The notes beneath the pieces were generated by a model. It was given only the letters and a program-made list of their open reading frames with translations. It ran no database searches and was not told the origin of the DNA. Shown in pieces: positions 1 to 64,000 of a stretch of 64,000 bases of DNA (its first letter is position 1; the number at the start of each line of letters is the position of its first letter). Both the position numbers and the translations under genes were made by a program. Location: contig OX344762.1 of NCBI GenBank assembly GCA_947034895.1, forward strand, positions 14,823,501 through 14,887,500, written 5' to 3'. The DNA is from Rhytidiadelphus loreus. Lineage: Eukaryota > Streptophyta > Bryopsida > Hypnales > Hylocomiaceae.

Positions 1-1043
1 TATGGTATTTCTCCCGTCAGATTGTTCCATGAAAAATTCCTGTTTGAATCGATGTATATTTTAGGTAAGCACACTAATAAAATTTTGGATGCACGGAACG
101 GGGCACATGACACGATGGCCACATTCGAATCAGTGACTATCGAATTGCAGGGATCATATTGCACTTTTTAAAAACTCTATTAAACTAGGAATGTTAATCA
201 GTCTTAGTTTCAATAAAATGGTTCGTGAGTATCGCTCCGTTTAGCTCTGTGAAGTCTTCATGGAGACAAAAATGTGAACTTGGAAGTTCCTTAAAAGAGA
301 TCTTTCATTAATACTGTGGCTGTGCGCAACTTGTCTTTAATTTTGAATTGTATTCAATATTCTGCTGATACATATATTGCAATCACATGCAGGTCTGGAG
401 TTCAACGTCCGATTAACTCACAGGTAAACCAAGCTTATGCACTTGCTAATTTCCGCTGGTATCTGTCCAGAGATATTATTCTCACTCATGTCCCTGCACC
501 AGAAACACTTTTCTAAGAACCCTGAAATCTGTCCGCAAGAGATTATCAGCATCGAGGCTAGCAAGAACGTCGAAAAAACCCTTGTCAAGATCGAAACTCA
601 AACTGCACGACGTACAATGGCCTGGGAAAACAGAATCATTTGAGCACTGGCAGTAGTAATACATTGACATTGGACTACTCACAAATGCTGGAGGCTGTGT
701 AAAATGCCAATCGCCGGAGAAATTTCCCCTGCCAGTGAAAGAGCTGACAGATTTCTGCAAGAACAGATCGAGAGCTTTAATTGATCGATTAAACATATCT
801 AACCAATTTATATTTTTCCAAAGAGCCCAGCTTGTTAACTAGAGAAGCACATAAAATCCCAGAACGATCAGCAAATGCCAGAAGGTCTTAAATGGCAGCT
901 ACGCATCCAGCTAAGGGAGATTGGGAATGTAAAATCATCCCCATCACAGGCACTTCGCAGTCATACATTCCTAATTTGAATGACCTACTGGCTTCAAATT
1001 GATCGATTGTCTAGTTTTGTATTGGCTGAAAGTAACGACTTGA

Positions 1044-1065
1044 CACGTCCGGAGTTCCGGACGTG
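1044..1065. repeat. Perfect 10-bp-arm palindrome
   Basis: The arms CACGTCCGGA and TCCGGACGTG are exact reverse complements around a 2-bp GT centre. The architecture (short arms, tiny centre, CG-containing) recalls the palindromes of elements A and B, but this is a single copy with a different sequence. No gene lies next to it. Confidence 0.7.
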
Positions 1066-3457
1066 ATTCTACTGGGCCAAAGTACGTGCGAGGAGTTCTG
1101 TTAATCAGAAAATGTGGCAAATACCGAATGGGGGTCTAGCAGGATGGTATGTCAATTTAAAAACTGCCGGCTGCCGCTATCACGTATGTGAGGATCCAAT
1201 TGTACTGATTGAAAGAGAGTAGCCAGCTTACAAGGTTGTGACCAAAAAGGTGACATTATCACATGTTACGCCTCGCCAGAGGCATGGACTCTGGCTGACT
1301 TCGTGCCAGTCATAAAGCGCAATGTCACCGTTCGCAAACCCCCTCTTCAGTTCGAGTAATGCAGCCACTGCATGAACGCAATACAAAGCATGTGACTGTC
1401 AGTCATATATCTCTAATACAAACATATTGAATCCTTTCTTAGTTTCTTTTGCAGTCACCCTCTGTTGGATTTGTGCGTCTAATTAATTATGACAAATAGG
1501 ATTTGAGTAAGTGGAGATAACAATATCCTTGGGTGCTCATTTTTCTACTCAATTCCTGATTGACTCTTGATCTCACTCTAACGAATTCCATGGGCAGATT
1601 AGTAGATTGTATCCTCTCTCACTCCAGAACAGTGGAAATCAATCAAAAAAGCCATTTGGATAATATTCCTTGATAGTGATTCGATGCCTAGCCCTGCAAA
1701 TAATAAACTAAGTAGAAGCTATATGTAACCCGTCTGTTTGAGAATAATGCCGCTCGCGGCATGATAAATGGGGTGGGAATAAGACTTCTACCTTCATCAG
1801 CAATTGTTGTAGCTGCGATCGGGATACTCAGAAACGACGCAACCACAAGCAAGAAACCCAGTAGCCATACCGGGGAGGAAAGACTTGACGACCTACAACC
1901 TCCTGACATCGCCTCCGTGCTTCAGGCGAGTAGCCCAGCGAGCCCTGACAATCGGTCGAAGCTGTGTTGAGTTCCTCTCTGATCGACTCCACAATATTCA
2001 CAGCGACCCATATCGATTTGCTCTATTGATCTTGCAGCCCGCGACCACCGCCGGCGCAATGGTGACTTGACTCACCATGACAAGGGTCAAGAAAACTGCA
2101 GTTGATGCTGGCAGCTGTCCCTTCATGAAATGCAATGTGTGACCCTCTTGGTCGTGAACCAGAAACTCGCATAGACTACGCTGGTCTATAATCAATCAGG
2201 TCTGTCGGAAAAAAGACCACTGACAATGTTCTGATCACAATAACACAACCATTCTTTCTCTTTCACCGCAATGGCACTGAATGATCCGAACTCTGCAATG
2301 CAATGCGAGCAAACCATTAAGTTAAACCAACTCGTTCGACTTTTCCCTGCGTCCCACCCAGAACACTCAACGCTGTAATATCATTCAGTGTGGCTGTTGA
2401 AATAAACGAGGAAACCCCTGACTCCTGCGGGAAAGTAGGTATCTCATACTCGCGAGTAAATTAAACGTTCTTACGCTTCAGTTTCGACAACATCCTCGTA
2501 CGTACCCAAACACAAATCGAATTCTGCTTTCAGGCCACTGACGAATGAATTAAGCGGCCACTATATCTTGTAATATCGCAGAATAATATTGTTCACTGGA
2601 TGATTGCGATACAGGTAGAAATGATTGAGGGACCGAAAGAGAGGTCATAGAAACTGTTGATAGACGCCAGGAATGGGCAATGGATGGCACGGGAGCGATG
2701 GAGAGAGACTCAGACAGAGTTAGCATTAGTTACGACTTCGAGGGGAGCGAGGACAACGCCAGAACCCACGAAGACATGGCTGGATGTTGACTAGCTTACA
2801 ATAGCTAGAGCTCTCGATAGATCTTGAATCGGAGTAGAAGCCTACTTACTCACCCACTCGCTCTCAGCATGACGTACTGTAACGTAACGCAACATATTGA
2901 ACTTTCTGGTATGACTTTCGACGGATCAGCTGGCAAACGTGCTCGAGCAGCTGCAGGGAAAAATTACCTGGGAGAAAAGACAAACAATGACAGGAGAGGC
3001 ACCTACGGGATTAAGTGAGGATGGGTTCGAGGAGCGACAGACGCTGGGAGCTACCTATGGAGCAGCAGCATACCTCAGTTTGCCGCAGTGAGGAATGGGA
3101 GCTAAGCTCATGGATCGAGAGATGAGAGAGTTAGGTTTCAGAAAGACAGGCAGACGGTGATGAAGGAAGCCTAACTGAACTTCAGGAACTTTCTGAGTGA
3201 GATTGCTGAACGCTGAGGGCAGTCAGGCAGACCGGAAGGCAGTCAGGCAGAGCGAGGGGAAATGACGTATTGCCGCCTTGTACGCTAGCTCAATCGAAAC
3301 ATATAACCTTTACCGTAAACTTACCGAAGCTGGTAAATATTAGCGAGCGATTGAAGGTGGTGCAGCCCTGTGGAGGACGACCGACGTGATGAAAATGATG
3401 GGCAGAAGTCTGTTGCGAGCTAAGGCCCGTAGCCTGGGGTTTGGAGCAACGCGCGCG

Positions 3458-3476
3458 CAGGCAGGCAGGCAGGCAA
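3458..3476 (+). repeat. (GGCA)n microsatellite
   Basis: Four and a half uninterrupted CAGG/GGCA units sit directly after a short GCGCGC run. This is simple-sequence DNA with no visible function. Confidence 0.8.
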
Positions 3477-4006
3477 CGGCTGTTGAAGCCTGATGATGCA
3501 TGGGGGAGGGACCTACAGTAGCTGTCTGGTTACGTACGGGAACTGAAATCCATACGGAATGATCGAGTGAGCTTGCTACAGTTGCTAACTCAAGCAGCAG
3601 CAGCAGCAACATTGAGAGAAGAGAAGAGACGTGACCAGGTGGGAATGCAGGTAGCTAGCAGCATAGGGCGCACTCGATCAGCTAGAAAGTGGCCATGAAT
3701 GAATGTAAGTTATGTCTGAATTGAAGAAGATATGCAGGACTTGGTGGGATCTTGGTGAGAGCGATGGCTGGCCAGCTCTACTTGCATGCACAACTGACAG
3801 ACTGACTGACTCCTGCGTACCTTGCTGCCTGCACTACAGTACGGTGGCTACCTTAGCTGCACCAGTGCACTCCAGCCTTTCAGCCTGCGGGCATTGCTTG
3901 CTCTGACTCTCACTCACTCTTCCCACCTCCCGCACTGTCCCACCTGACCTGCACCTTAGGTACAGTAACTAAGGCAGCTAGACCAGCTCAATTCCATTCA
4001 CTGCTG

Positions 4007-4096
4007 CCCAATTTCGATCATCATCATCCTAATATGTACTCTAATATGGGTCCCAATTTCGATCATCATCATCCTAATATGTACTCTAATATGGGT
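4007..4096 (+). repeat. 45-bp tandem duplication
   Basis: Two exact 45-bp units begin at 4,007 and 4,052, each containing a CATCATCATC run. A third, truncated start follows at 4,097. The duplication is recent because the units are identical. It abuts the first R1 repeat copy. Confidence 0.85.
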
Positions 4097-4099
4097 CCC

Positions 4100-5060
4100 A
4101 ATTTCGTCCAGAAAAAACTAAAACTAAAATTCAAATTCGTTCATTTTTTGACGAAATCACTGCAATTTGGAATTCGGGCACGTTCCTATGGGCTGAAATT
4201 TTACCCTAATTTTTTGAAACTTTTTTGGATGATAGGAAATTTGATAAGCTTTATGGGAATATAATTTTTGTTTCAATCAGTGCCTTAAAGCAAAAGTTAT
4301 ACCACAAAAAGACTAGAACTGAACTTGGCGGGCAGCACAAAAAAATATTGCAAAAATTCTAAATAATATTTTTCTCAAAGATTATGTTTTTGTCTACATC
4401 TGAAGCTTTGATTTGTTCCATTTTGATTAGTGATGATTGTGAAAGTTATCAACAATCTTATTTTTTGGGCAACCTAAGATTATTTGTGGAAAAAATAACT
4501 TGTAGGATGCATTTCAGAATGCAATTTTCAAATTTTTTCAAATTTAAAAAAAAAAAGAGGTTAAGTTTGCTTGCTAGAACAATCTCACTGTTGGGATTAT
4601 TGTATTTCAATCCCATCTAAGAGCTATAATTAACAATTTATTTTTTCTTTCAATCTTGGACCTACTTCTACTTGACAATTTTTTGAAGTATGAAAATCAA
4701 GTTGTTGTTTTTTGAATTTTTTTTCCTAGACTTCCAATTCAATTATTCAACACAATAAATTTTAAATTCAAATTCCATGGTGCACATTTTTTTTCTACAA
4801 ATAGCAATCAAAGTCATCTAAAATTGCAGTCTAGTGTTCAAAAAAACTTGTTTTTTCAACTTTGAATGCTCCTATCTCTCAATCTGTACGGTTAAACTTC
4901 ATGAAATTTTTACCACATGATCTCAAACAAGTAAAGTTCAAGATCCTATGGTTCAGTTCCAAAAAAAGATTTTTTGTTTTGTTTTCTTGGACAAACGCAG
5001 TAGAAATGACAGTTTTGAGTGTTTTTTGACAGAAAAATGGCCTTGGGACTTGTAGGTATT
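4100..5060 (-). repeat. Dispersed repeat family R1, copy 1
   Basis: This AT-rich sequence is shared, diverged, with 13,050-13,950, 18,530-19,700 and 41,050-44,930. Shared landmarks include TTGTCTACATSTGAAGC, TCTTGGACCTACTTCTACTT and GGTMAAACTTCATGAAATTT. Relative to the copies at 13 kb and 41 kb it lies on the opposite strand. There is no coding potential. Probably a non-autonomous mobile repeat of unknown class; its ends are estimated. Confidence 0.6.
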
Positions 5061-5064
5061 CACA

Positions 5065-7155
5065 CCGATCAAGGGCTAATGTGTCAATTCTTTAATGGTG
5101 CATACTAGATACATGGAAAGGCAATCATGGGTTGTTTATACGAAGTTCATGACTCTACTCTATGAACGATTTTGTATTTCCAACGCAAACCACTTTAGAA
5201 ATCCACAAAATTTGCAGATTTAATTGAAAAATTATAACTCCACTTGGGTTTGATTTGATTAGTGGAACATGCATGCACACAGTCACCTACTCACCTCCCA
5301 AAAAATATGTGTCCCTATTGGAGTTGGCTCCAAGATATTTGGACTGCAAAATCAGGGTGGTAATAGGCTGGCTTGTCTACCCAATTAACTGAAGGTTAGA
5401 ACGGCAGAACGAGTGCCAGTGACTCCCTAGCCTTGCCGCCTGGCCAAAGCTTAGCTGCTTGCGTTGCCCCGCGCGCCGCGCTGCAGCATCAGCAGGAGGC
5501 GCGCAGCAGTGAGGCAGAAGTGATGAGTGTGTTCATGATGGCAATGATGGACGAGCGCAGGCAGTTAGGCAGCTACGTACGCGCGCAGGCAGCCAGGCTC
5601 GTAGCTCGCCCCTCCACTTCCCTTCTGCAGTTCTCTGACCTTATCTCGTCTGTCACTACTCTCGTTCCGGCCTTCCATGTTTCCTTCCATCCTCCGTCAG
5701 TGTGTGTATGAGAGAGCCCCTGGATCAGGCTCTCCCTGCTTGCCTGCAGCGCATGCATGCACGCAGATTGCGAGCTCAGCTTAGACCCCCTGCCAGCGGC
5801 ACACTCCAGTGAGTGAGTGAGCTCCGGAACTAACTTAACCTCTAAGCGCTCGAGTATGGTCGCTGCCCGACTTCGGGCAGAATTTTCGGGCAGGAAAAAA
5901 CTTTTTTTTCAATTTTTTTTCAATTTTTTTTATTCCCTTAAGAGATTGGATTGTCTTTCAATATGTATACTCAAAACTAAGATCGCTACGGTCAAACAGA
6001 AATTATAAGAGATATTAATAGCACAAAGAGTCTAGTGAATTGGCTAGTGTTGAAAAACTTACTATTTGGGGAAAGTGTTGATGTTCTCATTACTAAATCT
6101 TATGCATTTTTTTACAAATCAATAGAAACCACAATTTTGACCAATCAAAAAGAAATTGAAATGTTAAAGATAGATATTGTATTTTTAGTGAATTTTTGAA
6201 GTTATATCTTCAAAATTCATTTGAAGAGAATCTAAAAATAATTTTAAAATTTTGACCGTACAGATACTTTCTACTTTTCATGCTTCACATTATCTTCTTT
6301 TGTTGATCGATGCAAACTTCAGAAAAGTTATAGAACTTATATTTTATAATACATTTGTATTTTGTTCGAAACCCCTTGGGCTTTTACTAGGGGTTAAGGT
6401 AGTATGCTCTAAAAGCGACCATTTAAAGGTTGGTCTGCCTTTTTCATAGGCTTATGTGGACAATCATATTTTTTGATCATTTTTTAGAGAAGTAAAAATA
6501 AATATGGAACCTAATACAAGTAGTTTTGTAATTTTTTTCAATCATTTTTATATTACTTACAAATTTTCAAAGATTTGGAGCATAGGCACCTATTTGTGAC
6601 CATAGGTTTTCCCAAATCGGTCCACTTGCAACTTGTAAAGAGATGTGTGGAAATCAAAGATAATGATTGGGTCTTGCAGTAGAAAAACAAATTTTCCTCA
6701 ATTCATTCAATTGCTAAAGTAGTTCATTTAAGAATCACCTCATCTCCAGGTAAAAATAGGGGCGATTTGAAGGAGATGGGCGCTTTTAGAACGTACTACC
6801 TTAGCGTCACTTGCTCGATGGCTCTCCCCAAGCCTCAGTCACTCAAGTTAGATAAGCTAGCCTATTACCACCTTGATTTGCTATCTCAATATTTTGGGTT
6901 CAACTCCAAGAGGGACACATATTTGATTGAGGTGAAGGCATGTTTCACGAATCAAATGAAATCCAAGTGGGATTATAATTTTTGATTAAAATTGCAAATT
7001 TTGTGAATTTCTAAAGTGGTTTGCCTTGGAATTACAAAACCGCTCACAAATTCGAGTCACAAACATCCTATAAACAACCCATAACCACTTTTTCATGTAT
7101 TATTCCAATATGCTATATTAAAAGATTGATATGTTAACCTTTGTTTGGCATTAAT
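5065..7155. mobile_element. Foldback-like element with ~300-bp inverted arms
   Basis: The left arm (about 5,065-5,395) matches the reverse complement of the right arm (about 6,830-7,155). Landmarks are ATGGGTTGTTTATA, CTTTAGAAATYCACAAAATTTGCA, the stretch around CAAGATATTTGGAC, and TACCACC near the inner ends. The arms are clearly diverged, so the insertion is old. The 1.4 kb between them is part G+C-rich (5,430-5,800, with GCGCGC runs) and part AT-rich, with no transposase. Long arms of this kind occur in foldback and some Mutator-like elements. I could not identify a target duplication. Confidence 0.55.
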
Positions 7156-7411
7156 GCAATGATTTTGTTAGAAACTAATGAACGGATTTGGATGTCTTTT
7201 GGGATGGAATTGGAGACAAAAGTAGGATGACAAAATTGGACAACAAACGAAATTGGATTGGCCTACCTTAGTTGGTGAAACTTAGTTACCTTAGTTGGCT
7301 AAGCTTAGCTCCCTCCCTCAACTCAACCAATCGATTTTTCTATGAATATACTTCATCATATCCTTCCCACCCACTTTACCCATTCAATTGATAGATGGAG
7401 ATGGAGAGCCC

Positions 7412-7796
7412 CATTAGAGAAAATTTCAGGCCTCCAAAGGGCTGCTCCACAACCCTCCGAGGTACCTTGAAATTTACTATTTTTTTGCTCAAAAATTTGT
7501 TTTTCCCCTATTTCCACCCAGGTGTACCTGCAACGACAGTGGTGTAGGAATTGAAATTTACGAATAATTTAAAAAAAAATTTGTAATCATAATTTTTTTA
7601 AATTTTAATCTTGATTTTTTTTAATAAAAATTAAATTAAATTAAAAATAAAATGGCGATAACTTACTATTTTGGCGAGCAATTAGCCAAGCTGACTGCTC
7701 ACTATGGGACAATTCTAGAGTGACAAGCCGAGCTTTGAAATAGCTTGGCTTGTCACTCCGGAACAGCCCTCTGGAGGGCTGATATTTCTTCTAATG
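7412..7796. mobile_element. Short MITE-like element, TIR about 37 bp
   Basis: Both ends read CATTAGA inward and continue into TCAGSCCTCCARAGGGCTG followed by YTCC, one on each strand, giving ~37-bp imperfect terminal inverted repeats 385 bp apart. An internal hairpin at about 7,721-7,757 has arms GTGACAAGCC and GGCTTGTCAC. There is no coding region. Superfamily not assigned; no target duplication is obvious. Confidence 0.6.
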
Positions 7797-8864
7797 ATTT
7801 GCATGTGTGACAATATGGATCAAGGGAAGGAAGAAAGTGCACCTATAATCAAAATTAATAGCATCTAAGTGAGAAAACTTACTATCATAAACCATTATTT
7901 ATTGGGATTAGATTATAAATTATTGAAATTAGATCTTAATTAATCCCTAAGCATTTTGACATTTACATTCTCGATGATTAATAAAGTGTTTTGGACCAAT
8001 CATTCATTTAAATAGTTTTTCATTCATCAAAAGCAACATTGAAATCTTAACACTAAAGAAAGGACCAAGTAGCATTTTGGAGAAAGAATATAGCGTTTGT
8101 GGTCATCCATCAAACAAAATTTTCATTTTTTTCTTTGGAATTTTCACGCAACATGTGGTCAAGGAGTAATTTGAAAGCACAACAATTTTTGTAACTATGG
8201 ACTATACAAGGGACTATATGGTTAATAAGTTATTGTAGGGTATGAATGTAGTTCCTTTGGGAGCCTTGGCAACCCAATCAGTTTAAAAGGATCACTTTAA
8301 AAAAAAAAAAAATTTGAAATTGGTTTTCTAAATGTATATGTAAATATAAAGCTTTGAATCATTTCATTTTGATTAACAATTATACACAATTGCTATTATG
8401 TGAGCCTAAAACCATAAGCATGTCAATCTAGAAGTTATAGGTGTGTGTTTAGAAAACCTTACTAATTGATTATGACATGGCTATATATTTCTCTCAAAAA
8501 AATATGAAGGGTCTATTATTAGGCTGCAAGGTATTATTTCGTGCATTTGTATGATGTTATGCCCTTTCCAAATCATATATGTGCACTAACTTTGCCCCTA
8601 AATAAGGGCATGGCCGGGCTACCAAATTTTGTCTACATTCCATGGCATTAAATTTCTCTATCTTAATACTTTTGAAACTAAAATTATTAGTCTATTAAGT
8701 GTTGGTCTCCGCCTTGCTAGGCCACATGTGGCTTGCAGGCTTGTACTGCCTCTTTTTGCAATGAAATTCCATTTCAATTGTTTAAAAAGAAATTAAAAAA
8801 TTAGTCTATTAAGTACCTCCATAAATTGAAAAACTTGTGAAAATTTCAAATGGAGATTGCTTAA
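7797..8864. other. AT-rich stretch with a possible LINE tail
   Basis: No gene seen. About 8,700-8,790 contains CTTGTACTGCCTCTTTTTGC followed by AATGAAATTCC, which resembles the 3' tails of plant LINEs. No reverse transcriptase frame is present, so at most a short truncated fragment remains. The rest is AT-rich without repeats I can pair. Confidence 0.3.
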
Positions 8865-9638
8865 TCCTTTAGTGGTCGTAGTCTTCCAGGAGTGTGGGAA
8901 GATTGTAGAAACATGAAATTGTTACAGGTCGGCTAGTACAAAGTGGAATTAGACAAGAGCTGAATTCACCGTATGATCTTCGGCCCCTACGGGGCTTCAG
9001 TCGATCAGAAGAAGGATTTATGTGAAACACTTAGGCGATTGCCAGATTATGATGTCTGACTAGGAAATGTTGGGCGTTGACTTCCATGGGCAGAGTCTCT
9101 CTTGCTCATGGCGTTTCAACTTCGAAGGCCATAGGGGGTCCGCAATTTTTTTGAAAAAAAACTAAGTGCAATTGAATGTGTGAGGAACGCCTGTGAATTT
9201 ACAGATCACAAAAACAAGAACTCTCTTCTGAGATCCAAATCTTGCAATGCGGAGCATCATGTGCAAAGTGAAAAATGACACATCTTCTACATGACCGAAC
9301 ATCATAAATGTGTCACTGACCGCCTTGCCCTGTTACCCGTCCTTTAAACTTCAGGACTGCCCGCTTAGAAGAAGACAATTTAGCTAACAATGGCGGTACA
9401 TGTCAACAGTACAGCAAGACGAATGCAATCGTGAGAATGTGCCCTGACGTAAGAATATGCCCGTGTAGTCCTTGTTTCAAAATTGCGGAGTGCTTTATTT
9501 TATGTACACACGGTTTACATGGTTCTCGTTCACATTCCGATACTATATACAATACTTTGTGCTATATATGTATGCAGAGCCTACACATTGCCACTTCTAT
9601 TACATTTCTAGCTCTATACATTGCCTCCATCAAACGAT

Positions 9639-12600
9639 TCACCTTCTCAGCACTAAGTGACTCCTTTGGAAACACTTGCCCAAATGTAGAAAGATGCCTC
9701 CGCATTGGAGGCATAACATGTTTGTCCTTGTAGGGCCTCTGCAAAAACGACATTTTTGACGACGTTCACTGCGGACGAGGCCATGCACACCTGGTGTAAA
9801 CAGGCGGAATTGCGACACTGCTCCCCTTTGCATTGACCACGGTCTACTGAGTTCATCGGCAAGGCCTAATTGAAATTGCAAATGAGATTGCATTCCCTTC
9901 CCAAGTTGCTCAGCCGCTGCTTGATGCAAGATGAATGCATTTACTACTGACGTGTCAACGAGGTAGAAGAAGATTTTATGCCACCACTTGTGACTTCGAG
10001 TCTGGCACGTGTATGACCCCCTCAGTTGGTCAGCAATGTCGACCCCCTGCATGAACTCTGTATACGCCTTATGTATAGGCGACGTCTCTAAGTCTGTGAC
10101 GGTACCGTTCACTCGTCTAAGTACTGTCGGCCATGTTTCGTTCGCTGCTGGAATGGGTGGGTAATATGTGGACACAATGAATACAGGCTTTCGATCTACA
10201 AATGCCACACATGGGACTTCGCGACTTACATGCATCCTCCACCACAAAGTTCCCTGCGGCTCTCTAGATAATGCCTTCTTGTCGACCAGCGATTTTGGGA
10301 GACCAACACGATTACTGCGAACTATGCCAACTGCGAATGTCCCAAGTGATCGGAGGTTTGCTAACAGTTGTACAGATATGAAGAAATTGTCCGTGCATAC
10401 CACATGCGATCGGCCATGCAAGTCGTGCGTCATCTGCATGACTACTTCATGAGGTGACTTCGCGTCTCCTACAATGCCACCGGCCACTGAATCTCTCCTT
10501 AGCGATCCTGTGTATATTTGAAAGTCCAAAATGTACTTATGCTTTGCATCGGCTAGACACCAAACCTTCACTCCCCATTTTGTTGGCTTTCTTGGTAGGT
10601 ACTGCCTCACTGGACAGTACTTCCCTTTATAAGGTATTATTGTCTCGTCAACGGTAACCTCCTGGAATAGATTCCAGTTCGACTTGAACTTCTTCCGCAT
10701 TTCAGTTAGCAGCCACCGCATTTTCCTCAGTCTGTCGATTTCTGCATCCTCGTCCTCGTCTGCAATCTGTTGGTCATCTGCAACGTGCAAACAGCGAGTG
10801 ATGTCTTCATACTGGCGACATGTCATGATGTTGGAAATGCTTGGACAGTACATAAATTCATTGCCTCGATTCCAGTAGTTACGATGGTTGGGGAGACGTT
10901 TTATTCCCATCAGTAAGTTCACAACCACAAAGGCCTTCAATTCCACCTTCTCCAAACGCCACCACAGTCCTCCGCCTATGGGTAAGTGTGTCTTCGGATT
11001 CAGTAGACTAGCATATCGATTAGTGTCGTTGCAGATTCATTGCAATGTCTGTTCCGACCAAAATCGAGCAAACAACGCCGTCTTCGTAGGCATTCTCAGT
11101 ATGGGGAAAGCTGGACCTCCTGTCGGTCCTGTGAATGTTGGACTCACTGCTCTATATGAGTAGTGCTGCATTGTCCACATGGACTCTGCGTACGCTGCTT
11201 GGAATGCAAAACGGGCAGTTGCGACTGGCGCTCGGGTACCCCGTCCATTACGCACCACGTAGGTCCGGCCAGATCTAGTTGATCGACGAACAGAGGGATG
11301 TGCTTGAGAGCTAGATGCTCTCTCCGAAGAAGCTTCTGGCTTCCTCTAATGACAATCGTCATCCACAGCCTACGACTGAGGATTGGCACGTGCATTTGCT
11401 CTGCCATCTGCTAATTTGAATTCATCACTACAGAAATCAACGGTATGCTCAGGCATAGGTGCTGGCATGCATAATAATGTCGGACACTCTTTGCCGTTGA
11501 GGTCAGTGAACGGTACACATATGACAGCTGCTATGGATCCGTTCAACAAAGTAACTGTCATTGATGAACGGCCAGTACTGGGTCCTACATGGTTCGGATG
11601 TGCATGTTCATCGCCTGCAAGAAGCCCAAACGAACTGGGAAATGGTGTACTTACAGTCTTTGTTAGATCGACAGTGCTCTTTGCATGAGGTAACGTGTGC
11701 TTCGGCAAATGGTTGCCGTTGAGTTGTTGTTGTTGTTCCACTTGCTTGTGCATGACTTCTGCTTCAGTCACTTTCCCTTTGCCCTTCGTGTTGAGCATTA
11801 TTTTCATCGTTTGTATTGAAGCCTGCAGAGACATTGTGAGGTCTGAGCGGAACTTGTTTGTCATCGTTATTTCAGGTGCCTCCACTGTACAGACCGTTGC
11901 TACGACGAAGGGTGGTTTTCCCTTCATCGCTACAGTTGAAGGACTCGCACTACAACTAGCTCCGATGCTACGGCCTGGTACTGGCAAGGTTGCGTTGTGC
12001 TCATTGGAGTTGTTGTCCATGCCGTCTGCCGACCAGTTTGCGAAGTCATATCAAGACTGCCAGGAGTCTTCATCATCGACTTCAGTACTGGTCGCGGCAA
12101 TGTCGCATGCGAAAGAGTCCTCCACAGTCATGGAATAGAAAACATGGTCCTCCATGTCCAATGAGGACGTAAGCCCTCCTTCTACCACATCCAAAGACTC
12201 TTCTGTGTTGGGCATGCACATATCATTACTGTCATATTGATTCAAGAGCACCAGCGGTTCCACTTCGCCTGAAGGAACTTGTATCTCCCTTCCATCATCT
12301 AACATTACAACGTACACTACTTCTCCACTGTCTGAGCATACATATGCATGGATGGCCAGACCCATTATCCACTTGAAGCCATCATCATGGACTGCACTTC
12401 CTATCGACGTTGCAGATAGACGAACATGTGTTGGTGTTGTTGCGGAAGAAGGCATTTTGTGTGCAGTATCAAGACGGACTTCCCAGCGGTAACCTCGCCA
12501 AGGTAGTACACAGGTCGACTGTATGTTGGGGACTTCAGCAGAGCGGACATCATTAGGGTTGTCTTGTCTGACAGAATTTCGGGTTTTTGTGTCTAATAGA

Positions 12601-12659
12601 CGTCGCATGTCGCATGTCGAATTGTCGAGTTGTCGAGTATGGGCGGTTTTTGTTGTCAT
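9639..12659 (-). pseudogene. piggyBac-family transposase, interrupted by four in-frame stops
   Basis: Cut-and-paste transposase of the PGBD/DDE_Tnp_1_7 family. The C-terminal 438 codons (from 10,955) carry the catalytic acidic motifs: VDETIIPYKG near 10,650, CTDNFF near 10,390 and GVDIADQLRG near 10,040. A C-terminal cysteine/histidine-rich segment (CRFC, CLQC, KCFQRSH) lies near 9,690-9,760. The same frame stays open upstream to 12,659, broken only by TGA at 12,051-12,053, TAG at 11,370-11,372, TAG at 11,346-11,348 and TGA at 11,037-11,039. Protein-like sequence continues across each stop (for example RRSTRSGRTYVV between the second and fourth). No frameshift is needed over about 1,007 codons. 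The true N-terminus may lie beyond the 12.7-19.85 kb insertion. Non-functional as it stands. Confidence 0.85.
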
Positions 12660-12744
12660 GTACGGATTTCGGATTTCAAATTTTTTTACCCCTAGGTAAA
12701 ACGGACTGTCCTACGTGGCTGTGACGTGGCGTGCTTCATGGGGG

Positions 12745-13047
12745 GCGACCGCGGGTAGGGGCGACCACGGGTAGGGGGCGACTACGGGTCCAAAATCTAG
12801 GGCGACTGCGGGTCTAGGGGCGACCGCGGGTAGGGGGCGACTGCGGGTCCAAAATCTAGGGCGACTGCGGGTCTAGGGGCGACTTCTGGTCCCTTTAAGG
12901 GCGACCGCGGGTCTAGGGGCGACCTCTGGTCCCTTTAAGGGCGACTGCGGGTCTAGGGGCGACCTCTGGTCCCTAGGGGCGACCTCTGGTCCCTAGGGGC
13001 GACCTCTGGACCCTAGGGGCGACCTCTGGTCCCTAGGGGCGACCTCT
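12745..13047 (+). repeat. GGGCGAC-type G-rich tandem array
   Basis: Short units built on GGGGCGAC followed by CGCGGGT, TGCGGGT or CTCTGGTCCCTA recur throughout. The right part is a regular 20-21-bp repeat (GGGGCGACCTCTGGTCCCTA). Related arrays occur at 16,305-17,110 in the same orientation and at 19,725-19,795 inverted. It is probably a subterminal repeat of the surrounding element. Confidence 0.75.
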
Positions 13048-13049
13048 TT

Positions 13050-13950
13050 GTTGCAATTGTCCAAAAAAACTTTCAAAACTACTATTTCTAGTGCAAAAAG
13101 AAAAAAGAAAATTAATGGTATTTTTGAATATGTAATCGTAGGATCTTAAAGTAGAATAGTATGACAATGTGTGGAAAAAATTTCAAACACTTTCACCACA
13201 TAGATTGCAAGGTAAATGCGTTCAAAGTGAAGAAATCACATTTGTGACATATTGACAAACTACTTTGAATCTTCTTAACTTAAAAAAGTTTACATTATAG
13301 TCTTGAATTAAAAAAATTTCATCATTCAAAATTGATTTGAAAATATAAAAAATATAAAATTTAAAAATAATGTGGTTTCATTCTCTAAAAAATTATTAAG
13401 TAGAAGAAAGTACATTATAGAGAGAAAAAACTTTATCATTAATAGCTTTAAAATGGAATTAAAACACACTAATCCCAATGGTGAGATTGTTCTATGAATC
13501 AAAGTTAATTTTTTGAACTTATTTGTTTAATTGTTTTGAAAAAGTTTGAAACTTGAGTGGCCCAAAAGAATCCTATGCTTAATTTTTTTTAATATGATAC
13601 TATGATTGCTCACAAAAGAAGATGCTCTATAACTTTCACACCATCAATCCCCAAAAAATGAACCAAAGCTTTTGAAGTACAAAAAAATTCCAATCTATGA
13701 GAACAAAAAAACTTTAATTTTTAATTCAAATTTTCGTGAATTTCTTTTGTTCACCTAATTTATATTTAGGCTTATTGTGGTATAACTCTTGCTCTTTGGC
13801 ACCAATTAAAATACAAATTACAATCCCATAAAACTAACAAGTTTATCTATATCATGAAAAAGTATCAAAAGCTTCATAAAAAATTGACCTTATATGAAGT
13901 TGCCCAAAATCCATTTTCCAAGCTACAAAGACAATTGAGACTTTAGAGCT
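13050..13950 (+). repeat. Dispersed repeat family R1, copy 2
   Basis: Shares a series of landmarks with the copy at 41 kb: ATTTCTAKTGCAAARAGA, ATGTGTGGAARAAATTTCA, AGATTGCAAGRT, the CTATGAGAA motif and TTATTGTGGTATAACTC, all in the same order and strand. Non-coding and AT-rich. It abuts the G-rich array on its left. Confidence 0.65.
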
Positions 13951-14159
13951 TAACATCCTAACAATGTAATCTCTACAAGAGAAAAGGTTGTTTTAAGTAC
14001 AACCTAGTAGTATAGTCCTACAATCTTATGATCTTTAGGCAAATTTTTAGTAAATTTTTATTGAAAACAAATGTATTTCTAATAAATATTTACTATAATT
14101 TGCTAAAAGGTCATAAATTATAGAACTATATTGCTAAGACCATACCTAAAACATTCCTT

Positions 14160-15870
14160 TCTCTTCTAGTGATTATTCATGAGGTGGATTTTAAAATACA
14201 AAATAATGCACGAAGATTTGTATAAAAAACTTTCCCATTTGAATTCTTTTTTCCAAGTATTCTTGTACTCATGAATTATTTACCACCATCAATCCATCAT
14301 CCCTAACTTAAAAATTAGATGGAAGGGATTTAAAGAAAAATTTCCCTTTTTGATTGAATTTATGCATATTTCAACGAATTATCCTACTAAAGACCTATAA
14401 TTTATGAAGTGTATTTCAAAATACAAAATAATGCATGAAGATATTTACAATACCTTCCCCATTTATATTTTTTGATTCTCCAGGCATCTTTGTACTCATG
14501 AATTATTACCACCTTCATCTCTAACTTAAAAATATAGTAGGGAAGGGATTTAAATGAAAACTTCTCCTTTTGATTTAATTTATGCAAATCTCAAAGATTT
14601 ACCCTATGCGTCTATAATTTATCAAATGTATTTTTCTTGATTCTCTAAGCATCTTTGTACTCATGAATTATTTACCACCTTCATCTCTAACTTAAAAAAA
14701 TAGTAGGGAAGCGATTTAAATGAAAACTTCTCCTTTTGATTTAATTTCTGCAAATCTCAAAGATTTACCCTATGGGTCTATAATTTATCAAATGTATTTT
14801 TCTTGATTCTCTAAGCATCTTTGTACTCATGAATTATTTACCACCTTCATCTCTAACTTAAAAAAATAGTAGGGAAGGGATTTAAATGAAAACTTCTCCT
14901 TTTGATTTAATTTATGCAAATCTCAAAGATTTACCCTATGCGTCTATAATTTATCAAATGTATTTTTCTTGATTCTCTAAGCATCTTTGTACTCATGAAT
15001 TATTTACCACCTTCATCTCTAACTTAAAAAAATAGTAGGGAAGCGATTTAAATGAAAACTTCTCCTTTTGATTTAATTTCTGCAAATCTCAAAGATTTAC
15101 CCTATGGGTCTATAATTTATCAAATGTATTTTTCTTGATTCTCTAAGCATCTTTGTACTCATGAATTATTTACCACCTTCATCTCTAACTTAAAAAAATA
15201 GTAGGGAAGGGATTTAAATGAAAACTTCTCCTTTTGATTTAATTTATGCAAATCTCAAAGATTTACCCTATGGGTCTATAATTTATCAAATGTATTTTTC
15301 TTGATTCTTTAAACATCTTTGTACTCATGAATTATTTACCACCTTCATCTCTAACTTAAAAAAATAGTAGGGAAGGGATTTAAATGAAAACTTCTCCTTT
15401 TGATTTAATTTCTGCAAATCTCAAAGATTTACCCTATGGGTCTATAATTTATCAAATGTATTTTTCTTGATTCTCTAAGCATCTTTGTACTCATGAATTA
15501 TTTACCACCTTCATCTCTAACTTAAAAAATTAGTGAGGAAGGGATTTAAATGAAAACTTCTCCTTTGATTTAATTTCTGCAAATCTCAAAGATTTACCCT
15601 ATGGGTCTATAATTTATCCAGTGTATTTCAAAATACAAAATAATGCATGAAGATATTTGCAATACCTTTCCCATTTAATTTTCTTGATTCACGAAGCATC
15701 TTTGTACTTATGAATTACTTACTATCTTCACTTCTAATCTAAAACTAGAGGAAAGAGATTTAAATAAAAACTTTCCCTATGGATTTAAGCAAATCTCAAA
15801 TAGTCATTCTACAAGTGTATAATTTATCAAATGAATTTCAAAATACAAAAAAATAGGTGGATAGATATGT
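14160..15870 (+). repeat. 166-bp tandem array with a two-unit higher-order pattern
   Basis: TCTATAATTTATC recurs at 14,611, 14,777, 14,943, 15,109, 15,275, 15,441 and 15,605, a period of 166 bp (164 in the last). Units alternate in small variants (TATGCG versus TATGGG, GGAAGCG versus GGAAGGG) over 14.6-15.27 kb, suggesting one 332-bp duplication on top of the basic repeat. More diverged units flank the core (14,160-14,450 and 15,620-15,870). No coding potential. Satellite-like. Confidence 0.85.
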
Positions 15871-16304
15871 ATGATCTTTCTTATTTTATTTTAATTCATA
15901 TCATGTAATCACAATCGAATAAATGATAATGAACCATTGATATATATTTAAAAAAATTGCATGTTTGCAAAAATTGAGTGTTCAATGGAAGATGACATCT
16001 TGTAATAAAATTAATATACTAGAGCGAATTCATAGATCAAACAAAATATTGTCAAATTCAAGTTGTACTATAAAGAATCCAAAGCAACTAGATTTTTAGA
16101 AGAGATTTCATTTCTAATAAATGAGATTAGGTGTTTAAGCTACAAAATCTGATCTCATCAACGTCCATTTATTTAGCTCACCTAACAAAGAAGGTCCACT
16201 AATACACCTAGCAAACTAAAACAAAAGTAATTGACTCTAATGAAGCTTTCAATTTCTACCTTCAACACCCACAAAAAGCAATCGAACGCGTTCTTCAAGT
16301 GACT
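15871..16304. other. AT-rich spacer
   Basis: Nothing recognisable lies between the 166-bp array and the 147-bp array. Its right end contains the 3' end of an open frame that is only a by-product of the neighbouring repeat. Confidence 0.5.
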
Positions 16305-17110
16305 TTGAGTCTTCGGCGACTTCTCTTGGAGGAGAACGCGGGTCAAGGCGACCTCGGGTGGGGGGCGACTGCGGGTGGAGATGGGAAGAATTGGCCTCCC
16401 AAAGGCCCCAAATTGGCCAATTTGGGCCTTTGGGAGGCTTCTAGGGGCGACTTCGGGTGGGGGCGACCTCTTTAGGAGGAGAACGCGGGTGAGGGCGACC
16501 TCGGGTAGGGCGACCTCGGGTAGGGGGCGACTTTGGGTGGAGATGGAAAGAAATGGCCTCCCAAAGGCCCCAAATTGGCCAATTTGGGCCTTTGGGAGGC
16601 TTCTAGGGGCGACTTCGGGTGGGGGCGACCTCTTTGGGAGGAGAACGCGGGTGAGGGCGACCTCGGGTAGGGGGCGACTTCGGGTGGAGATGGGAAGAAA
16701 TGGCCTCCCAAAGGCCCCAAATTGGCCAATTTGGGCCTTTGGGAGGCTTCTAGGGGCAACTTCGGGTGGGGGCGACCTCTTTGGGAGGAGAACGCGGGGT
16801 AGGGCGACCTCGGGTAGGGGGCGACTTTGGGTGGAGATGGAAAGAAATGGCCTTCCAAAGGCCCCAAATTGGCCAATTTGGGCCTTTGGGAGGCTTCTAG
16901 GGGCGACTTCGGGTGGAGGCGACCTCTTTGGGAGGAGAACGCGGGTGAGGGCGACCTTAGGTAGGGGGTGACTTCGGGTGGAGATGGGAAGAAATGGCCT
17001 CCCAAAGGCCCCAAATTGGCCAATTTGGGCCTTTGGGAGGCTGCTAGGGGCGACTTCGGGTGGGGGCGACCTCTTAATTGGAGAAGAATACGGGTGAAAG
17101 GGATCTCTTT
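16305..17110 (+). repeat. 147-bp tandem array, five units, with a large palindrome in each
   Basis: AATTGGCCAATT is centred in each unit, at 16,411, 16,573, 16,720, 16,867 and 17,014. The spacing is 147 bp, with the first interval 15 bp longer. Around it an imperfect palindrome of about 44 bp runs from GCCTCCCAAAGGCC to GGGCCTTTGGGAGGC. GGGCGACYTCGGGT units fill the rest. Because 147 is divisible by three, long open frames appear on both strands (for example 16,182-17,180 minus and 16,375-16,971 plus). I regard these as repeat artefacts, not genes. Confidence 0.85.
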
Positions 17111-18529
17111 TATTGTGCAACTGTGGATGGGGGTGGGAGCCATTGCTTTGAGGATGTCCTTTTCTTACAATTTCCTGCATAAATAAGAGATTTTAAACAT
17201 CTTTTTTCTTTTTGTTTTTGATTTTGAAAGTTTCTTAATAATATTTTTTTTCTTAAACCCTTGATATTTCATATCAATTTCAAAATATACATTTTTTAAA
17301 TTAGTAAAAATCATTTATTGTTTATTTCCCCTCGATTTCTTTCATTACATTGGATTTGTTAATACATATATGACCTAATTTTTAGGAACTCCATTGGGAA
17401 TGTTTATAGAATTTCTTCTTGATTCCTAGGGTCTTTATAAGGTGGGGTCTTTTTAAATTTTCCTTGGTTTTTTTAATTTTCCCTAATTTTAATGCAAAAA
17501 TCGTTGTTATGATTTGCAAGTTCTTTCTTGTAATTGTGCATTGCAAATAATCAATTTGGTTGTTCAATTGAAACGTTTGATGTCATTCAAGAATGAGTGA
17601 TTATCACTAAAAGGACATATTGGCTAACTATATGGATTACTGTTAAGTGCCTTGCTATTATTTTTTAGTCTCCTAAGATTCATTACAAATATTAACCTAT
17701 TAAGGAAAAGAAGTTGGAGGATATAAAGAATTGTTGGCAGGTGGCTCTAACATATGTATATGGGCTGCAACATTCAGAGAGGACCATAGAGATCATGCAA
17801 GAAAATCATAAATATACGATGAAATCCATCTTGTATTCTATTAGAAAAATTGTTCACTTAATGAATATGAATGATATGGAAAAATACGACAATGAAGTAT
17901 TTGAAAATACATTGATAGTGAGATACTTTGTAAGGAAGTTAGGTGACCTTATTGAGCCTAATGTAAAGAAGCAATTAATATGTGGATAGGTGGCAAACTT
18001 GCTCATTGATAAACCATGGTTGATGATGCCCCTTAAAGTTGTTTTCCACACTAATATTTTTGTAATAGGACATGATATTATCAGATTAGTATAAATAGAA
18101 ACGTAGGTCACATTGCATGCATTTAACTTTTGAAGAGCAATGTAAATATATTAACGACTTTTATACGATGTGACATTTAGAAAAATGAATTGAATATTCT
18201 AAATGCAAAGTGCAAAAGTTATTGTATAGAATTTCAAATTTCAATTCTCTTGTGCAAATATTTTGTAATTTTTGTCAAACAATTAATTATAGTTTATTTG
18301 CTTCTAAACTATTGTGTGAGAAATTTTACAAAAATGAAGTTGAATTTTAACCCATAGAAGACCAAGAGTTCTTAAGGAATTCTCATCTCGGTTCACATAA
18401 TGCTTAGAGTCTCAATTCTCATCATGATTTTTTTGAAACTTTCTTTGAAGATAGAAGAATATATCATCTTTGTAGGAATATAGCATTTTTTCAATTAGTG
18501 TTTGAAAGAAAAAGTTATGCCACCCTAAA
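17111..18529. other. AT-rich stretch with one weak open frame
   Basis: No gene assigned. An open frame at 17,714-17,989 (+) gives 91 residues beginning MEDIKNCWQVALTYVYG. Its composition is not absurd for protein, but there is no motif, no homologue in the window and no visible splice context. It may be a fossil fragment. Otherwise AT-rich sequence without repeats I can pair. Confidence 0.35.
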
Positions 18530-19700
18530 GCCAAAAATGGAGGTCAGTGGACACCTCAAATATTATATTTTTGTCTACATGTGAAGCTTTGATTCATTGT
18601 AATTGGACTAGTAATGCAAAAGTTATGGACAATCTTGTTTTTTGGACAAACTTAGCATTTTCTTGAAAACAAAACTTAGAGGGTTCATTTTTTAATGCAA
18701 TTTTCACAATTTTTCTAAAAATTTATTTGACAAGGTTAAATTTGCTCACTAGAACAATCTCATCATTGGAATAATTGCATTTCAATTCCATCTTAGAACT
18801 CTTGACAATTTAATTTTTTTTTCAATCTTGGACCTACTTCTACTTTAAAATTTTTTAACCCCTAAAGGACCAAGGCCTTTTTCTTGCCAAAAAACATTCA
18901 AAATTGCCATTTCTATTGCAAAGAGTAAAAAATTTGGAAATTGTTTCTTTTGCACATCTAATCGTCTAACTATAGGATCTATACATAATTAGTATAAAAA
19001 TGTGTGGAATAAATTTCAGAAATGAATCTTGCAAGTTATTTTTTGAAGAAGATTCTTAGATTGCTAGAAAAACAAGATTGTCTATAATTTTCACACCACT
19101 TATCCAAATGAAATGAATCAAAGCTTTCCGTTGAGAAAAAAATATAATATATGAGGAAAAAAAATTAAAATTTTTGAATGTTTTTTTGTTGCCTTTGTTT
19201 TGAACTTATTTGGACACAACTTTTGTTCCTAGGCACCACTTGAGAAAACATTATATTTCCACAAAGATAATTAGTTTTTCTATCTTTAAAAAAAGTTTCA
19301 AAAAATTATGACAAAAAATGAGACTGTAGGTACATGCCCAAAATCCAATTTGTCAACCAAAGGGAGGATGGTCCTTTAGGGATTAAAGAATGCAAATCAA
19401 GTGCTTTTATTAGTGAATATTTTTCCCTAGACTTTCAACTTATTTATTCAACATATGTGTCTTTTAATTCAAAGTATGTAGTGCAAAAATTTCCACAAAT
19501 GACAATCAAAGTCAACTGAAATTGCAGGTCACAGTTCAGAATTTTTTTTTTCCAACTTTGATTGTTAATATCTTCCAATCTATACGGTCAAACTTCATGA
19601 AATTTTTACCACGTGATCTTAGACAAGTGAAGTACAAGATCTTACGGTTAGATTCTAAAAAAAAAAAAAAAAATTTTGGATGAATGCAGCAAAAGTGGCA
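18530..19700 (-). repeat. Dispersed repeat family R1, copy 3 (interrupted)
   Basis: Same strand and landmark order as the copy at 4.1-5.06 kb: TTGTCTACATGTGAAGC, TCTTGGACCTACTTCTACTT, then, after an interruption at 18,856-19,388, TTCCCTAGACTTTCAACTTA and GGTCAAACTTCATGAAATTT. The two halves match the uninterrupted copy continuously, which defines the nested insertion. Confidence 0.65.
18856..19388 (+). mobile_element. ~530-bp insertion with short terminal inverted repeats
   Basis: Starts TTAACCCCTAAAGGACCAAG and ends GGTCCTTTAGGGATTAA, an inverted pair of about 18 bp. It splits R1 copy 3. Its interior resembles an R1 fragment in the opposite strand (ATTTCTATTGCAAAGAG, ATGTGTGGAATAAATTTC), so a member of the family seems to have inserted into another member. 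A similar terminus occurs at 40,225-40,457 and near 53,446. Confidence 0.55.
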
Positions 19701-19724
19701 GTTTTGAACTGTAGTACAGAATTT

Positions 19725-19795
19725 GCCCCTACCCGCAGTCGCCCCTACCCGCGGTCGCCCTCTACCCGTAGTCGCCCCCACCCGAAGTCGCCCTA
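19725..19795 (-). repeat. Inverted GGGCGAC array at the right end of the 7.2-kb element
   Basis: Four CCCCTACCCGYRGTCGCC-type units are the reverse complement of the array at 12,745-13,047. A CACGTCACA motif follows outward. This supports treating 12.7-19.85 kb as one element with inverted ends. Confidence 0.65.
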
Positions 19796-19864
19796 AATTT
19801 GTGACGTGGCTGCCACATGGCAGCCAAGTAAGCCTAGGTAAATGGGGGGTAAATTCTGAAAAAG

Positions 19865-20230
19865 TCAAAGGGTAAAGTTGACTCTATTAGACGGACAGGA
19901 CCCTCTACTAGACGTCTTCGACGTCGAGTTTGTCGAGTTGTCGAGTTGTCTGGGTAGACAACCCTGGACATCATGTGCAAAACACGGCTGCTGCGCCATC
20001 GACAGTAATGTTTTTGGAGAAGTGTCCACAGCACTGAGAGGGGTCTTCCCTTGCCTTCTCTTCTGCTCATGACTGTTGTCATTGCTCTCCGTGTCTTTCC
20101 TTTTCCTAGATGACTCCATCACTTTCTGGGAAGACAATGTATTAGTGCTTTGCCTAACAGATCGGCAGAATTGACGTGTTTGGTACGGTGAGTGCGGCGG
20201 CCCAGAAACGCCCTTGTTACTACGCGTCAT
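19865..20230 (-). pseudogene. Possible 5' coding part of the piggyBac-like gene
   Basis: An open frame of 121 codons from an ATG at 20,228-20,230, rich in Ser, Arg, Lys and Gln (MESSRKRKDTESND near the middle). It lies on the strand of the transposase relic and just outside the 7.2-kb insertion. Near its end it contains RQLDNST, which also occurs at the start of the 12,659 frame. It could be the N-terminal region of the same gene, cut off by the insertion, or a diverged duplicate. No catalytic motif. Confidence 0.35.
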
Positions 20231-20405
20231 GTTTTATAGAGGGCAGGTCACAGGAAGTTGATGTGGTGCACGACTATGTGAAATTACTGACTAGCGGTAG
20301 AGATGCAAAAACGGCAAACACACTGCGGAGAATTATCGTCAGGCCACAGAAGAACTCGAAGAGCGTGATTTACTCCTTTACTGAATCCAACTGGATGTCC
20401 CTCAG
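20176..20405 (+). CDS. Unidentified exon-like open frame
   Basis: Frame beginning MFGTVSAAAQKRPCYY and running to SFTESNWMSLR, where a good splice donor (CTCAG then GTATTC) follows at 20,406. Composition is protein-like, but I recognise no family. It partly overlaps the antisense 19,865-20,230 frame, so at most one is likely real over the overlap. It ends 60 bp before element A. A continuation might therefore lie beyond A at about 38.6 kb, where another open frame reaches 38,851. Could be a second gene of the piggyBac-like element or a broken host gene. Confidence 0.3.
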
Positions 20406-20466
20406 GTATTCTCTCTTTCCAGCCTAGAATCCGAGCACAATGATGTCTGAATAAGTACCGTAAACC

Positions 20467-20503
20467 CCTAGAAGGCCATATTCATTAAATTGAGACAATG
20501 TGG
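20467..20503 (+). repeat. Left terminal inverted repeat of element A
   Basis: Begins CCTAGAAGGCCATATTCA and continues through ATTGAGACAAT. The first 33 bp are identical to the inverted right end, and one mismatch follows in the next four. The outermost CCTAG/CTAGG may belong partly to the target site. Confidence 0.9.
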
Positions 20504-21270
20504 ATTCTCATTTTAATCATCTTCCTAAATTTAGTATGTAGAAGAGTCCATTAAATTGAGACAATTCAAAAAATTGAGACCATAAACTGCTTGAAGAATA
20601 AAGAATTTGTACAAGTATAAGAAATTGGAGGAAAAAATTAGTAGTGAAGGACGTTGAAAGGAGGGATTTTGGATGGGAAACTAGAACCATTTATAATAAG
20701 TGCTTAACTAAAATATCTAAGTAAATAGTTTGACATATAGTGAGGTAGAGATTTTTGAAATCATCCATGATAGAATACATTTGTACACCTAGCCTGATCA
20801 AAAACTACAATGTCAAAGTAAAGAATTTGACATATGCTTAGATAGAGAAGTTCATAATTACTTTGTATAGAAAACATTAGTACTCATCGTGTTCCAAAAC
20901 AAATGTCATAGACAATAGAATTCCAATGAAGAACTTACAAAATACACAATACCATACAAGAAATTAAAATAAAAATATATTATATTATACAACATCTATA
21001 ACATCAAATTCTAAAATAATATAAAAAAAGATCAAAACAATGAACTAAAAGAATAAAAAAACTAAATCTATTTCATCTTCTCCACATGTTTTTTTCTAAC
21101 AACTTTTTATTATATTTTTTTTTGCCCTAATCAAAGAAACTATCAACTTCTACAACTCTTTATAATTTATTTTTTTCCATATTTTTTTGGCATCCTCCCT
21201 AAAGTTAAGAAAATAACGTACAAACTCGCAAAACTCCTCATGATTTCCTATGCCTACAAACTATTCATCT
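20504..21270. other. Subterminal and 3' flank of transposase A
   Basis: AT-rich, no gene. A partial second copy of the TIR core (CCATTAAATTGAGACAATTC) lies at 20,548-20,567 in the same orientation as the left TIR. Subterminal copies like this are typical of transposase-binding regions. The remaining sequence probably includes the 3' untranslated end of the transposase gene. Confidence 0.6.
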
Positions 21271-24120
21271 TCACTCCGAAGATACATTATTGCTTTCACC
21301 AGATACATATGCATCCACCGATGTCTGGATGATAGCAATTTGTGTTTTGGGAATTCTAACTCTTGGATCAGAAGTGCCTTCTTTGAAACGTGGCTTCCAA
21401 GCAGTCTGTATGTAGTCTGTATGCGTCCAACTCGGAGAGATAGCCTTATCCTCGCACCAAGAATTCCCTTGTTTTGTGTCCCACCCAGCATATGTTTCTT
21501 CATTGGTGTGATGAAAAGACGTAGGTGTCCAATATTGAAGTTGAATCGAATTGACATGACCTGGATCTGGATTAGGATTTGTTAGAGCCCTAGCAAGCCA
21601 AAATGGACGGAGGTCACCGTCAACGGGGCGCACAACAACTAAGTAACCTGCATATACATCACGGCCAATACGAAATGAAGGAGGTGGACAATCACGCCTA
21701 CGACCAACAAAAGGTGCATCTTCTGCAAACTCCTCACGCATCGTACCATCATCTAGGTATTGGTCTTCCACCTCATCAGCAACACGAGAATTTGGCCAAA
21801 ATCCATGCTGCAATGTCTCATGTACCACAAGCGGAGCATTGAGAGCACTTCTTACACCTTCCCAATATTTCCGCACCGGCTCATTCTTCCTCCTAAACTC
21901 ACCAGATAAGTCTTGATTTCCCATTGCCCCCCACAATGCAATGTACCCATCTAAACCCTTGCAAATCTCATCAAAGCAACGCATTTGTTGCGGTGGCAAA
22001 GGTAGAGGACTACCCCTCGGTACTTTAGGGTGCCCATCTATTGTCTCCTTCCACAAGCGAATCCCCCCACCCTCTTTCGGCAACCAATCAACATCGGTAC
22101 AAAGGATCTTGTACTGCATCAATGGCCACCCATTGGAATCCTTATAAAACTTAAACTGTTGCGCTTGAGAATGACCTTGTAGAGAATCATCGCCTGTATG
22201 CAAGTACCCGTCCACAAATCGCTTAAAATCAGGAACCTCCTCAATGAGATGAGGAATTACGAGTTGTGTTTCACAATCCATGAAAGACTTCATCAACCTT
22301 GGAAGTGTGGGGTAGTCATTCGTCTTCAATTTAGTGCTCCAACGACCAAATAGAGCATCAATGTTCTCATGAGTGTGTCCAACAATGAGGAAATTGATGT
22401 ATATCTCTCGAAAAATAGCTCTATAGACAAGAAGAGAACAGAATGCAAAAACCCACCGATTCTTGTTGTCACCAGAAGCATTGTCAAGCTGAAGAGTCAA
22501 TGTTGGAGGAAGAGGTTGAGCTTCCACCAATACTTCAGGGGGGGACCCGAGAGAGTCCGTACAAATCTCTGAACCTATTAACAAAGCCTCTGTCAGTTCA
22601 GAACGCTCTCCTCCTATAAACAATTGACGAGATGAATGCTTCGGTTGGGACTCTAGATCTCGCAATAATTTTGCAATGGACCCAATAGTATGGTTGGAGT
22701 CTGTTGGGAAGATGTCCAAGCCATAGTGTGCATATCGCACATCTCCATGACCATGAGCAATCATGCCTGTAACAACGACAGGCATCTTCATGAAAGAATC
22801 ATTTCCCTTACTCTTGTGCGAGTAATGAGGGGAAGCAGTCTTTGAGTGATCCATCTTGTCATGGATTATAGTCAAAACCTTGTCAGGATACATCTCAGAC
22901 ATTGAACGGTTTCCATAGTACAAGTCTCTATGCGCCTTTTGCCCCGATAGGTGCACTCTCAATTTGTTAGACCACACGTCTTGCGCTCGTGAACGTGGAG
23001 TGCAAGCACTCTTGAGTTGCCTATATCTATCACAGGTTCCACAACGAGAAAAACTATCTCCTCTAGCCTTTGGAGCATACTCTGGAAAAGATTGACGACG
23101 TATGTTGCTCAATCCACTAGCCGAAATATGTTGCAATTGAAGTGAGGAATTGACATTGTTAATCTGTGGCAACTTGTCCTTCCAACGAAATGCAGACGGT
23201 AGGACCATGGAGGGGATTTTCTCTCCAAACTCAAGGGTCCTCGATTTGTGAGGCATCGTGTCCGCTTCATTCTCCACTAACAATCGAAGAGTTGTTGTTG
23301 CTTGCAAAGTGTGTGTCCGAGGTTTTTTCATTCCAAGGTTGCCATGATGCTCCGATTTCTGGTCATCTTTTGCCATCTTCTTGTATCTATAAAAGGTAGC
23401 CTTTGATACTCCATGGATGGCGCACCAAGCAACCAAACAAATTTCATGGTTTGCCAAGGTAATCATGTCCCTTCCATTAGAATCAGTGTGGGTTTGCTTG
23501 TGCACGTCAAGCAGATGTGACTTGCGCCAGAACACTCCACCATCAATATGAAGTAGAGACCAAACAGCTTGAATCTGACCACGGGGAAATGGTTGCAAGC
23601 AATTCTTCTGGCAACATTTCATACTAGAAACATCAGCAATTGCTTGCTCTGTGAGGAGGGCTTCTTTCTTCGGGAGATTGGTAGGCTCAATCCTCTCACG
23701 TGAGCTTTCATAGGAACGAACTCCAGTCCGAACACGCCGCCTCAAACCGTTTGAAGAGACTGCAGTATTGAAGAGATGCGTTTGTTCGTGGTCATATAAG
23801 CTGGCACCATTAAGGTAGACCCTGGAAATGTGCCAGGAGTGCATGGACCACATCCACTCCGACGGAACATCTGCCTCACACAAAGACTCTGCAATTTGAA
23901 TTGCAACCCGGTCATCACCGAGTGGCTGCCCGTCTATGTCAATGACGAGATCTGCATCAACATTGTGACAAATTCCTTTTGCCACCTCTACCCCCTCCTC
24001 ATTTCTGAGTGTGACGCATTTTGTATACCAAGAAGCTCGAGGAAATCCCTCGCAGGCTGCGACACCCGGCGGCAAAGTTGGCATTGGAATTGTAAACTCG
24101 TTGGCATTTGGAGTATCCAT
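21271..24120 (-). CDS. DUF7869-type transposase-like protein of element A
   Basis: An uninterrupted 949-codon frame, ATG at 24,118-24,120, stop TGA. In order: an N-terminal globular region; a CCQKNCLQPF cysteine patch (~residue 170); a helix-turn-helix-like segment VAWCAIHGVSKATFYRYK (~230); a CGTCDRY Cys pair (~360); then the conserved core with acidic motifs HDKMDH (~420), LQLDNASGDNKNR (~545) and GHTHENIDALFGRW (~585). From the pattern D...D...E/D I infer an RNase H-like DDE nuclease. The core resembles the plant/eukaryote DUF7869 family as I recall it. Element B encodes a clear homologue of nearly equal length. Transcribed toward the left TIR; palindromes lie in its upstream region. Likely mobilises element A. 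Function inferred, not shown. Confidence 0.85.
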   Translation of the reverse strand: MDTPNANEFTIPMPTLPPGVAACEGFPRASWYTKCVTLRNEEGVEVAKGICHNVDADLVIDIDGQPLGDDRVAIQIAESLCEADVPSEWMWSMHSWHISRVYLNGASLYDHEQTHLFNTAVSSNGLRRRVRTGVRSYESSRERIEPTNLPKKEALLTEQAIADVSSMKCCQKNCLQPFPRGQIQAVWSLLHIDGGVFWRKSHLLDVHKQTHTDSNGRDMITLANHEICLVAWCAIHGVSKATFYRYKKMAKDDQKSEHHGNLGMKKPRTHTLQATTTLRLLVENEADTMPHKSRTLEFGEKIPSMVLPSAFRWKDKLPQINNVNSSLQLQHISASGLSNIRRQSFPEYAPKARGDSFSRCGTCDRYRQLKSACTPRSRAQDVWSNKLRVHLSGQKAHRDLYYGNRSMSEMYPDKVLTIIHDKMDHSKTASPHYSHKSKGNDSFMKMPVVVTGMIAHGHGDVRYAHYGLDIFPTDSNHTIGSIAKLLRDLESQPKHSSRQLFIGGERSELTEALLIGSEICTDSLGSPPEVLVEAQPLPPTLTLQLDNASGDNKNRWVFAFCSLLVYRAIFREIYINFLIVGHTHENIDALFGRWSTKLKTNDYPTLPRLMKSFMDCETQLVIPHLIEEVPDFKRFVDGYLHTGDDSLQGHSQAQQFKFYKDSNGWPLMQYKILCTDVDWLPKEGGGIRLWKETIDGHPKVPRGSPLPLPPQQMRCFDEICKGLDGYIALWGAMGNQDLSGEFRRKNEPVRKYWEGVRSALNAPLVVHETLQHGFWPNSRVADEVEDQYLDDGTMREEFAEDAPFVGRRRDCPPPSFRIGRDVYAGYLVVVRPVDGDLRPFWLARALTNPNPDPGHVNSIQLQYWTPTSFHHTNEETYAGWDTKQGNSWCEDKAISPSWTHTDYIQTAWKPRFKEGTSDPRVRIPKTQIAIIQTSVDAYVSGESNNVSSE

Positions 24121-24162
24121 TCTGCGCGTGAAAGAAAACCAATTAATTCATACTATTGTGAG

Positions 24163-24309
24163 TATCCTCGAGTCGAGGATAATAAATAAGTAGGACACAC
24201 TGACAAAACAGGGAGCAACGCAACCTCAGTTGGAGGGTACAATTGTATACCATTTTGGAGTAGGTAGTAGGAGTAAGAAAACAAAATGTATCTTCGATTC
24301 GAAGATACC
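24163..24309. repeat. Two isolated A-type palindromes upstream of transposase A
   Basis: At 24,163-24,181 the arms are TATCCTCG/CGAGGATA around AGT, 43 bp upstream of the transposase ATG. At 24,289-24,309 the arms are GTATCTTCG/CGAAGATAC around ATT. Both arms are exact. They lie in the likely 5' leader or leader intron of the gene. Confidence 0.85.
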
Positions 24310-24456
24310 TGGCGGACAAGATTGAGAGATAATATGTATTCCCACAGTCGACATTGGAGTGTCACACTGATTATGTACATGAACTCTGTATATCAATTCA
24401 AATGTCAATGAATGACTATGTTTGTCTATGGTTATCATTCATATTCTATGTATGTA

Positions 24457-24862
24457 TGTGATTATCCTCAGGTCGAGGATAATCACACACATACATAGAG
24501 GTTCCTCGACCCCAGGATAATCTCCAACATGTCCGTGATTATCCTCGACCCGAGGATAATTTCCTACATGTTGGAGATTATCCTCGGGTCGAGGATAATC
24601 TCGGTGCAAGTTGGAGATTATCCTCGGGTCGAGGATAATCTCGGTGCATGTTGGAAATTATTCTCGGATGAAAGATAATCTTCATGCATGTTTCAGATTA
24701 TCCTCGAGCCGAAGATAATCTCCATGTATGCTTGTGATTATGCTAGGCTCAAGGTTAATCTCCTTGCATGTTTCAAATTATCCTCGAGACGAGGATAACC
24801 TGCATGCATGTTTCTGAATATCTATTCATGTTTGTGGTTATCTTCGACCTGAGGATAACCTC
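24457..24862. repeat. 40-bp-period array of A-type palindromes
   Basis: Palindromes with arms TTATCCTCG/CGAGGATAA start at 24,537, 24,577, 24,617, 24,657, 24,697, 24,737 and 24,777, exactly 40 bp apart, with further copies at 24,461, 24,501 and 24,837. Several are degenerate in one arm. Centres vary (GGT, ACC, AGC, AGA). The 17-20 bp between them are themselves related (TGCATGTTGGAGA type), so the whole 40-bp unit was amplified. It lies 350-740 bp upstream of the transposase ATG. Possibly a binding array for an element-encoded protein. Confidence 0.85.
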
Positions 24863-27800
24863 CATGCATGTATGTGATAGACAAATTTATAGTTCCGACA
24901 TTTACGACGCAAGAATCGGTTGTTCATTCTTGAACATAACATAGACAGGACAACATTTGAGATTTGACACCTGAATTCCCTAAACTCCAAGAATCGGAGG
25001 ACTACGTAATACTACATGTACCTTTGCTTAACACTGACGAGCAAGAACAGAAATCTAGCATTTAGTGAGAAGGGGAGAAGGGAAATAGAGGAACTTACGA
25101 TAACCCGTGCAAAAGTAAGCCACTTAGTCACATAAACTTGTAAATGCACTGCAAAAACATATGTTCAAAGGCCGTGCGGTAGCAATGTCTGCAAGAGGCC
25201 GCGGAGGAGGGAATACTGGAAAACACGAGAGAGGAAATGAGGTGCTCGAGGAAGAGAGTCGATGCACACACTAGCGGAAGAATGTGAGTGGGAGAATGTG
25301 AGCGGGAAATTTAACAATATTTGAAATCTTCATAATTTTCAGGGCGTAGGGGAGAAGTACCTCTTCGGATTATGGGGCCGTTGACATTATCATCCCCCAA
25401 ATAATGACAATGATGTGGAATGTGATGGAAATTTTTATGAATAGAAATGGGATCTGACGTAGTCGATCTTTTTTAGATTTTAATAGGGGGATTTGTACTT
25501 TGTGGAATTTTTGGCAGTGACCTTTTCTCCAAAAATGTGGAAATATTCTTTGTAGTCACAGCGGAATTTCGGATTTGGCAAATTTGGCAATTCATACACC
25601 ACCCACCAACCAACCATTTTTTTAAATAGTTTATTCTAATGTCTGATTTAGATGAATGTTTACGGTAGGTAACCACAGTAATTTGGCACATGTTGGGTCC
25701 AATGTGTATTGGCTATAAACAGAATTGTACGTAATGAAAGCTTTCAATAGGGAATGAAGTTTGGACTTTCGGGTTTGAGGGTTTAGGGTTTAGGGTTTAG
25801 GGTTTATGATGTAGGGTTTTGGGTGTAGGGTGTAGGGTTCAAGGTTTAAGGTTTAGGAGCAATAGCAAAGTCTTCAACAAATGTAAATTACATGCTCATG
25901 AATTCAATGTTCATTGAATTCATTCACGAATATGTTCATGAATTCATCTTGATTTTGCAAATGATATTCAAAATTCACATTTATTTCTGAAATTCCAATA
26001 TCCTGAAATTGAAAGATGCTTCAAGATTATATAAATTTTATTAGGATTCTTGAAATTTTTGAAATAAAAACAAGCAATAAAACAAAATGCCTTTTATTTT
26101 GAATATTACTAGTTTCAATTGATAAAGGATCTCCAATGTTGTGGACATCTAAATGACCGTACATGTTCAAAATTACCCAAAATCTTACATAATAGTTTTG
26201 AATCTGTAATTTAATTTTATAAAAAAAATATAGAACTTTGAGCTTCTGTTTTGAAAACAAAGAACAATGTACAATTGTGAATTTTTTAACATTCAATTCT
26301 ATAAAATGCAGTACTTGTTATGTTTTATTTTCCATAAATGTTGAAACTCATTCTAAGAAATTTGCATTTACGTATGAGCACATCAAATTCTTGCTATTTG
26401 TCTTGTACAATACATTAGCAACTAATGAAAAAATGAAGGTAATTATGTTGTTTTTATTATGTAACTAAAATCATAAGAGCTATGAAATTTTAAAGAGGAT
26501 AAGTATTGGAGATCAACAACATATTGTACTAGTTAAATTTTTGTATAAATTTGAAAGAATTATGATTCTTCAGTGTAATATATAATTTTGTTCAATTGTT
26601 TTTTAAATTAGAATGATTTGGATGAAAAAACATAAAGTTTGCAGAACACTATGAAGAACTACAATGAAAAAAAACTAAACTTTTATGAAGATAAAAGAAA
26701 TAAAAAGCACACGCTTAAAATATTTCAAAAAGAAAGTATGAGAACTAGAACTATACAAAGTAGGATCCATACTCATTTTTAAAAGCTTAATAATTATGTG
26801 AAGTGTACAAAATGTAGAGACCCATGTTCTAAGAAGTCGTCATGTCCACCTACATGGCATCCCAAACCATGATTTGGAGCATAATTGGCTTCAAATTAGA
26901 CTACTTTGTTAGTACATTGAAATGAATGATGGACTTTCCATTCATTTGCTACCAATCATTATTTTTAACTCCATCATGGTTTAGAGCCTTGAACGACTTC
27001 AATGTCACATAAATAATCTTCATGAGAGGTTCACCTCCTAGAAATGAATGTATTATAATGTATCCCATACAATGACTCGCTAAATTGTATAAAAAATTAG
27101 TACTCTACAAGTTTTAGAAATTCTTTTATTACATCTTGTGTACTTCAAACACATAATTATTCAAAAAGTGCAAGTTATGTATGAATGAAAGGCATATCTT
27201 CTAACTACAATAAATTTTTTTGAGTGCTATACTTTTATAATTTTGTCATTATAACTTTTCAATAAACAAAATATTATATTGAACTAATTCTTAATCATGG
27301 TAACATGGAATGAAGTAGTAAAACAAGCCAAGCATATGTTGAACTTTAAAAACTAAATTCAATGCTCAACAATCATGGACTTTTAATGAAGAGGGTCAAG
27401 TGAAAAAAATGTAGAAGTTTTTTTTTTCCTCATTCCACTGTGAACCCTATTCCATGAATTTTGAAATAATAGTTCTTTAAACTACAAAACATGAATACTT
27501 AATTTTAATGTTTTGTTGATTTACCAAACAAATAGCACCAAATTTATTCACTTAAGAATCCTAAATTCTAGTTCAAAATATTTTGAACTTCTACATTTTC
27601 TTTCTTGTGCCATTTAATAGTTATTCCATACCTTTTTAAATGTTTAATCTTAAAAAAATGGTGTTTAGACCTTTATAGATTACGATCATCTAAAAAGTAA
27701 AAGTTCTTTATAATTTTAAAAAAATTGCATAGAAAAAACTAAATTATTTATTATTTAATTATTTTTTTATTCATGACAATACTTTAGAAGTTTGGTTACA

Positions 27801-29050
27801 TTTACTAAACTTTGTATTTCGAATAAAATTTTAGTATATGGAATGCTCAAAATCTTACGTAAGCCTTGAATAGGGTTTGAAATTTGGAAATTGTGTTTTG
27901 GTGTATAAGTTCTAAAGATGCTCAGATTCATTTGAAACTTACAATGAATTCCAAGAAGCTAAAAAAAAACCCTTGGTTATTTAGAGTGTTAGGTACATTA
28001 CAAATTAGAAATACTATTGATTAAATTTTATTCAAATTTGTTTAAATTAGAAAATATAAACCCCCCAATGGATATGGAATTTTTTCCAAAATTCTTGAAA
28101 TAAGGAAATGTCTACATTACATGAAAAAGTCTAAAAGAGATAAATTATGGGATGAGAAGAAATGAAACACACTTTGCACAATTGCTTCATACATGTCTTC
28201 AACATCTCTTAGTCCCATTACGTGGACTCTTTACCTTCTTTAATCCCTAAACAACTGCTAAGCCATTTCTTGGTAAATGAATGAGAAACAATCTTGCCGT
28301 ACTGGACACAAATGTAACTATTCATCATCCAAAATTTATGGTGAAAAATAAAGATCAACTACAATAGTTTGTCTTCCAATTAGAGTTTCAACTACAATCT
28401 GTTGATGTTTCATTTTTTTAAGCCAACAATTTGTACGGTGACAAAACAAATGATTTCCATGATGACTGTCCAGACATTCAAAGGTTATTTTTTTTTTTTA
28501 AATAGGAACATTTAGAGAGCCCAAATGTCATGGGGTTGAATTTGTGGTTGAATTTTCAATTCTTCAAAATCAAATGCTACTTTGAAAAATAGGGACCTAC
28601 AAAAATTGAATTGGATGAAGTTCTCTTACATTTTGTAGACCATGCATAACGCTAGACCATTTTTTGGTTGATGAATGACAGAAATCTCTTTGTGTCGGAC
28701 AAAAATGCAACTATTCATCCTCCAAAATTTGAGTGCAAAGGAAAGATCATCTACAGTACTTTCTTTTCATATGAGAACTTTATCATTTTTTTAAACAAAC
28801 AATTCGCATGGTGAAAAAATAAATGATTTTCATTATGACCCACATGCTGTTCAAGGGTTCAAGACACCTACGTGTATAGGACTTGAAGCTTAGAAGAAAT
28901 AGGTTCTGGGGAGGCAAGTTTGGCGACATACATTCCGCAAACTAGATTTTGGAGAGTTAGTAGGCTTGGCAAGGTAGGTTTGGGGAGGTACAAAGGTCAG
29001 GATAGTAGGTTCAAAAAGGCTGTAGGGTAAGAGGAGTAGGTTTGGGAAGG
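24863..29050. other. AT-rich core of element A, no gene seen
   Basis: About 25,060-25,330 is a little less AT-rich and may hold the transposase leader or promoter on the minus strand. From 25.9 to 28.9 kb the DNA is strongly AT-rich with only short frames. An imperfect repeat is visible at 28,240-28,470 versus 28,640-28,850 (TTTTGGTTGATGAATGA-type and CAACTATTCATCMTCCAAAATTT motifs). No coding region supported. Confidence 0.55.
25771..25857 (+). repeat. Telomere-like tract (TTTAGGG type) in element A
   Basis: Three exact TTTAGGG units are followed by variant units (TGTAGGG, TTTTGGG, TTTAAGG), G-rich on the plus strand. Element B has the corresponding tract at 57,050-57,103 in the same orientation relative to its genes. 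It is interstitial, so not a chromosome end. Telo-box-like motifs also occur in plant promoters, which is an alternative role. Confidence 0.8.
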
Positions 29051-29219
29051 ACCGAAGCTGGGGAAGGAGGTTCGGGGAAGGAGGGTTGGAACCAGGGTTG
29101 GTCCGTCGTCCCTTTCCTCCGAAAGTTTCCCAATTTTTTTTCACGAACATTTTTCCAGCTTCCGGCGTGGGTGATTCTCTGTCTTCAATCGCGTTTTGTT
29201 TTTGTAGCTTTGGTTTGGG

Positions 29220-29645
29220 GCGCGCGGGGTTTAGGGCGTCATAGAGTTCGACCTTCAGGCGCGGTTTAGTTCAGTCTTCTTGAGGCGCGGTGTCTTCCAG
29301 CTTCAATCCAACTTCAGGCGCGGTTTAGTTCCAGTTTGAGGCGCGGTGTTTTCAGCTTCAGGCGCAGTGTCTTTCCAGTTGAGGGTGCGGTTTCTTTGCA
29401 GTTTGAGGCGCGGTGTTTTCAGCTTCAGGCGTGGAGTTTTCATTATTTATGCGCGCAAGTTTTCAACTTGAGGCGTGGAGTTTTCAACTTCAGACGCGGG
29501 GTTTTCGATCTTCAAGTGCGGGGGTTTCTCGATTCGTGCACGGGGTTGCACAGGAATTGCACGCAGCAGTGTGAGTTTCCAGCTCCAGCTGCAGCACAAG
29601 TTTCCAGCTCCAGTTTCAGCGTGACTTTCCAGCTCCAGTTTCAAC
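29220..29645 (+). repeat. G+C-rich imperfect repeats, probable leader of the cargo gene
   Basis: Units of the form TTGAGGCGCGGTGTTTTCAG and CTTCAGGCGCGG recur about every 30 bp. Farther on, CCAGCTCCAGTTTCAGCGTGA recurs. An open frame of 123 codons here is a consequence of the repeats. Downstream, sequence typical of a plant leader intron follows (TTGCATTAGGGTTTCTGCAG near 29,866-29,885). I read it as 5' untranslated exon or promoter-proximal DNA of the plus-strand cargo gene starting at 30,964. Confidence 0.45.
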
Positions 29646-30150
29646 GTGAGTTTCCATCTTCACACTTGAATGCACCAAGTTTTTTGATTTATTCTTTGTG
29701 TATGTAGTTTTTTTTTTTGTTCTTTGGGCATGTAGTTTGCAATTATTCATATTCTTGTTTCAAATCATTGTTGTGTTTTCAAATTGTTTATCTTGTTCCA
29801 ATTTCCATGCCAGTGTTAGTTGCTTAGGTTTTAGAATTCGGGTTTGTGATTTTTGTTCATTTGTCATTGCATTAGGGTTTCTGCAGAGTCGACTACATCT
29901 GGAAGTGTTGAAATTTTTTTGAAGCATTTGATAATTTGCTGCAGGAAGTGTGTAGGAGGTGAGGAACTTTTCAATTTCTGTGTCTACCATTGCTCTAGGT
30001 TTGAATGTGTGATATCATTTTTGTTTCTATGCACGTTCTAATTGAATCAAGATTGTAATCTATGTTTGCATTCTACATGAGCACAGATGATTAGTATTAG
30101 AAATAGGGTTTCTGTCTTCATTTTCTTCAGTTATTCTTCTTTGAACAACA

Positions 30151-30910
30151 GAAATCATCTTCGGGTCGAAGATAATCATCTTCGACCCGAAGATAACCTA
30201 CATGAACACAACTAATGAAATACAAAAACCACAAAACTAATAAAATACAGAAATTGACGGTCGGCCCCTGGATAAATAACCACAAAACTAACACAAATAA
30301 AAAACACATGAGCTAAATAAGAACCAATTATCCTCGGACCGAGGATAAATAGTACCAAAAAAAGTACAAATAGAATACACCAACACTAATTAAGAACCAT
30401 TTATCCTCGGTCCGAGGATAAATGACAACGAAAACAAGTCAAATAAAATACACTAAAACTCAAGAAGAACCATTTATCCTCGGACCGAGGATAAACGGCA
30501 ACAAAGACAACACAAATAAAATAAACCAACACTAATTAGGAACCATTTATCCTCGGTCCGAGGATAAATGACAACGAAAACAAGTCAAATAAAATACACT
30601 AAAACCCATGAAGAACCATTTATCCTCGGACCGAGGATAAACGACAACTAAGACAACACAATAAAAATAAACCAAACCAAATTAAAAACCAATTATCCTC
30701 GGTCCGAGGATAAATAGAAATCCAAGATCGTAGTTACCAATCTTAGTTTATGTGATACTATCTATCCAGGATCGTAGTTTTCAATTATGAATATAGTCTG
30801 CTCATTCTGCACTGCTCTGGATATCATGTGCAGCCTGCTTTGATAATGGTCCACTCGAAATGCATTAATCAAGAATTCTCTAATCTATTATCTTCGCCTC
30901 GAAGATAAAT
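30151..30910. repeat. 72-73-bp-period array of A-type palindromes
   Basis: Two adjacent copies lie at 30,155-30,197. Six copies then start at 30,327, 30,399, 30,472, 30,544, 30,618 and 30,691 with arms TTTATCCTCG/CGAGGATAAA and alternating centres GAC/GTC. A TTATCTTCG/CGAAGATAA copy follows at 30,887-30,910. Arms are exact in nearly all. The spacers are also similar (ACAAATAAAATACACYAAYACT type). The array ends about 50 bp before the cargo ATG, mirroring the array upstream of the transposase. Confidence 0.88.
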
Positions 30911-30963
30911 ATCAAATTATAATTCTGATCATAGTGGTTTACTATGCTCAGATACATATCAAC

Positions 30964-33900
30964 ATGGCGGCTGAGTCTGAATACGACTACTCAGCTACTC
31001 TCCCATTCATTGAGCCTTTCAGAAAATGGGTGGAAGAGGAGCCCTTCATATCGGAGATGCCAGAGCTATACGGCAAGCTCTGGCAATTCAAAGCCGTCGT
31101 CGAGTCCTGGACATTCGGTGTGAACTAGTCCAAGGATTACGTGTACCTTCGTTACCGAGTGAAGGATACAGGGATGTACGTGAATTGGAACTTAAGTGAG
31201 AAGGTCGCCCTCATTGAGAACCATCAGGACAAGTACCTTGTCATCACTCTGCAAGGAATCGACAACACAGGAATCGAAACCAAACATACTCATTCAATCG
31301 TCTGCCATGAAGACGACCCTATGGGTGTTTTTGACTTCGACAACCTCATCGTCGACTTGCACTCGAGAAACCTTGACGCCTTGGCAACAGACTTTCATAC
31401 AAGATACCACCCATGGCATAAAAAGAACGCCAGGGTGACGTCGAGAAAAGTCGGATACATGTTTCATAAGCTGACAGAGGAAGCTAAGAAACATGTACAG
31501 AAAGGGCCTGCTTGAGCGAGTCAAGGTCGTGGTCAGCAAAGGCCGGATAATGCCGATGAGACGAGATCAGCGTCTGGTATGCACGGCCGCACAAGGAGTA
31601 GAGGAAGTGGGAGAGGAACAGCCCGCGCGCAGGCCCAGAAGAGAAAGAACCCGGACACGAGTACATGTGAGCCTGGTGAGAAACGCAAGAAACCCGTGAT
31701 GGACAGTCGTCCTACAACCGCCGGCAGTTCAGGTTCGATACTCACGAACGTGAATACCCGGAAGCCAGCCGGTACGCAGCCAATCGAGAAACACGAAGTT
31801 GCAGTTGCATATCAGTCGGAATTTTGGAAGAAAAATGGCAAGTACTTCATTTTTCATCCACATGTATTCTCTGTTAATATCAAGCAATGCTTCCTCGCCC
31901 CAGAAAGATACATAATCCGGAAGCTTGAAATGAAATTGGTGGATGAGCAAAAGGAGACCCTCATTCATCTTGGTTCAGAGCAGCAAAGGCAGAAAATTTG
32001 CTTGACCCCTATGGACGCCAGTAAGAAGCTTTTGAAGGAGTGTCCTAAGGATTGGGATTCCATCAAAAACGGTGGCTTCTACATAATTGACGGCCAACAT
32101 AGTGTCACCGCAGCCAAAATGCTTCAACAAGGCGGATGCTGCGAGACACGCAAGGTCGAGTTGCAGACATGGGAGGTTGTGATCGTCTGGACCAGAGACC
32201 CGACACAGCTCACAGATATTTCGAAGTGGTACAATGCCTCCAACCACCTCATTCATAGTCAGCCAACATGGGGGAATCAAATATCCGCATGTAGGCAGGT
32301 TTGGAAGGCGCTCAAGCGGCCTACCAACACAGACAGCGAGGGGCTGGTGAGAGGGAATAAAGCAGTCTTCAACGTCTCAGCATATAAGGTACCCCTTTAT
32401 TATCTTCGAGGCGAAGATAAATTTCATGTCCATGCTCTAGTTGTCCTCACGTTTTCTTATAGAGTGCTGCAATTTCTGACTAATGATTTTGTGGTCTCCA
32501 AAGTAGTTATCCTCGGGCCGAGGATAATTGTTTCAAAATCTGTATATCTTCTAAGTGAACTAGTATGCATGCTGATTCCATGAATATCTGTTTGAGCAGG
32601 AATTTGTGGACGGTGTCATGATTCGATACGGAAGCATCAACCCGGACAAGGAGGGCGCTCAAGTCAAGTTGGCGTCCGATGTCAAAAACGAAATTCGAAT
32701 AATAACCTTGGCCGATGAGACCTATCAGATGTGGGAGGAGTTCCTCACAAAGCACACTGATGGATCGCTGATTGATCCCGTGTCACAAAAATCCTACAAC
32801 AGCGCGAAGACCTTCAACGCAAAGAACTTCTCGCTCAAAAGGGAGTTCTTCAAGCACATGGGACACTTCACGGACAAAGATCTCAAGGATTATGTCCTCC
32901 ATCTGCTTGGGAGAACAGAGGGACGCACACGAGACTATCCAAAGGTCTCTGTGGGGGCGGCAAAGATCCTGTGCGAGGACAACTATAAAGCCGAGCACTG
33001 GGTAGAGCGCAGAAAGCGTAAGAAAGTCATCGTGGAGGAGTTCATGGCCCTCGATAAGTCCTTGAAATTCAAGGACAGAAATGGGAATGTCATCGATGTG
33101 AAGTGGAGGCAATGGAAGCTCGACAACTTCTTTTCGTCGGCATCGTAGGATTTCCTCCTCACGGCAATACCCAACCAATTCTTCGTAAAACGCCTTACCA
33201 ACGAGGCGAAGAAGAAGACGGCCATAGACTACAAGGACAATCAAAAATTGTCAATGGTCTATCCCATGTTCAAGACCTTCTTGAAGATGAAGAAGCGAGT
33301 GGAGCCATCGGGAGGAGATGTGTTTATCCGGGGCCACCAATGCTATCCCCAAGGTCTGGTGACGACCCACATATGGCCCTACGTCAACAGAGAACTTGGC
33401 CTCGCTGTGATTGATTTCAGAATCCTTCCAAGGCCGAATCCGGGATCTGGTGACAGTCCACCGTGCTTGCCATTATTGAATTTTCTGGATGGTCATCTGA
33501 GGCTGGTGTTGTCTACTCCAGACGTGTGGTTATGGATTCTCGGGAATTCATATGACATCGACGCGGCCAAGAAATTTGCCGCATCGAAGATGTCAGGGTA
33601 CGAAGTCAGGGTGTCCACCTACCTGCTAAGTAAGGCTGAGAGGTTGGACAACTTGACCAACCAAGCAATGCCACCCCCCGTGAAGCTCCTTTTCGTCATG
33701 AAGAAACGCCATGACGGGGAGCCAAAATACAAGGAGGCAGTGAAGAAGGTATATTGCACCGATGACATACCTTACTACACTGATTTCCATAAGAACACGG
33801 AGGCAAAATATAGGGTCTATCCGAGTGAGCTGAGGATGGAGTTCTATATCGACATTCTTCAGAGTTTTGCCGTGACGGGAGAGAACGTCATCGGCGTTTA

Positions 33901-35508
33901 TACAGGCTCCAAGTTCGTGATCGCTGCAAAGGTGCGGCTCTATGATTTATCTTCGACTCGAAGATAATTGCTTAGGATCTCTTTCTGGTGTATTATTATG
34001 TTCGATTGTTCTGTTGTATGCATCTTTATCCGTTGTTGTGTTATCTTCGGGTCGAAGATAGTTTCCTAGGATGGATCATTATAGTGTGAAAAAAAGTATT
34101 GACAACTGCTTGTTGTATTGTAGATGTATGGCCTCTATTACTATGGCCTTACTGAGAGGCATGCTTCACAAAAGCTTCGAGATATGGTGACTTATGGCAG
34201 TAAATTAGACATGAACGATTTCTGCCATGAGAACTCGCCATATCTTCCTGGTTACGTGCGTCCGTGTAACCTTGAAACTCCAGATCTGGACTCGGATTCC
34301 ACACCCTCCATCGATCGCAACGTGGAAGCCCCACGACAATTTCCTACTGACGAGGGGGCTGCCAACCTTGGGATCGATGAAGTTGGGACAAATACGAATG
34401 TTGTCCAAGGAGGAAATGTAGAAATCAACGAAGAGGACTTCCACGTAGGGAGACGCGGGCCAGAATCAGTGTCGAAGGACAAGGAAGAGTCAGATGCAGT
34501 CGCTCGCAAGAAGAAGAAGATGGCAAGGAAGCCCGTGGATGGCTTCATTCCGGACATTATCATCAGCGACGTGGAGGACACGTATTCGGATTTGGAAGAC
34601 TTCAACTACGATAGTCCGACTGATGATGGTGCGGGAACCTCTAAGGAAAGCCAAGGAGAACCCTCACTTATAGAGCCTCAACCTCCTCGTGATTCCACGT
34701 CCGGGGATGCTACAGATCCAATTCAAGTTCCTCTTCGTCCAGTGAAGCAGGAACTTAAGGATTTTTGGAGGCAGAGAGAGGAGAGGAAGGCCTTCAAGAG
34801 GGCTGAGGAGGCAAGAAGAAGGGCTGACGAGTTGGCGGAGAAGGAAGCGTTGAAGAAGGAACTTGAGAAATTGCGTGAAGAGAATGTTTCTCTCAAAACG
34901 CAATCACAAGATCCCTCTACTTCTCAACCTAGCCAACTTGATGCGCATGACGTTGGTGGTGCTTTAGAAGCCACTGCTCACCAGTCCACTGATCTGAGCA
35001 CTGAGGGTTATCTTCAAGGTGAAGATGATTCTCTACCTCCCGCCCAAGAGGATATTGCTCCCCTTCTCCTCCTCCAATGGAACAAGAGCAGGGTTTCTCT
35101 CTTCCAGTTGATAGAGCAAATCAACAGATTCAAGAAGAGATTGCTCCCCTTGGAACTGGGACAGAGGGAGCTAATACTGTTGTGGATTATCCTCGAGACG
35201 AGGATAATTTGAGCCAGCTCCCTACATTGGAGGCGCAAGCGGAGTCGGTCCTTGGAACTGGGAATGAGGGAGTTGATAGGGTAGTGGATTATCCTCGAGG
35301 CGAGGATGATTTGAGCCAGCCCCCTACTTTGGAGGCGCAAGCGGAGTCGGTCCCGGAGACCCAAGAAGAGGGTGATGTTGTACCGGATCTTGTCCCCCTT
35401 CCGACTGAGCCGCGTGCACCGGAGACAGAGATAGAATTCGAAAATCCCCCAAACGACGACGAAGAGACTGTCGACTACGGGGATTATTTGGATGATGAGT
35501 TCGGCTAG
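30964..35508 (+). pseudogene. ParB/DGQHR-like cargo gene of element A (exons 1-3), with in-frame stops
   Basis: Exon 1 runs 30,964-32,388, exon 2 32,600-33,931, exon 3 34,124-35,508. Both introns are GT-AG and phase 0, and each holds two A-type palindromes. Exon 1 encodes a basic region (MHGRTRSRGSGRG) and FYIIDGQHSVTAAKML near 32,074-32,120, resembling the DGQHR/ParB-sulfiredoxin nucleotide-binding loop. Exon 2 aligns over its length with element B (HLLGRT, ERxKRK, ELRMxFY). Exon 3 is acidic with a charged coiled-coil-like stretch (EKEALKKELEKLREENVSL). In-frame stops occur at 31,126 (TAG), 31,513 (TGA) and 33,146 (TAG). A one-base frame change is needed near 35,060. Exon 3 ends TAG directly before a GT donor, so it may once have spliced on to the HAD exons. 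Function unknown; DNA binding is inferred. Confidence 0.7.
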
Positions 35509-35877
35509 GTACACTCTCGTCCATCCTCAGACCCCTACGATATTTCATGAGTCTGTCTAATGTGATATGATGGATGTTTGTTTTGGCTTCCATCATGTTC
35601 ATAGTGAGAGACTCTCATGTCGATTCCTTCTGTCTGACAGGAGGGAGTGTACAGTCTCTGATTGTGAAGCGTGGAAGAACTGCCACTCTGTGACTGCATT
35701 GTAGCATAGTGTAGATACCGCAACGGGCTGTAGTTGGTACTTGTATACAATCGGCTAGAGATCAACAAAACCGTTAGACCGAGTGTATCATAAATTATTT
35801 TGAAATAAATATATGTCAAACTTCTCTTCAATGCGTGTAGTGTCTAATGAATTGATTTTGTCCATGTTTGTGCCCAG

Positions 35878-36865
35878 CGCGGACAACTTAGAAGTGTGCA
35901 CCGCCCGTTGGCACTCAAACAATCACTTAACGAAGGGGTTTTGCAGTCGCTTAGTGGGGTTCCATGCTTTTCTCCGTTTTATGGGTCGCCTGATTCTGCC
36001 TTTCAACAGGTAACTACATCTCTTTCGTGTTGTGTTTGATCAGGTAGTAACGGCAAGTCGAAAAAAGAGAGTGCCGCGGAGTGTGTCCTCGTTAGTGGTC
36101 CAACCGCGACAGAAGTGGTTGAATATCGTGTTCGATTTGAACGGAGTGCTGTGTGAGAGCCAGGGTCAAGGGCCGCATAAGAAGAAAAAACATTACACAG
36201 TTCGAGATAATATATTCTTCCATCGAACCCCAACCCTCATTGGGACGAAGGTCGTCTTCGTTCGTCCCAATGTGCGCGAGTTCTTAGACGAGGTTTCTAA
36301 GATTTCGAACCGCGTCGTAGTTTGGAGCTCCATGTTCAAGAAGACGGTGGAGCCCGTTGCAAGTTTTCTCTTGCAGAATTGCAAGGCTCCCTACCACATC
36401 CTAGGTCAGGACAACTGCAGGAGGGTAGAAACCTCGGAAGGGAAATTTCTTCATCAGGCTGGGAGTCCGTGGAAGACTCTGCTCTTCAAAGTGCTTGATG
36501 AAGAATTGTTCCTAGACCCTCAGGATCCCAACTCCTTCAACAAGGACAATACCATTCTCATCGATGATTCTCCGCAAAAGGGCATCCTCAATGAGAACGG
36601 GAATTGCATATACCTTGAGAGTTGGAACCCGTACATGCGTGGAGACAATGTGCTCGTCGGCACTCTCATTCCGTGGCTGAAGAAACTACACGAGGAGTGT
36701 CCACTCGGACGCCTGCGTGAGTTTGTAGATCAGAACCGCATAGGTGTGGCGCCCTTGGTCACATCAGACGATCAAGCCAATTATATATTAGATGGGATGA
36801 GGATGTCCGTCAAGGCATTTGAGTCGCGATTCGTGTTGCGGGGGATGAATCTAGTGATTGAATAA
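35878..36865 (+). CDS. FCP1-like HAD phosphatase domain of element A
   Basis: Main exon from an acceptor (TGATCAG) at 36,044 to TAA at 36,865. It carries VFDLNGVLC (HAD motif I with the nucleophile Asp kept and the usual second Asp replaced by Asn), VVVWSSM (motif II), and NTILIDDSPQKG (motif III/IV Asp pair). This is the layout of the NIF/FCP1/SCP-type phosphatases that act on phosphoserine, such as the RNA polymerase II tail. A preceding open segment at 35,878-36,009 has acceptor and donor signals and matching phase, but only 34 bp separate it from the HAD exon, short for a plant intron. In element B the domain probably splices from the ParB-like gene, so this may be the 3' end of one long gene. 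Substrate unknown. Confidence 0.7.
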
Positions 36866-37059
36866 GAGAGACAAAGGAAGAAATAGACTTCTCAGTGTCT
36901 CAGTCAATCATAGAACTCGTTGTACATTATTCTGGGAATACGGATTTTTATGTACATTTCATTCTTGTGAATTAGTAAAATTTCGAACTTGTAATCATGT
37001 TTTCTCACCTCTTTTGGTTGTACTGTTTTGTTCAACATGTGTTTGTCTTCCATGTTGAG

Positions 37060-37118
37060 TTATCTTTGGGTCGAGGATAATTGTGGAGGATGTGTGTTAT
37101 CTTTGGGTCGAGGATAAT
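37060..37118. repeat. Two A-type palindromes before the small cargo gene
   Basis: Copies at 37,060-37,080 and 37,098-37,118 read TTATCTTTG/CGAGGATAA around GGT, one mismatch between arms, in a 38-bp direct repeat. They sit between the HAD exon and a splice acceptor at 37,152, so probably in an intron. Confidence 0.8.
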
Positions 37119-37152
37119 TGTGGGGGATGTGTGCTCACTTCTATTGCTATAG

Positions 37153-38076
37153 GTCGGAGGATCCGTTCTACACTTTCTCCAACAGAGGGAACCACTGATG
37201 AGGAGCTTGCTGTCTGGATCGGACATGTCACTTTCAATGAGGTCCGGCTCGATTGGAGGGAGCTTCGTGCCGTCCTCCTATTCTAAACCTTACTTCCTGG
37301 GCTCGGCCACCGATGCAGCTTCGGCGGCCATCGACTTCTCAAAGGGGAATGTGGAGGAAGGCGAGGTAGATAGTCCACCTAGTCGGGGTCCCGTGAGGAC
37401 ACCGATTTGCTCACCGTCGCCGATGAAGAGGGCCAGCTCCACCCCAAGTCGATTGCGTTCACAGTCGCCGACTTTGCGAACCCCAAACACACCGCACAGG
37501 AAATTGTATGCGGATGACGAAGAGCGGGGTATGGATCCTCGTCTCGAGGATGAAGTGCTGTTGCCAGTGACAATCCCACATCAAGCTATCTAGAGCGTGG
37601 AGTTGAATGTGGATCCCAAGGTTGGGGATCGGATCAATGCGGTACCGATGGGTGCATGCAGTGCACAACAGGTTCCACGCCTCGTAGAGATTCCTATCTC
37701 GTTCCCCTCCATGTCCATGGGCGGAGTATCTTTTCCTTCGGTTGTACCTATTTCCCACCGAACGACTCTTCGAGACATACGGCGCACAAATTACACACGA
37801 TCGACAACAATTGCCGATCCGTACATAAGCACTGTAAATAGATCGATACCACGGCCGCCTCCTCGAGGTTCTAGGTCTCTTTTCAATACCGAGATTCCGC
37901 GACGTGAACGAAAGCGGAAGAAAGAGGCCAATGATTTAATGATGATGGGGATGTTCAATACTTTCAGTAAAGACAGTGGATCACCCAAGCCTTCTCGACA
38001 CGAGGATATCTTCAGAGGATTGGCCAAGTTGAAAGCCTTGGAAGCAGCCAAGGAGGCAACAAATAGCAGTTCTTAA
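37153..38076 (+). pseudogene. Small Ser-Pro-rich cargo protein of element A, one in-frame stop
   Basis: Coding starts in phase at an acceptor (TTGCTATAG) at 37,152 and is open to TAA at 38,074-38,076 except for TAG at 37,591-37,593. Conserved with element B is EEGEVDSPP, a run, then CSPSPMKRASS and RKLY. Numerous SP and TP dipeptides look like proline-directed phosphorylation sites. The C-terminal half is basic (RRERKRKKEA) and ends in an Ala-rich helix (LAKLKALEAAKEA). An A-type palindrome at 37,534-37,552 is embedded in the coding sequence. The upstream exon is not identified; it may be alternatively spliced from the HAD gene. No known family. Confidence 0.6.
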
Positions 38077-38534
38077 TCCAAGCATGATGGTTTGCTGAGT
38101 GATCCTCATTCATAGTGGTCTGCGCTTTGTGGAAGGATCATTACTATTAATAGAATATTCATTCATATACAAAAAACAATTTTTAGTAAGAGTGAGTGCT
38201 CTCTGCGCACATAGCCTTTATATTTTGACACAAGACATTCAATCATTAGACTAGCAAGATTAGATATACCGGGATTTCATTTTCTAGGAAGTGAAGTATA
38301 TAGAGAAGTGAGAGAAGTTTATTCAAGTAAATTCATGTTCTTCAATGTAAAGGGACACACTTTTATAAATATTACATCTTATTACACAACTCATGTGGAA
38401 TTGCATTTTGCACATTCTCGTTTCTTAATTGTTTTGGTGTGGGATTGCTCTAAGCCTTCTAACGACTTGCCTATTTTTATCTTCGCCTTCAACAATTTAT
38501 CTTTGAATGGAGGAGCCTTAAGTTCTCAAAATGA

Positions 38535-38571
38535 CCATATTGTCTCAATTTAATGAATATGGCCTTCTAGG
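38535..38571 (-). repeat. Right terminal inverted repeat of element A
   Basis: Inverted match to 20,467-20,503, reading outward ATTGAATATGG-type core then CCTTCTAGG. This is the innermost part of the right junction with the host sequence. Confidence 0.9.
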
Positions 38572-40224
38572 AGTGTCTCGTTTCTTCACGCCTGGTTTGA
38601 CAGACCGCTTCAGTAAGTGTCTACGATCTAAAAGTCCTAGGATCTGGCGAGTTTGTCTATCAATGGCTCCGATAGAAGATGACCACAGTCGAACAGTTTC
38701 ACGAATCTATGACAATATGTATGCCTGGGATTCAGTAGTCGGTACTATACTAGAAGTTGAGTTCATTCTCGGTAAAAGAAGGTATCCTAGTTATTGGAAA
38801 ATTACAACAGATGAGGTCATGAACCTCATTATGCAAAGATATATAGTTTGAACTACTGACCAATTGGTAACCTCTGAAGCGATGTAGTGGCGATACCTTC
38901 TGAACTTTTCAGTAACAACAAACAACGATGATAGTACGATGTTCAAGACTACGCGAAGGAGAAGGTCAAGGACTACTTCTAATAACAGATCGATGAATAC
39001 GGTTGCTACATATGTGAACACTTCTCAATCACATTTCTGGACAATGGTCTGCATAATTTTGATGTCACTTCTATGCATGTACAGGTCTGCAAATAGGTGC
39101 AACAGTAACGACAACGGTCTAGTGCTAAACTGCTAATCGTGGCTGATTTCAGTAATGGAGAACTGAGATAGTCAAGGCTGATGATAACAAATCTAATGTC
39201 ATTCACATTCAACTGTGCCGGCAGAAAACTACAGTATTGGAAGGAAGCTATATGAACACTACTCTTCAACTTTGGGACTACGTACTAGTGAACTTCACTT
39301 TGTTGCGTACTAATTTGTGAGGCTGTAAAACGAATGGTGACTGAGGTGGATTACTGCACTACAAACCATTCCTTTTTATTCATCTTCTTGGAGTGTTTCA
39401 CAAGGAGGTACTACAAACTTCTTGAATGCAATTGACGGCTTCAGTTCAATTGGCACATTACAAATATAATTGATATGAATGCATGTGTGCTAAGGTGGAT
39501 TCTTTGTACAGGTAGCTAAGACTAATCCCTACTGTAGGTTTTGTACATGCTACTTCTAGCAGCAATGTGCTCCTGTAAGATGCACTATTGAATTTCCCAT
39601 GCCAAAGAGTATTCCTGAATTTGTTGTTTGTACAGAAGCACTCTTTAGAGGTAGGCATCACATTTTCCTCTAGGCATCTTTGTACTAAGTATTGCCAATG
39701 AAGTTCTTCATTGGTTTGGTGTCTACATTGAAGAATCAGCTGACAATGTCTTGAATTGAAAATTCCTTGTTCACGAAATCTCACTACTTAGTGACAAGTG
39801 TAATTCTTTTTTGCCTTGCCCTCTACACTTCGTCTTGACACAATGCATGTTTGTCGTACATCTATAATAATTGTTGAGTATTGACAGAATTGTACCAAAA
39901 ATAATCCAAACATAGTGACGGCAGCATACGTACAACTGTCCTTGCCGGGGCAGCAAGCTACTATAGGACAATTTTTTTTTCTATCATGCTATTGATACTA
40001 TGAATGGGCACACAAAATTTTGTGCTTTTCCAGACATCTCTCGCCATCTCCATTTACTGAAAAATATTGTCGCTGTATTTGAGGAAGGCCTTTGATTTTT
40101 CCAATAGAACACTCTCCCACCTGTCTCCACAAAAAAGGATGGATGAAAAAATGACTGAAGTTATGACCGGCACTACTTCCCTTCTGTGCGTCGTCCACAT
40201 TTTGGACGTCGACACGCTTAGGGG
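38572..40224. other. Right flank of element A within the piggyBac-like element
   Basis: No confident gene. An open frame from about 38,571 to 38,851 (+) gives protein-like sequence (MAPIEDDHSRTVSRIYDN) and follows the element A junction, so it may be the continuation of a gene cut by A. The remaining 1.3 kb has no long frame. The right end (40,205-40,224) reads as a piggyBac-like terminus next to TTAA. Confidence 0.35.
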
Positions 40225-40457
40225 TTAATCCTTAAAGGACAAAGGGATGACCTTAGATATCATCCCTTTCCATTACCGTGTGAATCATGGGCTTTAGAAA
40301 TACCAATAACACTCATTAGAAGTCAAACTACTATAAAAGACCTCCCCTATTCACAACAAAATTTTGAGGATGAATAGTTACACTTCTATCCTACTAGAAG
40401 GATCCCCTATCATCCATCATCAGACGCCAAACATCCTCCTCAACGTTTAAGGGTTAA
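40225..40457. mobile_element. Possible ~230-bp MITE
   Basis: Starts TTAATCCTTAAAGGACAAAG and ends, inverted, TTAACCCTTAAACG. The ends resemble those of the insertion at 18,856-19,388. No coding region. Its left end shares the TTAA with the proposed piggyBac-like terminus, so one of the two calls may be wrong. Confidence 0.35.
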
Positions 40458-41049
40458 AGATTTTAGCATTTTTTAATGAATTTTAACTCTCCTTTATACA
40501 ATCTTTGTTGAGGACCTCATACCATTTTCTTTCTAAAATGCAATCATCAAGTATAAAAAGCCTATTTTTAGGTATTGAATACAATGATTCCTTTTGTGCA
40601 CTTCAAATGTGCATTGCTTCACCTTTGAGGTTTTAGGGCAGGTTTAGGGTTTCCAACATGTGGACAGATGATAAGCCTGATTCAAGGGCTCTGTTAAATG
40701 ATTGAAAAATTCTCATTCCCATTAGAGAAAATTTGGCCCTTGTAGAAGGCCATTTGACTTTTGATTGATGTGTGAATTAGGGGAAAATGTTTTTGTAATC
40801 CCCAATCCTATATGGCACACTAGGTGATCATTTGGGTCTAAAAAATATATTTTTAATTAATTTTTAATTTTTTTCTTGTAATTGCACATTTTCATGCATT
40901 AAAACAAGCCTTGTGCAAGGGCTACATTTCTTCAAATGCTCACTAATAGTGGATTTTTCTTTTTTTTTCAATTGTGGTCCCTAATTGCTAGTTTTGATTG
41001 CCAAATGCATCACTTGGATTTGACATCCTTGCTCCAAGAAAAGAAAAAA
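40458..41049. other. AT-rich spacer
   Basis: No gene or repeat unit recognised. Contains TTTTAGGGCAGGTTTAGGGT, a weak telomere-box-like motif, near 40,631-40,650. Confidence 0.4.
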
Positions 41050-41969
41050 AGAAAAACTAAACCCCCAAAGTCCCAATGACTTTTTTCCATCAAAAAATAC
41101 TAAAAATAGTATCATTTCTATTGCAAAGAGAAAAAAATAAACCCAAAAGCCTATTTTTTTTGCACATCTAACCATAAGATCTAGTATGGTTGTATTAGAC
41201 ATAGTGCAAGAATGTGTGGAAGAAATTTCAGGAACTTTGACCACAAAGATTGCAAGATATGTGCATTTAAAGCAAAGAAAACAAATTTTTTGGCACCTTG
41301 CTCAACAAGATTTTTGGCTTTTAATCTTCTTTAATTCAAATTGTTGCACTACTAATTTTAAACCTCTAATTTTTTATTATGAAGAACTAAATTGAGACCT
41401 TAGGAAAATAAATTTTAAATTGAAACAAACTAATCTCAATGGTGAGATTGTTCTAGAAAGAGATCTTAACTTTGTGAAACTTTTTTTTTTTAAATTGTAA
41501 AAATTGAGTATAGAAATGAATCTTACAAGTTATTTTTTCAAAAAGATGCTTTGATTGTCTAAGAAAGTAAGATTGTCTATAGGGTTCACACAACAAATCC
41601 AAATGGAATGAATCAAAGCTTCTCATGTAGACACTACAAGAAAATGGAAGAAAAAATGACTGCAATAAACGACTGCAAAGCAGTCATTGTGGTCACATAC
41701 GACTGTAAAACGACTAAGGGCCCTCAAGTCATTATGGTCAAGTCATTTATGTATACGACTGCGTTTGTATTATCACCATCCATTTCTACCTTGGATGTAG
41801 GAGTGGATGAAAAAGAAAGAAAAAAGGAGTGAAGAAAGAAGGAATAAAGAAATAGGGAAGTTGACTGGACACAATGGAAGTAATTCTGCAGTCATTTTGC
41901 AGTCACTTTGCAACAGCAATGGACCCCTTTTAAATCTGACATGGACATCCACGTCAGCAGTCAATTTGT

Positions 41970-42250
41970 TTTCTAAAATCTTTGAAATTTGAATATTATT
42001 TTCTGAAATCTATAATTATATTCTAAAATCTCTGAAATGTGAATTTTATTTTTTGAAATCTAGGATTATATCCTAAAATCTAGGAAATTTGAATATTATT
42101 TTCTGAGATCTAAGATTATACTCTAAAATTTACAAAATTTGAATATTATTTTCTGAGATCTAGGATTATATTCGAAAATCTAGGATCTTTGAATATTATG
42201 ATTTGAAATCTAGGATTATAATCTAAATCTAGCAATTTTGTGAATATTAT
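41970..42250 (+). repeat. 50-bp tandem array inside the CACTA element
   Basis: GAATATTAT starts at 41,991, (GAATTTTAT) 42,041, 42,091, 42,141 and 42,191, a regular 50-bp period, with AAATCTAGGATTATA in each unit. Five to six units, moderately diverged. Non-coding. Confidence 0.8.
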
Positions 42251-42818
42251 TTTCTAAAATCTAAAAGAATTGAAGATTATTTTAAAGATGCTATGAAATG
42301 TACAAAATGAGTACACCATATACCATATACAAATATATAATACACAATATACCATACACAAATATATAATATACAATATACTATATTTTGCATATGTCAA
42401 ATGGCTTCTTAAGCCACTTAGTGTGTGGATATGAAGAGCTCAAATGACAAGCCTTTTATACAAGTGGGTGGTAGGAGGCAAGACAAACATTATGGGACTT
42501 GTAAAATTCTAAAATAGTAGTAAAGTAGTGACACAATGAGCCCAAAAGATGCAATCACTGCCATTAGTTGCTCCCCCACAACCGTTGATCTCAAAAAAAC
42601 TCTGATATGCATTTGCATATGCTGATACGGATACATTGATATGGATACATTACGCTAATATGAATACGAATACAATATGTTGATGCAAATACGGATGTAG
42701 ATACGTACATACAAATATGGATACGGATACATACTAATATGCATACGGATACATACTTGGAAAACATTGACTTATTCCATATTGATTGTAAGATCATTTG
42801 TTTCTCAAAATTACAAAA

Positions 42819-42911
42819 GAGGGGAGGAGGGGGAGGGGGAGGGGGGAGGTTCTATAAAAATTTAATTAAAAATAATTCTGAATTTCTGAATTTGGGGGGG
42901 GCTGGGGGTGG
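42819..42911 (+). repeat. G-rich runs with quadruplex potential
   Basis: A block of G-runs (GAGGGGAGGAGGGGGAGGGG and on) at 42,819-42,850 and a second (GGGGGGGGCTGGGGGTGG) near 42,894-42,911 lie in otherwise AT-rich CACTA interior. Each has at least four runs of two or more G. Sequence potential only. Confidence 0.6.
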
Positions 42912-45198
42912 TTGATAATTAATTAAGGAATGAAATTAATTAATGAGCTCATTGTGACTTTGTCACAATGAGCTCAAAAGATGCAGTTTACTACACAAAA
43001 GTCATTACGTAGTCGCTTTAGACGAAATTGCAGTCAAAATACAGTTGCACAGTTTACTCACTTTTGACTATGGCCTCCACAATGGAATTGATTAAGTCCA
43101 CATTGGAAGTTTACCAATGTTGTGAACAAAAAATAATGGATGAAACATAGACATTGTAAAAGTTTTCAACCTAGTTCCATAAAACTTGGAATGAAAAATT
43201 GTTTTTCTATCTCTTAGAGATGCTAAGTGTCATCTAAAATTTAGTTTTTGGCCTTTGCATTGTTAATCTAATTTAATTTTTTCAGTTTGTTTTAATAAAA
43301 AAAACATTAGTAAATAGAGAGAAAAATCAAAAGAGAAATAAGCTGAATAATAAGTTGTGCATTATAATGCTTGCAAATGTCAAACTTAAACAATTTTTAC
43401 CAATAGGTTCAATAAATCCAAAAATAATAAAAATTCCAAGAAAAATTCATCAAGAATATACATCTTGATCTCATTACATGCAAGAATTTTTTTTTTCCAT
43501 TTTATAGTTTTCTTAATTGATCAAAATGAACAAAATAGACAAACTTTGGAGATTTTAAGCATAAATACCTAATTAGTATGTCCAAAAAGTAAGACCCTTA
43601 CCATAAATTGAAAGGTGTATGTTTTTTAGAACTTCAAAATGTAAATTTTGAATCATATGAATTGTATGAAAGTAATGAAAAGACAATAATGCAAATGAAC
43701 AAAAATCAATAGTGCCATATTAGTAGGAGTTTAAAATGAACCTTGAAGTTTACCTTGACTAAAATAATAATATATACCAACAAAGCAAAAAGGCCACCAA
43801 GAATGCACAATTTTAAAGAAAAGAACAAGATTTTTTTTTTCTTAAGGTTATTTTTTTAGAAAAGATAAACAAAGAGTAGAGAAATTAGAAAGATAAAAGA
43901 TCTTCAAAGAAATGAAGAAGACAAGAAAAAAGGAAAAAATAAATTAAATAAAATTACAAGAAGTAAAAACTGGAAAATAATTAAAAAAAACATAAAAAAT
44001 AATAAAATATTGAAAATAGAGTAATTATTATTATTTTCTAAAGTAAGTTGAAGAAAATTACAATTCATGAAATAGAAGTAAAAAGAAGAAGAGGATGTAA
44101 AAGAAGAAAAGGGATAGGAAGAGAAAAAAAGATAAAACAATTTTTTTAAAGGATACAACATCATCTCTAAGTTGCATCCATTAATAATCAAGGAAGCACA
44201 TGACAATACCCTTTCAAATTGTGTTTTATTGAGTTTTCTATTTCAAAAAGGTGTAGTGACAATTCACTCATTTCATAGTCGCACTATAGTGAAACCCTTT
44301 TTGGAAGGAAATTTGCCTTTCAGCCATGTCTTTTTTTCTACCCATTTTCTTTTTCTTTTTCCAACATGAAGTTGTAACTTCCCAGAATTGAGTTGTTGGG
44401 GTTCTTAGAGTCATTTTCTAGTCACATTGAAGTCACTTTCTAGTCGCATTGGAGTGACGGACAGTCATATATTATGACTACATTGCACGAAATACAATGG
44501 ATGAAACTTTCCCCTCATGGACTTTTCGTCCTACAGTTGCACTCCCAACTGTAGAATGACTCCGTTACAATAATTCTCACAGCATTGGTGCAATTAGGGA
44601 GCCTGAATCATTCTTTAGTCATTTTGGTCAAGTAGTCATTCTTTGCAGTCACATTTTTGCCCATTTTCTTGTAGTGAGATAAAAACACAATCTATGAGAA
44701 ACTAATTTTACAAAAATTAGTTTAAATTTTTGTGAGTATTTTTTCTGTTCATTGAATTAAATTCTAGACCTATTGTCACATAACTTTTGCTCCTAGGCAC
44801 TGATTGAAAGGATAATTATATTTCTAAAAAGCTAATGTTTCTAACTTTACAAAAAGTTTCAGAAATCACGATGAATATTGAGACCATAGAAGCTTGTCCA
44901 AGATCCATTTTGTTCCATATAGGGGCAATAGGACTTTACAAGGTAATCGGCCTCAAAACATCATATTCATTAAAATGGGAGTTTTCCAATGGAATGGGAG
45001 TTCTACAAGCTTCATTAACTAAGAATGCAATAAGAATTTCAAGCCACCACCAGAAGAACAAAATACATTAATAGACAAACATAGACAATATGTGCAGAAG
45101 TAAAATTATAATAGCAATGTATTTAGTATTATGGAGGCCTGAACATGATGCTATCTATATATACTATGAATGCGATACGATGATGCTAACTTCACACG

Positions 45199-45996
45199 CT
45201 ATGACTGTGACCTACTCCTCAATATTTGCATTGCCTTCAATATTTCTGGCCCTCGACTATATCCTGTACTCCTAGCAGATAATTGTTGCGCAATCTCTTG
45301 CAGTTGTTTCTTTAAGGACCTCAGCTCCCAAGCATCCCACGTAGGAGTTCTAAAATGAAGAGGAGGCAATCCATCATTTCTTTTGCATTGCCGTTTTACG
45401 ATATCCAAAGATGACAGACGAGGCAGTGCATCTTCAACTCTTGCATTCCACTTCTCCAACTCTATACTCTTTATGCCTTTGGAAGTGTTACCCGTGATGG
45501 CAATAGAGTTAGGCATTGAATTCTCCACTTCAGCTATTGCATACCGCTTCTCCAATGGTATACTCTTGACGCCTTTGGAAGTGTTGTCCAACATGGCAAC
45601 AGATATAGGCATTGAATCCTCCACCTACCAAAACCAAGAAAATAAGACTTTCATTATCTACAATGTCTACAATGCGAACAATAAAGACAGACACAATTGC
45701 TGAAACATTCCACTCAATCACAGATAACACACCTCCATAAAGGCCACCACACCCGCTTCTTCATTGTAGAGCCTCCTTTGCGTTTCCAAATTGACAACAG
45801 GCCGATCCCGCGTTGTTTGTGAACGAGATTTTAGAGGAGATGGAGAGTGCATTACTTTGGGGCGCTTCCCTCCATTGGGAGGACTATCAACAACGCCATC
45901 GTCTATGTCCATCATTGAAAAATCCATTGTCGACTGTGCAGTGGCCTCGGAGTACATGACATGCCGAATCACTAGGGCCACAACATTCCTAAACTC
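45199..45996 (-). CDS. Small Ser-Pro-rich cargo protein of element B
   Basis: First visible exon 45,996-45,733, from an acceptor (TGCCTAG) to a GTGTGT donor; second exon 45,624-45,199, from a TTGGTAG acceptor to TAG. Phases agree (0/0). The exon 1 product holds MDIDDGVVDSPPNGG and MHSPSPLKSRS with RRLY, matching the small protein of element A. Exon 2 contains two ~30-residue repeats (NTSKGVKSI / NTSKGIKSI) and a helical C-terminus (SLKKQLQEIAQQL). The true start is uncertain: an ATG occurs at 45,957, but coding potential begins at the acceptor, so an upstream exon probably exists. No stops inside. Function unknown; conservation in both elements suggests a role in the element's life cycle. Confidence 0.6.
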
Positions 45997-46129
45997 CTAG
46001 GCACAACACAAAAATAATCCAGTGCAAATATGAATGATGAATTTCATTTTATTTTATTTGACAATAATAATTACATTTTAAGGTGTACCCTCTCACCACA
46101 ACTACGTCATCTACAAATTTCTAGATTTC

Positions 46130-47609
46130 CTATAGACATCGTTCCGGAGGCGGACAAGGACGGAAATAGATGTCTTCTTTGGTGAGCTCCTTGCGCTTCG
46201 TTGCGCGCGTCGTGCGTGGTTCCAGGAAAAGAATGACACGCCCGAAATCATCCACTTTCCGTTTAGTATGAAGTCTATTGGAGACCGCGAGCGCCCTCTG
46301 CAGTTCCTTGTACATGGATTGGTCGAGATGATGCTTGAGGTGAATCCCCCCCACAGCATTGTCTCTACGGAAAGAAAAAAATTCCCACGGCCTCTCTACA
46401 TGCAGTCTCCTAATCCAAGGCAGGAGTTCAAATATGAGAACCCCGTCTCTCGACCCCTTTCCGACAAAACACCACGAGTCTAGGAGCACTACGTTCGAGG
46501 GATCATTCATGAAGTGTTTCTCTGGGCTGTCGTCCACTATTATAGTATTCTCCGGCGTGAAGATGGACCCCTTTAGTTTGTACAACCTCTCCAATGGCTT
46601 GAGAAACATGTCCTTGCGCGATCCCCTCAACCTGTAGTTCTTTAGCATGCCATTCCCGTCTCTGGATTTCATGACGGTACATTGTTCTTGGCCGAGGACA
46701 CCGAAGGGGGGCGTCAGGCCGTGGAAGAGAAAATCAACAGCGAGCTGGGCGTACCATTGATCCATGGAGCTCCAGATTACGACGTTTGCGAAGGAGGTCA
46801 ATTCCCGCACGAACCTTCTTACATGGGGTCGGAAAGTGACCCTTTCCATCGGGAAGATGAACCTCTCCGCTCTCAGGACTACCTCATAAAGAGAGCACAC
46901 TCTCCTTTCTTTTATGTGATATCTCATATCATCACAAAAGCAAAGAAGTCCATTCAGATCAAGAACGACATTGAGCCACTTCTTATTGAATCTGGATGTG
47001 AACGGACTACGAATATGCACATCCGCCACAATATCACCTACGACTCCCTCACTGGTCCCCTGCTCATAAGTAACATAGACACATCCAAAATTAAACCGGG
47101 TCAAACTCAATTGCGAAGGATACACCGAAGTGGGGCTTAACAGACTGGAGAACACATCGATGAGGCGAACAAAAAATCAATATTCTGAAGTTCAAACCAA
47201 GGTCAGCCCCCACAACATGCACAACACTACAAAGATGGCAAAGTACTTACCGCATCTTCCAGCGAAGCATTTGGAGGAGACGATTGAGGATCTTCTTGTT
47301 CACCGCAAGGAACAACATCAATCGAAACCTCCGCCACTTTGTGTATGACTTCGAGATCCTCCACGACATCGGGGATGACTTCAAGATCCTCCACGACATC
47401 GGGGATGACTTCGAGAACCTCCACGACATCGGGAATGACTTCGAGAACCTCTGCATCGTGTTGAGGAAGAGGATCATCGTGAACCTGATCAGCCGTAGGA
47501 CACGAAGGAGACGCCTCTGGTGGAGAGTCATCCATAACAGGGCCAAGACATGGAGCACCAAAGTCGAGACATTCAGACCCTGCGACTGTGGAAATTGAAC
47601 ACGACAAAG
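46130..47609 (-). CDS. FCP1-like HAD phosphatase domain of element B with acidic repeat exon
   Basis: The exon 47,609-47,251 has acceptor and GTAAGTAC donor signals and encodes an acidic segment with four ~10-residue repeats (VIPDVVEDLE). It joins in phase to 47,059-46,130, which carries VLDLNGLLC (motif I, second Asp replaced by Asn as in A), VVIWSSM (motif II) and NTIIVDDSPEKHF (motif III/IV), with stop TAG. The phase at 47,609 fits a donor at CCAG-GTTGTTCC near 47,793 in the ParB-like exon, so one long ParB-like plus HAD gene is likely. The intervening intron would hold a B-type palindrome at 47,747-47,767. The extended basic tail after the domain (TRATKRKELTKED) is absent in A. Confidence 0.65.
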
Positions 47610-47746
47610 CTGCGGTAAGAAAAACAAATATATTACAATGTCTCACGAGAGGAGAAAATGATACAAAATGCGTGTGGTTGGCCTACCCTAGAACTAACTG
47701 AAAGTGTCAGTGCTAGTCAAACTAATACACGCACAGCGGAAGGAGC

Positions 47747-47767
47747 TTCAACTCGAGTCGAGTTGAA
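47747..47767. repeat. B-type palindrome in probable intron 3
   Basis: Arms TTCAACTCG and CGAGTTGAA are perfect around AGT. It lies between the third exon of the ParB-like gene and the acidic-repeat exon. Confidence 0.85.
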
Positions 47768-48876
47768 ATATATGCTAAGAAAAGTCACGAGGAACAACCT
47801 GGAGGAGCATCAGTCACAGGGTCCTGTGACTGCTTCGCATGTACCCCTTCCGCCGGGGTCCTGTCCATTACATCCTCGGTCTCAGGATCGAACGGGATTT
47901 CGACTGAGTCCTCTGCCATGTCGGGCTGACCTTCATCCTCGACCTCTTGATCCTGCTCAACCGCATCATCTTCTGGGTCTGTGGCGGGGGAGGATGGAGT
48001 TGGCTCCGACAACACACCCTCGGATGCCGTCGTATTATGTGACGGATTCGGGGACGACGTCGGTTGTTGCTTGGCACTGTCAGCTGATGTGTGAGGCCGG
48101 TTGCCGAGCATGAGCCGTGAAGATGTCTCTGCCGGAGACATTTGTTGCAGTGGCGCAACCGCTAGCAGAAGCTCCGGATGGATTTGCCTCATGGTTGACA
48201 CCATCAACTGCGGGAGGGTGGCGACAATGTCCTTAAAGAACTGCATGTTATCCTCTCTGGCCCTTCTATTTTCCTCCCGCATCTCCTCCCTCGCAATTCG
48301 GTTTTCTTCCCGTATCTCATCATACACCGATTTTTGGTTATCGGGGACTGATGCAGGCTCGGGATTCTTCCTCTTCTTGGACATGCGCCTACTGGATACA
48401 GGAGTCCCCTCCGGTTGAGTGGAACGAGGCGTGGCATGCATCTGCGCCGAGGTATCCGAGGAACCCCTCATATCGCTAGAGGCGGGGACCCCCTCCGACA
48501 AGCCTGTCCCCTGGGGAAGCAAGTCCCCAATGATTTCGGTTGCAGGGTCCTTCCATTCCTCTTCTCTCTCGATGTCGTCGCCTTCATCTTCTCCAAGGTT
48601 TATGGCGACATCTCTTTGAGATCCCTGGATGGCGGCTTCCTCGGCATCCGTCATCCTCTCCTTGCCTTTTGCTGAATTGGAGGCACCCTTACTTAACTTC
48701 CTCGGATGAACTCTTTGATCCACGAGGTAACTTGCATCAAGAAAGTCATCCTTGTCTAGGTACTCGGAAGCTAAAGCCAACTTCAAGAACTTCTCATTGT
48801 ACTTGGAGTCTCTAATGATGTAGTGCTCTAGTGACAGCATCTGAAATGATCAGGTAGACAATGAGGTCAGAAGACC

Positions 48877-48942
48877 TTCAACTCGACTCGAGATGAAAAG
48901 GATTCACAAAGCAACACGCAATTCAACTCGCATCGAGATAAA
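48877..48942. repeat. Two B-type palindromes in intron 2 of the ParB-like gene
   Basis: Copies at 48,877-48,897 (TTCAACTCG/CGAGATGAA, one mismatch) and 48,922-48,942 (right arm degenerate). Both fall in the 128-bp intron 48,968-48,841. Confidence 0.75.
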
Positions 48943-50358
48943 TATCAGGACTGTCCATAGGAACTCACCAACGCGGCACAAATGATTTTCCCCCCAGCGA
49001 AAATGGAGAGAACATTTTCCTGAGGCCCAGCAAACAGACTCAACACCTGCAAATAAAAATCCATGCGCAATTCGGTGTTGTAGATTCTGTAATCCAGGTC
49101 GTTTGTGGACCTTGACCTGGAATACCGTCCGTCTGGGAGGGCCTCAAATTTCTTGGGAATCTTCTTGTCCAGCCTAACCCCCTTCTTGATCAAGAAGATC
49201 ATGTGCACGGACTCCTTTGCCTTATTTGATTTTTCTGGTGCATCGCGAATCCGCTCCCAAACTGAAGGAACGTACTCAGAAAAATGTACGGTGTACACCT
49301 CGCCGTACGCTGAAGTCCGGATGTGCGACCTCAGATCGACCTGAAGGTCCATGTCCCCGCAGATCCACAACCAGACACTCGGGTCCTTTACCGACGGCTA
49401 GTCCATCGTCGAGAGAACACCCATAAAGGGCTCGAAGTACAGATCGGAGTCCCTCGTCCTCTCCCGATTGATGGATCCAGGGATATTACGGAAGTCCATC
49501 ACTGCCAATTTGATACTCTGGCCGACTTCCTCCTCCCATACATTGGTGTCCCACCCCACGAGCTCGTCATCGCTCATATTATACGGCCGATAGAAGGCTC
49601 TCCCCTCGGGCTTGGCAAACTTGCCCTTGCTGCCCATAAAAATCTTGAAAAATTGGGCAGCCATCGGTGAGAGCTCTTCGATGCTCTTATTCTTGTTGCA
49701 AGGCATTTTTGCAAGGGAGTAGAATTCATCCGACGGACCTGAAATGAGGGTGTTCTTCGTGGCCCTCGTGACATTGTACATCCGCTTGAAATCCTTCCAC
49801 TTGTCCCTCCGAAAGCTGCCTTCGTTATTGTACAGGCTCAAACTTTTCCTCAGAAAGAAGATCTGCCTCCTGATGATCTGCTTCCTCTTGCACCGCTCAA
49901 GCCACTCCTTGGCTGTGTAGTAGTCCTCGAGAACCCCGGTTGACTTCTTCATCGTCACCTTCGGGTGCGCCAACTCTCTGTTCGGGGTCCTACCGAGGAG
50001 ATGCAAGGCCAACCTCTTGAGATCCCCCTCACTGCAGTTCCCAAGCCACTTGAAGAACTCCCGGGACATGACCCCATCACGTTCTTGATCCCATCCCTTT
50101 GTCTGCTTGAACTTCAGCAAGGTGTCAGGATCTGTGAGCTGCCCCTGGGAATTCATGGATATGATCTCGCTCCAAAGGTCATACACCTCCTTGGAAGCAG
50201 TGATGATCTTCAGTTCGTTATGGATGTCCAAGTCCTTCTCCTTCTTTCTGCTCAATGCTCCTTGGGACTTCTTGACATCAATCATAGCAAATCTCAACCT
50301 CACTGCGTCCGTAAAATCCTGTAGATACATTCAATGAAATACCATCAGTCAAGGTTCA

Positions 50359-50535
50359 ATCAACTCGACCCGAGTTGAATTCAAGCACGAGGGCAATATG
50401 AAAAAGGTATTCAGCAAGTAGTGGATTCATCTGGAGTTCAATATTCAAATCACTCGAACGGAAATGAATGCGTTCATGAGATAAATAATTCATTCATTAT
50501 TAAAAGAAGAAGAATTCAACTCAACCCGAGTTGAA
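50359..50535. repeat. Two B-type palindromes in intron 1 of the ParB-like gene
   Basis: Copies at 50,359-50,379 (centre ACC) and 50,515-50,535 (TTCAACTCA/CGAGTTGAA, centre ACC). Both lie between exon 1 and the acceptor at 50,319. Confidence 0.8.
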
Positions 50536-52041
50536 TTGCATTACTTATCCTAAACCGCTTCTGGTTGTTCATATCCTTTTAGGTCTTGCGAGGCCTATCT
50601 GCAGCCCGGCCCAACTCGGTGGGCTCTTTGTCAGGAGGAGGGCAACCCATCTTCTCCCAGACAAATCGGGCTTCCATGATGTTGGTGGCCCACGTCGGCA
50701 TGAAGTTCTGAAAATGATTCACCCGATTGTAGTACGCGGAGATTTTCCTGATCACATGGTCGTCCTTGTTCCAAACTACGAAGCACTCCCATGTTTTAAA
50801 CTTCTCCGCCTTTGCTTTAATCGCGGGCATCACCTGCATGCGCTTCGATGCAGCCACGGTGTGCTGCCCATTGACCATCCAGAAACGCATATCTTTGATT
50901 TCTTCAAAGGTCTGCGGCTTGCTCCTCAGGTTCTGGGGCATGACGCACAACGTCATCTTCTTGTCGGGGTCGGGCATGTTCAACAAGAAGTTCAGAGACC
51001 TCATTATTCCCTGCTCCTCGAGGCTCCGGATGTTCAAGTTCTCGGGGGGCGTCTCCAACTGCTCAAGCGGAATGACGAACTTCATTCCGATTGCCGGCAC
51101 ATATGAGTCAGTGCACTCCTTCCAGTATGCCTCGTATGTCCGGTTGGAGTCCTCAAAGTCTATTTCCTTGATGTCCCCTCCCAGGTCCTTCGGAATATCC
51201 GTGAGGTCCGAAACCATACTCTCATCAAGTTGATGAGAGGTTCCGGCTTTGGCGGTTGTCTTGGGGGTACCCTTGGCGCCGGCTCTCTTGCTTCCCGACG
51301 GAGGGGTCGGTGATGGATTTCCTCTCGCAAACTTCTCAGTTTGCTTAAGCCTCGTGTGACTCCGCCCTGTTTCTGGTGTCCCGATCGCCAGAGAACTAGT
51401 ACCTGGGTTCTGACTGCTATAGTCCCTGACCACGGAAGTAGGTCTCATGTCCTTCTTCTTTTGCATCAAGAGCACTTGCCCTCTCTCGAAATCCAGCTTC
51501 AAATGGTTCAGGCGGGACAGCAGAGTTTTGGGTGCCAGGGGCGCGCCGTTATTTGCCACCCACTTCTTCTGGTCGATGGCGGTTTGAATTGGGGCTATGA
51601 GGTCTTCGTAATCAGTGTTCATTAGACTACGAAGATACTCGGAGATGCTAAAAATTGTCTTCCGGGCATCGACCTTGTAGGAGAATATATATGGTTTCTT
51701 CTGCTCGGGGTCCACCGTCTCGCAGGACACGAATATAACCCCACCCGGTCCACTACTGAACTCCGTTATTGACTCCGTCAAAGAAACGGGGAGGGTGGCA
51801 TCAGACTTCCTGAACTTCGTCCTGAATGCCAAGTGATTGGTTATCGGAACTAAGATGACGGTCCAGTACTCGACTTCATGGGGATCTTGCCACTCCCAGC
51901 ACTCCCAGAATCGTGTCATCGATAAGGTCATCGACTTGTTCTGGGGGGATGTCGTAGTGCTTGTATGTGGCTTGGAGTTTCGATCTCTGGCCCTCCATAT
52001 TTGCATTATTTTCAAACGAGAATATTATCAGGTCAAGCATT

Positions 52042-52330
52042 TTTAACTCGAGTCGAGTTGAATATGTGCCTCAGGATGATAGTATGTTGTCCTCTTTTTG
52101 GTTTTCTCTACATTGGTTCTCATTTTCTGGTCTGTATTTCCAATACTTCAACTCGAGCCGAGTTGAATTTGTCTAAGAGGCTCGTGCAGTGTGAGTTCAT
52201 TGTTATTTTTTAATTTCGAATATGAGTTGTTGCGGATCAACTCGACTCGAGTTGAAATAACAATAGTGGATTACTGTTTCATTTTGGTTTTCATCTCGAT
52301 ATTTGGTAATTTAACTCGAGCCGAGTTGAA
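52042..52330. repeat. Cluster of four B-type palindromes upstream of the ParB-like gene
   Basis: Copies at 52,042, 52,147, 52,236 and 52,310, each 21 bp with arms TTYAACTCG/CGAGTTGAA and centres AGT, AGC, ACT and AGC. Spacing is 74-105 bp, not strictly regular. The nearest is about 40 bp upstream of the proposed ATG at 51,999. Confidence 0.88.
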
Positions 52331-52399
52331 TTTTGTGATTAAGATCTTCTTTTTATGCTTTTGACCTTCTTTGATTCTTATTATTTTTGCATTCTGAGG

Positions 52400-52670
52400 A
52401 CCTGAAGCGGATTCTGGAGGACACGTCGCAGACAAGCATGGAAACGCCGCACAACTTGCAAGACGCCGGAAAGTACTGCCCACACGTCGCAGAACTCCGC
52501 AAAAGATCGACAAGGTAAAACTTCTGAAAAAAAGTAGAAAACCCTAGATCACCAAAACCCAATCTGCAGGCAGACTCCAGTTTTGGGGCGGGGTCATTCA
52601 ATCTGGGCCCTCCATGGCAATGGAGCGTCTGGATTGAAGATTGCTGTCTCCAGCGCATTTAGCCTTCAAA
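52400..52670 (-). promoter_or_regulatory. Probable leader exon of the element B cargo gene
   Basis: A G+C-richer island in AT-rich surroundings, with a plausible donor (CTTCAG then GTCCTC, minus strand) near 52,400. It precedes the palindrome cluster and the cargo ATG, matching the arrangement of the G+C-rich leader and palindrome array in element A. No TATA motif assigned. Confidence 0.35.
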
Positions 52671-53985
52671 TGGTAACATGCTCTAAATGTGCCCAACTTC
52701 TTTAAACCGCCCCTATTTTTAGATGGGAAATGGAGATGGGGTGATCTTTAAGCCCTAAACGTCTGGAATCATCTCCAAAATTGACAATTCGAGAAAAAAC
52801 ATTGTGAACTACAATTTGGAAGAATATTTTTGAATTCGTATACAAATGGAAGCTATACATTTTGATTTTTAAATTCTATCCGTACGGTTAGATGTACTAA
52901 TGCTATCACCAATTTTTTTCTATAAATTTTGAAATAGAAATTTCAAAATTCCTTTGAAACTGAATTACAAGTAAAATTTTATCATTTCTTGAATAAAACT
53001 TGTTGAAATGGATTCTAAATAAGGTTCTGTTTATGTTGTGGTTTTATGAAATTTTTGTGACCTTTACATCTTTGACCTTGTTTTTGCACATCTAGTTTTG
53101 AACTAAAGTCAATGCAAATTGACCACTTGACATACTTCCACATTTTTAATTTTAGAAACATACATATTCTAGTAACACCAAATCCAACCGATGGATAAGA
53201 CCAAAAAGTAGGATGACTTTCAGAAAGTATCACCAAAAATTAAGATGACTTTCATCGAAGCAGGAATGAAAGAAGAACAAGGATCTGAATCCTATAAATC
53301 TTACGTAGTGTATTTATATGTCATAAATAATTTATTTAAACTGAAGACTTATTTTTTTGAAAAAACATTCTACATACTTCTTTTTTAATGTAGGTAAAAA
53401 GGACAAAACAAAATAGTATAAATGTACTAGTGTACTAATGAGTATTAACCCCTAAATGCCCGAGGCACGAAAATATGTTGTTTCCAAAACTTTTTAGTTA
53501 CCTAAATCCTAGCCAAATTGCTATTTTAAGTAGTTTATATTTTTTAAATGTTCTTCTTGAGTTCCGTAAACTAAGTGTTAAGAGCTTTTGAAAATGAGCC
53601 TCAAATACACTAGATCTTCGAGAAAAAATCACATTCTAAGTTCATTTCAAGACGTTGTAGAGTGAATTGGGAGAAGTCGTAAATTGATTTGGGTTATTAA
53701 AGTTAGGCCCGTTAACCTCATATATTTTTTGTCATCAACTTTTTTAGATTTGACTTGCAAGTAAGACTTCAATTCCTTTTTGCAATTTTAGCACCCTCAT
53801 AATCAAACGTTATAATCTTTCATTCCATATTAAGTGAAATTGTTGTGCTTTCTTTTCCTAGGCAATCTCTAGCAAGTTTAGTTTGAACTTGTACGGTTAC
53901 AATTTCTAAAAAATCGTTACATTTTATCAAAATTTTCACATTTTGTTCAATTTAGAGCATTTTCCAATAAATTGAAAACACGAAA
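52671..53985. other. AT-rich core of element B, left part
   Basis: No gene seen. Contains TTAACCCCTAAATGCC at 53,446-53,461, similar to the termini of the short insertions at 18,856 and 40,225, but I found no partner end. Confidence 0.45.
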
Positions 53986-54505
53986 ATTGGAACTTGCACC
54001 ATATGTTTCCCATTTTTTTATTAATCATATTTCATAACTTTATATTTTGGAGGACATTAAAGTACAGCGCCAACTTTGTGTTCTAATTTTGAATTTCACG
54101 TACAACGTCATTCAATTGACTAACTACAATATTTTTTTGGGATTCTTGAATTTATTTATAATTGGAACTTGCACCATATGTTTCCCATTTATTTTTAATG
54201 GAATTCATGAATAATTGGGGGGACATTGAAGTTTATGGCCAGCTTTGAGTTCTCATTTTTAATTTCACGTGCAACGTCAATCAATTAATTAAGTATTTGG
54301 GGGGGATTTTGTAGTTTAGGAATAATTGAAACTTGCATCATATGTTTTCCATTTTCTTTTTACGTTGAATTCATGACTTTGTAATCTGTGGGACATTATA
54401 GTACGAGGCGAACTTTGTGTTCTAAATAATTATTAATTTACCGTACAATGTAATTCAATTGATTAAATATGTAATTTTTTGGGATTCTTGACTTTTTGAA
54501 TAATT
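53986..54505 (+). repeat. Three diverged tandem units of ~165-178 bp
   Basis: ATTGRAACTTGCAYCATATG starts at 53,986, 54,161 and 54,325. Each unit continues with TTTCCCATTTT, GGACATTRAAGT and TTTCACGTRCAACGTC motifs. A fourth start at about 54,503 merges into the next array. Non-coding. Confidence 0.75.
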
Positions 54506-55035
54506 GGAGTTGAATGGGTCCAGCACACAGAATTATACATTTTTTTTGGCTTAGAGAGTGCTTTCGCACTCCCTAAGCGGATGGACCCCCAATAATGGAG
54601 GCCGAATTAGTGTTCCCTACCACAATTTCTCCAAAAGATTTTGGAGTTGAATGGGTCCAGCACACAGAATTATACATTTTTTTTGGGTTAGGGAGTGCGA
54701 AAGCACTCCCTAACAGGATGGACCCCTGATAATGGAGGCCGAATTAGTGTTCCCTACCACGAGTTCTCCAAAAGAGTTTGGAGTTGAATGGGTCCGGCAC
54801 ACACAATTATACATTTTTGGGGGGTTAGGGAGTGCTTTCGCACTCCCAAACCGGATGGACCCCTGATAATGGCGGCCGAATTAGTGTTCCCTACCACCAA
54901 TTATCCAGAAGAGTTTGGAGTTCAACGAGTCCGGCACATATAATTGTACATTTTTTTTAGGTTAGGGAGTGCGAAAGAACTCCATAACCGGAGGCACCTC
55001 TAATAACCGAGGCGCAGTTAGTGTTCTCTAAAACA
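54506..55035 (+). repeat. 137-bp tandem array with a hairpin whose loop alternates
   Basis: GGAGTTGAATGGGTCC starts at 54,506, 54,643, 54,780 and (diverged) 54,917, exactly 137 bp apart. Each unit holds a stem GGGAGTGC/GCACTCCC with a 4-nt loop. The loop reads TTTC in units 1 and 3 and GAAA (its reverse complement) in units 2 and 4. The stem is nearly perfect in units 1-3 and mutated in unit 4. No coding region. Confidence 0.88.
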
Positions 55036-57049
55036 AATAATGTTATACATAATATATGCTAATACCATGACCATAATAAATTCACCATCAAAACCGCTAG
55101 AATTTAAATCTTCGTTAGATGAATTACACCAAACAACTAGTTCTGTGATGGTTTGAAATGTAGCACTCTAAGATTACTGATTTTAAACACACTTTTTATT
55201 CAATAATTACTTGGTGTAATTGAATAGCACTATAATTCGCATTTTTAATCTTACATTTTGTCTCTTCCATTATTAATACACTTTAGTACTAGGTACTCTT
55301 AAGAAGGAAAGAAATGAACATTCGAGAGTATTCAAAAGCATTAGAAAAAATCCTGTTAACTATGATAGGGATACGAAACGTTTATGGATGCTTAACGTCA
55401 TAATCATAAAATTGAAAAATTGAGTTTTGTCATACCTTCACAATAGTCATGACTATATGTGAAATATTAAGAATCATACATTTCATGGAAATATAAATCC
55501 GTAGACTCTGTAAAGGTTTCACATTCAACCTTTCGATTGATTTTCATTGTATTTCTTAAAAGGAATTGAAGTGTGCCTCAATATAAATGACACATGAAGT
55601 ACATCATAATGGGGTTTTCCAAACACTCATTGAACCCAAGTGCTACATTTATGGGGTTTTCCAAACAATCATTCAACTCAAGTGCTACATTTATGTTAGT
55701 GAAAGCTTAATGAGGATTATTTAAAAGCATGGCCTAGTAATGTATTCCAAATAACTATTGGTAGGTATTCATGAGCAATCATATAAATTTTGTGTGAGTG
55801 CTTCCATTGTTTTTAGTCTTCCAATAATGGAATTGCCATCAATTGAAAGAACATAAATTTCACAACATGATTTTTCTTTTCAAAGCATTTCATATCTGCA
55901 ATGACTAATTTTATAGTATATTGTTGTCGTTCTACATGTTAAAAGTACATGTATAGTATGATTCTTCCATGAACCTCAAATATTTTAATTCGGTATTATA
56001 GGTTAATGTAGTGATTAAAGTATTTGGAATACCCTAAACTTTTAAATTCTCTTTTTTGCATTCTATAACGTAGAAATACTAGACTCACATACCTAAATAA
56101 GGAGTTTTCAAATACTACACTCACATACCTAAATAATTCAATTATTTGATTATCACACAATTGTTTACAACAAAAGTCACAAATATCTTGTAAATTCTTA
56201 CTAAAAATCCCCTCAAAAGGTCACTAATTCAACTTTTATCTCTAGGACTATACTTAACACACACCTCTCTCTTGTAGTGAAAATGAATGAGTATAAGGCA
56301 TGGTTTAGGGTTATTTTTCCGTATACCCATATATGTTTCAATAATTCTATTGAAATCAAGGAAATTGAAGAGTACAGAGACATGAAAAAACTTTCTTTAA
56401 AAGACCTATGATGCTCTGTATTCTGAAGTGCTTGCATTTTTCAATTCCAACAAATGCATATGGGGAAGAAGAAAAAATACAATTAGTAGAAGTTAAAAAC
56501 CATCTAAAGACCTTTGCTATAGGGTACTTTCAGGATTGGGTTGAGCATAAAAAATTGAAGCCTAAATAGAAATCAAACATAATTTAAGAAATTATCACTT
56601 ATGTTTTAAGTTACTCCAAGTACTCTGCATTCTATCACATTCTATCATATTAATATGAAAAAGAAGGAAAAGTATAAAGGATCATGGCTCTTTCAAAGTA
56701 ATATGAGGATGTTCAATACCTGGAAATCTATTGACTATGAAAAAAATGTGAAGCTTAAATAGACTGTGGAATACTTATAATTCACTATTTATGTATAATT
56801 GTCACGTACGTATATGATCCACAATCAAATGATTCCAACAATCCTAAATCTTTAGGATATTTTTTTTCTTCCAAATTGTTTTCGTTCATTCATATACAAA
56901 TTCCAAGAGTTCACCATTTTTTAAGTCTCTTAGATCATTTCAATTCTCCAAAATATTTGCATGAATATCAAAAACATTGCTACAAAGTCTATGTTACGAT
57001 TTTTCTATACCAAAAACATATGTATTCATAATTATGGAGACTTTCAATC
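55036..57049. other. AT-rich core of element B, right part
   Basis: No gene seen. A 42-bp tandem duplication (GGGGTTTTCCAAACA through AAGTGCTACATTT) lies at 55,609-55,693. Other sequence is AT-rich with only short frames. Confidence 0.5.
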
Positions 57050-57103
57050 GAAGAACCAGAACCCAGAACCCAGAACCCTAAACCCTAAACCCTAAACCCT
57101 ATG
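57050..57103 (-). repeat. Telomere-like tract (CCCTAAA type) in element B
   Basis: ACCCAGA variants lead into three to four exact CCCTAAA units on the plus strand, so G-rich on the minus strand. With element B being inverted relative to A, this is the same element-relative orientation as the tract at 25,771-25,857, and the same position between transposase and cargo genes. Confidence 0.8.
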
Positions 57104-58850
57104 TCTAGTTGCAATTTACTGATAATATAAAGGTGGAATTTGAAAAGCCCCTTTATAAAATAACTATAATCATGAAGGTCATGTATTCATGGTTTTTCTT
57201 TTAAAATTATGTGGTTTTCTATTTGTAGAACCTATTAATTTTAATTTAACATTCTAGGAAGCTTGATGATATAAATCTAAATTGATTTACTCAAGCTGTA
57301 GTTTTATTTTGCCCCTCCCACCCACCCTTCCTTTTCCTCCAAAAATTAGTAAGGTTTTAAGCAAATATAGCCACTATATATTTTTATGTTAGTAGGAGGC
57401 TTAGCTTTGGATACTTATAAGAACTCCATTAGAACTGATTCCATCTTCACTTAAATTTGTAACATCACTATGATAGTTAGAGATTGTTAAAACTTATATA
57501 CCTAGTCTAATCATGGGGTGTGATTGGAATTTGGTCTGTAAGATATGTACAAGTCTAGGTGGCCTAACTTGTCCTATATATGTTACTAATGGCCTAAGTT
57601 GTGGGATATACCAACTTTATTAAAGCTAGTAACTAATAGTACCACTCTTTTACGGCTCATTGGTTAGCCAAGGAAGTGGTGATTTATGGAACTTTTAGAG
57701 GACACTTGCTGCTGCAAGTGGGCTTAATTTGAATTGTGTTCTTCCCCCTCTTTTAGTCATAAAAGCAGGGAAATTTTGAATTGTCCAAGTAATGCTTTTA
57801 ATATTAAGTGGGCTGGATTTGAAATTTCCCCCTCTTTTTTGAAATTAACCTAAAACTCATTAGGGTTATGGAGGCACCATGCCCTAGCTGAGAGGTTGCA
57901 GTATATAAGTGGCTTAAACTAGTGGTGAAAATGTGCACTTTGGTTTACACTTGGCTGCTTGCATTGGAGTTAGAAGGTAGTTAGGAGGATTTGAAGTGAG
58001 GGAGGCACAGATGGCTTCTTCTCAGGTCCTTTGATTTTTACATGTCTTATCTTGCTTTGGCAATCTATGGGACTTCTTAGATCCTACTTGTTTTGCTTTT
58101 AGATGTCATGTCCTGCTCTGGCAATTTGTGGGAATATGATATGTCTGCCATTTTCTTATGTGAAGCTTTGAGTTTTTTGCTTGGTACTTTTATTTCTTGC
58201 GATTGCTATAACACGCTGCTGTGGACTGAAGACACTTGACATACGTTCTCTAACTGACTACTTGTTTGTTGGATTGCATGGGTGTAGGTGAGGTTCACAG
58301 CCTCTTGGATTAAAACTACCTTTTGCAAAACTCTATCCAAAGTTTTTGGCAAGACTGTGATTCATACTGGGTGGCCTAAACATATTGGCTGTAGATTATG
58401 GCATTAGTAGTTAAATAGTCTTGGATGATTTGACATTTGACATTATACATAACTGGATTTGTACCATCATGGATCAGTTGTGATTTGATCCTTACTTATA
58501 AGATCTTATTAGCTTCTTTTGGCTCCCCTTAGAAGTTGATTGATGTGATGTTTTTATTTAAATCTTGGCTTAAAAATTATGTCTTGAGACTTGTTTGTCT
58601 TGTTTAGTCTGGGATTTTTACTTATTAGAAAGCTTAGGAAAAGCCCTGTATAGGGATGTCCCTCCCACCCTCCCGGGTTCCCTAAGATCATCAATTAATA
58701 AAAAGACCAGCATTTTCGGAACTCCGTAAGGTCAAAAAGCACTAAACTCGCATTCTGAAAAGGACTCAACAGTCGCTTTTCCTAATGGTAGTCCACGTGA
58801 AATAGACAAATCCTAAACAAGGAATGCGTTTACTTTCCGGCACTATTCAT
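57104..58850. other. Unassigned region with promoter-like features
   Basis: GCAGTATATAAGTGG near 57,897-57,911 looks like a TATA box. A short leader follows, then ATGGCTTCTTCTCAG before a GT donor near 58,012-58,027, a start-plus-donor arrangement common in plants. No downstream coding exon was identified. It could be an alternative promoter for transposase B, a solo retroelement remnant, or chance. Confidence 0.3.
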
Positions 58851-60528
58851 CAGCGTCTTATAGGGAAAAGATATTCTTCTCCAAATTTGGCCCGCGACTT
58901 CCAGCGGTAGCCGTTTCAAATGGAATCCAAGTTTTCCCGCTGAGGATCTCCCGCCCAAGTGCGATGCTGCGTCTCTTCCGCGGCGAAATTTTTCCGTGCC
59001 ATTTTTCAGTTTTGCATTTGTGTCTCCACCTAGTATTCTTCACGCCGGTCATCGAGGTTCGCTACCTTGTTCTCACGTCTCCTTTTATTTTGTTGATTGT
59101 CGGACATTTTTGTAGTTCTTATTGACACAGTAGTGTATGGGGTTTGACTTAACGGCTGTTCATTCTCAGGTCAGGAATAAGATAGCATTTGTGATGAAGA
59201 AGTGAATGCATTGTACCACCCACAGGTTTCGCGTTGCGTGATTGAACATTTTAGTTTTTCAGTGCTCTGGCCTGGTGTCGGAATGGGAGATTGCATCGTA
59301 GAAGTTCCTTTATTCTCCTTGATTTTTTCCAATCCTTCTCACAGTTTTCTATGCATCGTATCACACCCTTGTTTCGCAATGCTTGACTGAACTCTACGGT
59401 TTCGGAATACTGTGACGAAGCCTGTAAATGGTCATTGCACTGAAAAATTCCTGCATTTGCATTGTATGGTTGCAATCCTTATCATTGTGTGTTCTGTGGA
59501 CTTACGTAATACTCACAGAGTTCTCTACAGTCCTCCGGTAATTGCTTCGGGTTTTCCGGAAGAATGATTATTTAATGTGAATCAAACCATTTGAACCCGA
59601 AAAATCAACTAGACTCCAGTTATCTAGAATTCAACTCGACTCGAGTTAACAACATATCCACAGTCACAGTAAAGAATAACTGTGTATACTGTTCAACTCG
59701 GCTCGAGTTGAATATATCCTCCCCTGAAAATATTTTCATGTTAATTTTTATAATGTAGAAACAAATTACCACTGTTTACCTATTATTCAACTCGGCTCGA
59801 GTTGAATAGATAACATTCAGCGTTCGGTTTGGTCTTTGTTGTAAATCCTTGATATAGAATAATGAGTTGTCGTCTTTTATCTCGACTCGAGTTAAAAGGC
59901 TGTCTTGTATAATGTGAAGCAATGATGGTCAATGGTAATTGTTATTTTTTTTAAATACTTATTTGATGAAGATTCTATGGATGGAACTCGTATCATATCC
60001 GAATGAATTTATTTTTTCCTAATGTCATGGTGACCATATAAATTCCTATTTAAACTTTTCAGTTAACGATTAATGTGCCTACAAACTATTTAATCCTATC
60101 AGGAGTTTTTAACTCGATGCGAGTTGAACCCTGAATTCATAATTAATTTCACATGCATCTTTTAATATGAACTAATAATTGAGAACATTGATACACAGGG
60201 GTACACGATTGAATGGTCACAATATAAATGTTTAATATTATTAATTTTTTAATGTATTTGAAAATCTAGAGTACAAATGTTTGATGGTTGCTGTTAGTAC
60301 TTTTTCAAGTGAAACCCGGTGTTGATTGACTTCTTCTGTACAAGAAATTGTGTTTGTAATTGGGACCTGATACTCTATTATTCAATGGTTTGTATGGATT
60401 CATTATTGTCTGGTCATTCAACTCGGGCCGAGTTGAATTATGGATACTTTGGTGCCTTGCTTCTTCCAAATGTTTTTTGATATGTTTGTTTGGTCCACTC
60501 ATTTGTTTGTGGTTCTCTTACAGACGTA
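58851..60528 (+). promoter_or_regulatory. Leader exon and leader intron of transposase B
   Basis: A G+C-richer block (58,860-59,060) resembles a 5' untranslated exon. The transposase ATG at 60,529 follows a polypyrimidine acceptor (TTCTCTTACAG) at 60,523 by 5 bp, so a leader intron probably spans most of the interval. The B-type palindromes at 59,630-60,437 would lie in it. The exact donor is not determined. Confidence 0.4.
59630..60437. repeat. Six B-type palindromes upstream of transposase B
   Basis: Copies at 59,630, 59,692, 59,786, 59,876, 60,108 and 60,417, each 21 bp, arms TTCAACTCG/CGAGTTGAA with one or two substitutions in some (GTTAAC, TTTATCTCG). Centres ACT, GCT, GCT, ACT, ATG and GGC. 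The last ends 92 bp before the transposase ATG. This corresponds to the palindromes in front of transposase A, with the other sequence type. Confidence 0.88.
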
Positions 60529-63363
60529 ATGGAGAACGGAATGATGGTGGTGCCAGAGTACTCCTCCGATGAAGGCGAGATTCACAATGATCCAGAGGAA
60601 ACTTTCAATATTCCAGACTGTGAGGGTATCCCTCGCAGGCTTTGGATGACGCAGGTGGTCATCCTTCACATTGTGGATGGTTTGCCGGTAGCGGAGGGGC
60701 TTTGCCACAGTGTGAACTCCGACCTTGTCCTTGGTTCTGATGGCCCCCTTGGAGATTCTCTTGTTGCGGTTCACATCTCTAAATCGCTGCGTCCTGAAGA
60801 TGTTCCAGTGGATTGGAGGTATTCTCTCCGCGCTTGGCCTATCGAACGTGTGTTCTTGAATGGATCAAGTCTTCGCGATCATGAACTTCGTGACGATTAC
60901 AATCGTTGGGAAGCTAGTCGTGCACAAACTTCTTCTACAAGCTCGAGACCATATACAACCTCTGTCAGGAATCCTCGTCCGGAAACGTGTGTGAAGGCCA
61001 GGGACTTACTCTCTCAAGAGTCAATCAATTCGGTGTCGAGCAAAACTTGCTGCTCCAGCAATTGCATTCAACCTTTTCCAAGGGAAAAGATTCGGGCTTT
61101 CCGTGAACGCATGTACCACAACTCAACGTTCGAGTTTCGGTACCACATGAAACTAGACGTTCATCGTCAAGTCCATCGTGATGCCCACGGGAAGAGAGTG
61201 GTCACTATCGAAGGAATTGATGTTTGCCTGGCGGCATGGCGACATATTGCTGGTGTCTCAGAGACAACATTCCATCGTTTTCAAGGATTCTCTGCCAGAG
61301 GTGATCAAGCTCAACCTCATGGAAACTTCGGTACACAGAAACCTAGGAGACATACTGTGCAAGCCACCGCAACGTTGAAGTGCCTACTTGATAAGTCGGC
61401 GGATCACATGCCACATCGCACGTTCACTCTTCCATCTGGAGAAAAGAAGGTGTCCATGATCTTGCCGGCTACTTTCACATGGAAGGAAACTATTCCTGAG
61501 GTCAATGCAGCAAATGCTATGTTCAGACTTAAAGAAGTTTCAGCTTCTAATGTGAGTAAGATTAGGAAACTGAACTTTCCTGAATTCAGTGCCAAAAAGC
61601 CGGGGGACAATTTCGCTAGATGCTCTAAGTGTAATCAACTACAAACTTTGAGGAGGACCGCCGTTCATGGTTTACAAAGGAAGTGGACTCATCTATTAGA
61701 CAAGCATCTGGCGAAGGCTCGAGCACATCGAGATCAATATTACACAAATCGCTACAAGTCAAGCGCGTATCCTCACGAATGCTTGACAATCATGCATGAC
61801 AAAATGGATCATGCAAAAACGGCATCCCCTGTGTTCTCTCACAAAAGTAAGCAACTAGACGGGCTCATGAAGTTACCAGTTTCTGTGACAGGTATGATTG
61901 CCCATGGACACAGGGATGTGCGTTATGCTCATTATGGTTTAGACATTTTCCTTCACGACTCAAACTACACGGTAGGGTCGTTAGCAAAACTCTTTCGAGA
62001 TCTTGAGCTTCCACCAAAGTATTCATCACGGGAATTGTTTGTTGGATCCGTCTCCGCTCCTCTATTCCGTACTGTGCTACAAGGATCAGATGTTTGCAAA
62101 TCTTCGCTTCGTCCACAACCCGAAGTTCCAATTGTTCCCACTTCTCTTCCTTCGGTTCTAAATGTGTAAATGGACAACGCCACGGGAGACAACAAGAATA
62201 GATTTGTGTTTGCGTTTTGGTCCCTTCTTGTTGCTAAGAAGGTATTCCGTGAGGTCTATGTTAGTTTCATGTTGGTTGGGCACACGCATGATGACATAGA
62301 CGCCTTGTTTGGGAGGTGGAGTATGCAGTTGAAAAAAGAGAACTTCCCTACCATTCCATCTCTCATGAAGTCCTTCATGGATGTGGATTCTGTACCTACA
62401 ATTCCTCACCTTATTGAGGAGGTGCCAGATTTTAAAGCCTTCATAGAAGGTTCCATTTTGGATGGAGAGGAGGCACTTGTTGGCCATACGAAGGCACAAC
62501 AATTCAAGTTTTATCTGAACTCCGTAGGGGTTCCGGTTATGAAGTACAAGCACTATTGCACTGATAGTAATTGGCTCCCTGAGGAAGGTGGAGGGATCAA
62601 ATTATGGCGAGAGGACACTGAAGGACTTAGTCTTTGGCCTCGAGGAGAGCCAGTGCCTGTAGTCCATCTCCCAATGCGAAGTTTGGATGAGATCTACAAA
62701 GGGTTATCAGGCTTCATCAAGTATTGGGAGGCATTGTGCAATGAGGATGGCAGTGGAGAATACCAGAGAAGGTTTGAATACTTAGTGTTCTATTGGCGGG
62801 CGGTGAATGCGTCCTTGAAGGATCCAATTGAACCGTCAGCTGTGTTGAAGGACGGCTTTTGGCCTTCTACTCGCGTGGAGACGACAGAGGAGGATGAACT
62901 TGATGACGATGGTGAGGTGCGTGAGGAGTTTGCTAAAGATGATGCTTTCATAGGGCAACTGCGCAATCGTCCATTACCATCTTTTCGTGTGGCCCGTGAT
63001 GTTTTTGAAGGGTACTTCGTGGTTGTTCGGCCAACGGATGGAGATGCAAAGCCGATATGGATTGCTCGAGCCTTGTCTGATCCTTTTGCAAACCCCGATC
63101 ATCCTAACTGCTTATTGATTCAATACTTCCGGCCCACGTCACGCAAGCGAACAGTTCAAGAATACTATACTGGGTGGGATTCCACTAAAGGATTGCGTTG
63201 GAAAGTGGATGAGACCCAGAACCCAATTTGGGAAGAAACAAATTCACTGGTGACGGCTTGGAAGTCTAGGGTGAAGAAGGACACAATTGAGTGTGTCCTT
63301 AAGATACCGTCTGCTCAGATTGACGTTATCAATGGTAGTTTGTCTGCGTACAATTCCGATTGA
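60529..63363 (+). pseudogene. DUF7869-type transposase-like protein of element B, one in-frame stop
   Basis: Homologue of the element A protein along its whole length: 944 sense and stop-interrupted codons from ATG 60,529 to TGA 63,363. Shared features are CCSSNCIQPF (~residue 178), a helix-turn-helix-like AGVSETTFHRF (~245), HDKMDHAKTASP (~424), DNATGDNKNR (~548) and GHTHDDIDALFGRW (~583). TAA at 62,167-62,169 replaces the Gln codon that precedes the LDN motif in A (A reads LQLDN; B reads V-stop-MDN), so the catalytic core is split. No frameshift elsewhere. It would be inactive unless the stop is bypassed; element B may then depend on a related enzyme. The start is supported by the acceptor 5 bp upstream. 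Confidence 0.82.
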
Positions 63364-63759
63364 AGATAGACGACTTGGCATAGACGGCATTCAAGTTTTT
63401 ATATATTGTATTCACTATTCTTATTACATGTGCTATTGTTTTGTTTTGTTCTTGCATAACTATGAAGGATTTTAAATAATCGATTGTACTTGATCTAGAT
63501 TAGATATATAGATTGCAATTTTATGTTTTGATTTTGTAGTATGAAGTCACTTGTGCAACAAGTGTCTTTTTACATTCTATTCAATATATCTTTTATTACT
63601 TTATTTATAAAGTTGTCTCTACTCTTTATATTTCAATTCAATTTCCATATTTATTGACTTTGTATATGTCATTTGAAAAAAAATTAGAATTGAGAAAAGG
63701 TGGTAGTGGACAAGACCACTTTTTATTTTGTTAACGTGTGAAGCACTTGTCACAATTTT
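63364..63759. other. 3' flank of transposase B
   Basis: AT-rich, no gene. Expected to contain the 3' untranslated end. No inverted match to the left side of element B was found before the window end. Confidence 0.5.
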
Positions 63760-63935
63760 GGATAGGGGGCCGGTTGGTTGTTACAACTTTCCTGCCTGCA
63801 AAGCTCACTTAGCAGTACCAAGTCATGTATTTCTTCAAGTCGCTCATACGAGTTCAATGAGAATCGAACTCGGACCACCTCAATGAGATAAACAGCCCCT
63901 TCCAACCAACCGTTCGGCTCATGACTTGGTGTTCA
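63760..63935 (-). mobile_element. tRNA-derived SINE-like sequence
   Basis: On the minus strand an A-box-like GAGCCGAACGG (63,920-63,910) is followed about 40 bp on by a B-box-like AGTTCGATTCT (63,870-63,860), in the context CCGAGTTCGATTCTC typical of a tRNA T-arm. The sequence then continues into a non-tRNA body ending near GGTTGGTTG/CCAACCAACC matches. There is no full tRNA fold, so a SINE head or tRNA pseudogene rather than a functional tRNA. The 3' tail and target duplication are not resolved. Confidence 0.5.
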
Positions 63936-64000
63936 ACTCTAAGAACAGTAGGCTCTTATATGGAAAATCACTTTCCTCTCTTTCTACTATACATTGTACT

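Follow-up and report, generated by a model that had tools for sequence, protein, structure and literature searches.

Clade-specific palindromes in two related transposons are predicted binding sites of an element-encoded regulator

Elements A and B are two related large transposons, probably of moss origin, in a 64-kb window (the whole stretch of DNA analyzed here), and each carries its own set of 21-bp palindromes. What reads these sites, and to what effect? The answer favored here, held with about as much confidence as doubt, is that they are predicted binding sites of a transposon-encoded regulator, most likely a ParB-fold (DGQH) reader, that raises or protects transcription in a clade-specific manner.

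Element A (about 18.1 kb; 20464..38574) is bounded by 40-bp terminal inverted repeats (20464-20503 and 38535-38574) that are 95% complementary; inspection by eye revealed no target-site duplication. It encodes a DUF7869 (PF25273) transposase-like gene (21271..24120, minus strand; an intact ORF of 949 aa), the ParB-fold gene described below, a NIF/FCP-type phosphatase-like gene (main exon 36014..36865, plus strand; PF03031 E 3.9e-16), and a Ser/Pro-rich fourth gene (37153..38076, plus strand). Element B has counterparts of each: the transposase-like gene (60490..63363, plus strand; one in-frame stop at 62167), the phosphatase-like gene (main exon 46130..47176, minus strand; PF03031 E 2.7e-13), and the fourth gene (45202..45996, minus strand), whose matched stretch (45814-45942) is conserved in A (42% over 43 aa). 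The two transposases are 48.5% identical over 921 columns and belong to the DUF7869 (PF25273) family: against a curated cut-off of 26 bits, A scores 154.8 bits and the stop-split B scores 24.5 and 112.3 bits. Two short matches to the A ends lie near 44877 and 44962, with no clear terminal repeat; the right end of B is beyond the window. Rfam (gathering threshold) and ARAGORN gave no matches in the window. Protein scans of viral contigs found no relatives, and palindrome pattern scans of viral contigs gave single sites in 1 and 9 contigs, respectively, attributed to chance.

The A palindrome reads TTATCYTCG-NNN-CGARGATAA, and the B palindrome TTCAACTCG-NNN-CGAGTTGAA. Exact A-type sites (TTATCCTCG-NNN-CGAGGATAA) occur 12 times in the window, rising to 26 with at most three mismatches and to 31 with at most four; B-type sites number 5 exact and 15 with at most three mismatches. 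In 200 Markov shuffles of the window, the mean at up to four mismatches was 0.23 for A (maximum 2) and 0.26 for B (maximum 3); at the thresholds counted (A, four; B, three), shuffles gave about 0.2 sites or fewer. All 31 A-type sites are inside element A, and all 15 B-type sites inside element B. Thus, the preliminary description, which had reported about 30 palindromes exclusive to A and 15 exclusive to B, counted well. (Allowing five mismatches yields three B-like sites outside B: one left of A, and two within it.) Two A-type sites, at 21446 in the transposase coding region and at 37533 in the fourth-gene coding region, look like chance occurrences. Their removal leaves 29, among which those at 24500, 24658, and 24738 are decayed units of a 40-bp tandem array.

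The same description had noted an inner TCG-NNN-CGA common to both types, and this core is indeed a constant part of the scaffold shared by all types, TT-NNNN-TCG-NNN-CGA-NNNN-AA. The motif TCGNNNCGA is found 39 times in the window, compared with 5.7 in shuffles (maximum 13): 24 in A, 15 in B, and none elsewhere. All but two of these occurrences (37995 and 60888) fall within recognizable palindromes.

Layouts in the two elements are parallel, with sites at the transposase promoter, at the ParB-fold gene promoter, and in ParB-fold introns 1 and 2, two sites in each intron. In element A, 12 sites occupy 780 bp before the transposase (24162..24858, mostly a 39-40 bp tandem repeat), and nine occupy 867 bp before the ParB-fold gene (30155..30908), of which six are perfect and spaced by exactly 73 bp. 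Then come the sites of intron 1 (32389..32599; sites 32400 and 32507) and intron 2 (33932..34123; sites 33947 and 34041); two in the last exon (35187..35309), within a 102-bp duplicated stretch; and two decayed sites (TCG to TTG) after the phosphatase-like gene, in a 37-bp tandem repeat between it and the fourth gene (37060..37117). Element B has six sites upstream of its transposase (59630..60437), four upstream of its ParB-fold gene (52042..52330), two each in intron 1 (50319..50544; sites 50359 and 50515) and intron 2 (48841..48968; sites 48877 and 48922), and one more between the ParB-fold and phosphatase-like genes (47747..47767). The middle of each element is free of sites over 5.2 kb in A and 7.3 kb in B. 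This map bears out the clustering originally proposed, upstream of both genes and in introns, except that A sites 35187 and 35289 are in coding sequence.

A natural candidate for the reader is the ParB-fold protein. Its multi-exon gene is degraded in both elements. The A copy (30964..35508, plus strand; homologues P0144-P0150) has in-frame stops at 31126, 31513, and 33146 and an apparent frameshift near 35060, and the B copy (47785..52003, minus strand) has in-frame stops at 49398 and 50579. The nonsense codons mean that both window copies may be dead. Gene models were drawn by eye; A intron 1 is bounded by GT..AG, with homology to B on both sides. Only the B protein provides the fold assignment: an AlphaFold model of its exon 1 has the ParB N-terminal (CTPase) fold. 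The ParBc profile PF02195 matched none of 30 family members at E<=5, and a DGQHR profile matched one, weakly (E 0.0085). A PDB sequence search with the family alignment returned only an unrelated match (E 0.45). The exon-2 region had no Pfam match and no PDB sequence match, and no helix-turn-helix was identified.

Relatives beyond the window indicate how the sites evolve. Database ORFs of the ParB-fold protein overrun the exon-1 splice donor, and the intron is therefore partly recoverable from the amino acids. A perfect palindrome is possible in 15 of 23 such intron-derived tails (delimited by hand, after they had been seen), compared with 0.3 in shuffles; three of the remaining eight permit 8/9 pairs. 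These palindromes begin 8-30 nt past the splice donor. Among seven spacers compared, the excess is at the 3-nt spacer only, bar one near-identical trio at another. (In these distant relatives, P0148-P0150, arms of TTYGGRTC with spacer 4 are possible; they were left uncounted, as one lineage among seven spacers.) The tails contribute new arms: TTTAGCTCG, termed type C, and TTCAGRTCG, termed type D, which pools TTCAGGTCG and TTCAGATCG. P0116 was typed B and P0145 typed A, though other solutions are possible for each.

On the ParB-fold protein tree, a single branch separates each of the types A, B, C, and D from the rest. The four type changes are the minimum, and none of 200 shuffles did as well; type D taken singly is weak (21/500 shuffles as low). 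Moreover, TTTAGCTCG, deduced from protein tails, was then present as DNA beside a related transposase on an independent contig. Random mixing of types within the family is thus not what the relatives display, and these sequence patterns support the earlier suggestion that wholesale switching reflects a coevolving, element-encoded factor.

This suggests a model in which a dimer, most likely of the ParB-fold protein, would read the palindrome. The fixed scaffold (TT at both ends, and TCG...CGA around the 3-nt center) would frame a 4-bp block whose variation defines the clade. From sites at the promoters and in introns of the element's own genes, the regulator would raise or protect their transcription, probably by shielding them from host silencing (CpG methylation). 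In every clade, the whole site set and the reader would have changed together, such that the factor serves its own clade only. Binding, the identity of the binding protein, and the activating or anti-silencing direction are the parts of this model that we infer. A more tentative extension, possible rather than probable, is a ParB/parS-like clamp in a eukaryotic transposon family: the ParB-fold nucleotide switch would load at clade palindromes, slide, and mark self against silencing, with the 4-bp block as a self/non-self code among related elements.

Who reads the sites is one point at which other explanations diverge. The DUF7869 transposase, rather than the ParB-fold protein, might bind the palindromes, which would then serve inside the element for regulation or assembly. 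Some transposases do repress their own promoters, and clade-wise types are compatible with the four transposases that have an assigned type (A, B, and two C), although this fit has no statistical weight (200/200 shuffles as low). (A caveat for the favored reading is that the P0064 hit is one among 25 palindrome solutions from 115 transposase proteins, although no other has a known arm.) With only four transposases typed, covariation cannot tell which protein reads the sites. However, the palindromes closest to the A ends are 3.7 kb away on the left and 1.5 kb on the right (1.0 kb if the doubtful site 37533 is counted), and hence are not explained by a transposase reading its own ends. Those ends have another repeated motif, AAATTGAGAC, three times on the left and once on the right, with one further copy in the window. 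A transposase reader appears unlikely. Recognition by a host factor (a methylation reader, or small-RNA or heterochromatin machinery), from which elements drift or escape by changing their sites, draws on the altered core CpGs: 10 of 13 have become TG or CA, a sign that these copies are probably methylated by the host. But the switch between clades affects the entire set and leaves scaffold, spacing, and positions as they are, and escape hardly explains the upkeep of near-perfect dyads; we regard a host reader as the least probable explanation of all.

Nor need the sites act as DNA, or as activators. The 9-bp arms, and the proximity of the tail sites to the splice donor, would suit RNA hairpins in introns and leaders, serving splicing or RNA-binding control. 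Yet the dense arrays upstream of genes are a long way from any splice donor, and the 3-nt center is mostly purine-N-pyrimidine (24/29 A sites and 13/15 B sites), which extends the dyad in DNA; hairpins are very unlikely. More plausible, but still rather improbable, is that the element's own protein reads the sites and represses, in a KorB-like autorepression that limits copy number and that relatives escape by changing the site. KorB acts at operators as distant as 1.5 kb to repress promoters on plasmids (PMC11790492), and the sites here cluster at promoters. Against this, sites occur also in introns and after genes, and VANC, the eukaryotic system that most resembles this one, works against silencing (PMC5735166); the window data themselves give no direction.

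Several known systems offer partial parallels to the favored reading, that of a ParB-fold regulator that raises or protects transcription. The En/Spm protein TnpA, which has a link to the methylation of its promoter, reads repeated, element-specific subterminal motifs; its sites are near the element ends, and the genes are different. In the Arabidopsis VANDAL transposons, VANC21 reads the 9-base motif YAGTATTAY (PMC5735166). These too are DNA transposons with a short motif present many times in noncoding regions, often in tandem, and varying between related families along with the element-encoded protein (PMC5735166, PMC10398659); the window elements likewise have a short, repeated noncoding motif that varies between relatives. 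Here, however, the motif is a 21-bp palindrome with a fixed scaffold, in a DUF7869 element with a predicted ParB-fold protein, whereas VANC as described in those sources belongs to other elements. The MULE-type transposase is absent as well: no MULE model matched the window transposase at E<=0.1 (it matches PF25273 instead).

KorB, a ParB-family CTPase, controls promoters of plasmid RK2, and thereby the element's own genes, from OB operators (PMC11790492). Shared with KorB/OB and ParB-parS are the modeled ParB N-domain fold and promoter-near sites on one mobile element (PMC11790492); as far as sequence reveals, palindromic sites are present on the same element as the putative reader. KorB differs in that it belongs to a bacterial plasmid, carries a DNA-binding domain, and has been demonstrated to form a CTPase clamp, and in that its OB is 16 bp long (PMC11790492), compared with 21 bp and a fold taken from a model here. 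Sola1-1_Ec32, a 21.5-kb giant transposon of Ectocarpus, encodes an accessory protein that combines a ParB-like part with a DNA methyltransferase; the authors of that work propose that proteins of this kind bind the transposon encoding them and modify it (PMC12477816). It resembles the window elements as a large eukaryotic transposon whose ParB-like accessory gene is transcribed opposite to the transposase, but it has a Sola transposase and a fused methyltransferase (PMC12477816); the window protein had no methyltransferase match in the parts scanned.

No mention of DUF7869 was found in the open-licence PMC papers searched. Among the matches listed there for ParB-like proteins, moss, bryophyte, or algal transposons, and anti-silencing, titles and the starts of abstracts do not report this system. 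If the model is true, it would provide a case besides Arabidopsis VANC of transposons with their own coevolving address code, in which both the protein fold and the kind of element are different. With TT and TCG constant and 4 bp variable, in at least four versions, the scaffold is modular and lends itself to direct tests of how specificity evolves, because the clades amount to natural swaps of both reader and site. Moreover, should a land-plant transposon have a ParB-fold regulator, the clamp mechanism known in bacteria would become part of the question of how transposons resist silencing.

Two large, related transposons lie in the window in mutually inverted orientation: element A (20464-38574, with terminal inverted repeats of 40 bp) and element B (from about 45 kb to beyond the right window edge). 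They carry the same kinds of gene: a DUF7869 transposase-like gene faces one way, and genes for three proteins face the other: a multi-exon DGQH (ParB-fold) protein, a NIF/FCP phosphatase-like protein, and a small Ser/Pro-rich protein. A and B transposases are 48.5% identical, phosphatase-like proteins 30%, and ParB-fold proteins about 27-35% (matched stretches only). Splice signals, together with homology between A and B, guided the placement of exon boundaries by eye. The ParB-fold gene of each element and the transposase gene of B contain in-frame stops, which indicates at least partial degradation of these copies.

The transposon-borne phosphatase-like genes (36014-36865 in A; 46130-47176 in B) specify DLNG at the usual catalytic position, instead of DxDxT, the usual catalytic motif of NIF/FCP-type phosphatases. 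Plant-telomere-like repeats (TTTAGGG / AACCCTA) lie between the divergent genes of both elements (25767-25857 and 57056-57101), oriented identically relative to the transposase. The motif AAATTGAGAC, repeated at both A ends (20487-20580 and 38542), has no relation to the palindromes described below and may be a transposase site. The left part of the window contains a minus-strand piggyBac-type transposase ORF (9639-11036; DDE_Tnp_1_7, E 2.4e-67) and short arrays in which a GGGGCGACC-like unit is repeated in tandem (12741-13047, 16185-17192, and 19725-19794); long ORFs from one such array are probably spurious.

Each element carries its own type of 21-bp palindrome. As the preliminary description proposed, each type is confined to its element: within the 64-kb window, none of the 31 A-type or 15 B-type sites lies elsewhere. 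The A-type count is 12 exact, 26 at up to 3 mismatches, and 31 at up to 4, two of which look like chance matches; the B-type count is 5 exact and 15 at up to 3 mismatches. By comparison, 200 shuffles at 4 mismatches yielded means of 0.23 A-type and 0.26 B-type sites. The sequence TCGNNNCGA occurs 39 times in the window (5.7 expected), with 24 copies in A, 15 in B, and none elsewhere; 37 fall within palindromes. The palindrome centre is mostly purine-N-pyrimidine (24/29 A sites; 13/15 B sites). Across the 29 A sites, 9 positions are altered on both arms (8 still complementary) and 23 on a single arm; across the 15 B sites, the numbers are 1 (complementary) and 12. Thus, the two arms sometimes change symmetrically, but more often only one is altered.

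The sites indeed cluster upstream of both divergent genes and within introns, again as first described. They fill 0.8-0.9 kb upstream of the transposase (12 in A, 6 in B), and recur upstream of the ParB-fold gene (9 in A, 4 in B) and in its introns 1 and 2, each of which holds two sites in both elements. Long middle stretches (5.2 kb in A, 7.3 kb in B) have none. Specific to A are a pair of sites in the last exon and another pair past the phosphatase-like gene; a single site before that gene is specific to B. With transposases less than half identical, this parallel layout implies that most positions were kept while the sequence of the whole set was replaced.

Protein searches identified relatives: 115 matches to the transposase, 28 to ParB-fold B, and 7 to ParB-fold A. 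Two mosses, Ceratodon purpureus and Physcomitrium patens, are the sole named organisms in the set of 115, which makes a moss the probable host. Many ParB-fold ORFs continue past the exon-1 splice donor into intron 1, so that their amino acids constrain intron DNA. Passage beyond the donor was marked in 28 of 35 proteins, with tails of 7 or more residues in 23 of them. Fifteen of these 23 tails are compatible with a perfect 9+3+9 palindrome that has a TCG/CGA core, 12 of them with a unique arm. Shuffled tails gave a mean of 0.31 (maximum 3 in 2000), and elsewhere in these proteins the mean was 0.10 (maximum 2); by chance, 5 solutions arose in the 14,338 residues preceding the donor and 25 in the transposase set (115 proteins; 80,912 residues). 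In another control, the arms had to fit only TT....TC and different spacers were tried: the expected spacer fit 15/23 tails (shuffle mean 0.2), five others fit 0/23, and spacer 4 fit a single set of three near-identical rows. The latter are C-terminal tails of distant ParB-fold relatives (P0148-P0150) with TTYGGRTC arms, which may have a palindrome whose centre is shorter by one base. B-type solutions occupy three reading frames, and A and C two, and so do not reflect protein motifs. The full palindrome is not possible in eight of the 23 tails (P0126, P0127, P0132, P0142, P0143, P0148, P0149, and P0150), and 8/9 pairs are possible in P0132, P0142, and P0143.

For most relatives, then, type is deduced from protein, not read off DNA. 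Of the four close A relatives, the two that have a marked tail are A-type: P0144, as its only solution, and P0145, where A is one of four. B-type relatives are P0122, P0124, P0125, P0128, and, with B as one of two possible solutions, P0116; C-type relatives, with arm TTTAGCTCG, are P0135, P0136, P0137, P0140, and P0141. D-type pools the arms TTCAGGTCG (P0131) and TTCAGATCG (P0138). P0129 allows four arms, including TTCTACTCG, and was kept separate. In a 37-row maximum-likelihood tree (17 rows typed; some are near relatives, so not all are independent), each of types A, B, C, and D occupies one side of one branch. The type groups jointly need 4 changes, the minimum, and 0/200 shuffles were as low; types thus follow clades and are not mixed at random. 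Taken one at a time, types B and C were equalled by none of 500 shuffles, A by 3, and D by 21. As a caution, the A group and P0148-P0150 both sit on long branches.

The C-type was deduced from protein tails before the DNA of a carrier was seen. A scan of bacterial and archaeal genomes found one relative, L011 (CADCWO010000071.1, 1-4327), a 4.3-kb contig from a cyanobacterial bin that is probably a mis-binned eukaryotic contig; its DUF7869 gene is 46% identical to that of A. L011 contains six C-type sites at up to 4 mismatches, one perfect and three upstream of the transposase (shuffle mean 0.02, maximum 1). The N-terminal extension of another relative, transposase P0064, also allows the C palindrome; it is one of the 25 solutions in transposase proteins, and the sole one with a known arm. 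P0064 and L011 share a 17-row branch, separate from A and B. The scaffold TT-NNNN-TCG-NNN-CGA-NNNN-AA fits the deduced arms of types A-D and the window sites.

Judged from sequence, the interpretation with the best support is a dimeric regulator, encoded by the element itself, that would act on its own clade. The nearest analogue is KorB, a ParB-family protein controlling promoters of its own element (PMC11790492). An Ectocarpus transposon has an accessory protein that is ParB-like plus methyltransferase, a precedent for the protein type; similar proteins are said to exist in green and red algae (PMC12477816). Among 100 core CpGs examined in A, B, and L011, 10 of the 13 changed ones are TG or CA, suggesting that methylation reaches sites in decayed copies. 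VANC is a case in which related proteins have changed in step with tandem-repeated motifs (PMC5735166). Because of this analogy and the changed CpGs, protection from methylation or activation is favoured over repression as the regulator's putative effect.
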